Source: Terfezia claveryi (lineage: Eukaryota > Ascomycota > Pezizomycetes > Pezizales > Pezizaceae). From it: 64,000 nt of DNA. Shown here one piece after another: positions 1 to 64,000 of this stretch. The stretch covers positions 186,001 to 250,000 of the forward strand of contig WHUX01000050.1 in NCBI GenBank assembly GCA_015179025.1, written 5' to 3'. Numbering within the stretch: the stretch's first letter is position 1; each line of letters starts with the position of its first letter. The notes below the pieces were generated by a model that worked only from the letters and a program-made list of their open reading frames with translations, was not told the origin of the DNA and did no database searches. The position numbers and the translations under genes were made by a program.

Positions 1-1110
1 TGCAGCACACGTGACGGAGTCCACTGATATCATGATTGTGGGGAAGTTAGGGCCGCAGGACCGGTGTTCTGCAAACTATTAGTCTCGTACCCGATAGGAA
101 TATATACAAAATAGGACTAGGGTAGCAATAAATTCGAGTTTTCGAAGAAACTAGTCGAAATCGGGTATATATGGAGGGGGGTCAATATGAATCTGGTCGT
201 GTTCTTAGGTTTGGGATAATTTGAGGTGCATGGTGTTGGTGGGAAGGCAGGGAAGCAGCCCTAATGCACATGGGATGTCTGTGCTATATGGCATATATTA
301 ATTAGGTATGGGAGTGGGAGTGATGGTGCGTGAGACTCGTGGAATATGTAAGGGTATATAAATCTAAAATTTCAATGTATGCTCTCGGGGAACATAAGAT
401 CTGAGCCAAGATCATGGCCGGGCCGCCTGGGGAGAAACGGAGTAAGTGTCAGCCAAAGCCCTAAGAAAAGAAGGATTTCACTCAATTAATCATCAATTTT
501 GATGTGATCACATGCATCCAAATCATATACCCTCAAGGTAACATGTGTATGGCGGTGGGGAATCATGATAACTCAATATACATGTTTATCAGGCTGGTCA
601 AAGAGGGTAGATAGAATGGCTTATGGAGATTGCTCATGGATGCCGAAATAACGCAATAGCGCAATTACACAATTCTGGAAGGGAATTGGTGGTGTAAGTA
701 GTCTATGAGGGGTTGTGCATCCACACTAGGATGGATGGATGGCAGTAGGCGAAGAGGAGATCTCGATGCACGGGGATAACTCCCATGCAGCTGTTTCTGA
801 GGATCCGCTCCTGCTATCAGGAGAAAATCCGAGATTCAATCTAGGTAACTATGGAATGGAGCATGGGGCCAGGGGATCGACGCACGCTCACGCTCAGGAG
901 TCCTGGGCCTTGCCAGTAATTCGGTTCTACACCCCTATATTCCCGGGGCCGCATGTACCGCCTTATGCCCAGGTATATGAAATGGGAGCTTATTGCGGGG
1001 GTTTATGTTACGTGGCGATGACGCCCACAGCCTCATTATCTCACACCTTTGATCTTCGCATATGTTGGCAAAGTCCTTGCTCTCGCATCTCTAGAATTTG
1101 GCGCCGACAT

Positions 1111-1136
1111 CTATAACAACCAGACTACAATAACAT
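1111..1136 (-). repeat. Possible 8-bp TAGTCTGG-family micro-insertion
   Basis: The 8 bases CCAGACTA (1120-1127) are the constant end of the family, read on the minus strand. They lie between 9-mers 1111-1119 and 1128-1136, which agree at 7 of 9 positions. This is weak alone, since a 7 of 9 match is expected by chance in a few percent of windows. It is listed because it matches the stronger cases in design. Confidence 0.3.
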
Positions 1137-2382
1137 CTGTGCCCCTTAGTCGTGTGCAGTCCTTCATGCTGGTATCGGAGACAAGGAAGAGAAGCCGCAT
1201 CACTAAAGGCTAGTCTGGTTGTAGCGGGGAATAAAATTCGCCTGAGCAAAGAAATTGGTCAAGGATATAGAACCTGAGTCCTAAAATATAGCGTCTTCCG
1301 AGATGTATGTGCAAATGCAAACCTCGTCATGCAGATGAAATAACTACACGTACTTTCATGTCAATATCGGCGGACAAGTAAAGTCAATGCACTCTTCTAG
1401 TGTTTTGGCCTTTGACTACCCTAGTAATATTCAGAGGCTCGATATATACGGACCAGGTGTTCAGACGAACCCTAACCCATCTCAGTATTGACTACCAAAA
1501 TGGTAATAGTCATATTCTTCTTTAGGCTGCAGCCTATCGACCTGCATTGGGCAAGAGACTACCTGCATTGGTACCTACTCTACTTTCAGGATGCAAGGGC
1601 CTATGAGAAGTTCGTTTGAGACATAGGCCATATTAATTATTCCGAGTTTTATTTTGTTATTAACTTAAGGGTTATTGGCGCTAGAGCTGAGTTTCTAACT
1701 CGTAAAGAAAAGGGGGTTTCTGAACAGACAAGGGTTTCATAACAATGGATTGTAAAAGAGCCCCCGGAACGTTGCGTCCACTGGCCAGTTGACTCATGTT
1801 CTGAACTGACTGTTCGGAAGCATTATTATTTTCACTCGGGTTATAAGCATACTAGCCCTGCGAATATTTTCTCCATAGGTGTTGTATGAGTGGGTGTGTG
1901 GAGTCAGTGCACGCATATATTGACGTACGCTGTGAGTACTCCAATTGCAAGAGCAGGGGGAATTTCTTGACTCTAATGACTCTAACCTGGTTGTACACTC
2001 TCTCACCTTGACCTGCCTATCGAATTCCGAGGGACAAATATGAATTGAAAATAAAAATTCATTGTCTAATAATTAATGATTAGAGCTTGAGTCTGTGATC
2101 TACGTATACGCGTACGTACGCATCAACGCCTAGCCTATTCAGGCGAGGCGCTTGGCCATATCATAACTTCGTGCAACGATGATTCCACATCGGCACCGTT
2201 TTGTGTCTAGTGACGGGACAATTACTACGGGAAACTCTGATGCGGATAGGACGGACGGGAGGGAGGAAACTTTGTACCGCCCCAAAAAGGTTTCGTCTGT
2301 TAGCAGTGTAGAGAGAATAAAAAAGCTTCAGAATGCATTCAACAGTAGCAGTACTTCATCAGTGCATAGGAATTTGGTTTCA

Positions 2383-2436
2383 TTCCTCGAGTAGTCAGTC
2401 TACTAGCGGCTTGTGCCAACAAGACTATTCCTCGAG
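2383..2436 (-). repeat. 36-bp TAGTCTGG-family micro-insertion with exact 9-bp target duplication
   Basis: The insert at 2392-2427 reads on the minus strand from TAGTCTTGTTGGCACAA. It is flanked by identical 9-mers TTCCTCGAG at 2383-2391 and 2428-2436; a tenth base (A) also matches because the insert ends in A. Removing the insert and one 9-mer gives a simple uninterrupted target. No open frame or terminal inverted repeat explains it, although the insert begins TAGTC and ends GACTA. Confidence 0.8.
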
Positions 2437-2469
2437 GTATGTATATTCTGGACTAATTCCGGTATTGGT

Positions 2470-2516
2470 TGGCACAACCCTCGGTAGCCGGTAGGTTTGT
2501 GCCAACCAGACTAGGT
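2470..2516. repeat. Inverted pair of TAGTCTGG-family cores
   Basis: TGGTTGGCACAA (about 2467-2478) faces TTGTGCCAACCA (about 2497-2508), and the second copy continues into the family terminus CCAGACTA. The two halves form an imperfect palindrome of about 50 bp, which could be two insertions in opposite orientation. A 9-bp duplication around the pair is not clear: the best candidate matches 6-7 of 9. Confidence 0.5.
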
Positions 2517-3695
2517 TTGGGGTTTAGGTGCAAACACCTCAGCACCTGGATGCATGTGAGTTTAAATTCCGAGAAATCCCCACTCGTGGAGGCTAATCTC
2601 GGAACGTTACAAGATTACCCGAAACTGCTATCTCGGAATGCTATCTCGAAACTAGTCCCGATCTTCTCGAAACCTAATGAGACTGGGTACTCAAAGCCAT
2701 CTTATAAAGGAAGCGGTCTTATGGCCATGATCCGGGATAACCAGATCCCTGCTCATCACTAAGTTTCTCCGATTTAAAATACTTCCCGTTCAGTCAATAT
2801 ACAAGGTTAGCAAAGAATTTAAAGAGGCAGCAAAGAACCGATCTCCTGCCAACAACGAACAAGCTACCTCATTTATTCGGTTCCTGAAGCGATTGACTTA
2901 GTCTCGTGCCTTAGCTATAGCCACAATAGCAAGGCTTCGAATTGAGGAGATTTATATTCCGTCTCATAATCACAATCAGACTTTCTGTAAACTCTATGGT
3001 TAGGACGCCGATCTAGTCTGGACCTAGTCCAACGCGGGACATGCATTTGGGAATGGGAGGGAAGCAGAACCGCATACCACTATCCAGGGCCTTGAAAATT
3101 GCATCGGTATCTATATTAAAGCTGCCGGACGCCTCCAAGATCAATACTCATGGTCCCGGGTTTGTATTTCATTCTCAACTGGGGGTAATCGTAGTGATTG
3201 TTGCTGGCGGATGTGTTTGTTTTCGGTCCTGTTCTGGATTTTGTGGAGCGGGATTATGCAGGTGGGGGATGCATTGACGAGGTGTTGGATAGCGCCGTTG
3301 ACGATCGATTAAGCCATCAGAACGAAATACCAGAGGATTGATCAGGCATTCGAGGATTCTAAGTTTGGATAAACAGCGGAAATAGGAAGCTCAAGTCTGG
3401 TTTGCCTTCCATAAGTACGTAAGTATTGTCTGCAGCTGGTTATTAATGCCGGCAGCTTGAGAGAGATTTGGGATCATATATTGCGATATATTCTTCCAAT
3501 CACACAAGTCCAGCGATTATGCGGGGAGCCTACTGGATGTACGTGTTGTACCCATGAGTTGATGGGCTTCGCGATTTGGCTTCTATCGTTGGCCATGGTT
3601 GTCGCACATATCAAAAATTCATGAATCCATTGCGGTATTGTCCCGAGAACCTTTTTCACACATCAATCAACATTCAGCCCGCCAAAGAGATCAAT

Positions 3696-3748
3696 GCCAG
3701 TGTCTAGTCTGGTTGCAAGACCCCAGGACTCACAGCACAGCCAGTGCC
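3696..3748 (+). repeat. 35-bp TAGTCTGG-family micro-insertion, near-exact 9-bp duplication
   Basis: The insert at 3705-3739 starts TAGTCTGGTTG and then leaves the family consensus. Flanking 9-mers are GCCAGTGTC (3696-3704) and GCCAGTGCC (3740-3748), 8 of 9 identical. The constant end is on the left, as in the other plus-strand copies. Confidence 0.65.
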
Positions 3749-4301
3749 GACCATTCACCATGGCCCCAGATACCGGTGCTTCACAGCCACGTGTGGGTGA
3801 CATTTTATACCGCTTTGTGTACTTTTCACTATCCGGGTTTCGTATACAAAGAAATTCACTGAAGTACATGTACATATAGCAACTGCACCCTGCCAGCAAC
3901 TGTTCCACTTCCGCTTGCATTCATTCGCACTCCACTAGATCTCACGTCTGGAACTGTGATCTATTATCCTCATTTAACTGGAATTTCCCAGGGCTTTACT
4001 ATTCCCATCTCGGGCTTTTTCTCCATCTTTCCGTGTTGCCTATAATTCTGTTGTTTTCCAGATCGCCGTGCCCTGTAAATGTAAGTATCCTGGTGATCCA
4101 TCCGGACCCCCCCCCTACGTTTTTTTCCTGTCACTGTGCACGGCGTGCTGGGGCTAAGAATTTCACCCGCCCCAATGTCGTCCCCTCGAATCCCCCCCTA
4201 CCCCCTACTCTATCCCTCTGGCAAGGGTACCGTACCTTGATCTCGCAATGGCTTTCGGTACCCAATCTGCATTGTCTTCCATAGTCTATCCCCATTAACT
4301 A

Positions 4302-4454
4302 TTATCTTTTAGTCTCTTACGTTCACTTCTACCAAAAGTCAGCCCAGGAGCCAATCACACCAGGCTGGGACCATTCACTGGTTCTTGGGCGGTTTCTCTT
4401 CTCCATACGAGCGCTGGACTGCTTTATCTTTCACCTTCCTGCTTTACTTTATCT
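4302..4454. promoter_or_regulatory. Three GATA-type sites upstream of the ferric reductase
   Basis: TTATCT (AGATAA on the minus strand) occurs at 4302-4307, 4424-4429 and 4449-4454, within 450 bp of the start at 4745. Ascomycete iron-regulatory GATA repressors of the SreA/Sre1 type bind HGATAR-like sites before ferric reductase genes. The sites are seen directly; the regulatory role is inferred. A six-base motif is common by chance, and the full ATCWGATAA consensus is not present. Confidence 0.3.
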
Positions 4455-4744
4455 CACAGTTGGTCACCATCCTCCCTCTCTTCCTGCTCGTGTATACTGG
4501 TCGAAATCAAGGTCTACCCCGCGAAACCATTTCACTCGAGTACGTCTACTCAAATCTGCTTGCCCACACCTCCACATTAACCTTCAATCAACGACGTTAC
4601 ACTTTACTCTTCTAACAGCTGGCGTGTATGCACAGTTGAGTATCTAGTTAGGGCCCTTGGGACATTACTTAGTGTCTACATTCCGGAGTTCGAGCCCCCT
4701 TACGTCACAGAGCCATCGAAACACATTCCTTTGTAAAATCAGAG

Positions 4745-6952
4745 ATGATAGCCACAAAATTGATGATTAGGAATGCAATCTCGAAGATCCTTCCAAGGGG
4801 AGGACATGATGCCGTTAATCAAACCACATCTACACAACCTGGCCAGGTGGACTGGGAGATATACACAACTGGTTTGAATGGGGTTGATAATGATGAAAAT
4901 AACCTTCTAAGGTATGTATGATAAGCATTCTCGTTTCTGAAGGATTTATATTCATCTGACTCGGAAACAACATTAGCTCACTTCTGTACTATTCAATCGC
5001 CTTTCTAGCATTCGTCCTAATTCTTTCCCATATTCAACACCTAATCCTGGTCAAATTCCGTCACATACTGCTCCTGCACACAAATACTCGGAGGCTTTAC
5101 TATACTGGGCGACACCAGCAAACCCAACTGTATCATTTGTAAAGAGATATATTCTATGGGCTCCAGTGGGAAAAATCAAGCATAACAGGGAGATTCGGCT
5201 AAGCAGTGCCATCAATTTTGGAACTCTCCCAACGCGCTTGCAAGCCATCTTCCTCACTCTTTATTTCGCATCCAATGTCGTTTACTGTACCATTCTTCTC
5301 AACTGGCATCTTCCAAGGCCTCAGCTCATTGCGGAATTCAGAGGCAGAACCGGAGTCTTAGCGGTTACTAATATGGTCCCACTGATTTTACTTGCTGGAC
5401 GGAATAATCCCTTAATTTGGATTTTTGGGATTAGTTTTGACACCTGGAACCTCATCCACAGGTGGCTGGGTAGGATTGTGGCGTTGGAGAGCACATGCCA
5501 TATTACGGCTTGGACAATCAATGAAGTTGAGATAAATCCAATTGGATGGCAAGGCGTGTTGGAGAAGATTCGAGAAAGTCATTTCGTCTTGTGTGGGTTG
5601 ATTGTGAGTAATGCCTGTCGTTTTTGTTTTTAACAATGTAGTATACTGACTCTTTGATAGGCCGGGATTTCCTTCCTTTGTCTCTTATTCCATTCACCTT
5701 CACCTATTCGCCATGCTTTCTACGAAACGTTCTTACATCTTCATATAGCCTTTGCGCTTGCTGGCTTAATTGGTGTCTTTTACCACTTGAAGATCGATAA
5801 ACTACCACAGATAATCTATATTTGCACCTGTATTGGCCTATGGTCATATGACCGCCTCTCTAGACTTGTGAGGTTGCTTTACAGGAACTGTGGAAGGCGC
5901 ATGACGAGATTCCGGATCACTGCGTTGCCTGGTGGAGGTGGTGCTTGTCGGGTTGACATTGAGTTGACTCGAATATGGAAGTATAGGCCTGGTAGTCACG
6001 CATATGTGTATCTACCGTGGGTCAGCATGTGGCACAGCCATCCTTTCTCGATCGCCTGGTCCAATAATCCAGACCAGACGGTGGCTTGGAATGAGGATTG
6101 TGACAGTGCGGAGAGGCGTGACAGCTCTGATTCTGCTGATAGTAACGACACACTTAGTCTGAACCCTATGGGAGATTTGGCCGATATCGAAAAGATGGCT
6201 AGCACTATAATCTTTGTCGACAGGGCTAGTGCCGCACCTTCAGGGCAAGACACATATATGGAAAGGTATTCGGACGATATCCCATGGTCAGAAAGAAACA
6301 CAATATCTATGGTGATGTCGAAGCGGGCTGGTATGACGAAGACTCTTTGGGACATGGCGAACAGAACGGCGAGCAAAACACTTTACTTCCGAGGCTTCCT
6401 GGAAGGAGAGTATGGAGCGCAACATGGCCTTTACTCTTATGGAATGGTGGTGTTGGTAGCAGGTGGCGTTGGAATCACACATTGCATAGGATGGGCCAGA
6501 GAGCTTCTCCACCTTTATAAAAAGGGCCGAGGAGTTGCGAGGCGAGCAGTTCTCATTTGGGTTGTTCCGGACAAGGATCAGTATGACTGGTGTCGAGAGT
6601 GGTTTGACGAGATCTTTGCAGTTCCTGGATGGGAAGAGGTTTGTCTGCCTAGGCTTGAAACTATGCCATTGAAACATTGTTGCTAACATTTCAGTTGTAG
6701 TTTCTCACAATCCAATTCTACGTTACGCGGCCAAAAGGTGACATGTTGGTTAGCCCATGCCCCAACGTTCCAGCGTATGCTGGACGCCCTGACTGGCGTG
6801 GTCTTTTCAACCGCTTCGTTGAGCAGCGTCTTGGGACTATGGGCGTCACAGTATGTGGCCCTGGTGCTTTGTCGGATTCAATCCGTTACGCAGTACGGGA
6901 GCAAATTTCGAACGCCAGTATCGATTTCCTCGAAGAGTCATTCACGTGGTGA
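4745..6952 (+). CDS. FRE-type ferric reductase, transmembrane heme/FAD/NADPH metalloreductase
   Basis: Likely plasma-membrane reductase that reduces Fe(III) (or Cu(II)) for uptake, using cytosolic NADPH, FAD and two membrane hemes. Proposed exons: 4745-4911, 4977-5049, 5094-5603, 5661-6638, 6701-6952, giving 659 residues, close to family size. Seen: hydrophobic helices; paired heme histidines about 13-14 residues apart in successive helices (HRWLGRI..CH, then RHAFYETFLHLH); an FAD motif HSHPFSIAW; an NADPH motif GGVGITH; a terminal CGPGALSDSIR. The start was chosen because the frame before the first intron carries a leader and soluble N-terminus typical of the family. Intron 2 (5050-5093) is only 44 bp with an unusual acceptor, so that junction is the least certain. 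Substrate metal is not determinable from sequence. Confidence 0.9.
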
Positions 6953-9440
6953 CAGAAAGTCATTCATTTCTTGAAAGCCACTTTTTTTTTCATACTGCGG
7001 GTTTGCTTATACATAATCCTGGGCATAGTTAGCGAATATCGCGCTGTTTACAATTTCTTGGTAATTTGGCAGGAGTAGGGTAGTTTGCCCTTTCTTTGTT
7101 GATACATCATATTTGACATTTCTATTTTTTTGCGCTTGCTCTTAAAAAGGCTTGTCTCACCTTTTTCTCGGCATACTCCGCTGCCACCAGTGCGGCGCCT
7201 GTTGGGTCCAGTTTCTAATTAGCCTTTTCGTAAGGCTCTTTCCGCCGGTTCTTTCGGGTGTATTTCTACTACATAGTTAGCTTAACTATTTAGTTCTTTC
7301 TTTGTATTTTTGCTTTTGGGGTATCTTGTGGGAATGTACATAGTATTGGCAGGCAAAATGTGGACAAAATGTAAAAAGAATATCAGCATTTTCTAATATG
7401 ACTACTTTCTGCTCGCGTGCTTACAAAAGCATGAATGTCATGTGATATGTTTCCTAATTCGGTAGCCCTTTTGGGGTGAGGCAGTACTCGTATTCAAAGC
7501 AAGCTAGTTTATGACAGGGAACGCATCATATCGTGGACAATACAGGCTTATCCCCATCCCGGGGTTCCATGGCCCAATCAGTTACCTTATTTACCATCTC
7601 ACTGGAGCTGAGGAAGCGATTACCGCCATTCACGTATGAAGGACTGACCGTTTCAGGACTACACACCGGTTTCTCAAAGATAAATACGTTTCCATCATCG
7701 AGATATGACCAAGCAGGCAAGGCCCCCTAGTCGGAGCATCTGCGGGGAATTAGCCGCCTCCCTAGGCAGTTGGTGTGTATATTGCTATGCAGTATATAAG
7801 CGTTGAGTATTTGGGAATAATGAGCAAAAAAGCATATAATCATGTAGTTTTGACATTTTGGTAGAGGTTGGGCTCGCTCCGCAATTCAGTGTGCTGTGTC
7901 TATTGCCGACATCCAGAAAGTGATCACGGAAACATTCTATGCATATGGTAGAAGCATCACAGCGAACAACTTCTCAAGGACTCGAATTCGTTTTTGTGAT
8001 GCTATCCCGATTGTGAGAGATTCCCCTGGGCTGCAATAATCCACTAAGGTAGCTGATTTTTTTGGCGTCTGCATCCTTAATTCCGCTGCTCCTCCTCTAC
8101 GGCTAAAGCAAGCTCACATCCCATAACGTCGATCTATGATCGTAGACATTGTATACAGCCCGGAATATTCGGCGTCCCTTGTTAACCACGAAGCTACATA
8201 AGTAAGTACACCGTTTTCTGGGAAAGAGATCATGAGGAACAAGAACTCATGAAAGAGATTCCCCGAAGAATGTTGAATCAAGGATCAGGGTTACTGTAAC
8301 ATTTATCCGAGGATCCAGGTTCCGAAACTATGGAGGAATTGAAAGAATTGCTCGATTAACACGCCCAATGAGCCTAGATAGGCTTGACATCAACAGTTCT
8401 GAATTTCCTCCAACATGTGATGTCTCTGGTGGATTGATCAGTATAAATGGAACGAGATTATAATATCTTTGTGATAGCTTCATGTTTTTGGTGACTAGGA
8501 CCGACTGAGTTGGTCTAGTGCCCGACCCTAGGTTGAGGGTAGACAGAATCGGGGGATTCAAGTACTTGGATACCCAATTGAAGTGGAAATCAAACTCTCC
8601 AGTGCGTATTGTATGAAATCGGGAGCGAGTGTAGGGGGTCAAATAAAAGTCAAGAAAAGGAATTAGGGAAGCAGGATGGGTGTTTATATCTGGAAAAAAA
8701 TATGCTTGAGGGTCACCTCCCCTCCGCACGCTAATGGAGGGTAGTTGTTAGCAGAGGTCTAGATTTTGGAAGGGGATTCAGGTGTAGGGGTGGGGGTAAT
8801 TTTAAACGAGATTTGCTGCAGGGAGCAGATATTGTGAGTCTAGACTTTCGACTTTGAACCTTGTTTGATTGGTGAGAATGAAGGAAATTACCACTAGGTA
8901 GGGGTGTAATAGCACGCAAGCTTCCATCATGTAGAACTTGGTTCTGGGCCCACGGAAGTGAGGTTGTGGACCTAGAACTAAGTTCCTGTATTTATAAAGA
9001 GGAATGTTAAGCTGATGGGGCATAGTTAAAGTCTGGTGTGAGCTATATCGGTACCAAGTCGTGATGATGTTCACCAATCTTACGAAAACAATAGTAATAT
9101 GCTGGTCTAATCTAGTTATATTTCACACAAAATAAGAGAGGAATAAAGATAGACCCACGGATCACAGAGCACAAAATATTAGGAAATCAGGAGCCTTCAA
9201 AGTTGGAAGCTGATGAAGATGAAGGGATATTAGCTGCAGGAGTAGTATTGGAAGGGCAAATTGATATTGGAGATGGAAGAGCAGAGGAAACTAACTAATG
9301 ATACTGATGCTGATGCTGAAAGAGATGGAGAAATTGAAAGAGAATTGCGAATTATGTAAGACTAGGGTTCCGGGTATTATGTTCTTCCAAAGGCACAAGA
9401 CTAAAATCTGATTTCTTTTATAATATATCTCGATTATACA
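6953..9440. other. Intergenic region without a supported gene
   Basis: Nothing recognisable is encoded. The first 400 bases after the ferric reductase stop are T-rich and probably hold its 3' end. Open frames at 8328-8729 and 8802-9077 (both -) lack motifs and look like chance frames in AT-rich DNA. Confidence 0.5.
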
Positions 9441-9445
9441 GTTAT

Positions 9446-10128
9446 CTAGATTATACAGTACGGTAGGTATGGGTATGGTTGTTGTAGATGGGTCGTCAAG
9501 AGGCCCTGCCCATACCTAGGCCTTTTACAACCACAGGAAAGTCTGTGGAAAAACACCTCTACATCAGGTCCCAGAACTTCGATATGGCCAATAAGATCCC
9601 TTATGTTAACGTTGACATTGTCTACAGCCTGAAGCAGCTCAGCCGCTGGAATAATTATCTTGTTCTTGATGTCTCCGGAAGTCTTGGATAACCAACGTCC
9701 TTCTTTATTATTATACTCCATTCGCCAACGGTACAAGCATACCGTAAATCAGTCTTGAATAATCCTTCTCCCATTTCCCTTTTTCTGTAACCACTAACCA
9801 CAGTCCCAGATACCACTGTAATGACGTTTGTCTTTAAAAACTATTTACTTACCATCATATGTTTTCATTCTCTAGTAGTCACACATCCGTGAATAATACC
9901 ACTTCGCCCATGCATACCTCATGGCTAGCATAACATATCGATCGCCTGCCTGATGGCTGCATTCTTCACTCCAATGATCAAGACAAACTTCTCTTCAGCC
10001 ACCGCAATGAGATCGAGCCTAAGGTCGGTGGATATAATCTCCTTCTCTCTTGTTAGATGTAGTATACGCACAGCCTCCTGGAACCTGAAGATGACGATGA
10101 TGATACTAAATACTTGAATCGCAGACAT
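9446..10128 (-). pseudogene. Decayed fungal accessory protein with nuclease-like core
   Basis: Read on the minus strand, three broken frames follow each other in an order that makes sense for one ancestral protein. A piece with DLRLDLIAVAEEK and VLIIGVKNA resembles the D...(E/x)VK core of PD-(D/E)XK-like domains. A piece GIIHGCVTTRE follows, then KGKWEKDYSRLIYG and LANGV. Stops and frame changes separate them. The layout recalls a repeated family of fungal proteins that carry a weak nuclease-like fold and a KW..D.S.L..CLY..L.NG motif. That assignment rests on recall of the family pattern, not on an alignment. No intact frame exists, so the locus is taken as a relic. Confidence 0.3.
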
Positions 10129-10149
10129 ATGCTTGGTTGAAGTGGATTC

Positions 10150-11745
10150 GTGTCTTACGGAAACCTTTCAATGCTAAGATATTCCAGAATTCACTGCTCC
10201 TTCATCATGTTCGTTCTTTCAACGTCGTATGCTGTGTTTTCTGCTGACATTGTTTCAAAAAAGGTACGGCGCCAACTTCATTCTTTCTCACGCCGAGTCT
10301 TTTTCTCTGCTGTTCGAATAACATCACCGAATATACGATGTGATGGGTACCCATTTTTGCAATTGGTTTTGTCTGATTACTCCGGGCATACGCGTGGTAC
10401 CTTCCCCCCCTCTCGCTTTATTAGCCATGTAACATTAGGAAAATTTCTGCCACATGTACATACGCAGAAAGCACTGCCTTATGCATACAGTACCTACAAC
10501 GACGTGTGGACCTGTGAATGGGCAAGGCGAAGCAAATTGAAATCTCTTCCCACCGGTATGCCTGTCAGGATCACACGCTTCCGAGCTTCAGCCCTACAGG
10601 AATATCATTATCACGCGTTCCTGTACTGACGCACACCTACCTGCCGCAATTGCAGGACTCATAGAGCACCTGAAGGCCATTGGGATTGACTGCAAGTATT
10701 TGGTATTTGTCTTCCTGCAGAGTCCGCTCGGCAGCTGAAACACCCATGCCCGACCACTCCGCCCGCGATCAAGAACTGCATCTCGTATGCACCTACCGTA
10801 CCCATATAAACCAACCGTACTTGCTTCTGGAACCAGTCGCTTAAGCTGCATGCACCAAAATCAGGTATATCACCCCGGCAACCGCTGGGCAGGGTTCCTC
10901 GGTAAGGACGATCGTGGGCAACTGCAGGCCAGCGCCATCGCCCAATAATTTTGCCATCGTGTTTCCCGCTTTTACACTGACTCTAGTAACGTCACGGTAC
11001 TGACACCCTGGAGGTTAAGTATTGCAGCAGATCACTTCGGTTCGGAACCGGCACCGGCACAGCTCCTCGGTGTTACAGGTTCATCAGAAAGTATCTGTGT
11101 TGTGTTTAATCTCTCCTACAGAGTCGCTGGAGTGGTGTCGGTAGGGCTTGTGAATGATCTGGTAGGTCCATGGGCCCGGTTTGAATTACAGATCTATATA
11201 TGATACCCATGATACCCCATGATACCCCATGATACCTGATATCATGAAACCCAGTTTCTAGCTTACCACATACATCACGGAGTACTACACATGCACATCG
11301 AGCTGACGTCTTGCTCTTCGAAGTCTTCCCTTACACTTCCTGTTTAATTGCGTGTTATATATATTCTGACTGGGACGGGGGTAACAGACCCGTTAACTGT
11401 ATATATCCGACGACCCCCCGCTACAAGGACGTTGGGTTCACAACATACCAACTAGAACCGCTCCCCCAGGCAGCCAATTTCTCAACCGGACGACACCCAA
11501 TTTCATTGGATAAATAGCGAGTATTTTTTGCCCATACTTACATAAATCTCTAGTGAAACTGTGCTCTCCTGGAGTAAATCAAAGTGTTTGCAACGTTCAT
11601 ACCTGGAGTTGCTTGAGAGTAGGACTTGTTTATCCTTTCGTGACTACGAATAGGAAAAGATACCAATCAACGGGCGCAGAGGATAACAAACTTACGCATC
11701 AGTCAATTCGCAATTGGTAAGAACATTGTACCAATTGACAACACG
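10150..11745. other. Intergenic region upstream of phospholipase B
   Basis: An open frame at 10150-10629 (+, 159 codons) has no motif, no family resemblance and an unlikely composition, so it is not called. A short tandem repeat lies at 11202-11240. The final 230 bases contain a GATAAATA stretch (about 11511) and may include the phospholipase B promoter. Confidence 0.45.
11202..11240. repeat. Short tandem repeat, 10-bp unit GATACCCCAT
   Basis: About four consecutive copies of a 10-base unit with small variations, ending in a palindromic TGATATCA. It is probably a minisatellite seed with no evident function. Confidence 0.7.
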
Positions 11746-13749
11746 ATGCATTTCTTCACTGGTACTATAGCGGTAGCAGCGACTGTATTATCCGCAAGTA
11801 TGAAATCGCCTCCTAAATCCTCATATCATGGCCTTCACAAATACCTGTTAACCTCGCTTACCCTCACAGCTTGCGCCCTCGCAAACCCCATAACCCCTTC
11901 TCCACCTCCCTCGCGCTTCATCACTCCCCGAGGTTTCCCAGATTCCCCATCCGGCGGCTATGCCCCGGGAATCGTAAAATGCCCCAGCGACAAATCCATG
12001 ATCCGCCAGGCGAGCAGTATCTCCTCCAATGAAAAAGACTGGGTGACAGAGCGACATACTGTGACGGACAAAGCCCTCACCGACTTCCTCAACCGCGCGG
12101 CCATGGTCGATTTCGACGTAGCATCCTTCATGGAGGGATACTCCCCGAGCATCGGTCTCGCGTTCTCGGGAGGTGGGTATAGAGCTATGCTCAATGGTGC
12201 TGGTGTCCTCAAGGCATTCGATTCCCGTACGGATGGCTCAACAAGACCGAATCATATGGGTGGGTTGTTACAGTCAGCGACGTATATCGCGGGATTATCT
12301 GGTGGTAGCTGGATGCTGGGGAGTGTGGTGGTTAATAACTTTACGACCGTGCAAGCCTTGCAGGATTCCAAGGAGCTCTGGGACTTGAGGGACTCGATTT
12401 TGGCGCCAGAAGGGACGCTGAAGGTTTTTAATACGGCGAATTACTATAAGGAGTTACATGACGAGGTGACTTCAAAGGAGAATGCTGGGTGGGATGTCTC
12501 ACTGACAGATTACTGGGCTAGAGCATTAGCAAGACAATTTCTGGAGGATAATGGCGCTCCAGCAGTCACCTATTCTAGTATAGCGAAGACGGATGCATTC
12601 ACAAACTTTGAAATGCCATTCCCGATTATTGTCGCGGATGGGCGACATCCGGGGGAACTTATCATCTCGACGAACGCTACCGTCTTTGAATTCAATCCTT
12701 TGGAAATGGGGTCGTTTGATCCTACGCTCTATGCGTTCACACCCCTAGAATACATTGGCACAAATGTCACCAACGGAGTCCCAAATAACGCAGACCGCTG
12801 CACACGGGGTTTCGACAACGCAGGTTTCCTCATGGGAACATCCTCCTCCTTGTTCAACGTCGCCCTCCTCAAACTCACAACCTCAGGGCTGACAGGTATC
12901 CTTCGGCAATCCGCCGAAGATGTGCTCGGCGGTCTCTCTGCGGACGATGCAGATATAGCGGTTTATTCACCTAACCCATTCTATAGAGTCAACCCTAAAA
13001 TAAACCCTTCCGCTGAGGACGAAGTCCTCACTCTCGTGGACGGCGGTCTCGATGGGCAGAATATCCCTCTCAATCCACTGATCCAGCCGGTAAGAAACCT
13101 CGATGTGGTGTTTGCGGTCGACAACTCCGCAGACACATCTAACTGGCCGAATGGCACAAGCCTCGTCGCCACCTATGCCCGCTCCCTATCGCCGATGCAA
13201 AACAACACAAAATTCCCCGCCATCCCGGACTGGAATACCTTTGTGAACCTCGGCCTCAACACGCGGCCTACCTTCTTTGGCTGCAACGCAAGCAACATCA
13301 CCCACTCCTCATCCTTTACCAAAGACACCGTCCTCCCGCCCCTGATTGTATATATCCCAAACCACCCCTACACATACATGTCTAACACGAGCACTACCAC
13401 CATGGAGTATACGCGCGAGGAGAGGGATGGCATCATTTGGAATGGGTATAATGTTGCGACAATGGGGAATGGAACCGTGGAGCAAAACTGGCCGGCATGT
13501 GCGGCGTGCGCAATTGTCAGGAGGGGCGAGGAGAAGAGGGGGAGAACGCAGACAGAGCAGTGCAATTGGTGTTTTGCAAAGTACTGTTGGGATGGGACGA
13601 GGAACGATACCGCACCCTCGGGACCGGTGCAGTATACGTTGTTGATTGCGCAGAAGAGCGCAGGGGCCCGGGTGGTGCAGAGCGGGGGGATGTTGTTCCC
13701 GGCGGCTGCGGCAGCAGCCGCAGCCATGGTGCTGGGCTTAATGACGTAA
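11746..13749 (+). CDS. Lysophospholipase / phospholipase B, secreted and GPI-anchored
   Basis: Hydrolyses acyl esters of phospholipids and lysophospholipids outside the cell, on the wall or membrane surface. The single 667-residue frame holds the cPLA2/PLB catalytic set: oxyanion motif SGGGYRAML (141-149), nucleophile elbow GLSGGSW (183-189, Ser185) and catalytic aspartate in VDGGLDG (Asp432). An internal hydrophobic stretch near residues 32-47 looks like the signal peptide, so translation may really start at Met19 (11800) rather than Met1. Many N-x-S/T sequons fit a glycoprotein. The C-terminus (QSGG followed by a poly-Ala hydrophobic tail) is a typical GPI-attachment signal. It is convergent with PTPA at 14610. 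Fungal paralogues differ in substrate preference, which cannot be read here. Confidence 0.93.
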   Translation: MHFFTGTIAVAATVLSASMKSPPKSSYHGLHKYLLTSLTLTACALANPITPSPPPSRFITPRGFPDSPSGGYAPGIVKCPSDKSMIRQASSISSNEKDWVTERHTVTDKALTDFLNRAAMVDFDVASFMEGYSPSIGLAFSGGGYRAMLNGAGVLKAFDSRTDGSTRPNHMGGLLQSATYIAGLSGGSWMLGSVVVNNFTTVQALQDSKELWDLRDSILAPEGTLKVFNTANYYKELHDEVTSKENAGWDVSLTDYWARALARQFLEDNGAPAVTYSSIAKTDAFTNFEMPFPIIVADGRHPGELIISTNATVFEFNPLEMGSFDPTLYAFTPLEYIGTNVTNGVPNNADRCTRGFDNAGFLMGTSSSLFNVALLKLTTSGLTGILRQSAEDVLGGLSADDADIAVYSPNPFYRVNPKINPSAEDEVLTLVDGGLDGQNIPLNPLIQPVRNLDVVFAVDNSADTSNWPNGTSLVATYARSLSPMQNNTKFPAIPDWNTFVNLGLNTRPTFFGCNASNITHSSSFTKDTVLPPLIVYIPNHPYTYMSNTSTTTMEYTREERDGIIWNGYNVATMGNGTVEQNWPACAACAIVRRGEEKRGRTQTEQCNWCFAKYCWDGTRNDTAPSGPVQYTLLIAQKSAGARVVQSGGMLFPAAAAAAAAMVLGLMT

Positions 13750-14609
13750 ACTTGCTCGCGTGGAGGTTGAAGGCTACACAAGGGGAGGGTGAATGGATGG
13801 AATATCTGAGTTACCAAGCTAGTTTCTTTTCAATCTCTTCCCCCTCATGTTTTCATAAAAATACTTTTTTTTAATCTCCTTCTATCTTTCTTCTTTCTTT
13901 CAGCGGACGGACATATATTTCCTTTCCTTTCCTTTCATTTAGTAAATTCGGCGCCAGGGGGGAACTCGAGGACTATCATGTTGAAGGGTAGACAAAGGGG
14001 GGGTCTTTTGAATCATATGGGGCTTAGGTTTTACGATGAACGATTTTACTACTTTTTTTAAAACGACTATATTCGATGAGAACAGAAAAAGTTCGTTTCT
14101 ACATTTCGAGCGTATAATGCACGATCTTTAAGTAAAACTGTGATGTGATGCAGAAGCGAAAGTTAAAGTTCGAAGTAGACATTCAGGGTAACGAGCCTAC
14201 CCGTTCAATTTCAGGTGGAACCCAGTATAGTAGGCGTTGAAGTTTAGCCAGCGGAATTGTTGTTTTTCGTGTTAATCAAGGATAGGCCTAGTAAGTATGA
14301 ATAGCAATATTTGAGGCATAAGGCTTTCCTTCCCCTATCCCCTCTCCCCTATCCCCTCTCGCCCCTTAACCCCCATCCCCCCAAATCCCCGCCCATCCCC
14401 CCCTAATCAATCTTTCCACTCACTTTTGTCAAAGAGCCATACATACATATACATGTATATGAAGAGGAATCTCAAAACTATAGTACAAAATCCCCCAAAA
14501 GACGCCGTTTCATTACAATCAAAAATCTCTTAAGCTGAATTACCCTCCCAGATTTTTTTTCCCATCTAGGGTAGTAGATGTTTACTAAACCACCCAACCG
14601 TCCCCTGGC
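13750..14609. other. Convergent 3' intergenic region between phospholipase B and PTPA
   Basis: No gene. It must hold the 3' ends of both convergent transcripts. A pyrimidine-rich stretch at 13870-13940 follows the phospholipase B stop, and a C-run tract at 14332-14403 (separate entry) sits about 210 bp downstream of the PTPA stop. Confidence 0.6.
14332..14403 (-). other. Potential G-quadruplex tract (ten or more G-runs on minus strand)
   Basis: On the plus strand the tract is a series of CCCC-CCCCCC runs separated by 2-5 bases (CCCCTATCCCCTCT repeated, then longer runs). The minus strand therefore carries at least ten G-runs with short loops, which meets the usual intramolecular quadruplex pattern several times over. 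It lies where two transcripts converge, and the G-rich form would be in RNA read through from PTPA. Confidence 0.55.
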
Positions 14610-16051
14610 TCAATCAAACGGAATCCTCGGTACCTTCCTCAACTGCTGCCTCTCCCCCTGCTCCCTCGCACCAATGGCACTCGGTACCTTAATCCCGCAA
14701 CACTCGCCCCACGTACTATGGACATGTCTCATGCCCTCCCTATCCACGACGACCTTGCCTCCCACCACCTCCATCCTCACACCCTCTAGCCCCTCCTCCT
14801 CCTCCTCACCCTCCCCAGCTCCTTCACTCATCCCCTCCGAAGCCGGCAACAGCGTCCCAAACAAAAAATGCTGCATAACTGCCAACTTCCCCAGCACCTC
14901 CTTCTCATACATCCTTTGCATGCCGGTATTAACCTTTTCCCAGTTAACCGCCCCAGAAATATCATCGAGCATGGGTGAGTGCCAGCGTAGCCCGGCGGTG
15001 GTCTTGATGGAGTTTATGAAGAGGATGCAGTCGAGGTAGATGTACTCGGGGGAGAATTCCGCGAGAATATCATCGTCGTGGATGCATTTTGGGCGTAGGT
15101 GCGGGTGAGAGTACAGTTGCGAGGAGCCGAAGAGGAACGGAAGGAATTGGTAGTCGTCAAGGCCCCAGACTCCGTGAGAACCCGCGGGCTCGAGGTAGTA
15201 TGTTGTTTGGAGGTGCCGCGCGAGGTGCAGGTACTTGAGGAAGAGGTGGAGGACTAGGGTGGGGTAGGTTTGAGGAGGCAGGAGTCCCAGTTGCCGGAAA
15301 CAGAGGCTGAGGAAGGGGGGTTTGTGTTAGTATGGGTTCGTCCTTTTTTAATTTATATTTTTAGAGGGAGGAGGCGGAGCTCATACATCCAACAAATAAA
15401 ATTCAACTCATGTCCACTCCCGTAGTCAATCCTTGTCCTATTACCCCAACTCTCACAAAAATATCCCATCACCTCCTTCACCAACCTCCCTCTCCCCTCG
15501 CCTTCCCTCATCTCCTCCGGCAGGTCCTTACACCCGGCCACTACCTCCTCCCCCCACCGCTGTGCATGCCCACTGACTGCGTCATAGAACCCTCTAAAAC
15601 TCTTATTTCCAAACCTACTCGCAGTCTTCTCTGGGGGATGTTGGTCTACCAGGTCCCGGGTTTTGTCGATGATCTTGCTGAGCTCGGCGACAAGGGGGGG
15701 AAGAGTGGGGCAGGCGGAGTTGGGCATGTTGTAGATGGAGGTGTTGAGGTCAGAGATGAAGGTTTTGAGGAGGGTGTGTGTCGGGGAGGTGAGGAAGAGG
15801 GTGTGATCCTGGGGGGTGAGGATATGCCGGGTGGGTGGGGTGCCGGGGAAGGAGAGGGTGGAGAGGGGAGGGGGGGCGGGCAGGTGTAGATTTGGGGGGG
15901 AGCGCTGGGGGGGGGCTTGTGCCGGGAGATGGGCATCGTGTGGGCGGGCGGCGGGCGTTGGGTTGGAGGGAAGACTGGCTGAACTGATATGTAATGAAGA
16001 GTCGGTTTGTCGGTTGTTTTGAGCTGCACAAACAACACCACGATCCCGCAT
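14610..16051 (-). CDS. Serine/threonine phosphatase 2A activator PTPA (Rrd1/Rrd2), prolyl isomerase
   Basis: PTPA proteins are peptidyl-prolyl isomerases that bind and activate PP2A-type phosphatases. In yeast, Rrd1 and Rrd2 act with Sit4, Pph21/22 and Tap42. Seen: entry motif HILTPQDHTLF, FGNKSFRGFYD, DYGSGHELNF, GVWGLDDYQFLPF, FGSSQL and IHDDDILAEF, in family order. One 80-bp intron (15307-15386) separates two exons, and splicing restores NFICWILCFRQLGLLPP. The C-terminal extension is acidic and low in complexity. The start is uncertain. The in-frame Met is at 16051, which gives an unusual Trp/Gly-rich leader. A better-looking ATG (15936) is one frame off across runs of 7-9 C. It shares a roughly 430-bp divergent promoter region with COX10. 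Rrd1 versus Rrd2 is not resolved. Confidence 0.9.
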
Positions 16052-16484
16052 TCGCCACCCTCCCACTTCGCCCCACTCTCCCCACCAAGTCTCATCCTCC
16101 TGTCGCATATGAATCGTGGGTGGGAGAGGCATGCCTGGTCGATCAATATAATGGTCGCAATTCTCTGCAGCCCGACAAATTACAGGCGCAATTGCACCCG
16201 CCCCGTCCCGAGCCCTGCCTGCTGCACGTGACCCGCATCTCCAAAACCCTCGCCAAGCCCCGGCCAGAAACTCCCCCAGGTTCGCTCCCCACCACATCAA
16301 CTCCCCCCGCCTCCAAAGAGAACGACCCCTCAAACCTACGGGTCGACACAGAGCTGCCCTCCGCAGGTACTGGCTGCCTCCGGCCTAGGGCTCCGAAACC
16401 AATTAAGGACACCGACTGAGTTCCGGCGACACGGAGCCGGGTGGAAGTGGGAGAACGAGCGAGCTCCCCGCCCCTCCTGCCATC

Positions 16485-18023
16485 ATGCTACTGGCACGAA
16501 CAAAAGCCGGGGAAGTCTGTCTCCGCTGTGCCCTCAAGCTCGAAGCCAAGCGGGGAATCTCCAGCATAGCAGGCACTGCAGGACGAAGATTACTCCCCTT
16601 CTTCGACAGATCTGGGGAAGGGGGGAATAACTCCGTTGGGCCCTTTTTCTTTGGAAATGAGCGGCTGTTTGTGGGAAGTGAAGCGAGGAGATGGGGCCCC
16701 CGGCGGATCCCACGGTGGAAATCCCGCGGGGTAGGGACAATGGCTGATGGGATGGCGAAGGAGGAGACGGCAGCAGTAGCAGCTATAGCAGCTAGAGCAT
16801 CAAACCCTACAGCACCCATCATCGACGAGATTGCCCAGTCGCTACCCCCTCATCGGAGGAGACAGTATCTAAAAAAACAACAGCAGCAGCGACAGGAACA
16901 ACCACTGAATACTCCTCCTCAAGACCCCACCACCACCACTACCATTCCCCCGGACGCCTCCGCGCAGCTCTCCGACGCCGCCAAAGCCTCCACCTCCGCC
17001 TACCGCCGCTCCGCCCTCGCCTACCTCTCACTCACCAAACCCCGTCTCACCGCGCTAATTGTTCTCTCCGCTGCCACCTCCTACGCTCTCTTCCCCACTC
17101 CACCGCTCCTCACCAGCCCCGACGCCCCCAGCCTCAGCACCCTAACCCTCCTCTACCTCACCTTCGGCACAACCCTCTGCTCCGCCGCAGCAAACACCCT
17201 TAACATGGTCGCCGAGCCAAAATACGACGCGCAGATGTCTCGGACGAAAAATCGGCCGCTGGTTAGGAAACTTTTGACGGGCCGACAAGCAGTGGTGTTT
17301 GCTGTATTGTGTGCGGGGGCGGGGACAGTGGCGTTGTGGTTTGGCGTCAATCCGACCGTGGCAGGGCTGGGCGCGGCTAATATTATTCTCTACGCGGGAA
17401 TATATACCCCACTCAAGCGGGTCTCAGTAGTAAACACCTGGGTTGGCGCGCTTGTTGGGGCGATTCCGCCGTTGATGGGGTGGGCTGCCGCAGCTACGTC
17501 AACAACCCCGTCACTACCCAGTACACCTACTACTCACTGGTACGATGAGAGTCTACACCTCCTCTCACACCCAGGGGGGTGGTTGCTCGCAGCACTCCTC
17601 TTTGCTTGGCAATTCCCGCACTTCAACGCCCTCAGCACGACCATCGCACATGAATACAAGGCCGCAGGCTACCAAATGATGTCGTGGAAATACCCGGCCC
17701 TCAACGGCCGCGTGGCATTGAGGTATAGCATCCTATGCTTTCCCATCTGTGTGGGGCTGTGGTGGGTGGGAGTCACGGATAGAGGGTTTTTGGTGACGAG
17801 TAGTGTGGTGAATGCGTGGCTTGTTAGGGAAGCGTGGAGGTTCTGGAGGTTGAAGGGCCAAGGGGGGACGAGCAGGAGGTTGTTTTGGGCAAGTGTCTGG
17901 CATTTACCGGGGGTGCTGGGGCTGGCGTGTTTGCATAAGAAGGGACTGTGGGAGGGCGTTGGGAGGTGGCTGTGGGGGGAGGAGGAGGAGGAGGAGGATG
18001 AGGAGGATGGGTATGTATATTAA
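16485..18023 (+). CDS. COX10: Protoheme IX farnesyltransferase COX10, mitochondrial
   Basis: Transfers farnesyl diphosphate to protoheme IX, making heme O, the precursor of the heme A of cytochrome c oxidase, in the mitochondrial inner membrane. The 512-residue frame has a basic Ser/Ala/Arg-rich N-terminus suited to mitochondrial import, a Gln/Thr/Pro-rich linker (about 130-165) and then the UbiA-type core. The core begins LTKPRLTALIV (about 183) and has the signature N(240)..EPKYDAQMSRTKNRP with metal-binding Asp, followed by several hydrophobic helices and the second loop LFAWQFPHF. The family is usually 400-500 residues; the extra length is the linker and an acidic Glu-rich tail (about 498-508). 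No intron is needed. The ATG at 16485 is the first in frame. It is divergent from PTPA. Confidence 0.95.
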   Translation: MLLARTKAGEVCLRCALKLEAKRGISSIAGTAGRRLLPFFDRSGEGGNNSVGPFFFGNERLFVGSEARRWGPRRIPRWKSRGVGTMADGMAKEETAAVAAIAARASNPTAPIIDEIAQSLPPHRRRQYLKKQQQQRQEQPLNTPPQDPTTTTTIPPDASAQLSDAAKASTSAYRRSALAYLSLTKPRLTALIVLSAATSYALFPTPPLLTSPDAPSLSTLTLLYLTFGTTLCSAAANTLNMVAEPKYDAQMSRTKNRPLVRKLLTGRQAVVFAVLCAGAGTVALWFGVNPTVAGLGAANIILYAGIYTPLKRVSVVNTWVGALVGAIPPLMGWAAAATSTTPSLPSTPTTHWYDESLHLLSHPGGWLLAALLFAWQFPHFNALSTTIAHEYKAAGYQMMSWKYPALNGRVALRYSILCFPICVGLWWVGVTDRGFLVTSSVVNAWLVREAWRFWRLKGQGGTSRRLFWASVWHLPGVLGLACLHKKGLWEGVGRWLWGEEEEEEDEEDGYVY

Positions 18024-18668
18024 CGAGAAATATGGGGTGATTCAGGTTAATGGACAGTGGTTATAGAGCGGGTTTGCGGAGGATTGTTGATGTTTCTCCT
18101 AGAGAAGCAAAAAAATGGTTGGTATTATTGTATACAGTCGGACTATCTAGATATTCTACAGCATCAGATAGGAGCACTCCTTCTGGCTTATCGGATCCTA
18201 TATCTTGTTGGGCAGCTCTGATATTCTATTTTGTTGATAACCAAGGCCGCTAAGACATGTAAGACATGCATCCATTGTTCTAGAAATACGAACAATTAAT
18301 TCATGCAAGTTGTACATGTCTCAGCGGTCAATGGAATAAGCTTATTGAATAACTTATCATAATCGGTGGGCCCAAATGTAGCCGTTCAGATCGAGAATCA
18401 GATAACAAGGCCCATTAGTGCAGGATTTATCAGATTTGGTATCTTGTCAGGTGGGCCTGATTGCTTAACGGGATCTCTTCAGGGTAAAACTCACAGACAA
18501 ACGCCGACGCGCAATCGGGACACAAAACCCTTGCAGCCAAACAAACACGAATACGCGACACCCCATATAAATAACCAGGTGCCCTACAGGCATATCCCTC
18601 CTCCCCCACATACACCTACCTACCTACCTACCTGCCTACCTACCTCTCATCCACCCATCCATTACGCC
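18024..18668. other. Intergenic region and leader between COX10 and the J-protein
   Basis: An open frame runs from 18366 into the J-protein but shows no family resemblance before 18669. A CTAC tetranucleotide repeat lies at 18615-18645 just before the chosen start. The segment is treated as promoter and leader. Confidence 0.55.
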
Positions 18669-20192
18669 ATGCCCCGCAAACCCAAACCCCAACAGCAATC
18701 CCCAACCGACGAGGGGCTCCCCCAGAAAAATATCAACCCCTACATGGTCCTCGGCCTCTCCTCCACCGCCACCCCTTCTGAAATACGCTCTAGCTACCTC
18801 AAGCTCGCACTGCGGCTGCACCCCGACAAGACCCCCTCTAGCGCCACCGAATCCGAAAAGGCCTCCGCCCACAGCGCTTTCCAGTCCCTCGCCTTCGCCT
18901 ACTCCATCCTATCCGACCCCGCGCGCAAAGCCCGCTACGATGCCACCGGCTCCACCTCCGACCGCCCCGAGGGAGACGAGTTCTTTGACTGGGCGAATTT
19001 CTACAGGAGTCAGTTTAAGGAGGTGGTTACGACGGCCCATATCGAGGAGTTTAGGGTCAGGTACCAGGGGAGCGAGGAGGAGAGGGGAGATGTTCTCGGG
19101 GCGTATGTAGATTGCGAGGGAAGCGTGGAGGCGGTGTTTGAGAGGGTCATGTGTTCGGTGGAAGAGAGGGACTTGGAAAGGTTTAGAGGCATAGTGGAGG
19201 AGGCCGTCAGAGGGGGGCAGGTGGAGAGGTTTGAGAGGTTTTGGGGGGATGAGGGGACTGGGAAGAGGATCGGAAAGAGGAAGGGGGAGGAGCAGGAGGC
19301 GAGGACGTTGGCGAGGAAGCTGGGCGTTTATGAGGTGCTGTTTGGAAAGGATGGGTCTGAAGCAGCGGAAGAGGGGCCTGGTGGTTCCGGTGGGAGCAGA
19401 GAGGAGTTGGAGGGAGAGGCGGAGGTTAGTGGGGAGGACTCGGGAGATGAGGAAGATGATGGGGGCGTGAATGAGGAGGACGATGGGTTTATTGTGGATG
19501 GTGAGGAAGATGAGAATGAGGAGATGGATGAGAATGAGGAGATGGAGGATGGGAACGAGAATGAAAAGTCACATGAAAGAGAACCACAAACCCGAAAATC
19601 CACCCGCACCACCCGTTCCTCCGGCAAATCTAATTCTAAATCCAACTCCAAAGCCTCCTCCTCTACCACTCTCAAAGACCAACTCATAGCCAATCTCACA
19701 TCTACCAAGCCCACCTCTCCCCCTCCCACCGCCACCGCCCCAGCCTCCAAACCCAACAACAAAAAAACCAAAGCCAAAGGCCCCAAGGGCACCCCCGCCC
19801 CGCCCCCCGAAACTTCCTCCGTCCCTGAGGCCGACCTCCCCGCCCTCGAAGCCCTCATTCGCTCTCGCCAGAAAAACCGCTTCGCAGACCTCATCAGCAA
19901 CATCGAGGACCGGTATGTGAATAACACTGCGCCGAGGGCGACGCATGTGCCAGTGTATAGAGGGAAGAAAGGCAAGAAGAGGAAGGTGGAGGAGGAGGCG
20001 GAGGATTGTGAGATGGTTGATAAGGATGAGGATGAGGAGGGGAAGCAAGAGCAGGGTGTGGAGCCGACGGAGGAGGAGTTTGAGAAGATTCAGAGGAGGA
20101 TTGTAGAAGGAAGGGGGAAGGGGAGGGCTGCGGCCGGAGCGGGGATGGAAGGGAAGGGAAAGGGCCGGGGCAAGAAGAGGGGGAAGAAGTAG
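18669..20192 (+). CDS. DnaJ homologue subfamily C member 9-like co-chaperone
   Basis: Human DNAJC9 is a nuclear J-protein that binds histone H3-H4 and recruits HSP70. This 507-residue protein has the same plan. The J domain is at about 19-80 (NPYMVLGLSS...LRLHPDKTP, with the HPD triad that stimulates Hsp70). Next comes the DNAJC9-specific segment DWANFYRSQFKEV, then YQGSEEERGDVLGAY and RFRGIVEEAV. A long acidic Glu/Asp tract (about 240-300) suits histone binding. The end is basic with QKNRFADLISNIEDRY and a Lys/Arg/Gly tail that looks like a nuclear localisation signal. The start at 18669 was chosen because it lies just before the J domain with a good context (GCCATG); the frame is open for 100 codons further upstream but lacks resemblance there. 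The histone role is inferred from the family. Confidence 0.88.
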   Translation: MPRKPKPQQQSPTDEGLPQKNINPYMVLGLSSTATPSEIRSSYLKLALRLHPDKTPSSATESEKASAHSAFQSLAFAYSILSDPARKARYDATGSTSDRPEGDEFFDWANFYRSQFKEVVTTAHIEEFRVRYQGSEEERGDVLGAYVDCEGSVEAVFERVMCSVEERDLERFRGIVEEAVRGGQVERFERFWGDEGTGKRIGKRKGEEQEARTLARKLGVYEVLFGKDGSEAAEEGPGGSGGSREELEGEAEVSGEDSGDEEDDGGVNEEDDGFIVDGEEDENEEMDENEEMEDGNENEKSHEREPQTRKSTRTTRSSGKSNSKSNSKASSSTTLKDQLIANLTSTKPTSPPPTATAPASKPNNKKTKAKGPKGTPAPPPETSSVPEADLPALEALIRSRQKNRFADLISNIEDRYVNNTAPRATHVPVYRGKKGKKRKVEEEAEDCEMVDKDEDEEGKQEQGVEPTEEEFEKIQRRIVEGRGKGRAAAGAGMEGKGKGRGKKRGKK

Positions 20193-21099
20193 TTTTGGTT
20201 GGAGAGGCGAGATGTGGTTGAGTTTACTACTGCTGTTGCTGCCACCCTTGCCTGGGGATACTAGTGTTTTGCGTGAATTTCCTTACTATACTTCTATTTT
20301 CGCTTACGAGATACTTTGATGAATGGATGGGATGGTGATGGCAGGGTAATAATTAGACATGGAAACGTTTTTTTTTTTTTTTTTTTTTTTTTCCCCTGAG
20401 AAAAAAAGTGATTGATATGATATGTACGATAGATAGTAACTCTATTTTCCTCCTTCTTTCAATCGTGTGTAGCTTGCTGACAATTGACGTATATCATCAT
20501 CGATCTATTCTACAAGGGGGGAAAAGATTAGGGGGCGGGGGTGGAAAAAAAGAAAGAAAAAAAAAAAAAAGAAAAAGGTAGAGTATTAGGTTACCCTGAA
20601 TAATTGGGACGGATACCCTTTGCAGTTTCCCATGGGCTTCTTCTTCTTCAGAATCAATTGCTTCCTCATCACTAAATCACCTGTTGCACCAGCCTTCCCC
20701 TGTCCTTTGGTTGTAGGGGTATGCAAAACAATCAACCCACCCGACTGAGAGATGCCACTTTGTGTTTTGACACATACTCATTACCGCATAGCTTGGTTCA
20801 TTCGAGCCAGAGGGAGGAGGAACGAGAGAGAAATCTAGCCGGTAAATAGACTCGCGAATATCATAAATCATCTATCCCCCCCCAAAAAAAAAAAAAAAAA
20901 AAAAAAAAAACTCCATATTTACATGTTACAGAATGTTTTTGGAAGGCAATTTATTTTAGTTTTACAATAATAAAGTCAATGCCTACTAGTAAGTCTGAGT
21001 AATAGATAATGATAGTTGCTAGTTATATTAGAAGACTTTCGATAGTAACAAAAAAAACTTTCTCATTTCAACAACCTCCTATCCTCCTCCCTTCCTCCA
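20193..21099. other. Homopolymer-rich intergenic region
   Basis: No gene. It holds a T run of about 25 (20368-20392), an A-rich patch near 20546-20578 and a run of about seven C followed by about 27 A (20877-20910). These may mark 3' ends or processed insertions. No target duplication was found around them. Confidence 0.6.
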
Positions 21100-21392
21100 T
21101 CATGCAGCCCGAAAAAGCCTTAGAAGATCTGTATCCACCAGGTCTCGAACCATTGTAACAACCTCCTCAGGACTCATCCCCAATTTAACTTGAAAATCCC
21201 TGATGTCTTCAGTGAACTCCTGCTCCCATTTCGTTACAATGGCATTAACAACACGATCTGAGACACAGTATGCTTTAGACTGAAGTGCCAGATGTATTCC
21301 TCCTTATCCTTATCATCCTTGGTGATGATTTTGTTGTCGTTTAAGAAGTTCCGGAGCTGGCGGCTCAATTTTTTGATGCTAAGTGTTGACAT
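21100..21392 (-). pseudogene. Small frameshifted gene of unknown function beside the copia element
   Basis: On the minus strand an ATG at 21390-21392 opens a frame beginning MSTLSIKKLSRQL and containing NDNKIITKDDKDKEEYIW. Near 21275 the frame stops making sense. One frame over, it continues as YCVSDRVVNAIV, then KWEQEFTEDIRDF and MSPEEVVTMVRDLVDT, ending in a stop at 21100-21102. The pieces fit one charged, helical protein of about 95 residues with a single-base frameshift. No family is recognised. The copia LTR starts about 10 bp upstream of the ATG, so the promoter has been displaced. It could be a complete small gene or the last exon of a larger one. Confidence 0.45.
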
Positions 21393-21402
21393 GTTTGGTT
21401 AG

Positions 21403-21809
21403 TGCGCACACTAACAGCGAATAGACAGATGAATGGCCAGTAAAGGGACACTTCACCTGATATGTGAGAGTGTGTCTGTAAGACAGTGCGAACGTAGAAT
21501 GCAAATGTACAGTGCGAACGTATGAGTGAGCACGTAGATATGAATATGAGTATTTGAATATATGAGTATATGAGACGTTCGAGTATATGAGTATATGAAT
21601 ATATATGAGACATTCTTCAACAAGCTAACCCTCTCTAGGCTCACCCTCTCTAGAGACGCAATATGAAGAGCTCTATATACATGAAGGGATATTGCTAATG
21701 AATGCCGTTACAGGTAAGTATTGCTGGTAAGCAGGTATGTGCTGGAGTTACGTGAGTTACGTGAGTGGCATCTCGCCACAACATCATATGACTCACGTGC
21801 TTTTCAACA
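21403..21809 (-). repeat. Left LTR (3' LTR) of the copia element
   Basis: It aligns with 23845-24258 from ACACTAACAGCGAATAG to CACGTGCTTTTCAACA. It differs mainly in the number of short AT-rich units of the type GAGTATATGAGACGTTC (about 21545-21612), which are fewer in the right copy. The minus-strand terminus is TGTTGAAAAGC. Confidence 0.85.
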
Positions 21810-21912
21810 CCCTTCCCCAGCAGATACTGCTGGATAGCAAGGTAGACAAACATGATTAGTCTCGTTAAAAACCTCAAAACCTCGTGGGAAAAAGCAGGTA
21901 AAAGAGTGCTAA

Positions 21913-23830
21913 TCAGCTTGTTCGCATTATTAGATCCCTTAAAGTGAGTAAATGAGGCCGTGATAGCAGCTTCGTACAAATATCAGCTAAGTTGCTGGCA
22001 CTCGGTATCCATAAGACATTAATTTTGCCTGTTTCTACCAGATCTCTGATATAGTGATAGGCAACGTCTAAATGCTTGCTTTTGTCGCTGATGCGGAGAT
22101 TGTCTATTAGATCAATTGACCCGTCATTATCAGCGTTTATAGGACAAGGAATCTCAACACGGAGTTCAGCCAAAGCGTTCTGCAACAATATTTGCTGTTT
22201 AGCAAAGGTAGAAAGAGCGATGTATTCTGCCTCGACCGTAAAGGTAGAAACACAACGTTGCTTTACCGATCTCCAGCAAATTGTGTTGCCAGCTATCTGG
22301 AATACGTTGCCCGTTGTTGATTTCCGATCGTTCCTGTCACCTGCAAAGTCTGAGTCTGAGTAGCCCGATAGACTCACCAAATTGCTATTTGGAGAGTTGT
22401 TAGTTGGCCAATTATTATTCGGCCTTCTCTAGGTGAGGGTAAGATATCTTGTTCCTTTAAGATAGCGAAGAGTCTTCTTTGTGACACCCATATGGTCTTT
22501 AGTGGGCTTTGACGAAAACTGTGACAATGCAGAGACGGTGAAGGCACTGTCCGGTCTGGTACCGATCACAAGGTACATAAAGGAACCAATTAGTGGCTCC
22601 TGGCAGCCACTTTGTATGTCTATCCACTACAGCAGGATCCTCCTAAGCTTTCAACATTTGCGTCCTCACTTGAAATGTCGACACCATTGCCTATTATTTC
22701 TGTATTCCCGGCAGTGACTTCCCGGATCAATACATCCTCGCCATCGCCTAGGCCAGCCAATGGCCTACTGCGAGTCGTGTTTTGCTCTCTCGTAGCTTCA
22801 TTTCCGACCCCGGATCCTCCACTAGGAATAGATCTATTTTCGGCTGTACTTGGGTTTTCCGCCGCAGATCGACTATCAACCGTATGACCAGACATGATTA
22901 TTCTCTGTGCCGTCCCATGGGTATGCTCCTCGAACAGCCCTTCCTCGATCGCTCTCATGAGTTGGGGGCGGCGGTTGGTGTCCACGGTTGGGACGCGGTT
23001 CTTGTGCGGCAGGTGGGTATTCAGAACTTGGAAGGTGATGTTTACTGTGGTGCCATTCTGAATGTTTCCTTGGGAAGACATAGAATTTCCAACAGGTAGT
23101 ACAAGTCTCTCCTTTCTTGCCTAAAGCGGGATGTGTCTGCAAGATCTTCTTGCTCTTGGACCTTATAACAATTGTATATGAGGATCCAAGGGCAGAGAGA
23201 CCGGGTTGCAATGCAGTCCTGCATGCCGAATTTAAGAACTGGTCGATATATGTCCTTTGTGATGGGGTAACCCAGTCTTCATGCCAGTTAATCTGGATGC
23301 CTAACAACTAGCTTAGGGGACCGAGTTCGCTTAGTTTGAATTCTCTCTTCAGCGAATTCTTCAGTTTTTCTCTGATTGCCCTGGCTTTTCATATCCAGGA
23401 GGAAGCTTCATATAGATCTCTTCATTGAGAGACCCATAAAGGAAAGCCCCCTTTATATCCAGCTGATCTGGCTGTGGCCAGCTTAGAGAGACTGAAAGCG
23501 CAATCAGTAATCTCATGGAGTAATACCTCACAACTGGAGAGAAAATCTCATCGAAGTCTGTTCCAGGTTGTTGTGAGAACCCCTGTGCCACGAGCCTTGC
23601 CTTATACCTGCAAATATTGCCTGAAGAATCTCTCTTCATTTTATAGAACCATTTGCAGCCAACGATGTTGTGCTTTGGAGAGGGTATAGGCACAACAGTC
23701 CAAACTGATTGATCCGCCAGATTTTATAGCTCTTCCTTCATGGCTTCGTACCATCTGGGAGAATCCGCACACCAGTCGCTTGCTTGAACGTCTTTGGTTC
23801 TGCTTCATTGGCCGGGCTCATAACCTCTCA
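21913..23830 (-). pseudogene. Copia reverse transcriptase / RNase H fragments
   Basis: In order on the minus strand: WYEAM and VGCKWFYKMKRDSSG with KARLVAQGFSQ, TDFDEIFSPV and LDIKGAFLYGSL (reverse transcriptase, 23361-23760); then an abrupt jump to REFKLSELGPL, LGIQINW and RTYIDQFLN (23200-23345); then GTRPDSAFTVSALSQFS and LRYLKGTRYLTLT (22430-22600); then RNase H YSDSDFAGDRNDRKSTTGN with the integrase-facing KHLDVAYHYIRD (21913-22380). The stretch that should hold LYGLKQ and the catalytic YVDD is deleted between the first two blocks. Stops and frame changes separate the others. Confidence 0.85.
22640..23085 (-). other. Foreign-looking block inside the copia reverse transcriptase
   Basis: Between the RTYIDQFLN and GTRPDSAF parts of the reverse transcriptase is a 153-codon minus-strand open frame (ATG at about 23081) that does not resemble copia Pol. 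It starts MSSQGNIQNGTTVNITF, is rich in Asn, Gly, Glu and Ser, and ends where Pol resemblance resumes. It may be a piece of Gag joined by template switching, or captured host sequence. No family is recognised. Confidence 0.4.
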
Positions 23831-23844
23831 TTCCAAGCATAGCA

Positions 23845-24258
23845 ACACTAACAGCGAATAGACAGATGAATGGCCAGTAAAGGGACACTTCACCAGATAT
23901 ATGTGTGTGTGTGTCTGTAAGACAGTGCGAACATAGAGTGCGAATGTACAGTGTGAACGAATGAGTGAGCACGTAGATATGAATATGAGTATATGAGACG
24001 TTCGAGTAAATGAGTATATGAGACGTTCTCCAACAAACTCTCTCTCTCTAGAGACGCAATATGAAGAGCTCTATATACACGAAGGGATAATGCTAATGAA
24101 TGCCGTTACAGGTAAGTATTGCTGGTAAGCAGGTATGTGCTGGAGTTACGTGAGTTACGTGAGTGGCATCTCGCCACAACATCATATTTCTTATAATATA
24201 TGTGAATGACATGAGTGGCATCTCGCCACAGCATCATAGACTCACGTGCTTTTCAACA
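23845..24258 (-). repeat. Right LTR (5' LTR) of the copia element
   Basis: Partner of the left LTR. It carries an extra segment near 24187-24237 that repeats GAGTGGCATCTCGCCACA, so its last part is partly duplicated. Its inner edge meets reverse-transcriptase coding sequence (GYEP read on the minus strand near 23820) without a visible primer-binding site. Confidence 0.8.
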
Positions 24259-24297
24259 GGTTATGCATCACCAATGCAGCAGCCTTGGCATACTATA

Positions 24298-24326
24298 CAG
24301 TATTATTAGTCTGGTTACAGTATTAT
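24298..24326 (+). repeat. 11-bp TAGTCTGG-family micro-insertion with exact 9-bp duplication
   Basis: TAGTCTGGTTA (24307-24317) lies between two copies of CAGTATTAT (24298-24306 and 24318-24326). If the final A is counted as target, the duplication is 10 bp and the insert only 10 bp. This is the shortest copy with perfect flanks. Confidence 0.7.
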
Positions 24327-24373
24327 GGACATAATAATAAGCCAGTTAGGTACTTGCAGAGGATATACAAGAC

Positions 24374-24472
24374 AGTCTGGCTTAGTCTGGTTGGCCTCCC
24401 TAGGAGCGGTCGAGTTCGAGACTATCTGGTTGGCACAACACTCTCCACAGCTTAGTGTGCTAAAGTCTGGCT
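24374..24472 (+). repeat. 81-bp TAGTCTGG-family insertion with exact 9-bp duplication
   Basis: The insert at 24383-24463 lies between AGTCTGGCT at 24374-24382 and 24464-24472. It starts TAGTCTGGTTGGC and contains a second core, TCTGGTTGGCACAACACTC, from 24425. It also carries GGTCGAGTTCGAGAC, which resembles a tRNA B box, but no tRNA fold is possible. The 9-mer itself resembles the family core, so this copy may have landed in an older one. Confidence 0.65.
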
Positions 24473-25895
24473 ATATTCAGTGCACGGTACAGGCAACAGT
24501 AATGGCTGCATTGCCATTACAACCCCATTTTGGGCTGAATTATGCAATCTGCATGCAGTACATAGGCATTGCATATACAAGATTCCCAAACCGGAAAGAG
24601 GGAAAGACTTTGGTGTGAGCCTCTGTATTGTATGTAGTTCCCCTCGGGCTCATAATAAAATGGTCGTAAAAGAGAAACAAAGGTTAAGAAAATAAACAAT
24701 AAAAATTTTCAATAAGGAAAATTGAAAACACTGCCATCCTGATTGACCAATACCGTCCTAGCTTCTGATATGGAATGTATTTAGTTAGTTTGCATATGTT
24801 TACAGGAGCAGTGGGGGGTTGGTTTTTTCTTGTTCTGCATTCACTGTTCCTAGATAAAACTTCTACAAGCAGGAGGAACACCTGCATCTCATCAGATTGT
24901 GATTGATTTTGGTCAGGCAGAACTGTGGAGTGCATAATGAAGAGAATAGGATACGAACTAGTAACTAGAATAGGGAACTGGCGATAGACTAAAGGTCTTG
25001 GCAAGAGGAAGGGAAATGGCATAATTGTAAAGTAACGGAGTGGAGGAATGAAAAAGGGATAAGATTAATAGGAAGAATAAAAGGCATACCCCATACTGAT
25101 CAATTTAGGTCAGGCAGGACCAAGCAGTGCATAACATAGATGGAAAGTCTCATCAATGTAGTGTGATTTTTTTTTGATATGGTTGTACAGTGGGTTTTCT
25201 GGATATATATATGCTGAAACATTGACCACATTTGGTGATATTGTGATGCTTTGAATTGCTAGACCCATTGCTTTTTGCATAGTGCTCTGGAGATTCATGT
25301 GGTAAGGCTTTTGTGAGTGCTGCATTGGTCAGACTGCATCATATGTGTGAGATGATGAATCGTTCTCGAACGTGGGTATGGTTGGTATGGGGTCTATTAT
25401 TCTGAATGCTTTGCCAGTGCCAGAGCGCCTTTGTTATCCCCTGGAGGAGTGGGACTTTTTTCTGGCATGTTAATGTTTTCCAAGAAACTTAGGATCCGTA
25501 TTAGTTCCCGGGCTCATAGCCTAATAGAACGAAATGGTTCGTTATTCCGTGATAATCCCGGGGGTCGTCCCTCATCCCGTCATCCAGCTCTAAGTAAATC
25601 ATGCTAAGCCCGCTAATATTCCATCTAGCCACTGTAGGATGACATCGCCCTCGGATACTACTCTATATTGTACCGTAACCGAGTGACTAGCATTCGGTTA
25701 ACATCGATGTATTCGTGATTCGTAGAGGTAGGCTAAGGTACCCCACAGATCCACATCACTTGCACCTTACTAGTAATAACACACGGCCAGATGAAATTTT
25801 AGTTTCCCACCCAAATTTCCTCTATACCGGACTTGTAAAAGAACCAGTCCAGGAGATTTATTGAACTTAAAAAATAACTACATACAAAGATACTG
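24473..25895. other. Gene-poor flank of the Pogo element
   Basis: No gene supported. Two imperfect copies of a motif GGTCAGGCAG..GTGCATAA (about 24910 and 25112) suggest an old degenerate repeat. Open frames on both strands are short and lack motifs. Confidence 0.5.
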
Positions 25896-25897
25896 TA

Positions 25898-25939
25898 GTA
25901 TGACCTACTTAGTAACGATCGGCAATCACCTAACGATCG
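25898..25939 (+). repeat. Left terminal inverted repeat of the Pogo element
   Basis: Pairs with 28151-28192. A TA duplication precedes it at 25896-25897. It contains GATCGGCAATCAC and a palindromic CGATCG at its inner edge, a plausible transposase-binding site. Confidence 0.92.
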
Positions 25940-25991
25940 CTGTCTCATAACTCCGCTCGGATATCACTGTCACCTTCGTTTTGCAACCACC

Positions 25992-27992
25992 ATGCCACCA
26001 AAAACGTCCAAAAAGATAAAAGAGTTGCAACTTGAGCTCAAGTTGCACGATTCGCAACTTTCGCGAGCAGTTGACTATGCTCGCAAGCATCCTACGGAGT
26101 CCAAAGCCCAGGTAGCAAAGGCATTCGGTGTCAATGCTACCACCTTACGACGGCGGTGCCAGGGGGTGCAGGCACCACGATCAAGAGCTCAACAATCACA
26201 GCAGCTTCTTACAGCTGGTGAGGAGGAGGCAGTTGTTGACTGGTATGGAAGGATGAGTGACCTCTACTTCCCTGTCACAATCCTCATGCTGGTGTCAATG
26301 GCGATTCAGATTTTGCAAGCTCGCAGTTTAAAAGAGAAAATCATTCCTGGTGTCAATTGGGCCAGGCGCTTCCTTTCCCGACACCCCAGTGTGAACCTCA
26401 AGTATTGTCAATTTCTGGAGAAGTCTCGAGCTAAAGTTGCTGCAACACTAGACGAGCAAGCTAAATGGTATCGTACATTACGAAGTCTTATGCGCCAGTA
26501 CAAAATCAAGCCCGAAAACCTATGGAATTGTGATGAAAAGGGCATTATTATAGGTCTGGCAGTTGGTAGGCAAAAGGCAATAGTCCGCGCCAATGCCAAT
26601 AGCCGGAGCAAGGTTATATTAACTGATGGAAATCGGGAATTTTGCTCCTCCCTCGAGACTATTAGTGCTACAGGTTAGTTCAAGATCACTTATTTAAACC
26701 AACTAAGACATCAAACTGAGACATCAAACTGAGACATCGCAGGTCATAGGTTACCACCATTTATTATTTGGGCGAATAAGGTTCATTGTGATGGATGGTA
26801 TGTTACTGGTGATACAAGGCCGGCGACCTTTACTCGATCACCTAGCGGCTATATGGATGACGAACTAGGCTTGGATTATATATCTAAGCATTTTGACCGA
26901 TACACAAAACCGAAGGCAGGGGAGGGGTGGCGCATACTAATTGTAGATGGCCATAGTAGCCATGTTGCCTACCCTGTGGTTGAATATGGTCTTGACCATT
27001 GCATTGTCATATATTGCCTCCCTCCGCATTCAACACACCTGATGCAGCCTCTAGATGTGGCATGCTTTGGACCACTATCAAGAGCCTACCGCACCGCCCT
27101 CCAGGACTTCATATATTACCACCCTGGTAAGCCCTTTGGTAAGCCGGAGTTCTGGGATTGCCTGTGCATTGCTCGGAATCAAGCAATTACCAAGCCTAAT
27201 ATTCTCAGTGGGTTTGAAGCCACTGGAATATGGCCACTCCAACCGGAAGAAGTACTTGGTCGAGTTGCCGCCTCCGCCGCCGCCTCCGCCGCCAATACCC
27301 CCGCACCTGCTGTCTCAACTCCAGTCAAGGTTACTAGCATACGCTCTGTACTCTTAAAGCTCACTATAACCCCTTATTCGAGAGCAGCTATTAACGAAGG
27401 GCTCAATTACCTTGAAAAGAGAGTAATTCGATGCCAGATCATTGACCCCTCCTCCCAAGGGTTCAAACAGCTTCGAAATGGTAAGAAGGTCAAGCCTCGT
27501 TCAACCAAGCGGATCCAGGGCCCTCGTACACTAGATCGAGCCTATATTGAGCTTGAAAAGGCACGAGTTGCAACTGCTAAAGCTCTTGAGGCTGATAAGG
27601 CTGCAAATCGAGAAGCACGCAGGTTAGCTAAAGAAGAGAAGGCCAAGGCAGCCCAGGAGGTGCCTGTGGGGTTCAAAACTGCAAGAAGGGGTACTCAAAG
27701 TACCAGGGGGCGTGGTCGCGGGAATATAGCTCGATCCAGAGCCACAAGGCGCTTAAAGTTCGATACCGAGGAGGCTGATTTGCGGAGATTGGTGAGCGCA
27801 ATGTCATTTATGGCACTTTGTGGTGGGTGTATCTCTATCACCATGAATTCGCATGACTTAAAACTGATTAAACTTATAGAACGAACATATGGGGAGCCTG
27901 CAGCTGCTAGTAGAGGCTCTGGTAGGCCATATGGGAGGGGTGGTCGGGGTGGTCGTGGAAGAGGGGGGGTAGTTGTAGGAGAGAGTATTTGA
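25992..27992 (+). CDS. Pogo-family transposase (CENP-B-type HTH plus DDE domain)
   Basis: Cuts and pastes the surrounding element by binding its inverted repeats. Two exons, 25992-26673 and 26743-27992, joined across a 69-bp intron (GTTAGT...CAG), give 643 residues with no stop. The N-terminus (about 12-60) is a psq-type helix-turn-helix (KAQVAKAFGVNATTLRRR), followed by a CENP-B-like segment ending VNWARRFLSRHP (121-132). The catalytic triad is visible: Asp181 in LWNCDEKG, Asp296 in LIVDGHSSH and Asp332 in LMQPLDVACFGPL. That spacing is DD35D, as in pogo and fungal relatives. The tail is basic with RGRGR and GRGGRGRGG repeats, plausibly for DNA binding. Without the intron the frame would stop at 26676, so splicing is required. 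Confidence 0.92.
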
Positions 27993-28150
27993 TGACTATA
28001 GCGGATTCAGGGTAAATTTTGGTGTATTGGGAGTGTGATATTTGTTTTTCTTGAGTTATTTTAGCCTATATGCATTGTTTTTATTGCCAGGATATCGCAA
28101 GGGTTGGTGGATATATTAAGTGATTTCTGCATTGGGTGCGGGGAGCATGC

Positions 28151-28192
28151 CGATCGCCACGTGATTGCCGATCGTTACTAAGTAGGTCATAC
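28151..28192 (-). repeat. Right terminal inverted repeat of the Pogo element
   Basis: Reverse complement of 25898-25939 with three mismatches near the inner end. A TA duplication follows at 28193-28194. Confidence 0.92.
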
Positions 28193-29366
28193 TACCTAGA
28201 CAAGCCAGAACCTACCTAGAAGGCCAAAAAAATCCCAAAGTTGCTTCTGGACCTTAGTTGTAGCTTCATCAACTGGCAGAATTTTCTGATGTTCGGTAAT
28301 AGGTTGCTGCATGCTTTGAGGAATTCCAGCGTGAATGATAGAGATACTAGGATTGCGATTATAGATAACAACATCTTCATTGAATTTCAACCATGCTTCT
28401 GCACTTTCCGCTAACCCAGGATCTAGTACAGTGGTCGGTAATATCTTCAGTTTCTAACTTCATGTTTGCAGGTAGGTACTAGACTGGCGGGTAGATGAAC
28501 CGACAGACTGATAGGTATCTGTTCTCGGCATTAGCATTTCCCCACCCCAAATAAATATCAGAATATTTAGCCAGAAAATTAAACCTTCGGGGTTGGGAGG
28601 AAAAGGGATACCCCGCCACCAGCGCTGCAAATTTGCTTTACCGGATCCTGAGTTAAACCGGCCGGTAGGGGTTAGATTTTGGCCCGTACGGTATAGCAAG
28701 GTGCAACTGGAATCCATCCATCCAACGTACCTGTGCAATCTCCTCATCCGGATCCTCGTTATACCAGATGATCCTATCCGTGCACCCCTATCTGTTCGAG
28801 CTGAGATCTCAAATTTTAAAGCTGCCCCTTGACTTTTTCGCATTTTGATACGGTGAGGGAGAAGACTGGTATGTGACAAAGAGTTAGGTACCGTGCATGA
28901 TCTTCACTGGCGAGGTCTGGGACATAGTCTCGGGTGACAAAAAGTCAGACATACAGGTAGTATTATCCAGAAATAAAAAGAACTGAGGATAGGTACCATA
29001 GCTGCACTGCACCTTCACTGTGAAGAAGAAAGAAAAAAAATTGCGAACCATGCCGGTAGGAGAGGAGGGGGAGAGGGAAATAATGATATTCCTTTTAATA
29101 TGAATTGTTAGGCTTATGCATAGGCATATTCTAAATCTTGCGATTCAAAGCAGGTTGTGAGCGCACAATGATAACGTTTAATTACAGCGATGCCTTAAGA
29201 ACTCGTGAACTGAGGCATTAGTCCGCCACATGTACCAGTATCCTAAGGGTCATATACTCGGGTACGGTCTAAGTAGTACGCGAGTGTGGTCTTCTTTGAA
29301 TTGAAATTAGATATGAAAAGTTACCTCCATGAGTTGCTTGATCTCGTGTTGATAAATTATGCATAC

Positions 29367-29409
29367 GGTATCCCTGTAGCTGTCAATATCAACCAGACTA
29401 GGTATCACT
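29367..29409 (-). repeat. 25-bp TAGTCTGG-family micro-insertion, 8 of 9 duplication
   Basis: The insert at 29376-29400 ends AACCAGACTA, the family terminus on the minus strand. Flanks are GGTATCCCT (29367-29375) and GGTATCACT (29401-29409). Only the terminal 11 bases match the family; the rest is unrelated. Confidence 0.6.
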
Positions 29410-29477
29410 TCAAATTTGTGTGGTGTAGCAAACATCAATAACCTAGTACTAACTATTCTTGACCACTTGCTGGGACC

Positions 29478-29524
29478 CACGCAACCTAGTCTGGTTGGCA
29501 CAACACCCTCCTTTGCACGCAACC
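29478..29524 (+). repeat. 29-bp TAGTCTGG-family micro-insertion with exact 9-bp duplication
   Basis: The insert at 29487-29515 starts TAGTCTGGTTGGCACAACAC. Flanks are CACGCAACC at 29478-29486 and 29516-29524. It is one of the clearest copies, lying only 77 bp from a copy in the opposite orientation. Confidence 0.8.
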
Positions 29525-29841
29525 ATAAGTAAGGCCTCTGGCTTAATCATCATCATCCCCCAAAACAACACCCGAGATGTCGGAGCTGCCCAAGTCATTG
29601 CTGGCTTGCATTGCTTTATCCAAATCAGATAATAAAAAGCTTTAAGTTTCTTGCTGATGCGCACGGGGATTATCGAATCACATGGTTATTTTTCTTCCCG
29701 AGGACGACATCATTAGCAACATCATCTGGGAGTTCGATTTTTAGCTATGTTGCACATGCTTGGGCTCTCAACTCCTCCGGATTCTCTTCCATCTAACCCT
29801 ATTAAGGCTCCACTTTTTTTGTTTTTGCGCAATTAGGTACG

Positions 29842-30040
29842 GATATTAACTAGCCTGGTTGGCACGTGATAAAGAGTCTGGAACATAGCCAATGAGCGAT
29901 GTGGCCAAAAAAAGCCCCCAAGAAAACCCAAGTACCTTACAATAGCATAACGTCTCATCATTATACCAGTTAGCACTATCTGTAACCAAAAAGGTGACCA
30001 TCATTGCCTGAAAAAGAGCCGAAACAGAAAGGATATTAAT
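29842..30040 (+). repeat. Candidate 181-bp TAGTCTGG-family insertion
   Basis: TAGCCTGGTTGGCAC starts at 29851, directly after GATATTAAC (29842-29850). GATATTAAT follows at 30032-30040, 8 of 9 identical, or 9 of 10 if the preceding G is included. If real, the 181 bp between are the longest copy here and the best view of the internal sequence of the family. No open frame or polymerase III boxes are evident in it. The larger search distance makes a chance match more likely than for the short copies. Confidence 0.45.
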
Positions 30041-30333
30041 GGTGTGAAGGAAAGTAAAAGAAGCCGGTCATAAGGTGATGCCCCCATACCCTTCATGGAT
30101 ATATTCAAACAATATTGCAGACCCCAAAAGTGACAAATATAGCATGTAAGATTTCCAACAGATAAACAATAATGAACGACAAGTAGAATAATCACAAGAA
30201 CAAAATAAAATGCCCCGCCTTTATGCCCTAATAATACAAACGAGAGTATGAGAGACGCCTAGACCGACCGACCGAGCCATAACTTAAAGAAAATAAACAG
30301 ATGTAAAGATCGTAGATATGATACCAAGTGCAA

Positions 30334-31530
30334 CTACCACCACAGTTCCCCATATGCATCCACGCTCACTTGATTCCCTGGAAGATCTATGCCCACCACA
30401 CTCTTGCGATTAATGTCCTCGTTGGCAAACTCGTACATAACTGCATTCATCTTCTCCAATGCCTCAAGAACGATACATTCAGAGCTTGCGGTCCTCCTTC
30501 GTGACCTCCTCTTATTCGGGCTTGCACAAATCGAACTGCGGGGACTGACTGGAGAATGTGTGAGCGGAGGCAAAGGGGGACTAAGCATGTTCGGTGTGTT
30601 TCGAGGGACCTTAGTTTCGATGCTTAATCCTGGGCTCTGTTTCTTCCGAGCCTCTGGGCCCACATGAACGAAAGGAGGGCTCTCAGGCGACAGAATCTTC
30701 TCCTCCTCCTCAGCATCATCATCATCATCATCATCTCCATCATCAAAACAGCTCATGCCCATTCCAACCCCCTGGGTGAAACTGGCCCTCTTTTTCAATG
30801 GTGTAATTTCCACAGGTGACTCGGGGGGTGACTCGTCATCCATGAACCAAGATCTATTCGATGCCACAGAGTCAATTGAATTTAAGCTGATCATGCTGTT
30901 TCTGTGAGGGGCAGCCGCTCGTGAATGAGTGTTGATACATAAATTAGATGGCCTTGGGGCTTGTACATCCACATCCGAGAACACCAAAGATGGTACTGAG
31001 ACGTCTGAAGCGGTGGACATGATGCTCATTCGTTTTCTGCCCTGGTTGTATGAAGCTCTCTCTTTCGAAGCCGGTGGTGAAAGAAAGCGCGACTGGTGCT
31101 CATTTCTTCTGCCAAGGCATTCCTGGTAGAGATTCATCTCTTGATGCACGCCCTCTGTAATTGAGCCCCCGAGCAATGTTTGTATATAATCTTGCAAGCC
31201 CTCCTCAAGTGCGAGGTTGGAATTCTCTTGAAACTGCTCATTTCTTGGCAGGATGGGGGCAGAAGCCCGGGCGAGCTTCTTTGGAATCTTTACGGGAGCT
31301 GGTTTGACTTCCAGTGGAGACAATACCTCCCCTGCTATGGCACTACTCTTACTCTGCCAGGATGCAGACTGATCTGAAAGTCGGAATGAAGTGGGCGGTA
31401 TACGATTACCGACCTCTCTCAATGATGATCGCTTCGATTTAGCCCAGGGATTGAACGAAATATCACTATTATCGTCCCAAGCTGGTAGCTCATCCTCAGA
31501 GCTAACGTCATAGTAGTTGGAAGAATCCAT
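30334..31530 (-). CDS. Acidic Ser/Asp-rich protein of unknown function
   Basis: I do not recognise a family. The single 398-residue frame looks like a real fungal gene: even codon use, no repeats of the genome, and a start (MDSSNYYDVSSEDELPAWDD) in a clear ATG context. Visible features: an acidic N-terminus with a possible CK2-type SSEDE site, long disordered Ser/Pro-rich stretches with many SP motifs, an Asp/Glu run near 265-280 (DDGDDDDDDDAEEEE), and a basic cluster KRRSRRRTASSE near 345 that could be a nuclear signal. The ordered end (about 352-398) has a predicted helix LEALEKMNAVMYEFANED and ends in YGELWW. That end is probably the conserved part. No intron is needed. Regulated nuclear or cell-cycle roles are possible but not shown. 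Confidence 0.6.
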   Translation of the reverse strand: MDSSNYYDVSSEDELPAWDDNSDISFNPWAKSKRSSLREVGNRIPPTSFRLSDQSASWQSKSSAIAGEVLSPLEVKPAPVKIPKKLARASAPILPRNEQFQENSNLALEEGLQDYIQTLLGGSITEGVHQEMNLYQECLGRRNEHQSRFLSPPASKERASYNQGRKRMSIMSTASDVSVPSLVFSDVDVQAPRPSNLCINTHSRAAAPHRNSMISLNSIDSVASNRSWFMDDESPPESPVEITPLKKRASFTQGVGMGMSCFDDGDDDDDDDAEEEEKILSPESPPFVHVGPEARKKQSPGLSIETKVPRNTPNMLSPPLPPLTHSPVSPRSSICASPNKRRSRRRTASSECIVLEALEKMNAVMYEFANEDINRKSVVGIDLPGNQVSVDAYGELWW

Positions 31531-31882
31531 TGAAGGGTGTGAACAATTGAATAGGCTGTGTGAATTAGATGAAGTATGCTTGCCGTTTGAAGGTGTTGAC
31601 GGGTAGCTGTGGAATGCGAAGTGTGAAACATCCGTTGAAGTCTTTGTTATTTCGGAAGTTTCAATGAAGCTGTATGTATCCGCAAAACTGAATGCAGCAA
31701 AGTTCGGGGTTGGGTATTTTTTGTCGATGATATTTGTAAATCAGGCAACATCTGGACTTGGGAACCGAGAAATAAATAGGGAACTTATCGTGCAATTCTT
31801 GGGCTAACACCACAGATCCCTGGTGGATAAAGTACTGTAATAATATGAAGCCAGCCCCAACTTTTAAGCGGGGACACAACAT

Positions 31883-31927
31883 GAGCCCTCCTAGTCTGGT
31901 TGGCACAAGCCTCTCGTAGAGCCCTCC
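31883..31927 (+). repeat. 27-bp TAGTCTGG-family micro-insertion with exact 9-bp duplication
   Basis: The insert at 31892-31918 starts TAGTCTGGTTGGCACAAGCC. GAGCCCTCC flanks it at 31883-31891 and 31919-31927. A textbook copy of the family. Confidence 0.8.
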
Positions 31928-33031
31928 CATTATCGAGTTTCTCCCATTATCCCATGCTGAACAACGTGCACCCAGCCGTTCCTGAGACAAGTCAAGTGCC
32001 GGTCTGTGCCAAATTACACCACAAGTTCCGTACTCCTTTGATGCAGGTTTCTCGCATTCCTAACCGTAGATCCTTTTGGCAATCATTGCCATAGCTATGG
32101 AGTCTCCCCATAAGTGAATGAGTTCAGCAGAGCTCGGGTGATTTTACCTGCTTTGTTGTATAATTGAGTAGGTACAGTACATGTAGTGAGCTAGTGATTT
32201 ACCATACCACGCTAGGCAATTCCGATGAGAATTCTCTTCGCCATAAAGTCCTCTGTTCACCAACCAGAGTATCTGTTCACTCACTTTCCGTACCCTAGTA
32301 CATATTTGTGTGAGCACTCAGAATGCATATTTGCCAATTTACCTGGTTTTTGGGTAAGTAGTGTTAGGCCTCTACCTAGGGATATTCCATACAACTCGTT
32401 GCATAAATACTGATCACTTAGCCTAGCTTGTAACTATATGCAATGTACAATGTACATAACACATATCTAAGCATCGCTATATTTTTTGCCGCCTCAGTGT
32501 TGCAGAAGAGCGCCACTTAAGAGGCAAATTAAGTAGAGCACAGACCGGACGAAAGGCCAGATGGACCCCAAATACGTGATTACTGTATTTAGGGTAGAGT
32601 TCCAGGCACGGACTAGGAATCCACAACCACCTCTCGGTACGGCTGTAAACAGTTGCGAAACCCGACACCTATTGGGCCAAATCAAATGCGGCTATCTCTG
32701 ACTCCGTAGTACGTGCCCACTCATAAAAGCCAGTATATTAACCTCGTACCCTGGCAGAGCGTGTCGGAAATCAACCGCTACGCAATCATGATTTCCATCA
32801 AGTGGCCCCGTCCTAGCTCCGTTCTCTAACCTCTTTTGTTTTGACATTAAACGTTCTCACAAAAAGCCTGACACAATTTCTGTGGCGGGAGTCGAATATT
32901 CCATCGCTCCTGGGCAAAAGCAGTGAAATTCCCATAGTGAGGGAGTTATTGAAGTCTACCATGATCGTGAAAGAAACTTTGGGAAAGGCAAAATTTTGAA
33001 AGTTTTTGCATCTAGATAAAATTTGTTCTGG

Positions 33032-33079
33032 CTGTCGTATAGTCTCTGGTTGGCACGACACCTCCCGTGCCTGTCGTAT
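33032..33079 (+). repeat. 30-bp TAGTCTGG-family micro-insertion with exact 9-bp duplication
   Basis: CTGTCGTAT occurs at 33032-33040 and 33071-33079. Between them, AGTCTCTGGTTGGCACGACA matches the family with a two-base CT insertion in the core. The leading T of the family terminus coincides with the last base of the duplication, so the true boundary may be one base to the left. Confidence 0.75.
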
Positions 33080-33152
33080 TTGAGAAGGGGGCCCCCAACC
33101 AGAATAGGTTATCTTGGTGGCGAGACTGGTGCAGCTGGTACGGAGTAGGTAC

Positions 33153-33203
33153 GGAGTACCCTCTGCGAGGGGTACCGGTAGTGCCACCAGACTAGGAGTA
33201 CAT
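33153..33203 (-). repeat. 33-bp TAGTCTGG-family micro-insertion, imperfect duplication
   Basis: The insert at 33162-33194 ends GTGCCACCAGACTA, the family terminus on the minus strand with one base missing. Flanks GGAGTACCC (33153-33161) and GGAGTACAT (33195-33203) share their first seven bases. Confidence 0.5.
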
Positions 33204-33300
33204 AGCCATGCAGCTTTTGTTTATTGAAACGACGGCGCCGATCCCTGGTCGAGGAGACGACCGTTGTGTCATTCTCCACATCTTCGGTGTGATCACTAAG

Positions 33301-33328
33301 GGTTCACCGTAGTCTGGTTGGTTTTCCG
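33301..33328 (+). repeat. Possible 10-bp TAGTCTGG-family micro-insertion
   Basis: TAGTCTGGTT (33310-33319) lies between GGTTCACCG (33301-33309) and GGTTTTCCG (33320-33328), 7 of 9 identical. The insert is the same ten bases as the copy at 24307, which has perfect flanks. Confidence 0.4.
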
Positions 33329-35542
33329 ATAGCTAATCAACGACTTTTCGGCATTGTGCTTTCTTAGGATCAAGTACCTTTAATTCCGGCACTCCGTCGA
33401 CATCAGCGCCAGGGCTCTGTACATTCACAACGTACAGTAGGGCGTAGTTTTAGTACATAGAACGACCAAAACTTGTTAAGGCACACTAGACTTGGTAATT
33501 AGGATTGGGCTTCCTCAAGGGGTGGATCTCATGCAAATTTCCGGAGCCCCAGGAATATATTTCCTATGAGTCAACCGGGCTGCTGCCTTCAGAGTCTAAA
33601 ACTATGTACCCAGATAGTCGGCTGTTGGAGTTTGATTACTCGGAACTCTCAATGAGTGAAATATTATATGATCTTTGAGGAAGTATGATAAACATAAAAC
33701 CTTGTCTCACTCCCTGGCTCCCCTATTCCCTGCTTTTTGTGAGCTGCAACCATTAACGTAAACCCGCAATGGAAAGCATGCAGCTATGATCACCATGTTG
33801 ATCATTCATTCATCGATTACAGGTACCTCCATCCATTTGAGAATACTATTTATAGGCCATTAACCTCAAAACATACCCGGCCTTTTGAAAGATACTTTAG
33901 AAGTGTGGTATAGTGTAAGTAGGTACAAGATCTGTTTGTCAGTCAAAACGCATCTCAAACAACAATTACTCCGTAGTTACGGCAAGTAAGTATATATACC
34001 TCACAGCAGAATGACAAATCATGAATCTTTTAAAGACTTTGTAATATCCTTCCATTATAATTACTTACCTCTAGATCTATGTTTATCGGCGCTAGACGGA
34101 GTGCAAATTCGTAGTCATGCCAGTGCTTGATGTTGAAAGTTGAAAGTGCTTAGTAGCTTCACCAGACAGATGCCAAGGCCAGTGTAACCTTAATAGGCAA
34201 CAAGAAGTACAAATACGGGTACGAGACAATACAAATGCTTAATGCGGTAGTCTACTGGACAACTTAAGTTAGTAAGATAAGTATCATTACTTCGAGAGTC
34301 GTAAAGAGCTAGATTATTGATCGAGACTATAGATTATTACAACATAACACTTTGCTCCATTATATATATATACTGCGGTGGTATACTAGTTGTAAATCTA
34401 ATGTTAACCACGGTATATTATAGTATGTAGAGGATTGAAACCATATTTGCAACGTAAATACGTTTCTACTTGTAGATAGGATGATATATCCAGAGCGACT
34501 AAATTCAAAAATTCATCAATAACCAACAATGCATGTTCACTTGGAATTCTACAGACCCAACTTGTAGCCCAACCCCTTAGTCAAGTAGATTGTACTCGTG
34601 CATGTATTATCCCTTTAGAGAAAATCCGTAGTTGGAGCACAGCTACCCCGTATTTCCTTCTAAGATTTACTCATGTATTCGCGTTTATGTAGTCTGGCAG
34701 TGCAACAGCTAACCTGAAAAGGTTAACTGGCTGCGCTTGGCTGTACACGGTCAAGTCTTTTTCGCAGTAAATGGCAGCATTTCTTCAGCTTGTATCTACG
34801 TTGCATCTACTATTAAAAATATTTCTCCATTTTCCTCTATTTAAACTTTGCGCACACTCTTAGTTATGTGTACTTGTACATATCATGAATAAACCAAAAG
34901 CCTGGTTCTGACAGGAGTAGCATTCCCATACAAAACTATGTGGCAGCAGCACCTCCAGCAGTACGCACTCAGGATCGCAACTAATTCTATACTATATTGA
35001 TAAGCTTTAATCAAGGACAGGGCAGATACTCAATTCCAAGGCTTTCGCTACTGAATCTGAATTTAGACGGATTTTCAAAGTTGGTCAGTTTAGTTTTAAA
35101 ACTGCCCCTATCCAAATACTAATGTCATAGAACATACATAAGCAGTAGACGGGTGTCGCCAGAATTATATATTGCTTTGGCTTCTTTGGGAATACCACCG
35201 TACTCCACTAGAATAATGTGACCTAAGCATGACAACAATATCCTAATAAATGTCATAATATGAAAACCAATTGTACATCCTATTCACCAACCATGGGTGT
35301 AATACGTAGTGTGACTAGGGAAGAAGTAGTTCAATGAGGTGTCAGAGAGTCTACTATTGAGGACAGCACTATTTTGCAGGCTGGATGCAAGGGCTGTTAT
35401 GGCCGGCGTTCTGCGTAATGCACTTTTTATCGTATGTGTATCTTCTGTGTTTTGTTTTCACCTTGTGTCTTTCTCTGCTATCAATCCTACATTACCACAT
35501 AAAACCTACGTAGCCTCTCCAGTATTAACACTACACCTCGAG

Positions 35543-35575
35543 ATACTTTAGTAGTCTGGCTATACAATACTTGAT
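35543..35575 (+). repeat. Possible 15-bp TAGTCTGG-family micro-insertion
   Basis: TAGTCTGGCTATACA (35552-35566) lies between ATACTTTAG (35543-35551) and ATACTTGAT (35567-35575), 7 of 9 identical. Weak on its own. Confidence 0.35.
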
Positions 35576-37327
35576 GAGAATGGAAACGCCTCTATTATGA
35601 AACTTATGGTTGCGCCATTCCGGCTATGCAGAGATCGTGGCACAAATTTCTCAGAAGTCTTGTTGTGAGGAAAGAATGCATGCTTACTTTACCGAATCTA
35701 TCTACAAAAATGTCAGCACACAGTTCAGTCTTGCTGGTTTTTTTTCAGTCTATACTCGTTTCGACCCAAGATCATTACGGGCCCCGAAGCCTCCATTTAG
35801 AAGGTTCGACCTGTGCTTTCCAGAACAAGAAGCTGAAACTACGTATAAAACTGTGAAAAACCCAAATCACCCAACTCAAGTCCAAACCCGAGTCTGAAAC
35901 TGCAACCTCCAGCCTCTTCCTTCCTCTGTCAAATCATATACCTCCATAGGCAGCTTGCAACCTCTAACCTTCATCCCCATTACATGAAAAGACCGAACTA
36001 GTAAGGAAAAATACTACCGAGCTGGTAGTCTTCCTATTCTCCTATGACCTCCCAGGAGCCAACGTACTCCCATAATCCCCCACATTCCTGTTTTTCTTCA
36101 CATCCTGTATTGTGTCTGCCATGGGTCGATGGCAGGGTATTCCATGAACAATAAAGGCTTCATGTTGATATATTCCTCGGAATTGAACAGGTTTTGTGTG
36201 TTGGCTTTTTGTATTTGGCAACCGAGGGTTTCGCTGCCTTGACTTTAGTGGGCGGTGTTTTGGTACGGGAGGTGTCACCGGGGCCCCGTCTTTGCTCTAT
36301 CTCCATCTCCTTCTTATAAGCGGATAAATCTCGTAAGGAGAGAACCTTCCCTCGTCAAACCGTCTCCACATCCTCTTGCGTCTGGATTTTGACCGGTGGT
36401 GTGTCACTGCCGATGTTTTCCTTTCCCCTTCCCTTTGCTCCTCTCCTTCCTCATCTTTTTCCTTTCCATTGCCTGTGACTTTCTGTAGGATGCGATAGTT
36501 TCCACCTAACCCAGTCTGCACACGTCTTATCCAAGAGCTCTCAATATCAACTAGAGATACTGAAGCTCGGTGAGCAAGAAAGTACTTAAGCAATAAAATG
36601 CAACCTAGAACAGTCAGAGATCATCGCTATTTGGAGGGCCATGATAGTCCATATCCAGTGATTTCGTTCTCATACTCTTTTTTCCCACGCCTTCCTATCT
36701 ATCAGCGCTTGGTAACTTTAGCAGAATATTGATGTCTTTCTTATTCATTGATACAATGAATGCCACAATTACAATAGTTGCACGTGTATTATGTATCATG
36801 ATGTACTGTACTGTGACCAAATAAAACACACTATGTAGGTACTGTAGTCCTTTGCTGATCTAGTCTTCCCTCATGCCCCCGCGGAGGTTAAGAGTCCGTT
36901 GGGATTTTATTTTCATTTTCTGCAACCAATTAGAATTAATATTCTTCTGATGAAACTTGAATCTGTGAGCCTGGTATCCGTGCCGTAGCCTTGTTGTCTT
37001 TCCCGTATAGCACGTGACAAAGCGCAAAACAGGACTACCGGTACCGGTAGCGTGAGGGCTGACTAAGGCGTCGTACACGGCCCCGCGAATAACTAAACAA
37101 AATCCTTCGCGTTCTCTCCGCTCTCCAACCAACACAAACCTTCCACTGCCATCGATAGACTCACCGATCTCAACGACAAACACTGTCGGCACTCTATCAC
37201 AGGCACTTTGGAACGTTTCATCATCTTCTGTCGGTTACCCCCCTTGCAGGGAGTCTTCAATTAGTATTTCGTGTGGTTTCTAACTAGTGAAACAAGTACT
37301 AGGGATCGCTAAAACAAACATACGAAG

Positions 37328-40300
37328 ATGCCTCCACGTCGTGCTCCACCTCGTGGCGGTGCTCCAAAGAAGGATGCCCCAGTTCAGAAGGACAAAATAA
37401 ATACCTCTACTACCTCTACTAGAACGACTCGGGCCGCAAAGAGGGCTGCTTCGCAGGCAGCTTCTGAGGCCCGGGAACCCTTCCCCTCCTCACAAGAGGC
37501 GACATTACCAACAACACCAAAGAAACGTGCTTCAAGAGCGAAAACAGCCACGGCTAAGAAGTCTGGAAAGACTGTTGAAAATATGACTTCAACAGTCGAA
37601 CCCGACAATGAGGAGCCTGCTGAAGCCCCCATTCCTACTCCCAAACTTGCAAATAAAACCCGAGGCAAGGCCAAAGCCGAGGTTCATCTAGGACAGCCTA
37701 CCACAACGCGTCAAACTAGAGGCCAGAAGTCCACCATTGAACCTGAGCCAAAACCTGTCGACAATGGCACGAAACAGCGTGCTACTCGTAATAATACAAA
37801 CGATGAAAAGGCGGAGAAAAATGTCAACGTTCCTAAGCCGAAAACAAGGGCAACTGCCGCGAAGCGGGATCATGTTGTAGCGGCCGGTGAAGAAGTTCTT
37901 AATGATGCTACTCAAGGAACACCAAAGCTCAGGAAGGTAGAGCCTGGACCAGTGAGTAACAGTAGAAGGTCCGAGCAAGAAGAAGGTAGTTTAATTCTTT
38001 ATGAGTTATTCTTTACATGCCAGACACTGACATTCTGCAGCTGGTACAAAACACCGCAAGCCAAGGCAGAAGAAAGCTGCTTCACCGCTGCCTATCAATG
38101 ATCCGTTCCTCGAACAAACCGCTCCAATCGAGGAAGCACAACAAGCCGCTCCAATCGAGGGAGAAGAAGAAACCGCTCCAATTGAGGAAGCACAAACAGT
38201 TGCTCCCTCTAAGGGTAGGCCAGCAAGGGGCAAGAAAGCTGCAGCTGTCCTAGTAGAGCAAGAAGCAGTTGATACCGCGCCCGAACCCGTTCAGAGCAAT
38301 GCACGCTCCCTCCGAGCTCGCAAAGCACAACCACCGCCACCAACCCCGAACGTACAGCGCAGCAGTAGAGCGAAGATTGATAAAGGAAAAGGGAAGGCGG
38401 TCGACCCGCAGCCTGTTGCCTCTCAAAACGGTGCAGTGAAAGACTTTCCGGCACAACAACAGGAAGTCAACGAACATACTGTGGAGGACACCGCAATTCC
38501 AAAACGTCGTGGCAGACCGCCGAAGGTCGCTGTGGTTGTACAAGCCGAGGGGCATGCCGAAGTCGATCAGCAAATTGTGGAGGAAACCACAATTCCCAAG
38601 GGACGTGGCAGAAAGCAGAAAGCCGCTGTAGAAGTTGAGGAGAATATCGAAGTCAATCCTCACCCGGAGGAAGAACCCATTACTCTGGCAAAGCCAGGGC
38701 GTGCCAGGCGTATTACGAAAGCAGCGGAGAAAACTCCGGTTCGTCGTAGTGGACGAAGGACTCAAGCTGCCGAACAACCAGAAGCCGAGGGGAGCGGAGG
38801 CTCACGTGCAGTGGCAGTAGTAATCGAAAAGCTTGTGGTCGGTGGAGTCGCAGGAGTGACTGCTATGCCTGAAGCCGCTGTTGAACAACTTGCAAATGCT
38901 GAAACTGATGAGGTCGTTGAACAGATGTCACCTGTAGCAAAAACGAAGAAGGCTGCAGCGAAGCAGAATGCTGGCAAGCCAGCAAAAGGCCGAGGCAAAA
39001 AGGCTGCGAAGCCAGTTGAAGAGGACAGTGACCGGGAGGCCAAGCAAGCCATTAAGGGCCAACCAGATCAACAATTAATGGAGCATCTTGAGGAGAATTT
39101 CGAGCAGGAGTCGGGGAAGGGCACTGGTTCTACTCAGGCTGGTGAAGTGAACAATGTCAGTGTGCCAGTGGCTCCAGACATTACAGCAACTACCGAAGAA
39201 TCTCCAGTTGCCTCCTTCCCAGCAAACAACGACTCTCAGCACGATGTTGATGAGGACAATGCCCTCCCGCCCACTTTTTCACAGACCCCCATACCCGCAC
39301 CAGTTGTTTTTTCTCCATCTCGTACGACTCAGTCCTTCAGCGAGCCCACCAAGTCTCCTACTCCAGTGCCTTCTTCACCGTTGGCACGCTTTTCATCTCC
39401 AGCCGCGAAACCACCAATTGTCGGCTCAAGAAAGAGAGATTTTGGCGATGATGATGTCACACCAAATTCACCTCCAGTGAAACGCAGTCGCTCAAACCCA
39501 TCTACTCCACTTGCATCGTCAAGCAGGACTACATCTTCTAGTGCAGAATTGACTACTCCTAATCAATTAAGCAAGGAGTCTACTTCATATACCCCCAAGG
39601 CGACTATCAAGCACTTGGATATTGCCAGTAGCCCTGTTCTGAATCCTCCCCGCAATCTGGATGAGGGCGAGAATCCTGGCAAGAGCCCAATCAAAAATGC
39701 TACTCCACGTAGTAGCTTTAACCTGGCTTCCATGAATTTGGTTGGCAGCGTCGAGAGCAATAGATGGGCTAGTGACTCCCCCCGCCGCAGATCAAGCGGT
39801 GTGAGTCCATGAAGAAACAAAATATGAGTTTCACTGAGCTTGGAGAGACGAAGTCTCAAGCTGAAGATGGAGTGGGAAACGGCGATGATGATGCCGGAGC
39901 GCAAACAGAGGAGGATAGTGAGTTCCAACAAAACGAGAATAAAGAAGCCATGGAGCAATTGACTTTATCAAAAGATCAGATGGCCTCTGATTTCAAGGTC
40001 GAGACGGGTGTTACAGAGAAGGACACCCTGGGTACTCAAGACGGTGCTGAAGAGTATACATCTCCTGCTCAAGTGATTTCCGACAATGATAGTGAATTGG
40101 AAGACAGCGGGGCTATGGATCAACTTCAACAAGAAAATAGCCACCCGGAAGATGACCAGGAGGGAGATGACCAGGAGGAAGATATCCAGGAGGAAGTTGA
40201 CCAGGAGGAAGATGACCAGGAGGAAGATGTCCAGGAGGAAGTTGACCAGGAGGAGGTGTTCGTTGATGACAGCACCTTCAACAATGATAGTTTGTTTGCT

Positions 40301-43300
40301 ATTCCAGCTGAAGGTTTGTCTCTTTCACCTGTCATGTCCTCAACCTATTGCTAATATATTTTCTAGATATCCCAGTCGAAGGAGCTGAAAGGAGTCAAAC
40401 AGAGAACGTCGACCAGGAGGAGGCGTTCATTGATGACAGCACCTTCAATAACGACAGTTTGTTTGCCATTCCAGCTGAAGGTTTGTCTCTTCCGCCCGTT
40501 ATGTTCTCAACCTGTTGCTAATATATTTTCTAGATATCCCAGTCCAAGGGGCTGCAGAAAATCAAACACAGAACGCCGAGGAAAATGTTGTTGAGAATCT
40601 AGCAGAGAATGAGAATACGAATGCCGCAGATCAACTGAACGAGCAACCTATTGGTGAATCTCCTTACTGATTTTCTCTAGTGATGATTAAGTATTGATTT
40701 CTTGTAGATGTGATGAACGCACTTTTACCTTCAGAGGCACAAGAATATTACGAAGATACCATTGAAAATATAAATGAGAGTAGCTTGAGTAAGTGAAAGT
40801 ATTCCACTGTTTCTGTCATTGCTAATACCATTTTCTTTCTAGTGCTCCGACGTGATATGAATGAGATTCGTAGTCGTACCCCCACTCTTGGTGGCTTTTA
40901 CCAGAGGACCAGTCTTAGGGAGACTGAGCCTAGTAACCTCAGTGGGATCTTCGCACCTGGCTTGCAGCTGTCTTCAGACACCAGCTTCGCACGGGCAAAC
41001 GCAAGCCTCGTACCGGCAGACACATCCGATTCATTTACATTCGATTATTCAGCTATCCAGAGGGAGCTTGAGGCTAATAACACCATTGAGGGAACGTCTG
41101 GATTGTCTCCAATCCAGGAGAATGAAGATGGCGAAGCGGATTCGCAAGCGGGTTATGAGGACATGCTTCCTGACTATCTGACTGCAGATAGCAATTTTAA
41201 TACCTCACAGAGGCCAAACAATTCAAGCCTAATTGCTTCTTCCCCAATGTCTGAGAGTGCCATAGCCAGGGCCATCTCCTTTTTTGGGGAGGATTCTGTG
41301 CTTGAGGATTCTCGCGTGGAGAACAACGTCGGGTGGGACGATCAGTCGTTAGTTGAAAAGTCGGGCGAGTTCGATGAAGAACCGTCCCAGGACAAGTCAG
41401 CCAACGAAACCGAAGACGGACAGAAGTCCGACGAGTCACCAGAGGAGGATCAAGACTCTCCACAATCCGATGTCCAAAACGAAGGGTCCCTTTCCTCCGC
41501 GGGGTACTCAAAGGAGAATGTCCAAGAACAAGAACATGATGGTGATGACGATGAGGACACCACTATTAGGGGTCTTAAGCAAGATAATGAAGCGGGCGAC
41601 ATCGAGGACACCATTAGGGACCCTAAGGAAAAGAATGAAGTAGAGGGAGATGAACATACGATTACGGGACCTGAGGAAGATGATAATATCACCATCGGTT
41701 TTTCTAACGCTGTTGTCGAGTCCTTGACCACCAGTCAGGAGTCGATTTTTACGGATGGCCCTCCAAAGGGGAGTTTCAGTACTAACTCCGGATCCTTCGA
41801 GAGCAAATCTTCATCGATGGACCAGGCCATGGGTAGTCCTGCCAATGTTGCAAGAAAGGCTGCGAACAAAGACGTCGACAGTTTGTTCGATACAAGCATG
41901 ACTGTCTCAACACCAGAGGTCAACAGGACTCACAAATTCAGCCTCCCACCACGATTTACTCCCTCAAGCGCATCAAAAAGGTCGCTTGCTGATTCCCCTA
42001 GTAAAAAGGGGACACCGAATGCATTAAACATGTCACCATACGGAATGAGACCTGAAGATATTCCTGACTTTGATGATGATTTCTCGGTCATAGAGTCTAC
42101 TCCCTCGGACCGGAAAACTCCTGCTACCGAACAAAAGTGGATTACACCAGCGGGCAGTAATACACCCCATCACTTGTTTAGTTCGCCATCGAAACCGAAG
42201 TCTCTTCTTTCAAAGCTCTTGCAAGAAGAGAATTTTGAGTTCACTGATGACTTCTCATTTATCGAAGATGAGAAAGAAGGGGCGAACAAGGGCGAGGATG
42301 AAGCGGACAGGGGAGAAAATAACGAGAAGATTAGAAGTCAGCCGGGTGAATCTCCGGGCAGAACATCACCAGAAGCACCACTTGGAGAAGTTCAGATTTA
42401 TGCAGGGCCGATCACCCCGACTCATGCGGCTGGAGTTGCGGATGCGCCAACGGGGAAGAGGAAAATCGGAACCCTAGAGCCTGTGTCAGTCAAACGGGGG
42501 AAACACGTTTCTGCATCATCCCGCCCAATCGCAATTGAAGTAGGAGATGACATGAACGAGGATATCTCGCTTATCGACGTTGAAGATGTCATTGGCGATC
42601 GCAAGTACATTCGTCCGAAAGGACGCCGCCAAAGTCTGCGCTTGAGCTATCTCGACTCTGCCGCAAGTAACACAGTTTGCGAGCCTGAGCCACAAAGCGA
42701 GGTTTATCTGACTCCTGAGAAAAGCCGGTTTCAAAATCTAAATCCGCTATTTTCGGCATGCCCTGACAGTGTCCAGGCAAAGCGCCGCGGGCGCCGAACA
42801 AGTATTGGGCAGAGAAGGGCAAGTTTAGAACTGGAGGAGAATGCTCATGTTTATACGACAATGCAGGCAGCCGTCCGTGGATACATCTGCAGGAAGAAAT
42901 TGAAGGAGGCACATGAACGTGCTAATGAAATACCTGGTGAAATTTCAGACCTTGGAGATGTTACCACTGATAAGGCTACTGTCCAACGCGATTTGGAAAT
43001 GGCAGCGGTGGTTTTTGTTTCGGCTTGGAAGGGGCTTAAGCAAAGACGTGCATATCTCATCCAGCGAGCAGCCGCTGTTACAATTCAACGTGCATATAGG
43101 AAGAGGCAAGCTGCTGTGAGTCAGTCAGCAAAATCTGCTATGTCGGTACCTGAAGACAAGACAGAAGAACCAGCGACACCGATTCCTGCTGGCCCTTTTG
43201 ATGGGCTACTCAAACGCTTTGATAATAAGAAGGCTGCCGAGACTGCAGCAATTTCGGAGCCAGAAAGCTGCTTACCAGTGACCCAACCAGTTGTTCATCG

Positions 43301-44261
43301 TCATACGCCACGCCCCAGACGAATGGCTACTCATTCGCCAGTTCCAGAGAAATACCTCTACAGAGACCCTAATAAGTATAAAAGGGCAATAAGTGTCGAG
43401 CCTGAATTGAAGGCGGTTGCTGAACCCCCAACTACAAGTGCCGACGATGATGTGGAGTCAAAGGAAAGACCAACCAGGGCATCAGGTTCACGTATCCCAC
43501 GATCTGGTCTTCGACTCCCAGTAGCTTCTGGGATGAGCAGCACGTCTATCGGTAAAAGGAAGGCTGAGGACGATATCAATGAACCATTCGTACCAAAATT
43601 CAAATTAACTACTGCGCAAGCCGCGGCCCCAACACCTCACCGCACTACCAGAGTCGTCCCTGGAAATATCTCTCTGATTCCTGGATCTAATCCCTTTGGC
43701 AACAGGATGATAAAGGACTCACTTTCAAAAATGACTCAACCAGAGGTCAATCAATTAACTACTAGGTACACTGCGCGAAACAGGAGGTATGATATCGACT
43801 TCGAGCGAAAGGTTGTCCGCGTGGAGAGAGATAGATCCTCATCTCCAGATGCGAAGACTCAACACCGTCGTGCGTTAGAAGATAGAAAGAAGAGGTATGA
43901 GGTAGAAGAAGAGACTGGTATTGTTCTAGGGCCTGGTGATCCAATGGACTATGAGCCAGAAATTAAGACGCCAACCCGAAAGGGAGTAAGATGGCACACA
44001 GATCTCGAATTCGGGTGGGACGAGGATTTGGAGAAGAATTCTCCGAGCGCTGCGAAGAAGAAGGCCAAGGAGGGTTTTAATGGAATCGTGAGGAAGCAGG
44101 TATGTAAACCAGTGCTCACACAAAGTGATGAAGTTCTAACGCAGCCTCAGGTCCCTCTTGATCCTTTCGGAAATGTTGTCGGGCCACGTCCAAGAATCAA
44201 TGAGACACCAGAGAAAATTGTTATCAGCAAAGTACTTTATATCGGGGAGGACGATGAATAA
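37328..44261 (+). CDS. Large AT-hook and IQ-motif protein of unknown function, seven exons
   Basis: Proposed exons: 37328-37985, 38041-39800, 39854-40313, 40367-40480, 40534-40653, 40708-40788, 40843-44261. They total 6612 bases, exactly 2203 codons plus stop, and every junction keeps frame with fungal GT-AG sites. The N-terminal third is basic and disordered, with AT-hook-like motifs SKGRPARGKK (about 276), KRRGRPPK (373) and PKGRGRKQK (405) that suggest minor-groove DNA binding. The middle is acidic with DQEE repeats and repeated DDFSVIE / DDFSFIED motifs. The C-terminal third has two IQ-like motifs, QAAVRGYICRKKL (about 1733) and AAVTIQRAYRKRQ (about 1809), which usually bind calmodulin or myosin light chains. 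A conserved-looking end contains GVRWHTDLEFGWDEDLE. I do not recognise the family. A chromatin or spindle-linked role is a guess. The 39801-39853 intron is the least certain. Confidence 0.8.
40152..40258 (+). repeat. In-frame 15-bp minisatellite encoding DQEE(D/V) units
   Basis: About seven tandem units of the type GATGACCAGGAGGAA, in frame within exon 3 of the AT-hook/IQ gene. They encode an acidic (D/V)(D/I)QEE repeat. Confidence 0.85.
40244..40577 (+). repeat. Tandem 167-bp exon-intron duplication
   Basis: Unit 1 is 40244-40410 and unit 2 is 40411-40577. Each contains an exon end (ATTCCAGCTGAAG), a 53-bp intron (GTTTGTCTCTT...TTTTCTAG) and the next exon start (ATATCCCAGTC). The units differ at about 20 positions, and the introns are as similar as the exons. 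Both introns are in the same phase, so the duplication adds an exon without breaking the frame. Confidence 0.9.
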
Positions 44262-45179
44262 AGGAGAATTCAGCGAGAGAAATAAGTGAAAAATGGAAAT
44301 TTACAGTGGATACAATCATGGGAAATGGGGAATTGATTTGGTTTTTTAAGAAGAAGGAATGTATGCAAGATTGGGGGGGATTGGGTGGAGAATGGCTATG
44401 GCATTGGATGGATTTAAGTGAAAAGGGATATGGGGGAAATGGTTAGGTAGGAAATGGATGAGGGACGGCTGAGGAATTGCTGGCTTTGAGATTCGAGGGA
44501 CTCGAGTAGGATTGGATAAAAATGAATGGGTGGAGATTGGTTAAAAATGAATGGGTGGAGACTGTCTGGTTATATTTGAGATACGATGGATTCGAGTGAG
44601 ATTGAGGAGGCTGGCATGGGAATACTTGCTTTCTGTTCTTTTTTTTATTGGCTTTTTCATCTGGCTTCATATCTGGGTTTGGTTGTTGATTAGCATTTAC
44701 CTCTCATGTTGCTTTTCCCTTGCATATTTGGCCTTGTTTAGTTCTGGAGTCGCTTTTGAGCGGTGTTTTTTCTTCATCTTTAAGGTGAATTTCCAATGGC
44801 TTCGGATTGGCGTTTCTGGTAGGCGCGTGGAGGTGGTGTGCGCATACCATTTGCGTTGTTCTTTTAATTCTTTTGTTTTTCATTTTTTTCTAATGGACAG
44901 GCGGCAAAGGAATGGCGCTACTATTTGCTTGAGATAAGTTACATTACATTAGATTAATCAAGTCGTTCGTTTTATCATAGGGAGGCAACATTATGTGCTG
45001 ATCTAAGTCTGATTGGCATTATGACATCGATGACATAGAGTGTTCTTGGGATCTGCAGACGTTATTCTCTTGAACAATATTCTAAGGCTCGTTATTATAC
45101 TCTTTCATATTCGCAGAAAATTTTAGGAAATTCAATCGTTAATCATCCATAATTATCATATACATAGATACCAAGCAAG
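44262..45179. other. Intergenic region between the AT-hook/IQ gene and the aminotransferase
   Basis: No gene. GGAAATGG / GAATGGGTGGAGA direct repeats at about 44520-44570 and T-rich sequence after 44635 are compatible with a 3' end. The last 100 bp is the aminotransferase promoter. Confidence 0.55.
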
Positions 45180-47355
45180 ATGGTTGAAGGAACAACACAT
45201 TCAGGTCCGCCCTTCTCTCCTCCTTTCCCCCAGTCCAGAGAGTCTAGGACTCAAGTGAGTTTCGCTCATGGTAAAGGAGATGCAATTGAACTAATTAGAC
45301 CGGCCTGTCACTTCAGAACGCCAATCATCTCCACATATTCGGTTTAGAGAAGCGGATGCTCTTGATCGGTTCCATGAGAGGGATCCGGGGATTCAGTTCC
45401 ATAAATCACACGGATTGGACCCGAATAGGGCTTCTACGTATGTATATATAGAAACCTTGGAATTGGATTATTGCATGGTGTTGCTATTTGCTGGGATTTA
45501 GCGGTGTGTTTTGTGTGTTTTGCTGCAGAGGGAAGTTCACAATAGTGCTCACATTGGGACGCATACTAGCGGGGTCGTGTGGACGACAGAGAGGGCATAT
45601 GAGCATGGGTATATGGATCACCCTGAGGAGTGGGGGAATCTGGGGCAGGGTGCACCGTATGTGGCCACCGTCTTACCTTTGCTTTCATCATAATCCAATA
45701 TCTTCCTCTACATGATGGGCTTATAAAATGAACACATTGAAATGAAACAGTGAGGTAGAAGATATCCCCGGCTCCTTCCACCGGCCACAAACTATCGATA
45801 TATCAATCAACTCCCGCGAATACGGGCCCACAGGCGGAATAAAGTCACTCAGAGAAGCAGTAGCGCACTTGTACAACACTGAACATCGAGAGGGGTGGGA
45901 CAGCAAGTATACATGGGAGAACGTGTGTATTGTTCCAGGAGGAAGGTCTGGATTGATAAGAATTGCTGCTGTGATTGGGAATATATTTTTGGCGTACTTC
46001 GTCCCAGATTATACGGCGTATAATGAGATGTTGGGGATCTTCAAAAATTTTGTGGCGGTGCCAGTCCCGCTGGAGGAGAAGAACCATTACTGGATTGTTC
46101 CGGAGTTGGTCAAGAAGGAAGTTCAGAGGGGTGTGAGTGCGATTCTGACGAGTAATCCGAGGAATCCGACGGTGAGCTGAGCTGAAGTTTTGGGTTTGGG
46201 GTTTTGGGAGGGAAGCTAAATTTTGATGTGAGAGTGAATGTAGGGAATAGTGGTTAAAGATGAGAAACTGAAAGAGATCCAGGACATCTGTAGGGGGAAA
46301 GCTACATTGGTAATGGATGAATTTTATAGTGGGTATTATTATGGGAGCAATTGCGATGGGACGACTATATCTGCCGCGGTGAATGTCACGGGTATGCCTC
46401 TCCCTTCTTTCAGGAGATATTCGTAGCACTTTAGACTTACATTCTATCGTAGATGTTAACTCGGATGATGTGCTGATCCTGGACGGCCTGACTAAGAGGT
46501 TCAGACTCCCAGGCTGGCGGATTGCTGTAAGGTTATGTGTGCTCGTTTATACCTTTACTGCAGCTGACGGAGAACTAGTGGATTCTTGGGCCCAAAGCCT
46601 TAATTACAGCTCTCAGCTCCTGTGGCTCCTATCTAGATGGTGGTGCAAATGTACCATTCCAGGTAGAAGCTGTGAAGCTTTTGAAGCCAGAACTAGTGCG
46701 CCATGAGATGTCAGTGCTGCAGCGTCATTTTAAGGACAAGCGGGACTATGTATTGCAACGATTAGAGGATATGGGGTTTGAGTTGGCGGTGAGATGACAT
46801 TTCCGTTTTTTTTGGGGGGGGCCAAGTGGTAGGGCATAGATACTAATTCTACATGTGAGAAATAGTATATTCCGGATTCGACATTTTATGTGAGTTGCAC
46901 TCAAATGAATCTTCGAAACATTTCGCTGACATTTTCTCTACAGTTATGGCTTGACTGTGAGTTTCCTACCTTGCCACCCTACTTCTGTACCTGACATCTA
47001 CTTCTAGTATCCCTTCTCCCACCAAAAATCCACCACGGCCTCGGCTTCTTCCAGGAATGTCTCAAAGAGAAGGTTCTTGTCGTCCCAGGGATTTTCTTCG
47101 ACATTAACCCTAGTAGAAGGAGGGAGCTGTTTGATTCGCCATGCCACCATTTCGTAAGGCTTAGTTATGGGCCGAGAATGGATCTATTGGAGAAAGGGCT
47201 GGATGCTATGGAGAGAGTTTTGAGAAAGTACGTATCCCGAGGGTAGGTGGGAGAATGTCGAGAGCTAAGGCTGATGGGGGCTACGTAGGAATGGGTTTGT
47301 CAAGAAGATTCGAGGAACTGAAGCGAATGAAATTTTTCAGGATGTATATTTGTGA
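45180..47355 (+). CDS. PLP-dependent class I/II aminotransferase-like protein, eleven exons
   Basis: Fold-type I PLP enzyme, probably transferring amino groups between amino and keto acids; related to aminotransferase and ACC-synthase-like groups. Proposed exons: 45180-45270, 45317-45437, 45531-45656, 45751-46171, 46244-46391, 46453-46526, 46579-46788, 46866-46889, 46944-46956, 47008-47227, 47289-47355, giving 504 residues in one frame. Seen: WGNLGQGAPEVEDIPG; YGPTGGIKSLREAVA; the Asn loop SNPRNPTG; the PLP-ring Asp in VMDEFYSGYYY; the Schiff-base lysine in LDGLTKRFRLPGWRIAW with the phosphate-binding Arg nearby; SYLDGGANVPFQ; and the C-terminal substrate arginine region FVRLSYG. The N-terminal 60 residues are unlike known enzymes. 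Exon 9 is only 13 bp, and the second and last exon boundaries are the least sure. Substrate unknown. Confidence 0.85.
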
Positions 47356-48216
47356 GTTGGGGAAGTGCTCAAGAAGGAGGATTATTTTGGAGAGAGTGAA
47401 TGAAAAGGGAAATGGAATGAAATGTCGAGAAGAATAATCGCCTCAGAAGGTATCGCTATATATAAGAATATTTATAGAAATACATTAGTTAAGCTTATGC
47501 ATTTTGGATTCATCTTCAAGAGGCATCTTGATTGTACGGGCAACGTTTCTTTCTCCATGTCAATTATGTGGTATAAGTTAACTTCTAGAGCAAATTGCAA
47601 TATTTTGTATTCTGCATGTTTTGAAATTTACAAAACAGTTGCGACGTCAATCACCACTTTTGTTCAAGGTCCCAAGTAGTCATGATATGTCCCAATCTGG
47701 CAACAGGCTTTCCTCATCGGTACTTTTGCGTAGCTGTCTTATTGGGCGTACCCAGCGCCACAAAAGTTTAAGTAGTCAGTACATAAGTTATGTATATTGT
47801 TAGCTAGATTAGGCACTTTGGGGTTAAATATTGCAATATAGTTTCCTCGTCCCAGAGCTCGCTGTATTACATAGTAGAAAATTACTTTAGTTTGATAGTA
47901 GCTCGTATACGGCGTAAGTTGGTGACATACCAAACCAACTAGTCTTCATTTTGACTAATCTATGAACTTAACTGTTTAGTTACCCTGAAGACTCCTCCTT
48001 CTCATAAGTCACGTGTCAACGCCCTTTTTAAATTAAAAATAGTTTCAACGAATATAACTTTTTAAGCGCGACAAATTCAAACAATCCCCCACAAACCCCA
48101 CTCAAACCAGAACTTGCCACAAAAAAAAAAAAGGCAAAAAAAACAAGGCAAAAAACAGGGCCAAAAAAAAAGAAAGAAAGAAAGAAAGAAAGAAAGCAAA
48201 GCAACCAAACGTCAAG
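47356..48216. other. Intergenic region and TRM112 leader
   Basis: No gene. From 48115 to 48216 the DNA is almost pure A/G, ending in an AAAG microsatellite just before the TRM112 start (separate entry). Confidence 0.6.
48171..48196. repeat. AAAG microsatellite in the TRM112 leader
   Basis: About six tandem AGAA units ending 20 bp before the TRM112 ATG at 48217, inside a longer A-rich purine stretch. It is likely transcribed as part of the 5' leader, or acts as a nucleosome-poor promoter element. Confidence 0.8.
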
Positions 48217-48714
48217 ATGAAACTCCTCACAGCAAACTTCATCTCCTGTCCCGTGCGCACCTGCAAGACCTCCCCCACCAGCTTCCCCCTGCACTTCAAA
48301 GACTGCGAGCTGGCATGCGATCCTGACGGGAACCCCTACAGCCGCGAGACATTGCTGGGCGTACTACCGCGGCTAGAGTGGGACGCGCTGAGGACTAGCG
48401 CTGGGGAGTTGGGGTTTACGGAGTTGCCCGTGGAGAAACCTGAGGGGGACGTAGTGGGCGAAGAGGTGCTGAGGCGGATTTGGGAGGTGTTAGTACAGGT
48501 GTGTATATATATCTTTCGCCTGCCTTGGCAAGAGTGGGGGGGAGGCAAGAAGGGGAGGGGAGGCATGTATGGGGAGGAGATTGTATATGGAAGGCTAATG
48601 ATTCGGGAACAGACGCATGTAGTGACTGGGAAGATGGTCTGTGGGAACTGTGCGTATGAGTTTGGTATTCAGTCGGGGATCGCGAATTTTTTGTTGCCGG
48701 GGCATTTGGTATAG
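48217..48714 (+). CDS. TRM112: Multifunctional methyltransferase subunit TRM112
   Basis: Small zinc-binding partner that activates several methyltransferases, in yeast Trm9 and Trm11 (tRNA), Bud23 (18S rRNA) and Mtq2 (release factor eRF1). Two exons, 48217-48498 and 48613-48714, give 127 residues, the usual family length. The intron (114 bp) has no in-frame stop, so an unspliced reading gives a longer false protein. Seen: MKLLTANFISCPVRTCK with the first two zinc cysteines (11 and 16), FPLHFKDCEL, LPRLEWDALR, GELGFTELP, then VTGKMVCGNCAYEFGI with the second cysteine pair, and the hallmark end GIANFLLPGHLV. Splicing removes an unrelated Gly/Trp-rich insert and joins VLVQ to THVV as in homologues. 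Confidence 0.95.
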   Translation: MKLLTANFISCPVRTCKTSPTSFPLHFKDCELACDPDGNPYSRETLLGVLPRLEWDALRTSAGELGFTELPVEKPEGDVVGEEVLRRIWEVLVQVCIYIFRLPWQEWGGGKKGRGGMYGEEIVYGRLMIREQTHVVTGKMVCGNCAYEFGIQSGIANFLLPGHLV

Positions 48715-50216
48715 AAGTATGCGCGGCAGATATACGGATAGCGTACGAACCCCAGCATTGGCATCTACTATATTAACTATCAACCGATCGACTGGCACTT
48801 ACTGGTGTGGGGGTGGGGGCTGGGAGCGGGGGCGGAGGCGGGATGGGTGGATGGGTGGGGTGCGTGGCGATTCCTCTTTTGCCCGGGAGCGGGAGGGAGT
48901 GGTATTCGTCCGCGAGGAGGGAGGGAGGGATATCGGGAGCGTTCACAGTGTTATGCTAAGATTTACCAACCAAAAGGACAAAACGGGCATTCTGGCTTTC
49001 TTTTTTTTTTTCTTTTTTTTAAATAAATTGTAGCTTTGTCTATCTTCTGTTGTGGGGGGGGGAAGCCTTCAAAACTATCTGTACCAAAGAAAAAAAAAAA
49101 AAGAACTCTTTTGCCCTTCCCCCCCCCCCCCCCAACCCCAATCTAGGACCCACACTGTGAACACCGAAAATCTTGCCAACGTACCAAGCTGGCATGAGTT
49201 ATTACGAAAGCGAACAGTTTAACTCATAATTTGCACCGTAACTGCATTCTCACTCGCCTTGGGTTAACAGTAATACCCCCCCCACTTTACCTTTTTTTTT
49301 TTTTTTTGGAAGTTGGGGGGGAAATCAGTCATCATCACCTTGCACCTTCATCAGTACCCTAACTCTCTACAGTTCAAAAAAAAAAAACGCAATAATTCGC
49401 GTTGCTCCATCAAGAGGCAAGTGGAGCAGGAACAAGGCCTTCCTGTGTATGTACTGAGTATTTACTCCCCATATCATATATATTTCTTTCGCGCTCTATG
49501 CTCAGGTACCTTATATCTCCATTATACTCTAGGAATCCCAAATGGACTTGCAGAATATGGTTACCCTCAAGTCCCTTCTAAGCCTTTTGTCTAAAATAAT
49601 TTAAATAGATACAACTGTTATTTTCCCTTTAAAAATTAGCATGCCGCTCTACTCTCAGCTCTTCAATAATTATCATTCATTACTCCCATTATTACATACT
49701 CAAACTAACAGGCACTAACTACCACACGCACACGAAGGAAGAAAAAGCCCATTATATTTACAAAACGCCCTGTAATATGTATGTATAGGCGGTGGAACGA
49801 TTCCACCAACCCTGAATCAGAAAACCAAACAGCAGTTTGCCAGTGAACCAAAAAAAAAAAAAAAGTATTAAAAAAGACAATGAAAAACTCCGCCCAAATG
49901 AAACAAGCAGAACAGTGAAAAACCTTTTTGCTAATGTCTATCTTTACATTATATGCCATTGAGATTAGGAGAGGGAAGCGCGGCAGGAAAGACGTGGAGT
50001 AATCTTAGGTATCATAGTGGTTGTGATCATGGATTGAAGTTGCATGGAAGGGTGTTGGTATGATTAGAGTGATAATGCTGATATTGCCGATGTTGCTGAA
50101 GAAGCTGATCGTAGTTCTGGTGTTGTGGTCATTGATTAAGATGTTGATATAGTCATGGTAAGGCAAGGTAATCGAGAAGCCAACCACAAAACTTCTTCGG
50201 TCAGAGAAGGACCCCC
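48715..50216. other. Convergent intergenic region between TRM112 and DLT1, homopolymer-rich
   Basis: No gene. It holds many long mononucleotide runs: G at about 49053, C at 49111-49132, and T and A runs of 10-17 near 48997, 49086, 49292, 49377 and 49850. These are prone to length variation and sequencing error. Confidence 0.6.
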
Positions 50217-51692
50217 TCATCCAAACGTCCCCTGGCTAGTCCTCTGCCTCACACCACCGCCCAACCTCGCTCTCGAACCCGAACTCATATATCTCATCTC
50301 CACCGCTTCATCCTCCCCTCTCTCACTATTCCCTCTACCACCAACCCCTCCCCACATCGTTCTCCTAACACTTCCCCCTCCATCCAATGAACTCCCACTC
50401 TTAGTGGTGCTTTGCGTAAACACCTTCCTCAGTTCATTCAGAGAACTCCATCCACCCACCTCATGGCCACTTCCCCTGACATTCTCCTCCTTATTACTAG
50501 CAGTCTGCCGTCTCCATAACCGTCCTTCACCATCTGAATACTCATATTCAGTTTCATAGTCTGTATACTTGGTGCGGTCGTACATGTATCTACCATGTTG
50601 CCTGAGCTGTGGTGGTTGGTATGTCAAGTCAGGGATAGGTGGGCGTGCGATTACACTTCCAAAAGTGCCAATCGAGACGCCTATAGATCCAGAGCGGCCC
50701 GTATGTGAACTCCCGCGGAGTGAATATGCATCTCCATCGTCTACCCCTCCGCGCATATACACCCCCCCAGATCCATCAGATCGATAGCTCTCGCCGCCAT
50801 CATTCAACTCGTCGGACTCCACTGCCGCTCGATCCATCACCCTCAACAACCCCGCAAACACCTTCATCAACTGTCTAAACTGCCCCTCTCCCACGCCTTC
50901 CACCTCCGCCAACCAAAATCTACACTTCTCATACTCCTTCACAAACAATTCTCCCACTCTCGGATCCACATACCCGAGCGTTGAAAGATAAGAGATATAC
51001 CTCGCTAAACTCATACACGGTTTCCTGCTGGCCAGTTCCGGCGATGGAGAGGCTTGCCGGGAAGCTATATAGACCGCTTTTTCTTCAATGATGTAAGGAA
51101 GTTCCGCCATAACGGCTGCATATTCTACGTTTGGAAGGTCGTGAGAATCTGACGGTGACCAGCCAGGATGGTTGATTTCTCCCCAAATAGGGTGAGGCTT
51201 CAGCGGCTCCCGTTGCTGCTGCAACTGTGGCACCTGCTGGCCCCCCTCCACCGCCTGCGTCGCCCCATCCACCACCAAAATTGGCCTACCCCCAGGCCCT
51301 CTCGCCTTCGGTTTACTCTGCCACGCCAACACCGCCCCTTTACTCAACCCTTCCGCAATCCTTCGCCTAACCCTACCCGACATATCCCCTTTTTTTATCG
51401 GCACAAATCGCTTCGGAATGTCCTCCATCAACTGCCGAGTAGTATATAGCCTATTGACATAAATCACTACGACTAGAATCAACGTCAACGTGTAACAGCC
51501 CGCAATAACAAAAATATTCTTAGTCTGTCTGCCAGCTCTGCTATGGAGAGCTTGGTCGATTAAGTCAGCCGGGGTTATGACGAGGAGGACAGCGAGGACG
51601 GTGAATATGAGTGTGAAAGATGTGCTGTAAAAGATTGTGAAGAGCTTTGGGAGGCGCCGTGGGAAGCGGCGAAGCCAAGCCAGGGCCGGCAT
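50217..51692 (-). CDS. DLT1: DLT1-like protein (defect at low temperature 1), two-pass membrane protein
   Basis: A single 491-residue frame. The N-terminus has two hydrophobic segments, about 19-40 (IFYSTSFTLIFTVLAVLLVI) and about 62-82 (FVIAGCYTLTLILVVVIY), separated by a short polar loop. Next comes the family motif MEDIPKRFVPIKKGDM with RVRRRIAEGLSKGAVLAW. This arrangement matches fungal Dlt1 proteins, named for a cold-sensitive growth defect in budding yeast; the molecular role is unknown. A second conserved block lies around 160-270 (LPNVEYAAVMAELPYIIEEKA, CMSLARYISYLSTLGY). The remaining 200 residues are disordered, Gly/Ser-rich and poorly conserved. No intron is needed. It lies 585 bp from the complex I gene, on the same strand. 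Confidence 0.8.
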   Translation of the reverse strand: MPALAWLRRFPRRLPKLFTIFYSTSFTLIFTVLAVLLVITPADLIDQALHSRAGRQTKNIFVIAGCYTLTLILVVVIYVNRLYTTRQLMEDIPKRFVPIKKGDMSGRVRRRIAEGLSKGAVLAWQSKPKARGPGGRPILVVDGATQAVEGGQQVPQLQQQREPLKPHPIWGEINHPGWSPSDSHDLPNVEYAAVMAELPYIIEEKAVYIASRQASPSPELASRKPCMSLARYISYLSTLGYVDPRVGELFVKEYEKCRFWLAEVEGVGEGQFRQLMKVFAGLLRVMDRAAVESDELNDGGESYRSDGSGGVYMRGGVDDGDAYSLRGSSHTGRSGSIGVSIGTFGSVIARPPIPDLTYQPPQLRQHGRYMYDRTKYTDYETEYEYSDGEGRLWRRQTASNKEENVRGSGHEVGGWSSLNELRKVFTQSTTKSGSSLDGGGSVRRTMWGGVGGRGNSERGEDEAVEMRYMSSGSRARLGGGVRQRTSQGTFG

Positions 51693-52277
51693 TGTATAGT
51701 ACTTGATGCGAATTCGAACCGTGTATGGACAAGCGGTGAATATTTGTGGAGGCCTTAGGGGGAGGGTCAGAAGGCTGCTGAAATCGCTGTAGTGATGTCA
51801 TTGATTGGCGAGCTTAGTATTGATGAAATGAGGCTGAGGAGGACTGGAGGTTGTTGTGCATGTGCAGTCGATGTCGCGTTTGTTTCACGCGAGGAGAGAT
51901 GCGCTCTAGCCGGGCGAGGGGATGTCGTGCATTGATTGATCTGGCGAATGAAAACCGTTTCGAATTCCTTTGCTTGAAGGAGATTGAAATGTCTCGTGAG
52001 CTCGTCACGCCCGGCGATCACATCTTGGATGAGTAAGCAGACGTCACATTTATCCAAGGTTGAAATAACGTTATGCAGCTCAAGAAGGTATGTAATTCAT
52101 AATGGAATGACATGGACTACCTCTAGGGCTTCCATTGAGTATACGCATACCTCTATCTAGTTCAGTCCGCCCAATACCGCACAGCAGCTCCTCCTTCTAT
52201 GCACCCAGATCCTGAAAAACCAGTGAAAAGAGAACTATAAACAATCAATATCTTACTTAAATACCTCTCTCCGTTAT
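51693..52277. other. Intergenic region upstream of DLT1 and downstream of complex I 51 kDa
   Basis: No gene. Both neighbours are on the minus strand, so this stretch holds the 3' end of the complex I gene (right) and the promoter of DLT1 (left). Frames present are short and without motifs. Confidence 0.55.
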
Positions 52278-53912
52278 TTACTGCCCAGGACTGATCAACT
52301 CCCCCTTAATCCTCGCATCGTGATCCCACCCACCTGCTCTCGTCTCACCTCCCTTGAGCGCCGCATACTCCCTCATCCTCGCCTCCAGCTCCGGCCTAAA
52401 GTGCCTAATCAACCCTTGTATGGGCCAAGCAAACGCCTCTCCAAGCGCACAAATAGTGTGCCCCTCGACCTGGCGAGTGAGCTCCTCAAGCATATCAATC
52501 TCTCTCTCGCGTCCCTGGCCCTTTTCGAAGCGTTTCATTATCTGGTAAGTCCACTTGGATCCCTCACGACAGGGTGTGCATTGGCTGTGATTGTCAAGTT
52601 AGCATTCCAACGAATGTTTATGGGAATGGCCTACGTACCCGCAAGACTCGTGCTTGTAGAATTTGCTCAACCTCGAGATAACTCGGACAACATCTGAAGA
52701 TTTATCCATAACAATGACCGCCGCAGTCCCCAATCCAGACTGAGCATCCTTCAATGCATCAAAGTCCATCAAAACATCATCACAAATCCTCTTTGGCAAG
52801 ATCGGAGTGGAACTTCCTCCCGGAATGATCGCAAGCAAATTATCCCATCCAGCCCTAACACCACCACAGTGTTTTTCAATCAAATCCCTCAATGGAATAG
52901 ACATCTCCTCCTCAACCGTACAGGGATTGTTCACATGCCCGGAAATACAGAACAACTTAGTACCAGAATTCCTTTCCCTTCCAAACTGTGCAAACCAGCT
53001 TCCACCTCTCCTGCAGATTGTTGGGGCCACAGCCACAGTCTCCACGTTCGCCACAGTACTAGGGCAACCAAACAACCCCACCGCCGCTGGGAATGGAGGC
53101 TTCAGCCTGGGTTTCCCTGGCTTCCCCTCAAGAGACTCAATTAATGATGTCTCCTCTCCGCAGACATAGGCACCCATACCACGATGCACATACACATCAA
53201 AGTCATATCCAGACCCACAAGCATTCTTACCAATGAGTCCAGCAGCGTATGCCTCTTGGATCGCACGCTCGAGGACAGATGCTTCATGGTAAAATTCTCC
53301 TCGAATGTAGATATATGCCGCAGTAGCATTCATTGAGCGGCCTGCTACGAGACATCCCTCAATGAGCTTATGAGGGTCTTTTCGCATTATTTCACGGTCC
53401 TTGCAGGTTCCGGGCTCTCCCTCGTCGGCGTTGACGACAAGGTAACGGGGGGTGTTGCCCTTCTCCCATCCAGGGGGGTTCATGAAGGACTATATATAGA
53501 ACCAAAGTTAGCCAATCGTCCGGTAACTTGCGTGAGGAAACTTTCAATCAAAAAAACATACCCACTTCATCCCTGAAGGGAATCCTGCCCCTCCTCTCCC
53601 CCTCAATCCCGAAGTCTTAACCTCACCGATAATCCAATCATGTCCCTTAAGCAGAATCTCCTTCGTCTTATACCAATCACCATACTTCATCGCGCTCTTC
53701 AGATCCGTTCCATGATGCCCATAGAGATTCTGGAAAATCCTGTCCTGATCCTTTAAGCCTCCATATGTGCGCTTTGGTTGCCCCTCCGCAACCGTGGCAA
53801 GGGTTCGTCGAGGCTGCGGGATGTACGAGGTAGTTGCGGATGTAGGACTGAGGGAGGGAAGACGGCCGAGGCAGCGTGTGGCGGCGACAGGGTGCCGTAT
53901 GGACGCGAACAT
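52278..53912 (-). CDS. nuo51: NADH:ubiquinone oxidoreductase 51 kDa subunit (NDUFV1 / nuo-51), mitochondrial
   Basis: The flavoprotein subunit of respiratory complex I: it oxidises NADH and passes electrons through FMN to iron-sulfur cluster N3. Three exons, 53912-53562, 53489-52639 and 52584-52278, give 502 residues, the expected size. Seen: a basic import presequence (first about 35 residues, [11 protein letters not shown]); NADH/FMN motif [52 protein letters not shown]; the 4Fe-4S ligands in [12 protein letters not shown]; and the fourth cysteine in [12 protein letters not shown]. Introns are 72 and 54 bp with normal GT-AG ends; the second splits a glycine codon inside the cluster-binding motif. 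All key residues are present, so the protein should be functional. Confidence 0.97.
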
Positions 53913-54768
53913 GATTGCTGATTCAATTGTGTCCCAATCTTATGTATATTCCCGTAGATGCTGGGGTGATGTGCGTCGTGCTCCATGGATACAATTGGCC
54001 CCCTCAAATCAGTCTAGGCGCCCGTTTACCTGGATGAGGTAATGCAGGCGTGATGCCAATGAAGGTGGCGGGATTGGCGGCACATCCATACATAACGATA
54101 TGTAATATTGTAATAGTACTTAATGCTCAATGTCATAATAGAAAGTTCATTGATCTTCAATTAACTCACCATCAAAGTAGCACTAAACTATATAAGAGCT
54201 GTAAAAGAAAAAACAAAAAAAAAAAAAACAACATAGTCGTAATCATATACCCAGCAAATCTTCTAGCCCGTCGGTTCCATCTCATTCTGTTCTACCGCCA
54301 CTCCGACCCTGCCCATTGGTATAATAACATTGCCTTTTTTGTTAAATCGTAACCTTAATACACATTGTGCCTTACTGCCCTTGCACTACTTCCGCCCATC
54401 CTGATCGACGTCCTATCCAAACCCACCGTAACAACTAAGAAGTTTGAAACTAGACGCCGGGAGGGAGAAAATGCGACAGGGTAGCTTATTTAGCAATCGT
54501 TGATCGTAGTAGTGTGATATCATAAACGTAAACAAAAGAAAACGAAAAAGAAGTTAAGAGATATATAATAAACAGTACGCTCTTTCGCATAAAAGGGCTA
54601 AAGAAGAAGTGATGAAAGAAGTAAAACATGTCGAGAAAAGGACAGAAAAGGAAGAACGCCAACCCAACCCTCATCCAAAGTAAAGCAAGAAGCTCATGCG
54701 GTCAAATCTGTCAGCCCGGCTAAAACACAAATAAGAAAGGTATTTCCCAACCTCACGCCATCCGACAT
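53913..54768. other. Intergenic region between complex I 51 kDa and CDC24
   Basis: No gene. It holds the promoter of the complex I gene next to 53912 and the 3' region of CDC24 to the right, with A-rich runs at 54207-54232 and 54530-54555. Confidence 0.55.
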
Positions 54769-57700
54769 CTAAATTTGAACGTGTAGTGTAACAATTCCGA
54801 TGGTGCCCTCTGTGAGTCCAGGGTCGCAAAAGACATCAAAGGCCATTTGAACATCATCATCTGAATTCATAGTGATGAAGTCTCCATCCTCATCCTGGTA
54901 CCGTATCCTAATGCCACTTGTGAGTGGAGGAATAGTAGTTTGACCATTGGTGCCGCAAATTCTAATCTTGCGTTCAATGCGATCCATTAACTGGGGATAT
55001 GTGATGTTGTATGGGACAATGATGATGAATATATCGTTGGAATAACTCACTCTGACCTTCACCTGAGGCTGCATTCCCTTAGCTGAATTCCCATTTAGTC
55101 GAGAGATGCTAGCCTGCTCGTGAACGCCAGGAGAAGCATGCCGTTGTGGTAGGCCAATCATCGGCGATGTTGGGGAATTATTCTGGCTGCGGTTGATAAC
55201 GGCAGGGCCACCAGTGTACGCTTGATATGTTTGAGGCATTGGCGGTACCGGTACAGCGGGTATACCTGTTGCCCGCGCCAGTTGTGCCTGTGTCGGCACA
55301 TGATGGATATTTGGCGAACTTGCTGATCGCAGTCGATTTTGCATGGTTCCGCCAGGAGACATACCTGGAAGTGATGGTCTCTGTAGTCGCTGACCAGCCA
55401 CAGCCTGGGTAGCAGTCAGACCAGATCCCTCACGAGAAGTCGTCCTCGACATATGTATTCCAGGGGGGTAACGTGCCTCGTCGTGGTAATTAGGTGTAGG
55501 TTGCCTTGGGAATGGATATGCGCCAGAAACTGTACTACCGCGTACTGAGGACTCTGAAGTTGGCGAAAAATAGGACATATTTCCTGCACGATCAGGCGAT
55601 TGTGTACCCGGGCTTACTGTGGATGGATTTGTAACAAGGGAGAGTAGAGGCTGCTGTGATGAAGTTGAACTTTGCGATTGATGGGTGTACCTTGGTTGTC
55701 TTGCAGCCTGTGGATTTGCTGGTAGCCCAGATGGGATATGAGGTGGTGGTCCGGATTCGATCGTAGCCGACCTTGACCGAAGACTAGAGTTTGAACCATT
55801 CCTACTTGTGCCGTAAGATGGTGTATACACCAAGTCCCCTCCATCATCGTCATCCTCGTCCTCAGTTAGTTCATCTTCACTTCTTGCTCCGTAATCAGTG
55901 GGGTCGGTGCCAGAGTTCTGCATCCACATAAATTCCGTGTTGGAAGTTTTTCCAGTACCTCCGCTCGATCGTATTCCACCTTCCAATTGGTGACAGAGGT
56001 CTACTTGATGCTGTAGCAAGTTCTTCCATTGGTTCAGGGTTTCTTCATTTCGGTGTTTGATCACGAAGTCTTCCACGCCAGGGTCCCCTTTCCAAAAGAT
56101 TTGTAAGGTATAATTGCCTAAATAATAAAACGTGAGTTGTTTGCCAAGTAACATGAAAACACGTGGTGTTTACCATTCTTTGCCACCCATGCGATATCGG
56201 TGACGTTTTGCATAAATATCCTCCCCTTTAGTTGCAAATTTGTTTTTTTCTTCGTATTCACTGCTGCAGCTTTCTTCCCCATCGACATTGTCTTGCTCTG
56301 CTTCTTCGATGGCCCAATTTCCTTGCAACAAAGTAAAATCTTCTGGAAAAGATAAATATGGTACTGAATTTCTCCGTCGACATTAGAAACACTAGTTCTG
56401 AATGGGTTAGCAGCAAGCCTGCTTACCTCTCTCTCAAGGTCTCCACGCCCATCGCCCTTGATTACAGTAAATTGTCCATTGAGTAGTAAACTACCGAATT
56501 GATCAAGGCGATGGCCTTTCCAATCTTCTACCCGAACAGCTAGGTCTTCCGTGACTTTACTCATATCAACTTTTCGGATAGCCTCATTGACTTTTGTATT
56601 GACACGTTCAATAGCTAGGAGACCTTCCTTTAATTCCTCTGCTTGTTCTGAGTCCGAGTATTTTGACATATCCTTTCAAACTCACTGTTAGTCATTACGA
56701 AGGATACTAGCCCATGGTGATGAAAACATACCCTAAATAGCAATGGATATTTACAAATTCTTTGGACCGGTTTGATCAAGAAGCCAGTTACGCCTGCCTG
56801 TGCAACAGGGTGCGCTACTTTGGCCAATCTCCCTGCCTCTTGCACTGCCAGGGCTTGCGCGCTGTTGAAGTTGGCACAATAAGGTTCATAGACATCAAAG
56901 GAATTTTCCTGTAGATCGTCAGAAGATGAAACCTGTAGTACAGTGTTCAGGAGTACCCACATGTGAAACCATAACTTGACCCCATCGTTGCTGCTCAGGG
57001 GGCTGCGCGTAGACAGTTTCGACCCGAATCAAAAAGCGCCGCTGAAAATCCACCAAGGAGTTGAGGTTCAAGAACATATTATGGATGAGATCAGGTGGCG
57101 CAACTTCTGAAGCCTGTAAGGTCTTCATATAGTCCTGTAGGGCCTCTAAATCCTGAACGTATTTGCGCTCTGTGTCTACCAATTCCTGAACTACTCTTCC
57201 CCGGTTATCCATTGGCTTTGTAATTGTGTCCTGGTCACCTTCCCCATCATTCCTTTGAATCAAGAATTTACGCTTTTGTAGCTCGTCCAAAATCCGGGAG
57301 ACTGTTTTCGTAACCTATAGGAAGTCAGATAACATCAATGAAGAAACTACAGACTGTATTCACCTTGACAAAGCCATTCGTGTCCTCAGACCAGAGATGG
57401 GATATCATAAATGTATCTTCACCCTCTAGGCCTAGTTCCTCCTTTATACCCTTCAGGAAGTGGAAGCACGCCGCCTTGCAAGCATTCTTAGTCCCGAGAT
57501 CCGGTTGCAATTTCTCATCTTCAATCATAGAAACCGGCCGAAGTGCATTGAATAGGACACAAAGACTCGAGCCCTTTTGGAAGACCCTCCATAATTGGTT
57601 GACAGGGTCTTCGTCGCCATCATCATCGAGTAGGAACTTCTGTTCAAAGTCGGGAACGTCTCGTAGTCGTTTTCGTAAGGTTGCACATGTCTGGTAGAGT

Positions 57701-57915
57701 CCTTGAGCAGGATCCGCCCTTCTGTTGATGATGGAATCGTTTGCCGCCGGTGCTGAGAGCAAATTTGTTGTAGGAGATGTGACAGAGGGTGTACTTTGAG
57801 CCTGGGTAATGATTTGGGAGTTAATACTTGAAGAAATGGATTTCGACCCCAGTGTTTGCACGGGAGGTGGAGTGGTTTGGGCACGCATCAGTGAAGAATC
57901 GATCTCCACGGTCAT
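54769..57915 (-). CDS. CDC24: Rho guanine nucleotide exchange factor CDC24
   Basis: Activates Cdc42 (and Rac in filamentous fungi) at sites of polarised growth, acting with the scaffold Bem1. Five exons, 57915-57364, 57314-56961, 56908-56732, 56672-56174 and 56117-54769, give 976 residues in one frame. Domains in order: a CH-like region (about 60-190, PDFEQKFL...LCVLFNALRPVSMIE); a DH domain (about 215-420, VVQELVDTERKYVQDLEAL, FDVYEPYCANF, GFLIKPVQRICKYPLLFR); a PH domain (about 440-590, GQFTVIKGD...YTLQIFWKG); a long disordered Ser/Pro region; and a C-terminal PB1 domain (about 880-976, KVRVSYSNDIFIIIVPYNITYPQLMDRI, then IRYQDEDGDFITMNSDDD), which is the OPCA-type face that pairs with Bem1. 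The first ATG after an open upstream frame was used as start. The short introns are 49-59 bp. Confidence 0.95.
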
Positions 57916-60900
57916 CAGCCTCGTCTTCGCGGGCTTAAGCCTCGCAGAAGCGAACTGGATGGTAGATGTAGAAGTCAGTTTGACGACTCTGATGAGTTCT
58001 TGCTAGAGCAGGAAATAGGAGAGCTCGTTGTGAATCTTTTGGTCGGATGTAGAAACGGGCGAATGTTTAAACTGAACTGAGCAATGTCTAATCGCAGAAG
58101 TCGGAGACGGGAGTGAAGGGAGATGAAAGGAATGTTTTTATTCGAACAGGCAGGTGAAGTACCGGGGAGGGGAGGAAGAGGGAGGGGGGGGGGGAGACAC
58201 TGCGGAAGAGAGTAGGGGGGAATGAGAATAAACTCACCACCGCCGAGTCGGCGTACATGTTTGTTACGTGAGCTTTAACCAAACTCTAGACTGATGGTGA
58301 TAGAAGGGAGATGCTGTCACCTAGGTGCAGGTGTATGGTTTTCGAATGCGTAGTGAGTAGGTGACGCTGAAGGCGCTTGGTGCCGTAAAAAGGTTCGATA
58401 AGTACAATGGGCCACGCAGGGAAAAAGACAACCACCAGTTATTGCATGCAGCACGCCCTGCACAGCAGTCTCACACCGTTGTGTGCTATCTTGGTTTCAG
58501 ACGGGCGGCAGTTAACCCTGTCGCGCTTTAAACAGGGTGCAGCGGTGTGGTCCAAGCAATAGGAATAGGAGGCACTGAAGGCGTGTGGTTGGGCGCGTAG
58601 AGTTACAAGTGCTAAGTGGAGCCCGGGGCTGGTGGTCTGGTATCTGACAAGCTGTCTGGATTTACAAACTAAAGGCTGTCCCTTGGCCCCTCAGTCGAAT
58701 TGGAGATAGATTGATGCGTTACCGGTACCCAACGCCTCGCTTTCCTACTGTTCCGGCCCGACTACACCTGATGAGCTCTCGTGGGCAATGTTCGGCGAAA
58801 CGGGTGCTCGGGATATATATAAGATCGAAAGTGTGGAAGGTAGGTACTTTCGAGAGCTTGTAACGGCGAGATGAGCTTGCTGTGTGGGTGCTGTGTGGGT
58901 GGTGGCACTGGGTCTCCTTCAGGCATGCAACAGGGTGTACTGTAGGTGGTGCCGTAGAAAATCTTTCCGACGTTCCGTCAGCAGCCGGTTGAACAATAAT
59001 AGTGGTGACTTGTGCTGTTGCGATGCAGAAGGAAAGGCTGGAGAAGCGGGGAGTTTTGGAGATGGGATGGGATGGCCCAGGCAACACAGCCTGGTTGTCT
59101 TGGGGTATGTTGTGGAATGCATCTCCTCTCACGACACAGCCAGACACAGCCAGAGTAGCGACAATACCCTCCTGCTTTCTGTGTCTGTCGAGATGACATG
59201 CGGAGTTCTATCAAATAACTCGAGAGCGACAGTCTACCCTGTACTTACACATCTCGTATGTACCCAGCTCAGTCAAAACTGCAATCCCATTTACTTACGA
59301 GGATCCCCTTGGAACATTCAGAAAACACCCTAATTTGAAGATTGGCAGCTGTCTCCCATTGAGAGTCATTTCTCCTGCCCATGGCCAACCCTAGAACAAA
59401 GAAGCAACCCCGGATGCGGTGTTAGCCGGGGCCCTCCTTCCCCCTCACTATCTATCCACCAAGATACCAACCCATAATCTTTAGCACCACTTTGTAAATG
59501 AAGGGATCCGTCACCAAATCATTATATCGAATAATGTGTGCCGTCCTTTCTTATTCTAACTTGCCCGCCCGGAGAAGATACCCATTGAAGTTGGCAATGT
59601 TTGCATTTTCTCTTGCTATGAAGAAGTTCAATCGGTCAGTCAATCTGGTCGATAGTTGGGGTTGGTGGAACTTTGGAAGGTTCACACGAGAAAAAATTAA
59701 ATGGCGCAAGCATCCCCTAAAAAGGCGGCTTATTTCCTCCTAGGACGGGAAGCTATGGTTGGCTATGATACCTACCCGACTCCTGCCCAAACCAAACTCC
59801 TCTCTGTTGCACAGTTCACTAGAGTACTAGAGGGTAGGCTCTGGAGAATTCAGAGAAGGAAGTTTTTGGTCGGAATACAGGCTAGGTATCCCATTAGGAT
59901 CGCTATCATGGCTTGTAGGTGTTTCAGAGAGAGTGAAGAACCGTGCATAGATATGTGGGGTTCCGGCATCTTTTGTTAACCGATACCAAGGGGCACTGGG
60001 AATTTATCCAAGACTGCGAAGCCCGTGACTTCAAAAGTAGGTAGGTAGGTGCCCAAGCCGTGCATTGGCCCCCGTACCGTTGGGTCCTTGTCACTGGACC
60101 TTCTACCCAGCTTCCAACGGCCATTGGTCAAGGGTTTCATGTTTGCAATTCCATTGTTACATACTTGATTGCTGACATAGGTAGTCTCGATCAGACCCTC
60201 GTCTAGACATAGGGGGCTTTGTAGAGTACGGGCTTGGTTAGGCATGTGCGTCAAGACTCATGTGTAATTGGAGTGTCAGGCGAGAGACACCAACGATAGA
60301 TGCTTGACATTGATTTTGGATCGACGCTATTCATCACGTCCTGTCGCTAGGCGAGGATGATCATTACGAAAGCATGCCACCAGAAATTTCCCGATGGACC
60401 CCGGGGATATATGGTGCCTATACCCTTTTTTCCCTGAGACCCACAGACTGTGGATATCTTTCAACTCAAGTATAAAGTTACGGAGTTGGCGTTTCAGCAA
60501 ACAGTGGTATCGGGATACTACTTGTTGGGATGCACGAAAAGGGGGTACTTCGTATCTATGCTCTGCGGAAACGCAAGCTGGTACACTACAGTATCAAGCT
60601 CAGTGGGTGTACAGTCCCATGACAACTATCAACAAGTTGTAGTATCTATTTGAAAGGCGAGATTTGTTTCATTGAATATTGTGATTTGTACGTACTTCAT
60701 TCGGTTCGACAGCAAACACAGGTGACTTGGATCACTGATTAGCCAAACGGCGACTCTGCGCCAGCTCAAGAATTCCCACACGGAAGTATTAATGGATTGG
60801 TCACTGACCAACCGCTATATAACCATTGGCCATAGCTTTGTATGTGCATAGATATCTAGCTGTCGTATATACATCAATATCAAACCAAGCCAACCAAGCC

Positions 60901-63900
60901 TCCTTGCATCCCGATATGTGATCCAGGCTCAAACCCTGATCTCACTCTACTCATTAACTACGGAATGCTGCCGACCGAGAGCATATCGGCCCTCAGTCAG
61001 GTTTGGGGGTCGATACGGGTGGCACTTATATCTGCACATCCCATATAAAACACTGCTTACATACAACATATAAGAAGCAATTTTATACACATATACCATA
61101 GATAAGTTCCAACTGCGTCATCCGTCACGCTGAGCATACAAGTTCAGGAGCCTGAAGTTGCTTCTCCGTTTTGACCCAAAACATATGCGCATGTATGCGG
61201 GAAAAAGCAAATATCACCTGCATTCCAAATGGCGCCAACCATGCACTGTCATGCGAAGGAAGGGGGGGGGGGAACTCCACATATGTTTTGGGGAAGCACA
61301 TGGAGCACTATGCTTCCGGATCTAGAGTGGACGACAGAACAAGTGAAGCACTTGATATCAAGGACATGTGCCATGTCAGTATATTTTTGATCCATGCTCT
61401 TCGAATTCTCGGTGGAATTTATCCAGCAAACTAGATTACATTCTCCAGGGCACTATATGGAAAGTGTTATATACAACGTTTACCCGTGTTCTATAAACAA
61501 CGCAATAAGTAATGGACATCAAATAAGCCCCATGGCCCATATGAGTAAAATTTCCAGTTTACTTGCGTCTACGAGCCCCGACCCGCTGGGTGCAAGATTA
61601 TCCTCCCCCCCCCCCTCTTCCGTCTGTGCATGGGTTGGGACATATTTACTCCTCTCAGGTTTTCGAAGGGATTCCCCGTTTTGAGAAACAAATCGCAAAC
61701 ATCCCTGCCAGGTCAAGGCCGTCTTTACCAAAGTTTACATTTTGAACCCCAGTGGTTCAAACAACAACTGTTGTCCAAAGGGTGCATTTGCAGGGGGGTG
61801 GAGGGACGCATCTCTCTGTAGCATCCATCTACTGTGACCCTGGCCTCGGCTCGCCTTGCTTACCTCGTGATTGCGAAGAGGTGGGCCAAACAAACAGCAG
61901 GGGCGAATTTGATTCTCACGCATGCCACTGAAAAACGCAAATATTTGCTTATTACTGGTAATGTCCCATTTGGGCAGTAGCAAGCAAGTCAGGTTTGGAC
62001 TTTCCATACAGAGTGATCATTACGGAGAATTGAAAAAAGTACCATACTTCATATTAAGTGCTGGTCGAGACCAATACGGCACTTATATAGCTACCGGTTA
62101 CTAAAGAGAAAATACGAGGCGAGAAGGATAGGAAGATTGGCTACGGCATCTAATTGGGAACTAACATCTATACTTCACTACCTACTAGTACTATCTTGTC
62201 CCCACGGCAGGGAATAATCTCGATCCGAGGTCAGCATTAGTTAACGTTTACCGGCCCCACACAGGATCCACATGTAGATCACAGGGCAATTAGACCGTCC
62301 GGTTACCGCTAAGCGGCCAATTGGACTCCAAGATCCTTTACTGGCTGACGGTTACACTTGTACTCTCCAACCAAACTGCAACGTTGTATGGGACGGATAT
62401 ATATAGGTCGCTTACTTCCGGGTACGATACAATATTATCAAACAAACAACTTCATAGACACAAACAGGCAACACTGCAGGGACTAATGCACCGTTGCAGA
62501 TGTTAGCCAGTATGAGATCCGTGTGGAGGTGAGCCTCGGCATACATAAGGCTAGGGGTCAGCGCTGAGCAAAGATTACTTGGTATATGATGCCTATAATG
62601 TATTTTAGACTGGACTTGTGGCTCGATTTCTCGAATCTGATGTCTGAGGTGCAAATGGTATGTATACCGTATGAGCACAATGCCTCAGGAACCTTTGAAC
62701 AAGAGGGACTTGGAGATACAAGGTACTTTATCGTTGAATGTGGATATAGACCTCATGATTCTCACACCACGTACCCCAAACGTAATGTACAAACTCGGTA
62801 TGCTACTCTAGCGACAGTCAAAGGCCTAATGCACAGCTAGCTATCTAAAATCCCCACTCTGTGCGTACGTATCTTGAACCCTTACTTCTAGGGCAACCAT
62901 ACATACTTGTGGGGTTAAGCAAAGCAATCTATTAGACCAGCACTGCTCATCGGGCCCGCATATGCAAAGGCACCTGAATGGATATTAGCCCGAAATGGGT
63001 GAGAATGCGTGAGGAAAAAAAAGCGAATGGGGGTTTGGTGATATGTATATTTCAGCGAGTAGCTGCAGCTGACTCTGTAGGTTTGGATGGTAACATGGTA
63101 TTAAGCTGCCTGCAGGACCAAGACCACGAGTAAACGTACGCGTGCTATAGGCCACGCGTCAGGGAACAAAGTTTGTGTTTCCCCGGATTGGTGCAGTATT
63201 ATCATGGTATAGGCGAGGGTGTTATGCTTTGGGCACAAATATGGAAACTCTGCAATTCAGGGACAGGCGCTGCACACCAACTTTCTTTCGTTTCCACAAA
63301 GTGGTGGTATAGGAAAAGCCCATATATTTGAGGGGCCACAAGTGGCATGAGATCAAATGAGCGGAGGATGTTATGTTTGCTATGATATTGGCATTGACAT
63401 TATTGACTTCTATTTTAAACCTGTGATATTTTTTGTTAGTAAACCCTGACTGTGGCACAGTGCCAGTGTTGCAGTAAGCCCACAAGTTTTTTTGACTATA
63501 TTTACTAAAGGATCAATTAGTAACCGTTCAAATATCATCTCAGATGGTGCAAGATTGAAGATGTGATGTGATGCAAGATTGAAGATGTGATAATCGGTCA
63601 AGTCAGGCTCATTAAATCAGATTTTTTGGTATATGCTCATTATCCGATTGATTAGATCGGCTCACACAGTGTGAATATAAAAGGCTCATCATTTGACGTT
63701 CGGAAGGGGGCCGGGGGTGCGTGAGAAATGGACAATAGGCTTACCTATTAGTAGTTTACTACTGTGCTGTGTGGTAAGAACGTCTGCTATTTGAGTGAGA
63801 GATTAGCTTCAAATTCCACGATTTTCCTGTCCCAATAAATCTTTTAAAACATATAGACGGAAAATCAGGTGACGCTCGAATTCAGCAAGTTCCCACCCCC

Positions 63901-64000
63901 GGCAACCCAGTTGTACGGTAGGGCGCTGCTACTGGCTTTTACCCCGGTGAGGGCAGGTCTATTATGTCCGCCCGTTCGTTCAAAGTTCTTCATATAATCC
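57916..64000. other. Gene-poor interval to the end of the window
   Basis: No gene supported over 6 kb. The first 300-400 bp is the CDC24 promoter and leader, with a G run at about 58187-58196. Frames at 58719-59333 on both strands overlap each other and lack motifs. A 24-bp direct repeat lies at 63548-63595. The segment is less repeat-marked than 1-36 kb: no TAGTCTGG-family copy was found here. Confidence 0.5.
63548..63595. repeat. Direct repeat, period 24 bp
   Basis: TGCAAGATTGAAGATGTGAT occurs at 63548 and again at 63572. A simple tandem duplication with no coding context. Confidence 0.75.

Follow-up and report, generated by a model that had tools for sequence, protein, structure and literature searches.

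Short one-ended insertions with 9-bp target duplications across the Terfezia claveryi genome suggest that a transposase often left single transposon ends behind

Several types of mobile DNA combine short length, high copy number or a single recognizable end. MITEs derived from MULEs (Mutator-like elements) make target duplications of 8-10 bp, mostly 9. One-ended transposition in the Tn3 family (Tn21, Tn1721) generates products with one constant end, a variable other end that can run into donor DNA, and a duplication of fixed length, namely 5 bp. Cyanobacterial SDRs and the REP/REPIN sequences are only tens of bases long and reach high copy numbers, and REPs are palindromic. Among eukaryotic enzymes, the piggyBac transposase can use one end, according to a published study (PMC3952818). 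The MULE Muta1 makes target duplications of 8 or 9 bp; according to a report on its behavior in yeast, about 90% of excisions were precise when duplications were present, and constructs that contained no duplication occasionally retained up to 13 bp of the terminal inverted repeat (TIR) after excision (PMC5225508).

The genome of the fungus Terfezia claveryi, a desert truffle closely related to Terfezia boudieri, contains a genome-wide family of insertions that have one constant end and a 9-bp target duplication. A search of the whole genome for this end, as proposed in a preliminary description, gave 2885 copies of the 15-mer TAGTCTGGTTGGCAC in 72.6 Mb and 0 copies of the reversed control; several subfamilies of the constant end exist. 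As in one-ended transposition of the Tn3 family, a constant end is combined with a variable other end and a duplication of fixed length; however, the duplication here is 9 bp, the tail is confined to a palindrome of about 50 bp with two preferred ending zones, and the host is a fungus. Small size and high copy number are shared with SDRs and REP/REPIN sequences, whereas the latter are bacterial and REPs are not known to have a target duplication. A literature search found, among the papers covered, no fungal one with the 15-mer, its first 12 nt or the complementary sequence, only two unrelated matches, and found nothing for fungi on solo-TIR or palindromic elements or on the shortest MITEs.

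The duplications are far more frequent than expected by chance. Among 94 occurrences of the head TAGTCTGGTTG, 48 have a 9-bp duplication with at most one mismatch 8-45 nt on, as compared with 1.5 after shuffling; another 13, out of the 46 left over, have one at two mismatches (2.8 after shuffling). When the head is the exact 15-mer (n = 65), the duplication is exact in 25 cases, has one mismatch in 11 and was not found in 29. The head can also be reduced to the 6-mer TAGTCT and applied to 264 kb that were not chosen by head, namely C1:1-200000 and the window, by which we mean the whole 64-kb stretch of DNA analysed here. In this sample, 21 of 178 heads have an exact 9-bp duplication (insert 5-60 nt), whereas 119 permuted 6-mers give 86 of 15,357, with a maximum of 10 of 179 for any one of them. 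This bears out the earlier claim that the set is not accidental. The 21 inserts are distinct, perhaps 2 of them being expected by chance at a rate taken from a separate run of permuted heads, and their density of about 80 per Mb extrapolates to some 5000-6000 in the genome. As for the duplication length of 9 bp, 54 exact 8-mer heads include 15 that match at 8 bp, 15 at 9 bp and 6 at 10 bp (within 60 nt).

Within the window, the exact and 8-of-9 flanks reported earlier were all recovered on re-measurement. A 36-nt insert with the head TAGTCTTG (2392..2427, minus strand) lies between exact duplications at 2383-2391 and 2428-2436, and its other end keeps 5 nt (GACTA). Exact duplications also enclose the 11-nt insert TAGTCTGGTTA (24307..24317, plus strand; 24298-24306 and 24318-24326), a 29-nt insert of the long class defined below, read as an arm, a TTT loop and 1 nt (29487..29515, plus; 29478-29486 and 29516-29524), a 27-nt insert of the same class, read as an arm and a GTA loop (31892..31918, plus; 31883-31891 and 31919-31927), and a 30-nt insert with the variant head AGTCTCTGGTTGGCAC, the inner sequence of which starts with AGTC, a one-base shift (33041..33070, plus; 33032-33040 and 33071-33079). 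The 81-nt insert at 24383..24463 (plus; exact duplications 24374-24382 and 24464-24472) is composite, since a 30-nt TAGTCTCG-type insert (24395..24424, minus) is nested in it with its own exact duplication, TCTGGTTGG, at 24386-24394 and 24425-24433. Flanks matching at 8 of 9 positions surround a 35-nt insert (3705..3739, plus; 3696-3704 and 3740-3748) and a 25-nt insert whose tail is unlike any known arm (29376..29400, minus; 29367-29375 and 29401-29409). Other inserts with exact duplications are the 11-nt TACTCTGGTTG (32261..32271, minus; 32252-32260 and 32272-32280), the 11-nt TAGTCTCGATC of a sister subfamily (34319..34329, minus; 34310-34318 and 34330-34338) and, as the weakest case, a 12-nt one-ended insert with the diverged head TAGTCTCT (1550..1561, minus; 1541-1549 and 1562-1570). 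A damaged two-ended palindromic copy, read by eye at 2466..2513 (minus), has an exact 15-mer head at 2513, and no duplication with at most one mismatch was found within 400 nt of it. Finally, the head TAGCCTGGTTGGCAC (29851..29865, plus; site 29842) starts a candidate 181-nt insert that is unproven, because a tail of 181 nt with an 8-of-9 match falls outside both length classes. Since this case is unproven and the 81-bp case is nested, the supported insert lengths are about 8-60 bp; the variable length described previously is supported, its full range of 8-181 bp is not, and the tails are mostly prefixes of palindromes. An Rfam scan of the window gave a single match, to snR51, unrelated to the inserts.

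Clean empty sites had also been named as possible support. We found an unoccupied paralogous site for three inserts in repeats of the same genome, but only two of the three are clean: a single copy of the 9-mer is present in the paralogous repeats at C1:65902 and C1:152134, and C1:152612 is less tidy. For the window inserts at 24298 and 24374, a genome search matched repeats on both sides and none across them. Open frames spanning inserts, considered as coding proof of empty sites, reach only 112-142 aa. The 49 duplications compared have no strong target motif, although T is uncommon in the first position (4 of 49), and junction microhomology is at about the chance level (4 of 13 duplications adjoining 15-nt inserts start with A, the next element base).

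Inserts are stable once made: a 31-nt insert recurs with minor differences in four members of a single repeat family (C170, C781, C264 and C287), as judged by eye. Such sharing also bears on a technical origin. Tn5 tagmentation gives 9-bp duplications too, so the family might be an assembly or library artefact produced by a 9-bp-duplicating transposase of this kind. We consider this very improbable, since one insert is common to several repeat copies, heads and duplications carry mutations, copies are nested, there are several subfamilies, and the constant end is presumably not the Tn5 mosaic end.

The tails are mostly prefixes of palindromes of about 50 bp, with two ending zones. Among 67 inserts, 31 are 8-16 nt long, 0 are 17-24 nt and 31 are 25-36 nt; in the 264-kb sample, 12 of the 21 are 10-15 nt and 9 are 25-36 nt, with none between and none from 37 to 60 nt. 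The stop is abrupt: in one subfamily the 27-nt prefix has 141 copies genome-wide and the 34-nt prefix has 2. When the sequences downstream of 86 heads were compared, 17 alignments of 14-21 nt were obtained, of which 10 begin further in and 7 continue from the head, none of them beyond nt 31. Of the 64 inserts no longer than 40 nt, 59 keep 0-2 nt at the opposite end and the other 5 keep 5-15 nt; these counts cover inserts with a recognizable duplication and hence favor exact far ends. Such exact ends argue against random later deletion, which would scatter the endpoints. Among the heads lacking a good duplication, at least the last 5 bases are duplicated in 7 of 46 (2.1 expected by shuffling) and at least the first 5 in 4 of 46 (2.3 expected); as these partial duplications exceed the shuffled level, duplications may have decayed, or some deletions may extend into the second one. 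Note that the copies are fossils and do not reveal in which order the events took place.

Much of the 25-36-nt class reads as an arm, a hairpin loop and 0-5 nt. At least 3 terminal nucleotides pair back in 16 of 28 long inserts, as against 14% of shuffles; in our own reading 10 of these 16 pair across the drawn loop and 6 by another route, and the other 12 inserts have no such pairing. Two palindromes of 50-51 bp form hairpins over their full length (-28.3 and -30.6 kcal/mol), and four truncated copies folded alone were no better than shuffles (z -1.05 to 0.62). The hairpin gives no explanation for the short class of 8-16 nt.

The earlier statement that there are no terminal inverted repeats holds for most copies, as a second repeat of at least 5 nt is kept in only 5 of 64 inserts, but not for a two-ended minority that has both. 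Genome-wide there are 46 cases in which two exact ends lie no more than 30 nt from each other; of the 20 that were fetched, 8 are flanked externally by exact 9-bp duplications, and several of these palindromes have deletions near the centre. The latter, together with the many long-class endpoints at the hairpin tip, would fit palindromes of about 50 bp that insert normally and then lose one arm to host hairpin processing during replication. This explanation is improbable in our view: it accounts neither for a loss that stops 0-2 nt from the duplication nor for the short class, and two-ended copies are few.

The main rival explanation is that the inserts are excision scars, left when two-ended MITEs with 9-bp duplications were excised, the gap was partly refilled with 8-36 nt of one TIR from the sister copy (abortive gap repair) and the ends were joined. 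It likewise predicts that both duplications are intact, that part of one repeat remains and that the far side retains nothing; Muta1 occasionally left a TIR remnant in yeast in constructs that had no duplication (PMC5225508), and a 30-bp copy of 15 + 15 bp (L040) has an exact duplication. On the other hand, a longer parent was not found. Searches for duplications with inverted-end pairs up to 15 kb apart in the 264 kb gave only 34- and 36-bp copies; 30 genome-wide end pairs 31-91 nt apart, compared by eye (letters to 80), have no common interior except in copies of one repeat; and nothing beyond the palindrome is common to the 86 heads and the 30 wider pairs. A low-copy parent, or one longer than about 120 bp outside the sample, could escape these searches. 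Moreover, copying tracts should be spread in length rather than fall into two classes with none at 17-24 nt, and one one-ended insert is kept in four repeat copies. Since Muta1 excision is mostly precise when duplications are present (PMC5225508), a scar origin for thousands of inserts would require a far larger number of excisions. The inserts thus share a partial TIR between two target duplications with excision footprints and abortive repair products, but differ in their two length classes, their mostly one-sided form, their thousands of heads and the absence of parents from the sample. We regard excision as a possible but, on balance, unlikely source.

The data suggest instead that a transposase often left single transposon ends behind in the host genome. 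We favor, at a probability of roughly 0.45, a model in which a MULE-type transposase moves hairpin-forming ends by one-ended transposition. In this model, a DDE-type enzyme, most likely a MULE transposase, makes the insertions and duplicates 9 bp of the target; its non-autonomous substrate would be the palindrome of about 50 bp, whose TIRs extend toward the centre as far as a loop of about 3-12 nt and could fold into one hairpin. In most events, the constant end TAGTCT... would be joined to the target and the other target strand cut 9 bp away. The hairpin would then be cut or abandoned, either near its tip, giving an arm, the loop and 0-5 nt (25-36 nt), or in a second zone that lies close to the outer end (8-16 nt), and the freed end would be attached to the target on its other side. 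Truncation would belong to the insertion itself, and two-ended palindromes would arise in the rare cases where both arms survive. The piggyBac precedent differs in that it used a laboratory construct and a TTAA target, and miniature products are not reported in the relevant sections of that study (PMC3952818).

MULEs are present in the genome, with 21 PF10551 matches. Four of these loci were read, about 1.5 kb per side: two have 14-bp inverted ends and exact 9-bp duplications, and two have no TIR with a duplication. The two with readable ends carry another TIR, CGGACTGACTCWGG, and no transposase with TAGTCT-type ends was found among the four. The family resembles MULE-derived MITEs in its 9-bp duplication, which these two MULEs have as well, in having no strong target motif, in the inverted repeats of its two-ended copies and in its high copy number. 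It differs from them in that two-ended copies are only about 50 bp, most copies have one end only, and no matching autonomous element was found in the four loci. Unlike MULEs, Merlin elements have no match in the genome (0 matches to their transposase, DDE_Tnp_IS1595).

A more far-reaching and rather doubtful idea is a nuclear transposition system in which a lone hairpin, made of one terminal repeat and the loop that closes it, is what moves. One-ended insertion would then be the rule, most insertions would be dead one-ended stubs of 10-36 bp, and a few hairpins would be copied through to become new mobile palindromes.

Inserts this small would probably be missed by ordinary repeat finders, and in this fungus they may be one of the more frequent causes of short insertions. 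Should the inserts be truncated as they form, the family would document, naturally and on a large scale, how single-ended transposition works in a eukaryote, and its many clean junctions would allow hairpin opening and end joining to be studied from sequence.

Micro-inserts are short insertions that begin with one constant end, the head (TAGTCT...), and lie between two copies of a 9-bp target duplication. The preliminary description had claimed this design for nine sites (window 2383, 3696, 24298, 24374, 29367, 29478, 29842, 31883 and 33032); on re-measurement all of them hold as given, with the qualifications that 29842 (181 nt) is unproven and that 24374 is nested. It had also claimed that the set is not accidental, and chance is indeed excluded in three ways, by permuted 8-mer heads, permuted TAGTCT heads and shuffled duplications. 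When one mismatch was allowed, the TAGTCTGG head was associated with a duplication within 250 nt in 23 of 244 cases (16 of 54 without the mismatch), compared with 99 of 11,172 for the permuted 8-mer controls, also with one mismatch allowed. With TAGTCT alone as the head, the figures were 21 of 178 and, for permuted heads, 86 of 15,357, in the 264 kb not chosen by head (the window and C1:1-200000, from another contig of the same genome). Duplications accompany 48 of 94 TAGTCTGGTTG heads, compared with 1.5 after shuffling duplications among heads. By duplication length, 54 heads gave 15 matches at 8 bp, 15 at 9 bp and 6 at 10 bp; among 65 exact 15-mer heads, the duplication is exact in 25, has one mismatch in 11 and was not found in 29. 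The worst single permuted 6-mer, ATTTGC, had 10 exact 9-bp duplications among 179 heads; it may mark a tandem repeat or a second small family.

The joined flanks of all 70 insert rows, 67 of which are distinct, were compared with the sequence sampled from the same genome, and an unoccupied relative was found for three inserts, each within a repeat. In the alignments, the relative of C1:65902 is 91% identical and carries the 9-mer in single copy, that of C1:152134 is 79% identical with a single 9-mer containing one mismatch, and that of C1:152612 aligns less tidily. For the window inserts 24298 and 24374, the genome search found no relative spanning either site.

In the 72.6-Mb genome, whose contig 446 includes the window at bases 186001-250000, TAGTCTGGTTGGCAC occurs 1432 + 1453 times and its reversed control 0 times; a sister head, TAGTCTCGATCAGACC, has 363 copies (control, 2). 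Distinct inserts with an exact duplication number 21 (13 in C1:1-200000 and 8 in the window), or about 80 per Mb, and a few of these, those with diverged heads, may be due to chance. The exact TAGTCTGG 8-mer occurs 14 times in the left part of the window, which also contains frames for a Tc5-type DNA-binding domain and a DDE_1 transposase (25899-27989), and on neither strand at 35600-64000, as if the inserts avoided this gene-rich right part. Located there, both on the minus strand, are the C/D-box snoRNA snR51 (63601-63696) and an NDUFV1 exon (52602-53489). The exon matches Terfezia boudieri at 98% identity across 96% of its length, so the host is related to this desert truffle. One 31-nt one-ended insert is found in four copies of a single repeat family (on contigs C170, C781, C264 and C287), with small changes in two.

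Two-ended copies are palindromes of about 50 bp with inverted ends. The genome contains 46 pairs of exact ends separated by no more than 30 nt. Twenty of these pairs, a non-random selection, were retrieved, and 8 of them are flanked on both sides by an exact 9-bp duplication; their arms, all mirrored and 19-25 nt long, come in an AACA and an AAGC version. The other 12, read by eye, include nested one-ended inserts, one one-base shift and one 8-bp duplication. Two copies, of 50 and 51 bp, fold as full hairpins. Within the same 30-nt limit, the sister subfamily yielded 8 end pairs. In 3 of the 7 displayed, the right end runs for 15 nt and no further, although the sequence differs at that point; the search pattern itself demanded at least 15 nt. 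Genome-wide, 30 pairs of exact ends converge at a spacing of 31-91 nt, about 17 times the random expectation from head counts, an excess showing that copies are clustered or nested within one another; by eye these pairs have no common interior, apart from copies of the same repeats.

One-ended inserts are mostly prefixes of such palindromes, and insert lengths fall into separate classes: among the 67 distinct inserts, one is 6 nt long, 31 are 8-16 nt, none is 17-24 nt, 31 are 25-36 nt and four are longer. The commonest length is 15 nt (13 inserts), a peak that is inflated because 40 loci were fetched for holding the exact 15-mer. The 264 kb sampled without regard to heads has 12 short inserts, distributed from 10 to 15 nt, and again a length gap above them. 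The next base was not A after 1001 of 2885 heads; if long copies all have A and 15-nt copies any next base, we estimate that copies of 14-15 nt make up at most about 46%.

In much of the long class a common start leads into an arm and a loop, in the forms CCTCTC-GTA-GAGA, CCTCC-TTT-G, CCTCC-TGTT-GGAGG, CCCG-CCAAA-CGGG and, with a different arm, TAGTCTGGTTGC-ACTACCCCTC-GCA. By script, the 3' end pairs back by at least 3 nt in 16 of 28 long inserts (six two-ended rows left out, two rows keeping 5 nt of the second end included) vs 14% of shuffles, drawn from all 34 rows. Pairing runs across the drawn loop in 10 of the 16 and by another route in 6; among the 12 remaining inserts, some end at the loop or one base beyond, and some match no arm. 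When folded by themselves, four truncated copies did no better than shuffles. The 27-nt prefix of one subfamily has 141 genome copies and its 34-nt prefix 2, one of which is a 31-nt insert whose match is continued by its duplication by chance.

Where the duplication is recognisable and the insert no longer than 40 nt, at most 2 nt of the opposite end are left in 59 of 64 cases, and 5-15 nt in the other 5; one- and two-base matches to that end are about as frequent as by chance. Among 46 heads with no recognisable duplication, its last five or more bases recur in 7 (2.1 expected) and its first five or more in 4 (2.3 expected). Because partial duplications recur among them, decay or occasional deletion into the duplication is possible for these heads.

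Two simple explanations of the one-ended inserts were rejected: ordinary cut-and-paste yields two-ended copies, and random later deletion would not halt at the duplication so frequently. We prefer truncation at insertion, in which one-ended transposition would be accompanied by hairpin opening, to excision followed by partial copying. The latter, which would have left the one-ended inserts behind, seems less likely to us because no parent elements were seen in the sample, the length classes are discrete, one and the same one-ended insert is kept, slightly changed, in four copies of a repeat, and MULE excision where duplications are present was mostly precise in one study (PMC5225508). Hairpin opening does not account for the short class, for which a transposase-protected end is our guess.

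The 9-bp duplication and the lack of a strong target motif are consistent with MULE transposases. Domain searches of the genome gave 21 MULE-domain matches and 10 Mutator DNA-binding-domain matches, and none to a Merlin-type transposase. Among four MULE loci read, two contain elements of about 2.6 kb (L029:94-2747 and L030:532-3167) with 14-bp terminal inverted repeats, CGGACTGACTC(A/T)GG, and exact 9-bp duplications; judged by these end sequences, which are unlike the micro-inserts, they appear to be unrelated to them.

One-ended transposition occurs in bacteria, with a design similar to that of the micro-inserts. Single-ended piggyBac events are also similar in design (PMC3952818). Listings of the literature searched gave no description of the micro-insert family, and tiny inserts by the thousand in a eukaryotic genome look like at least a new variant.
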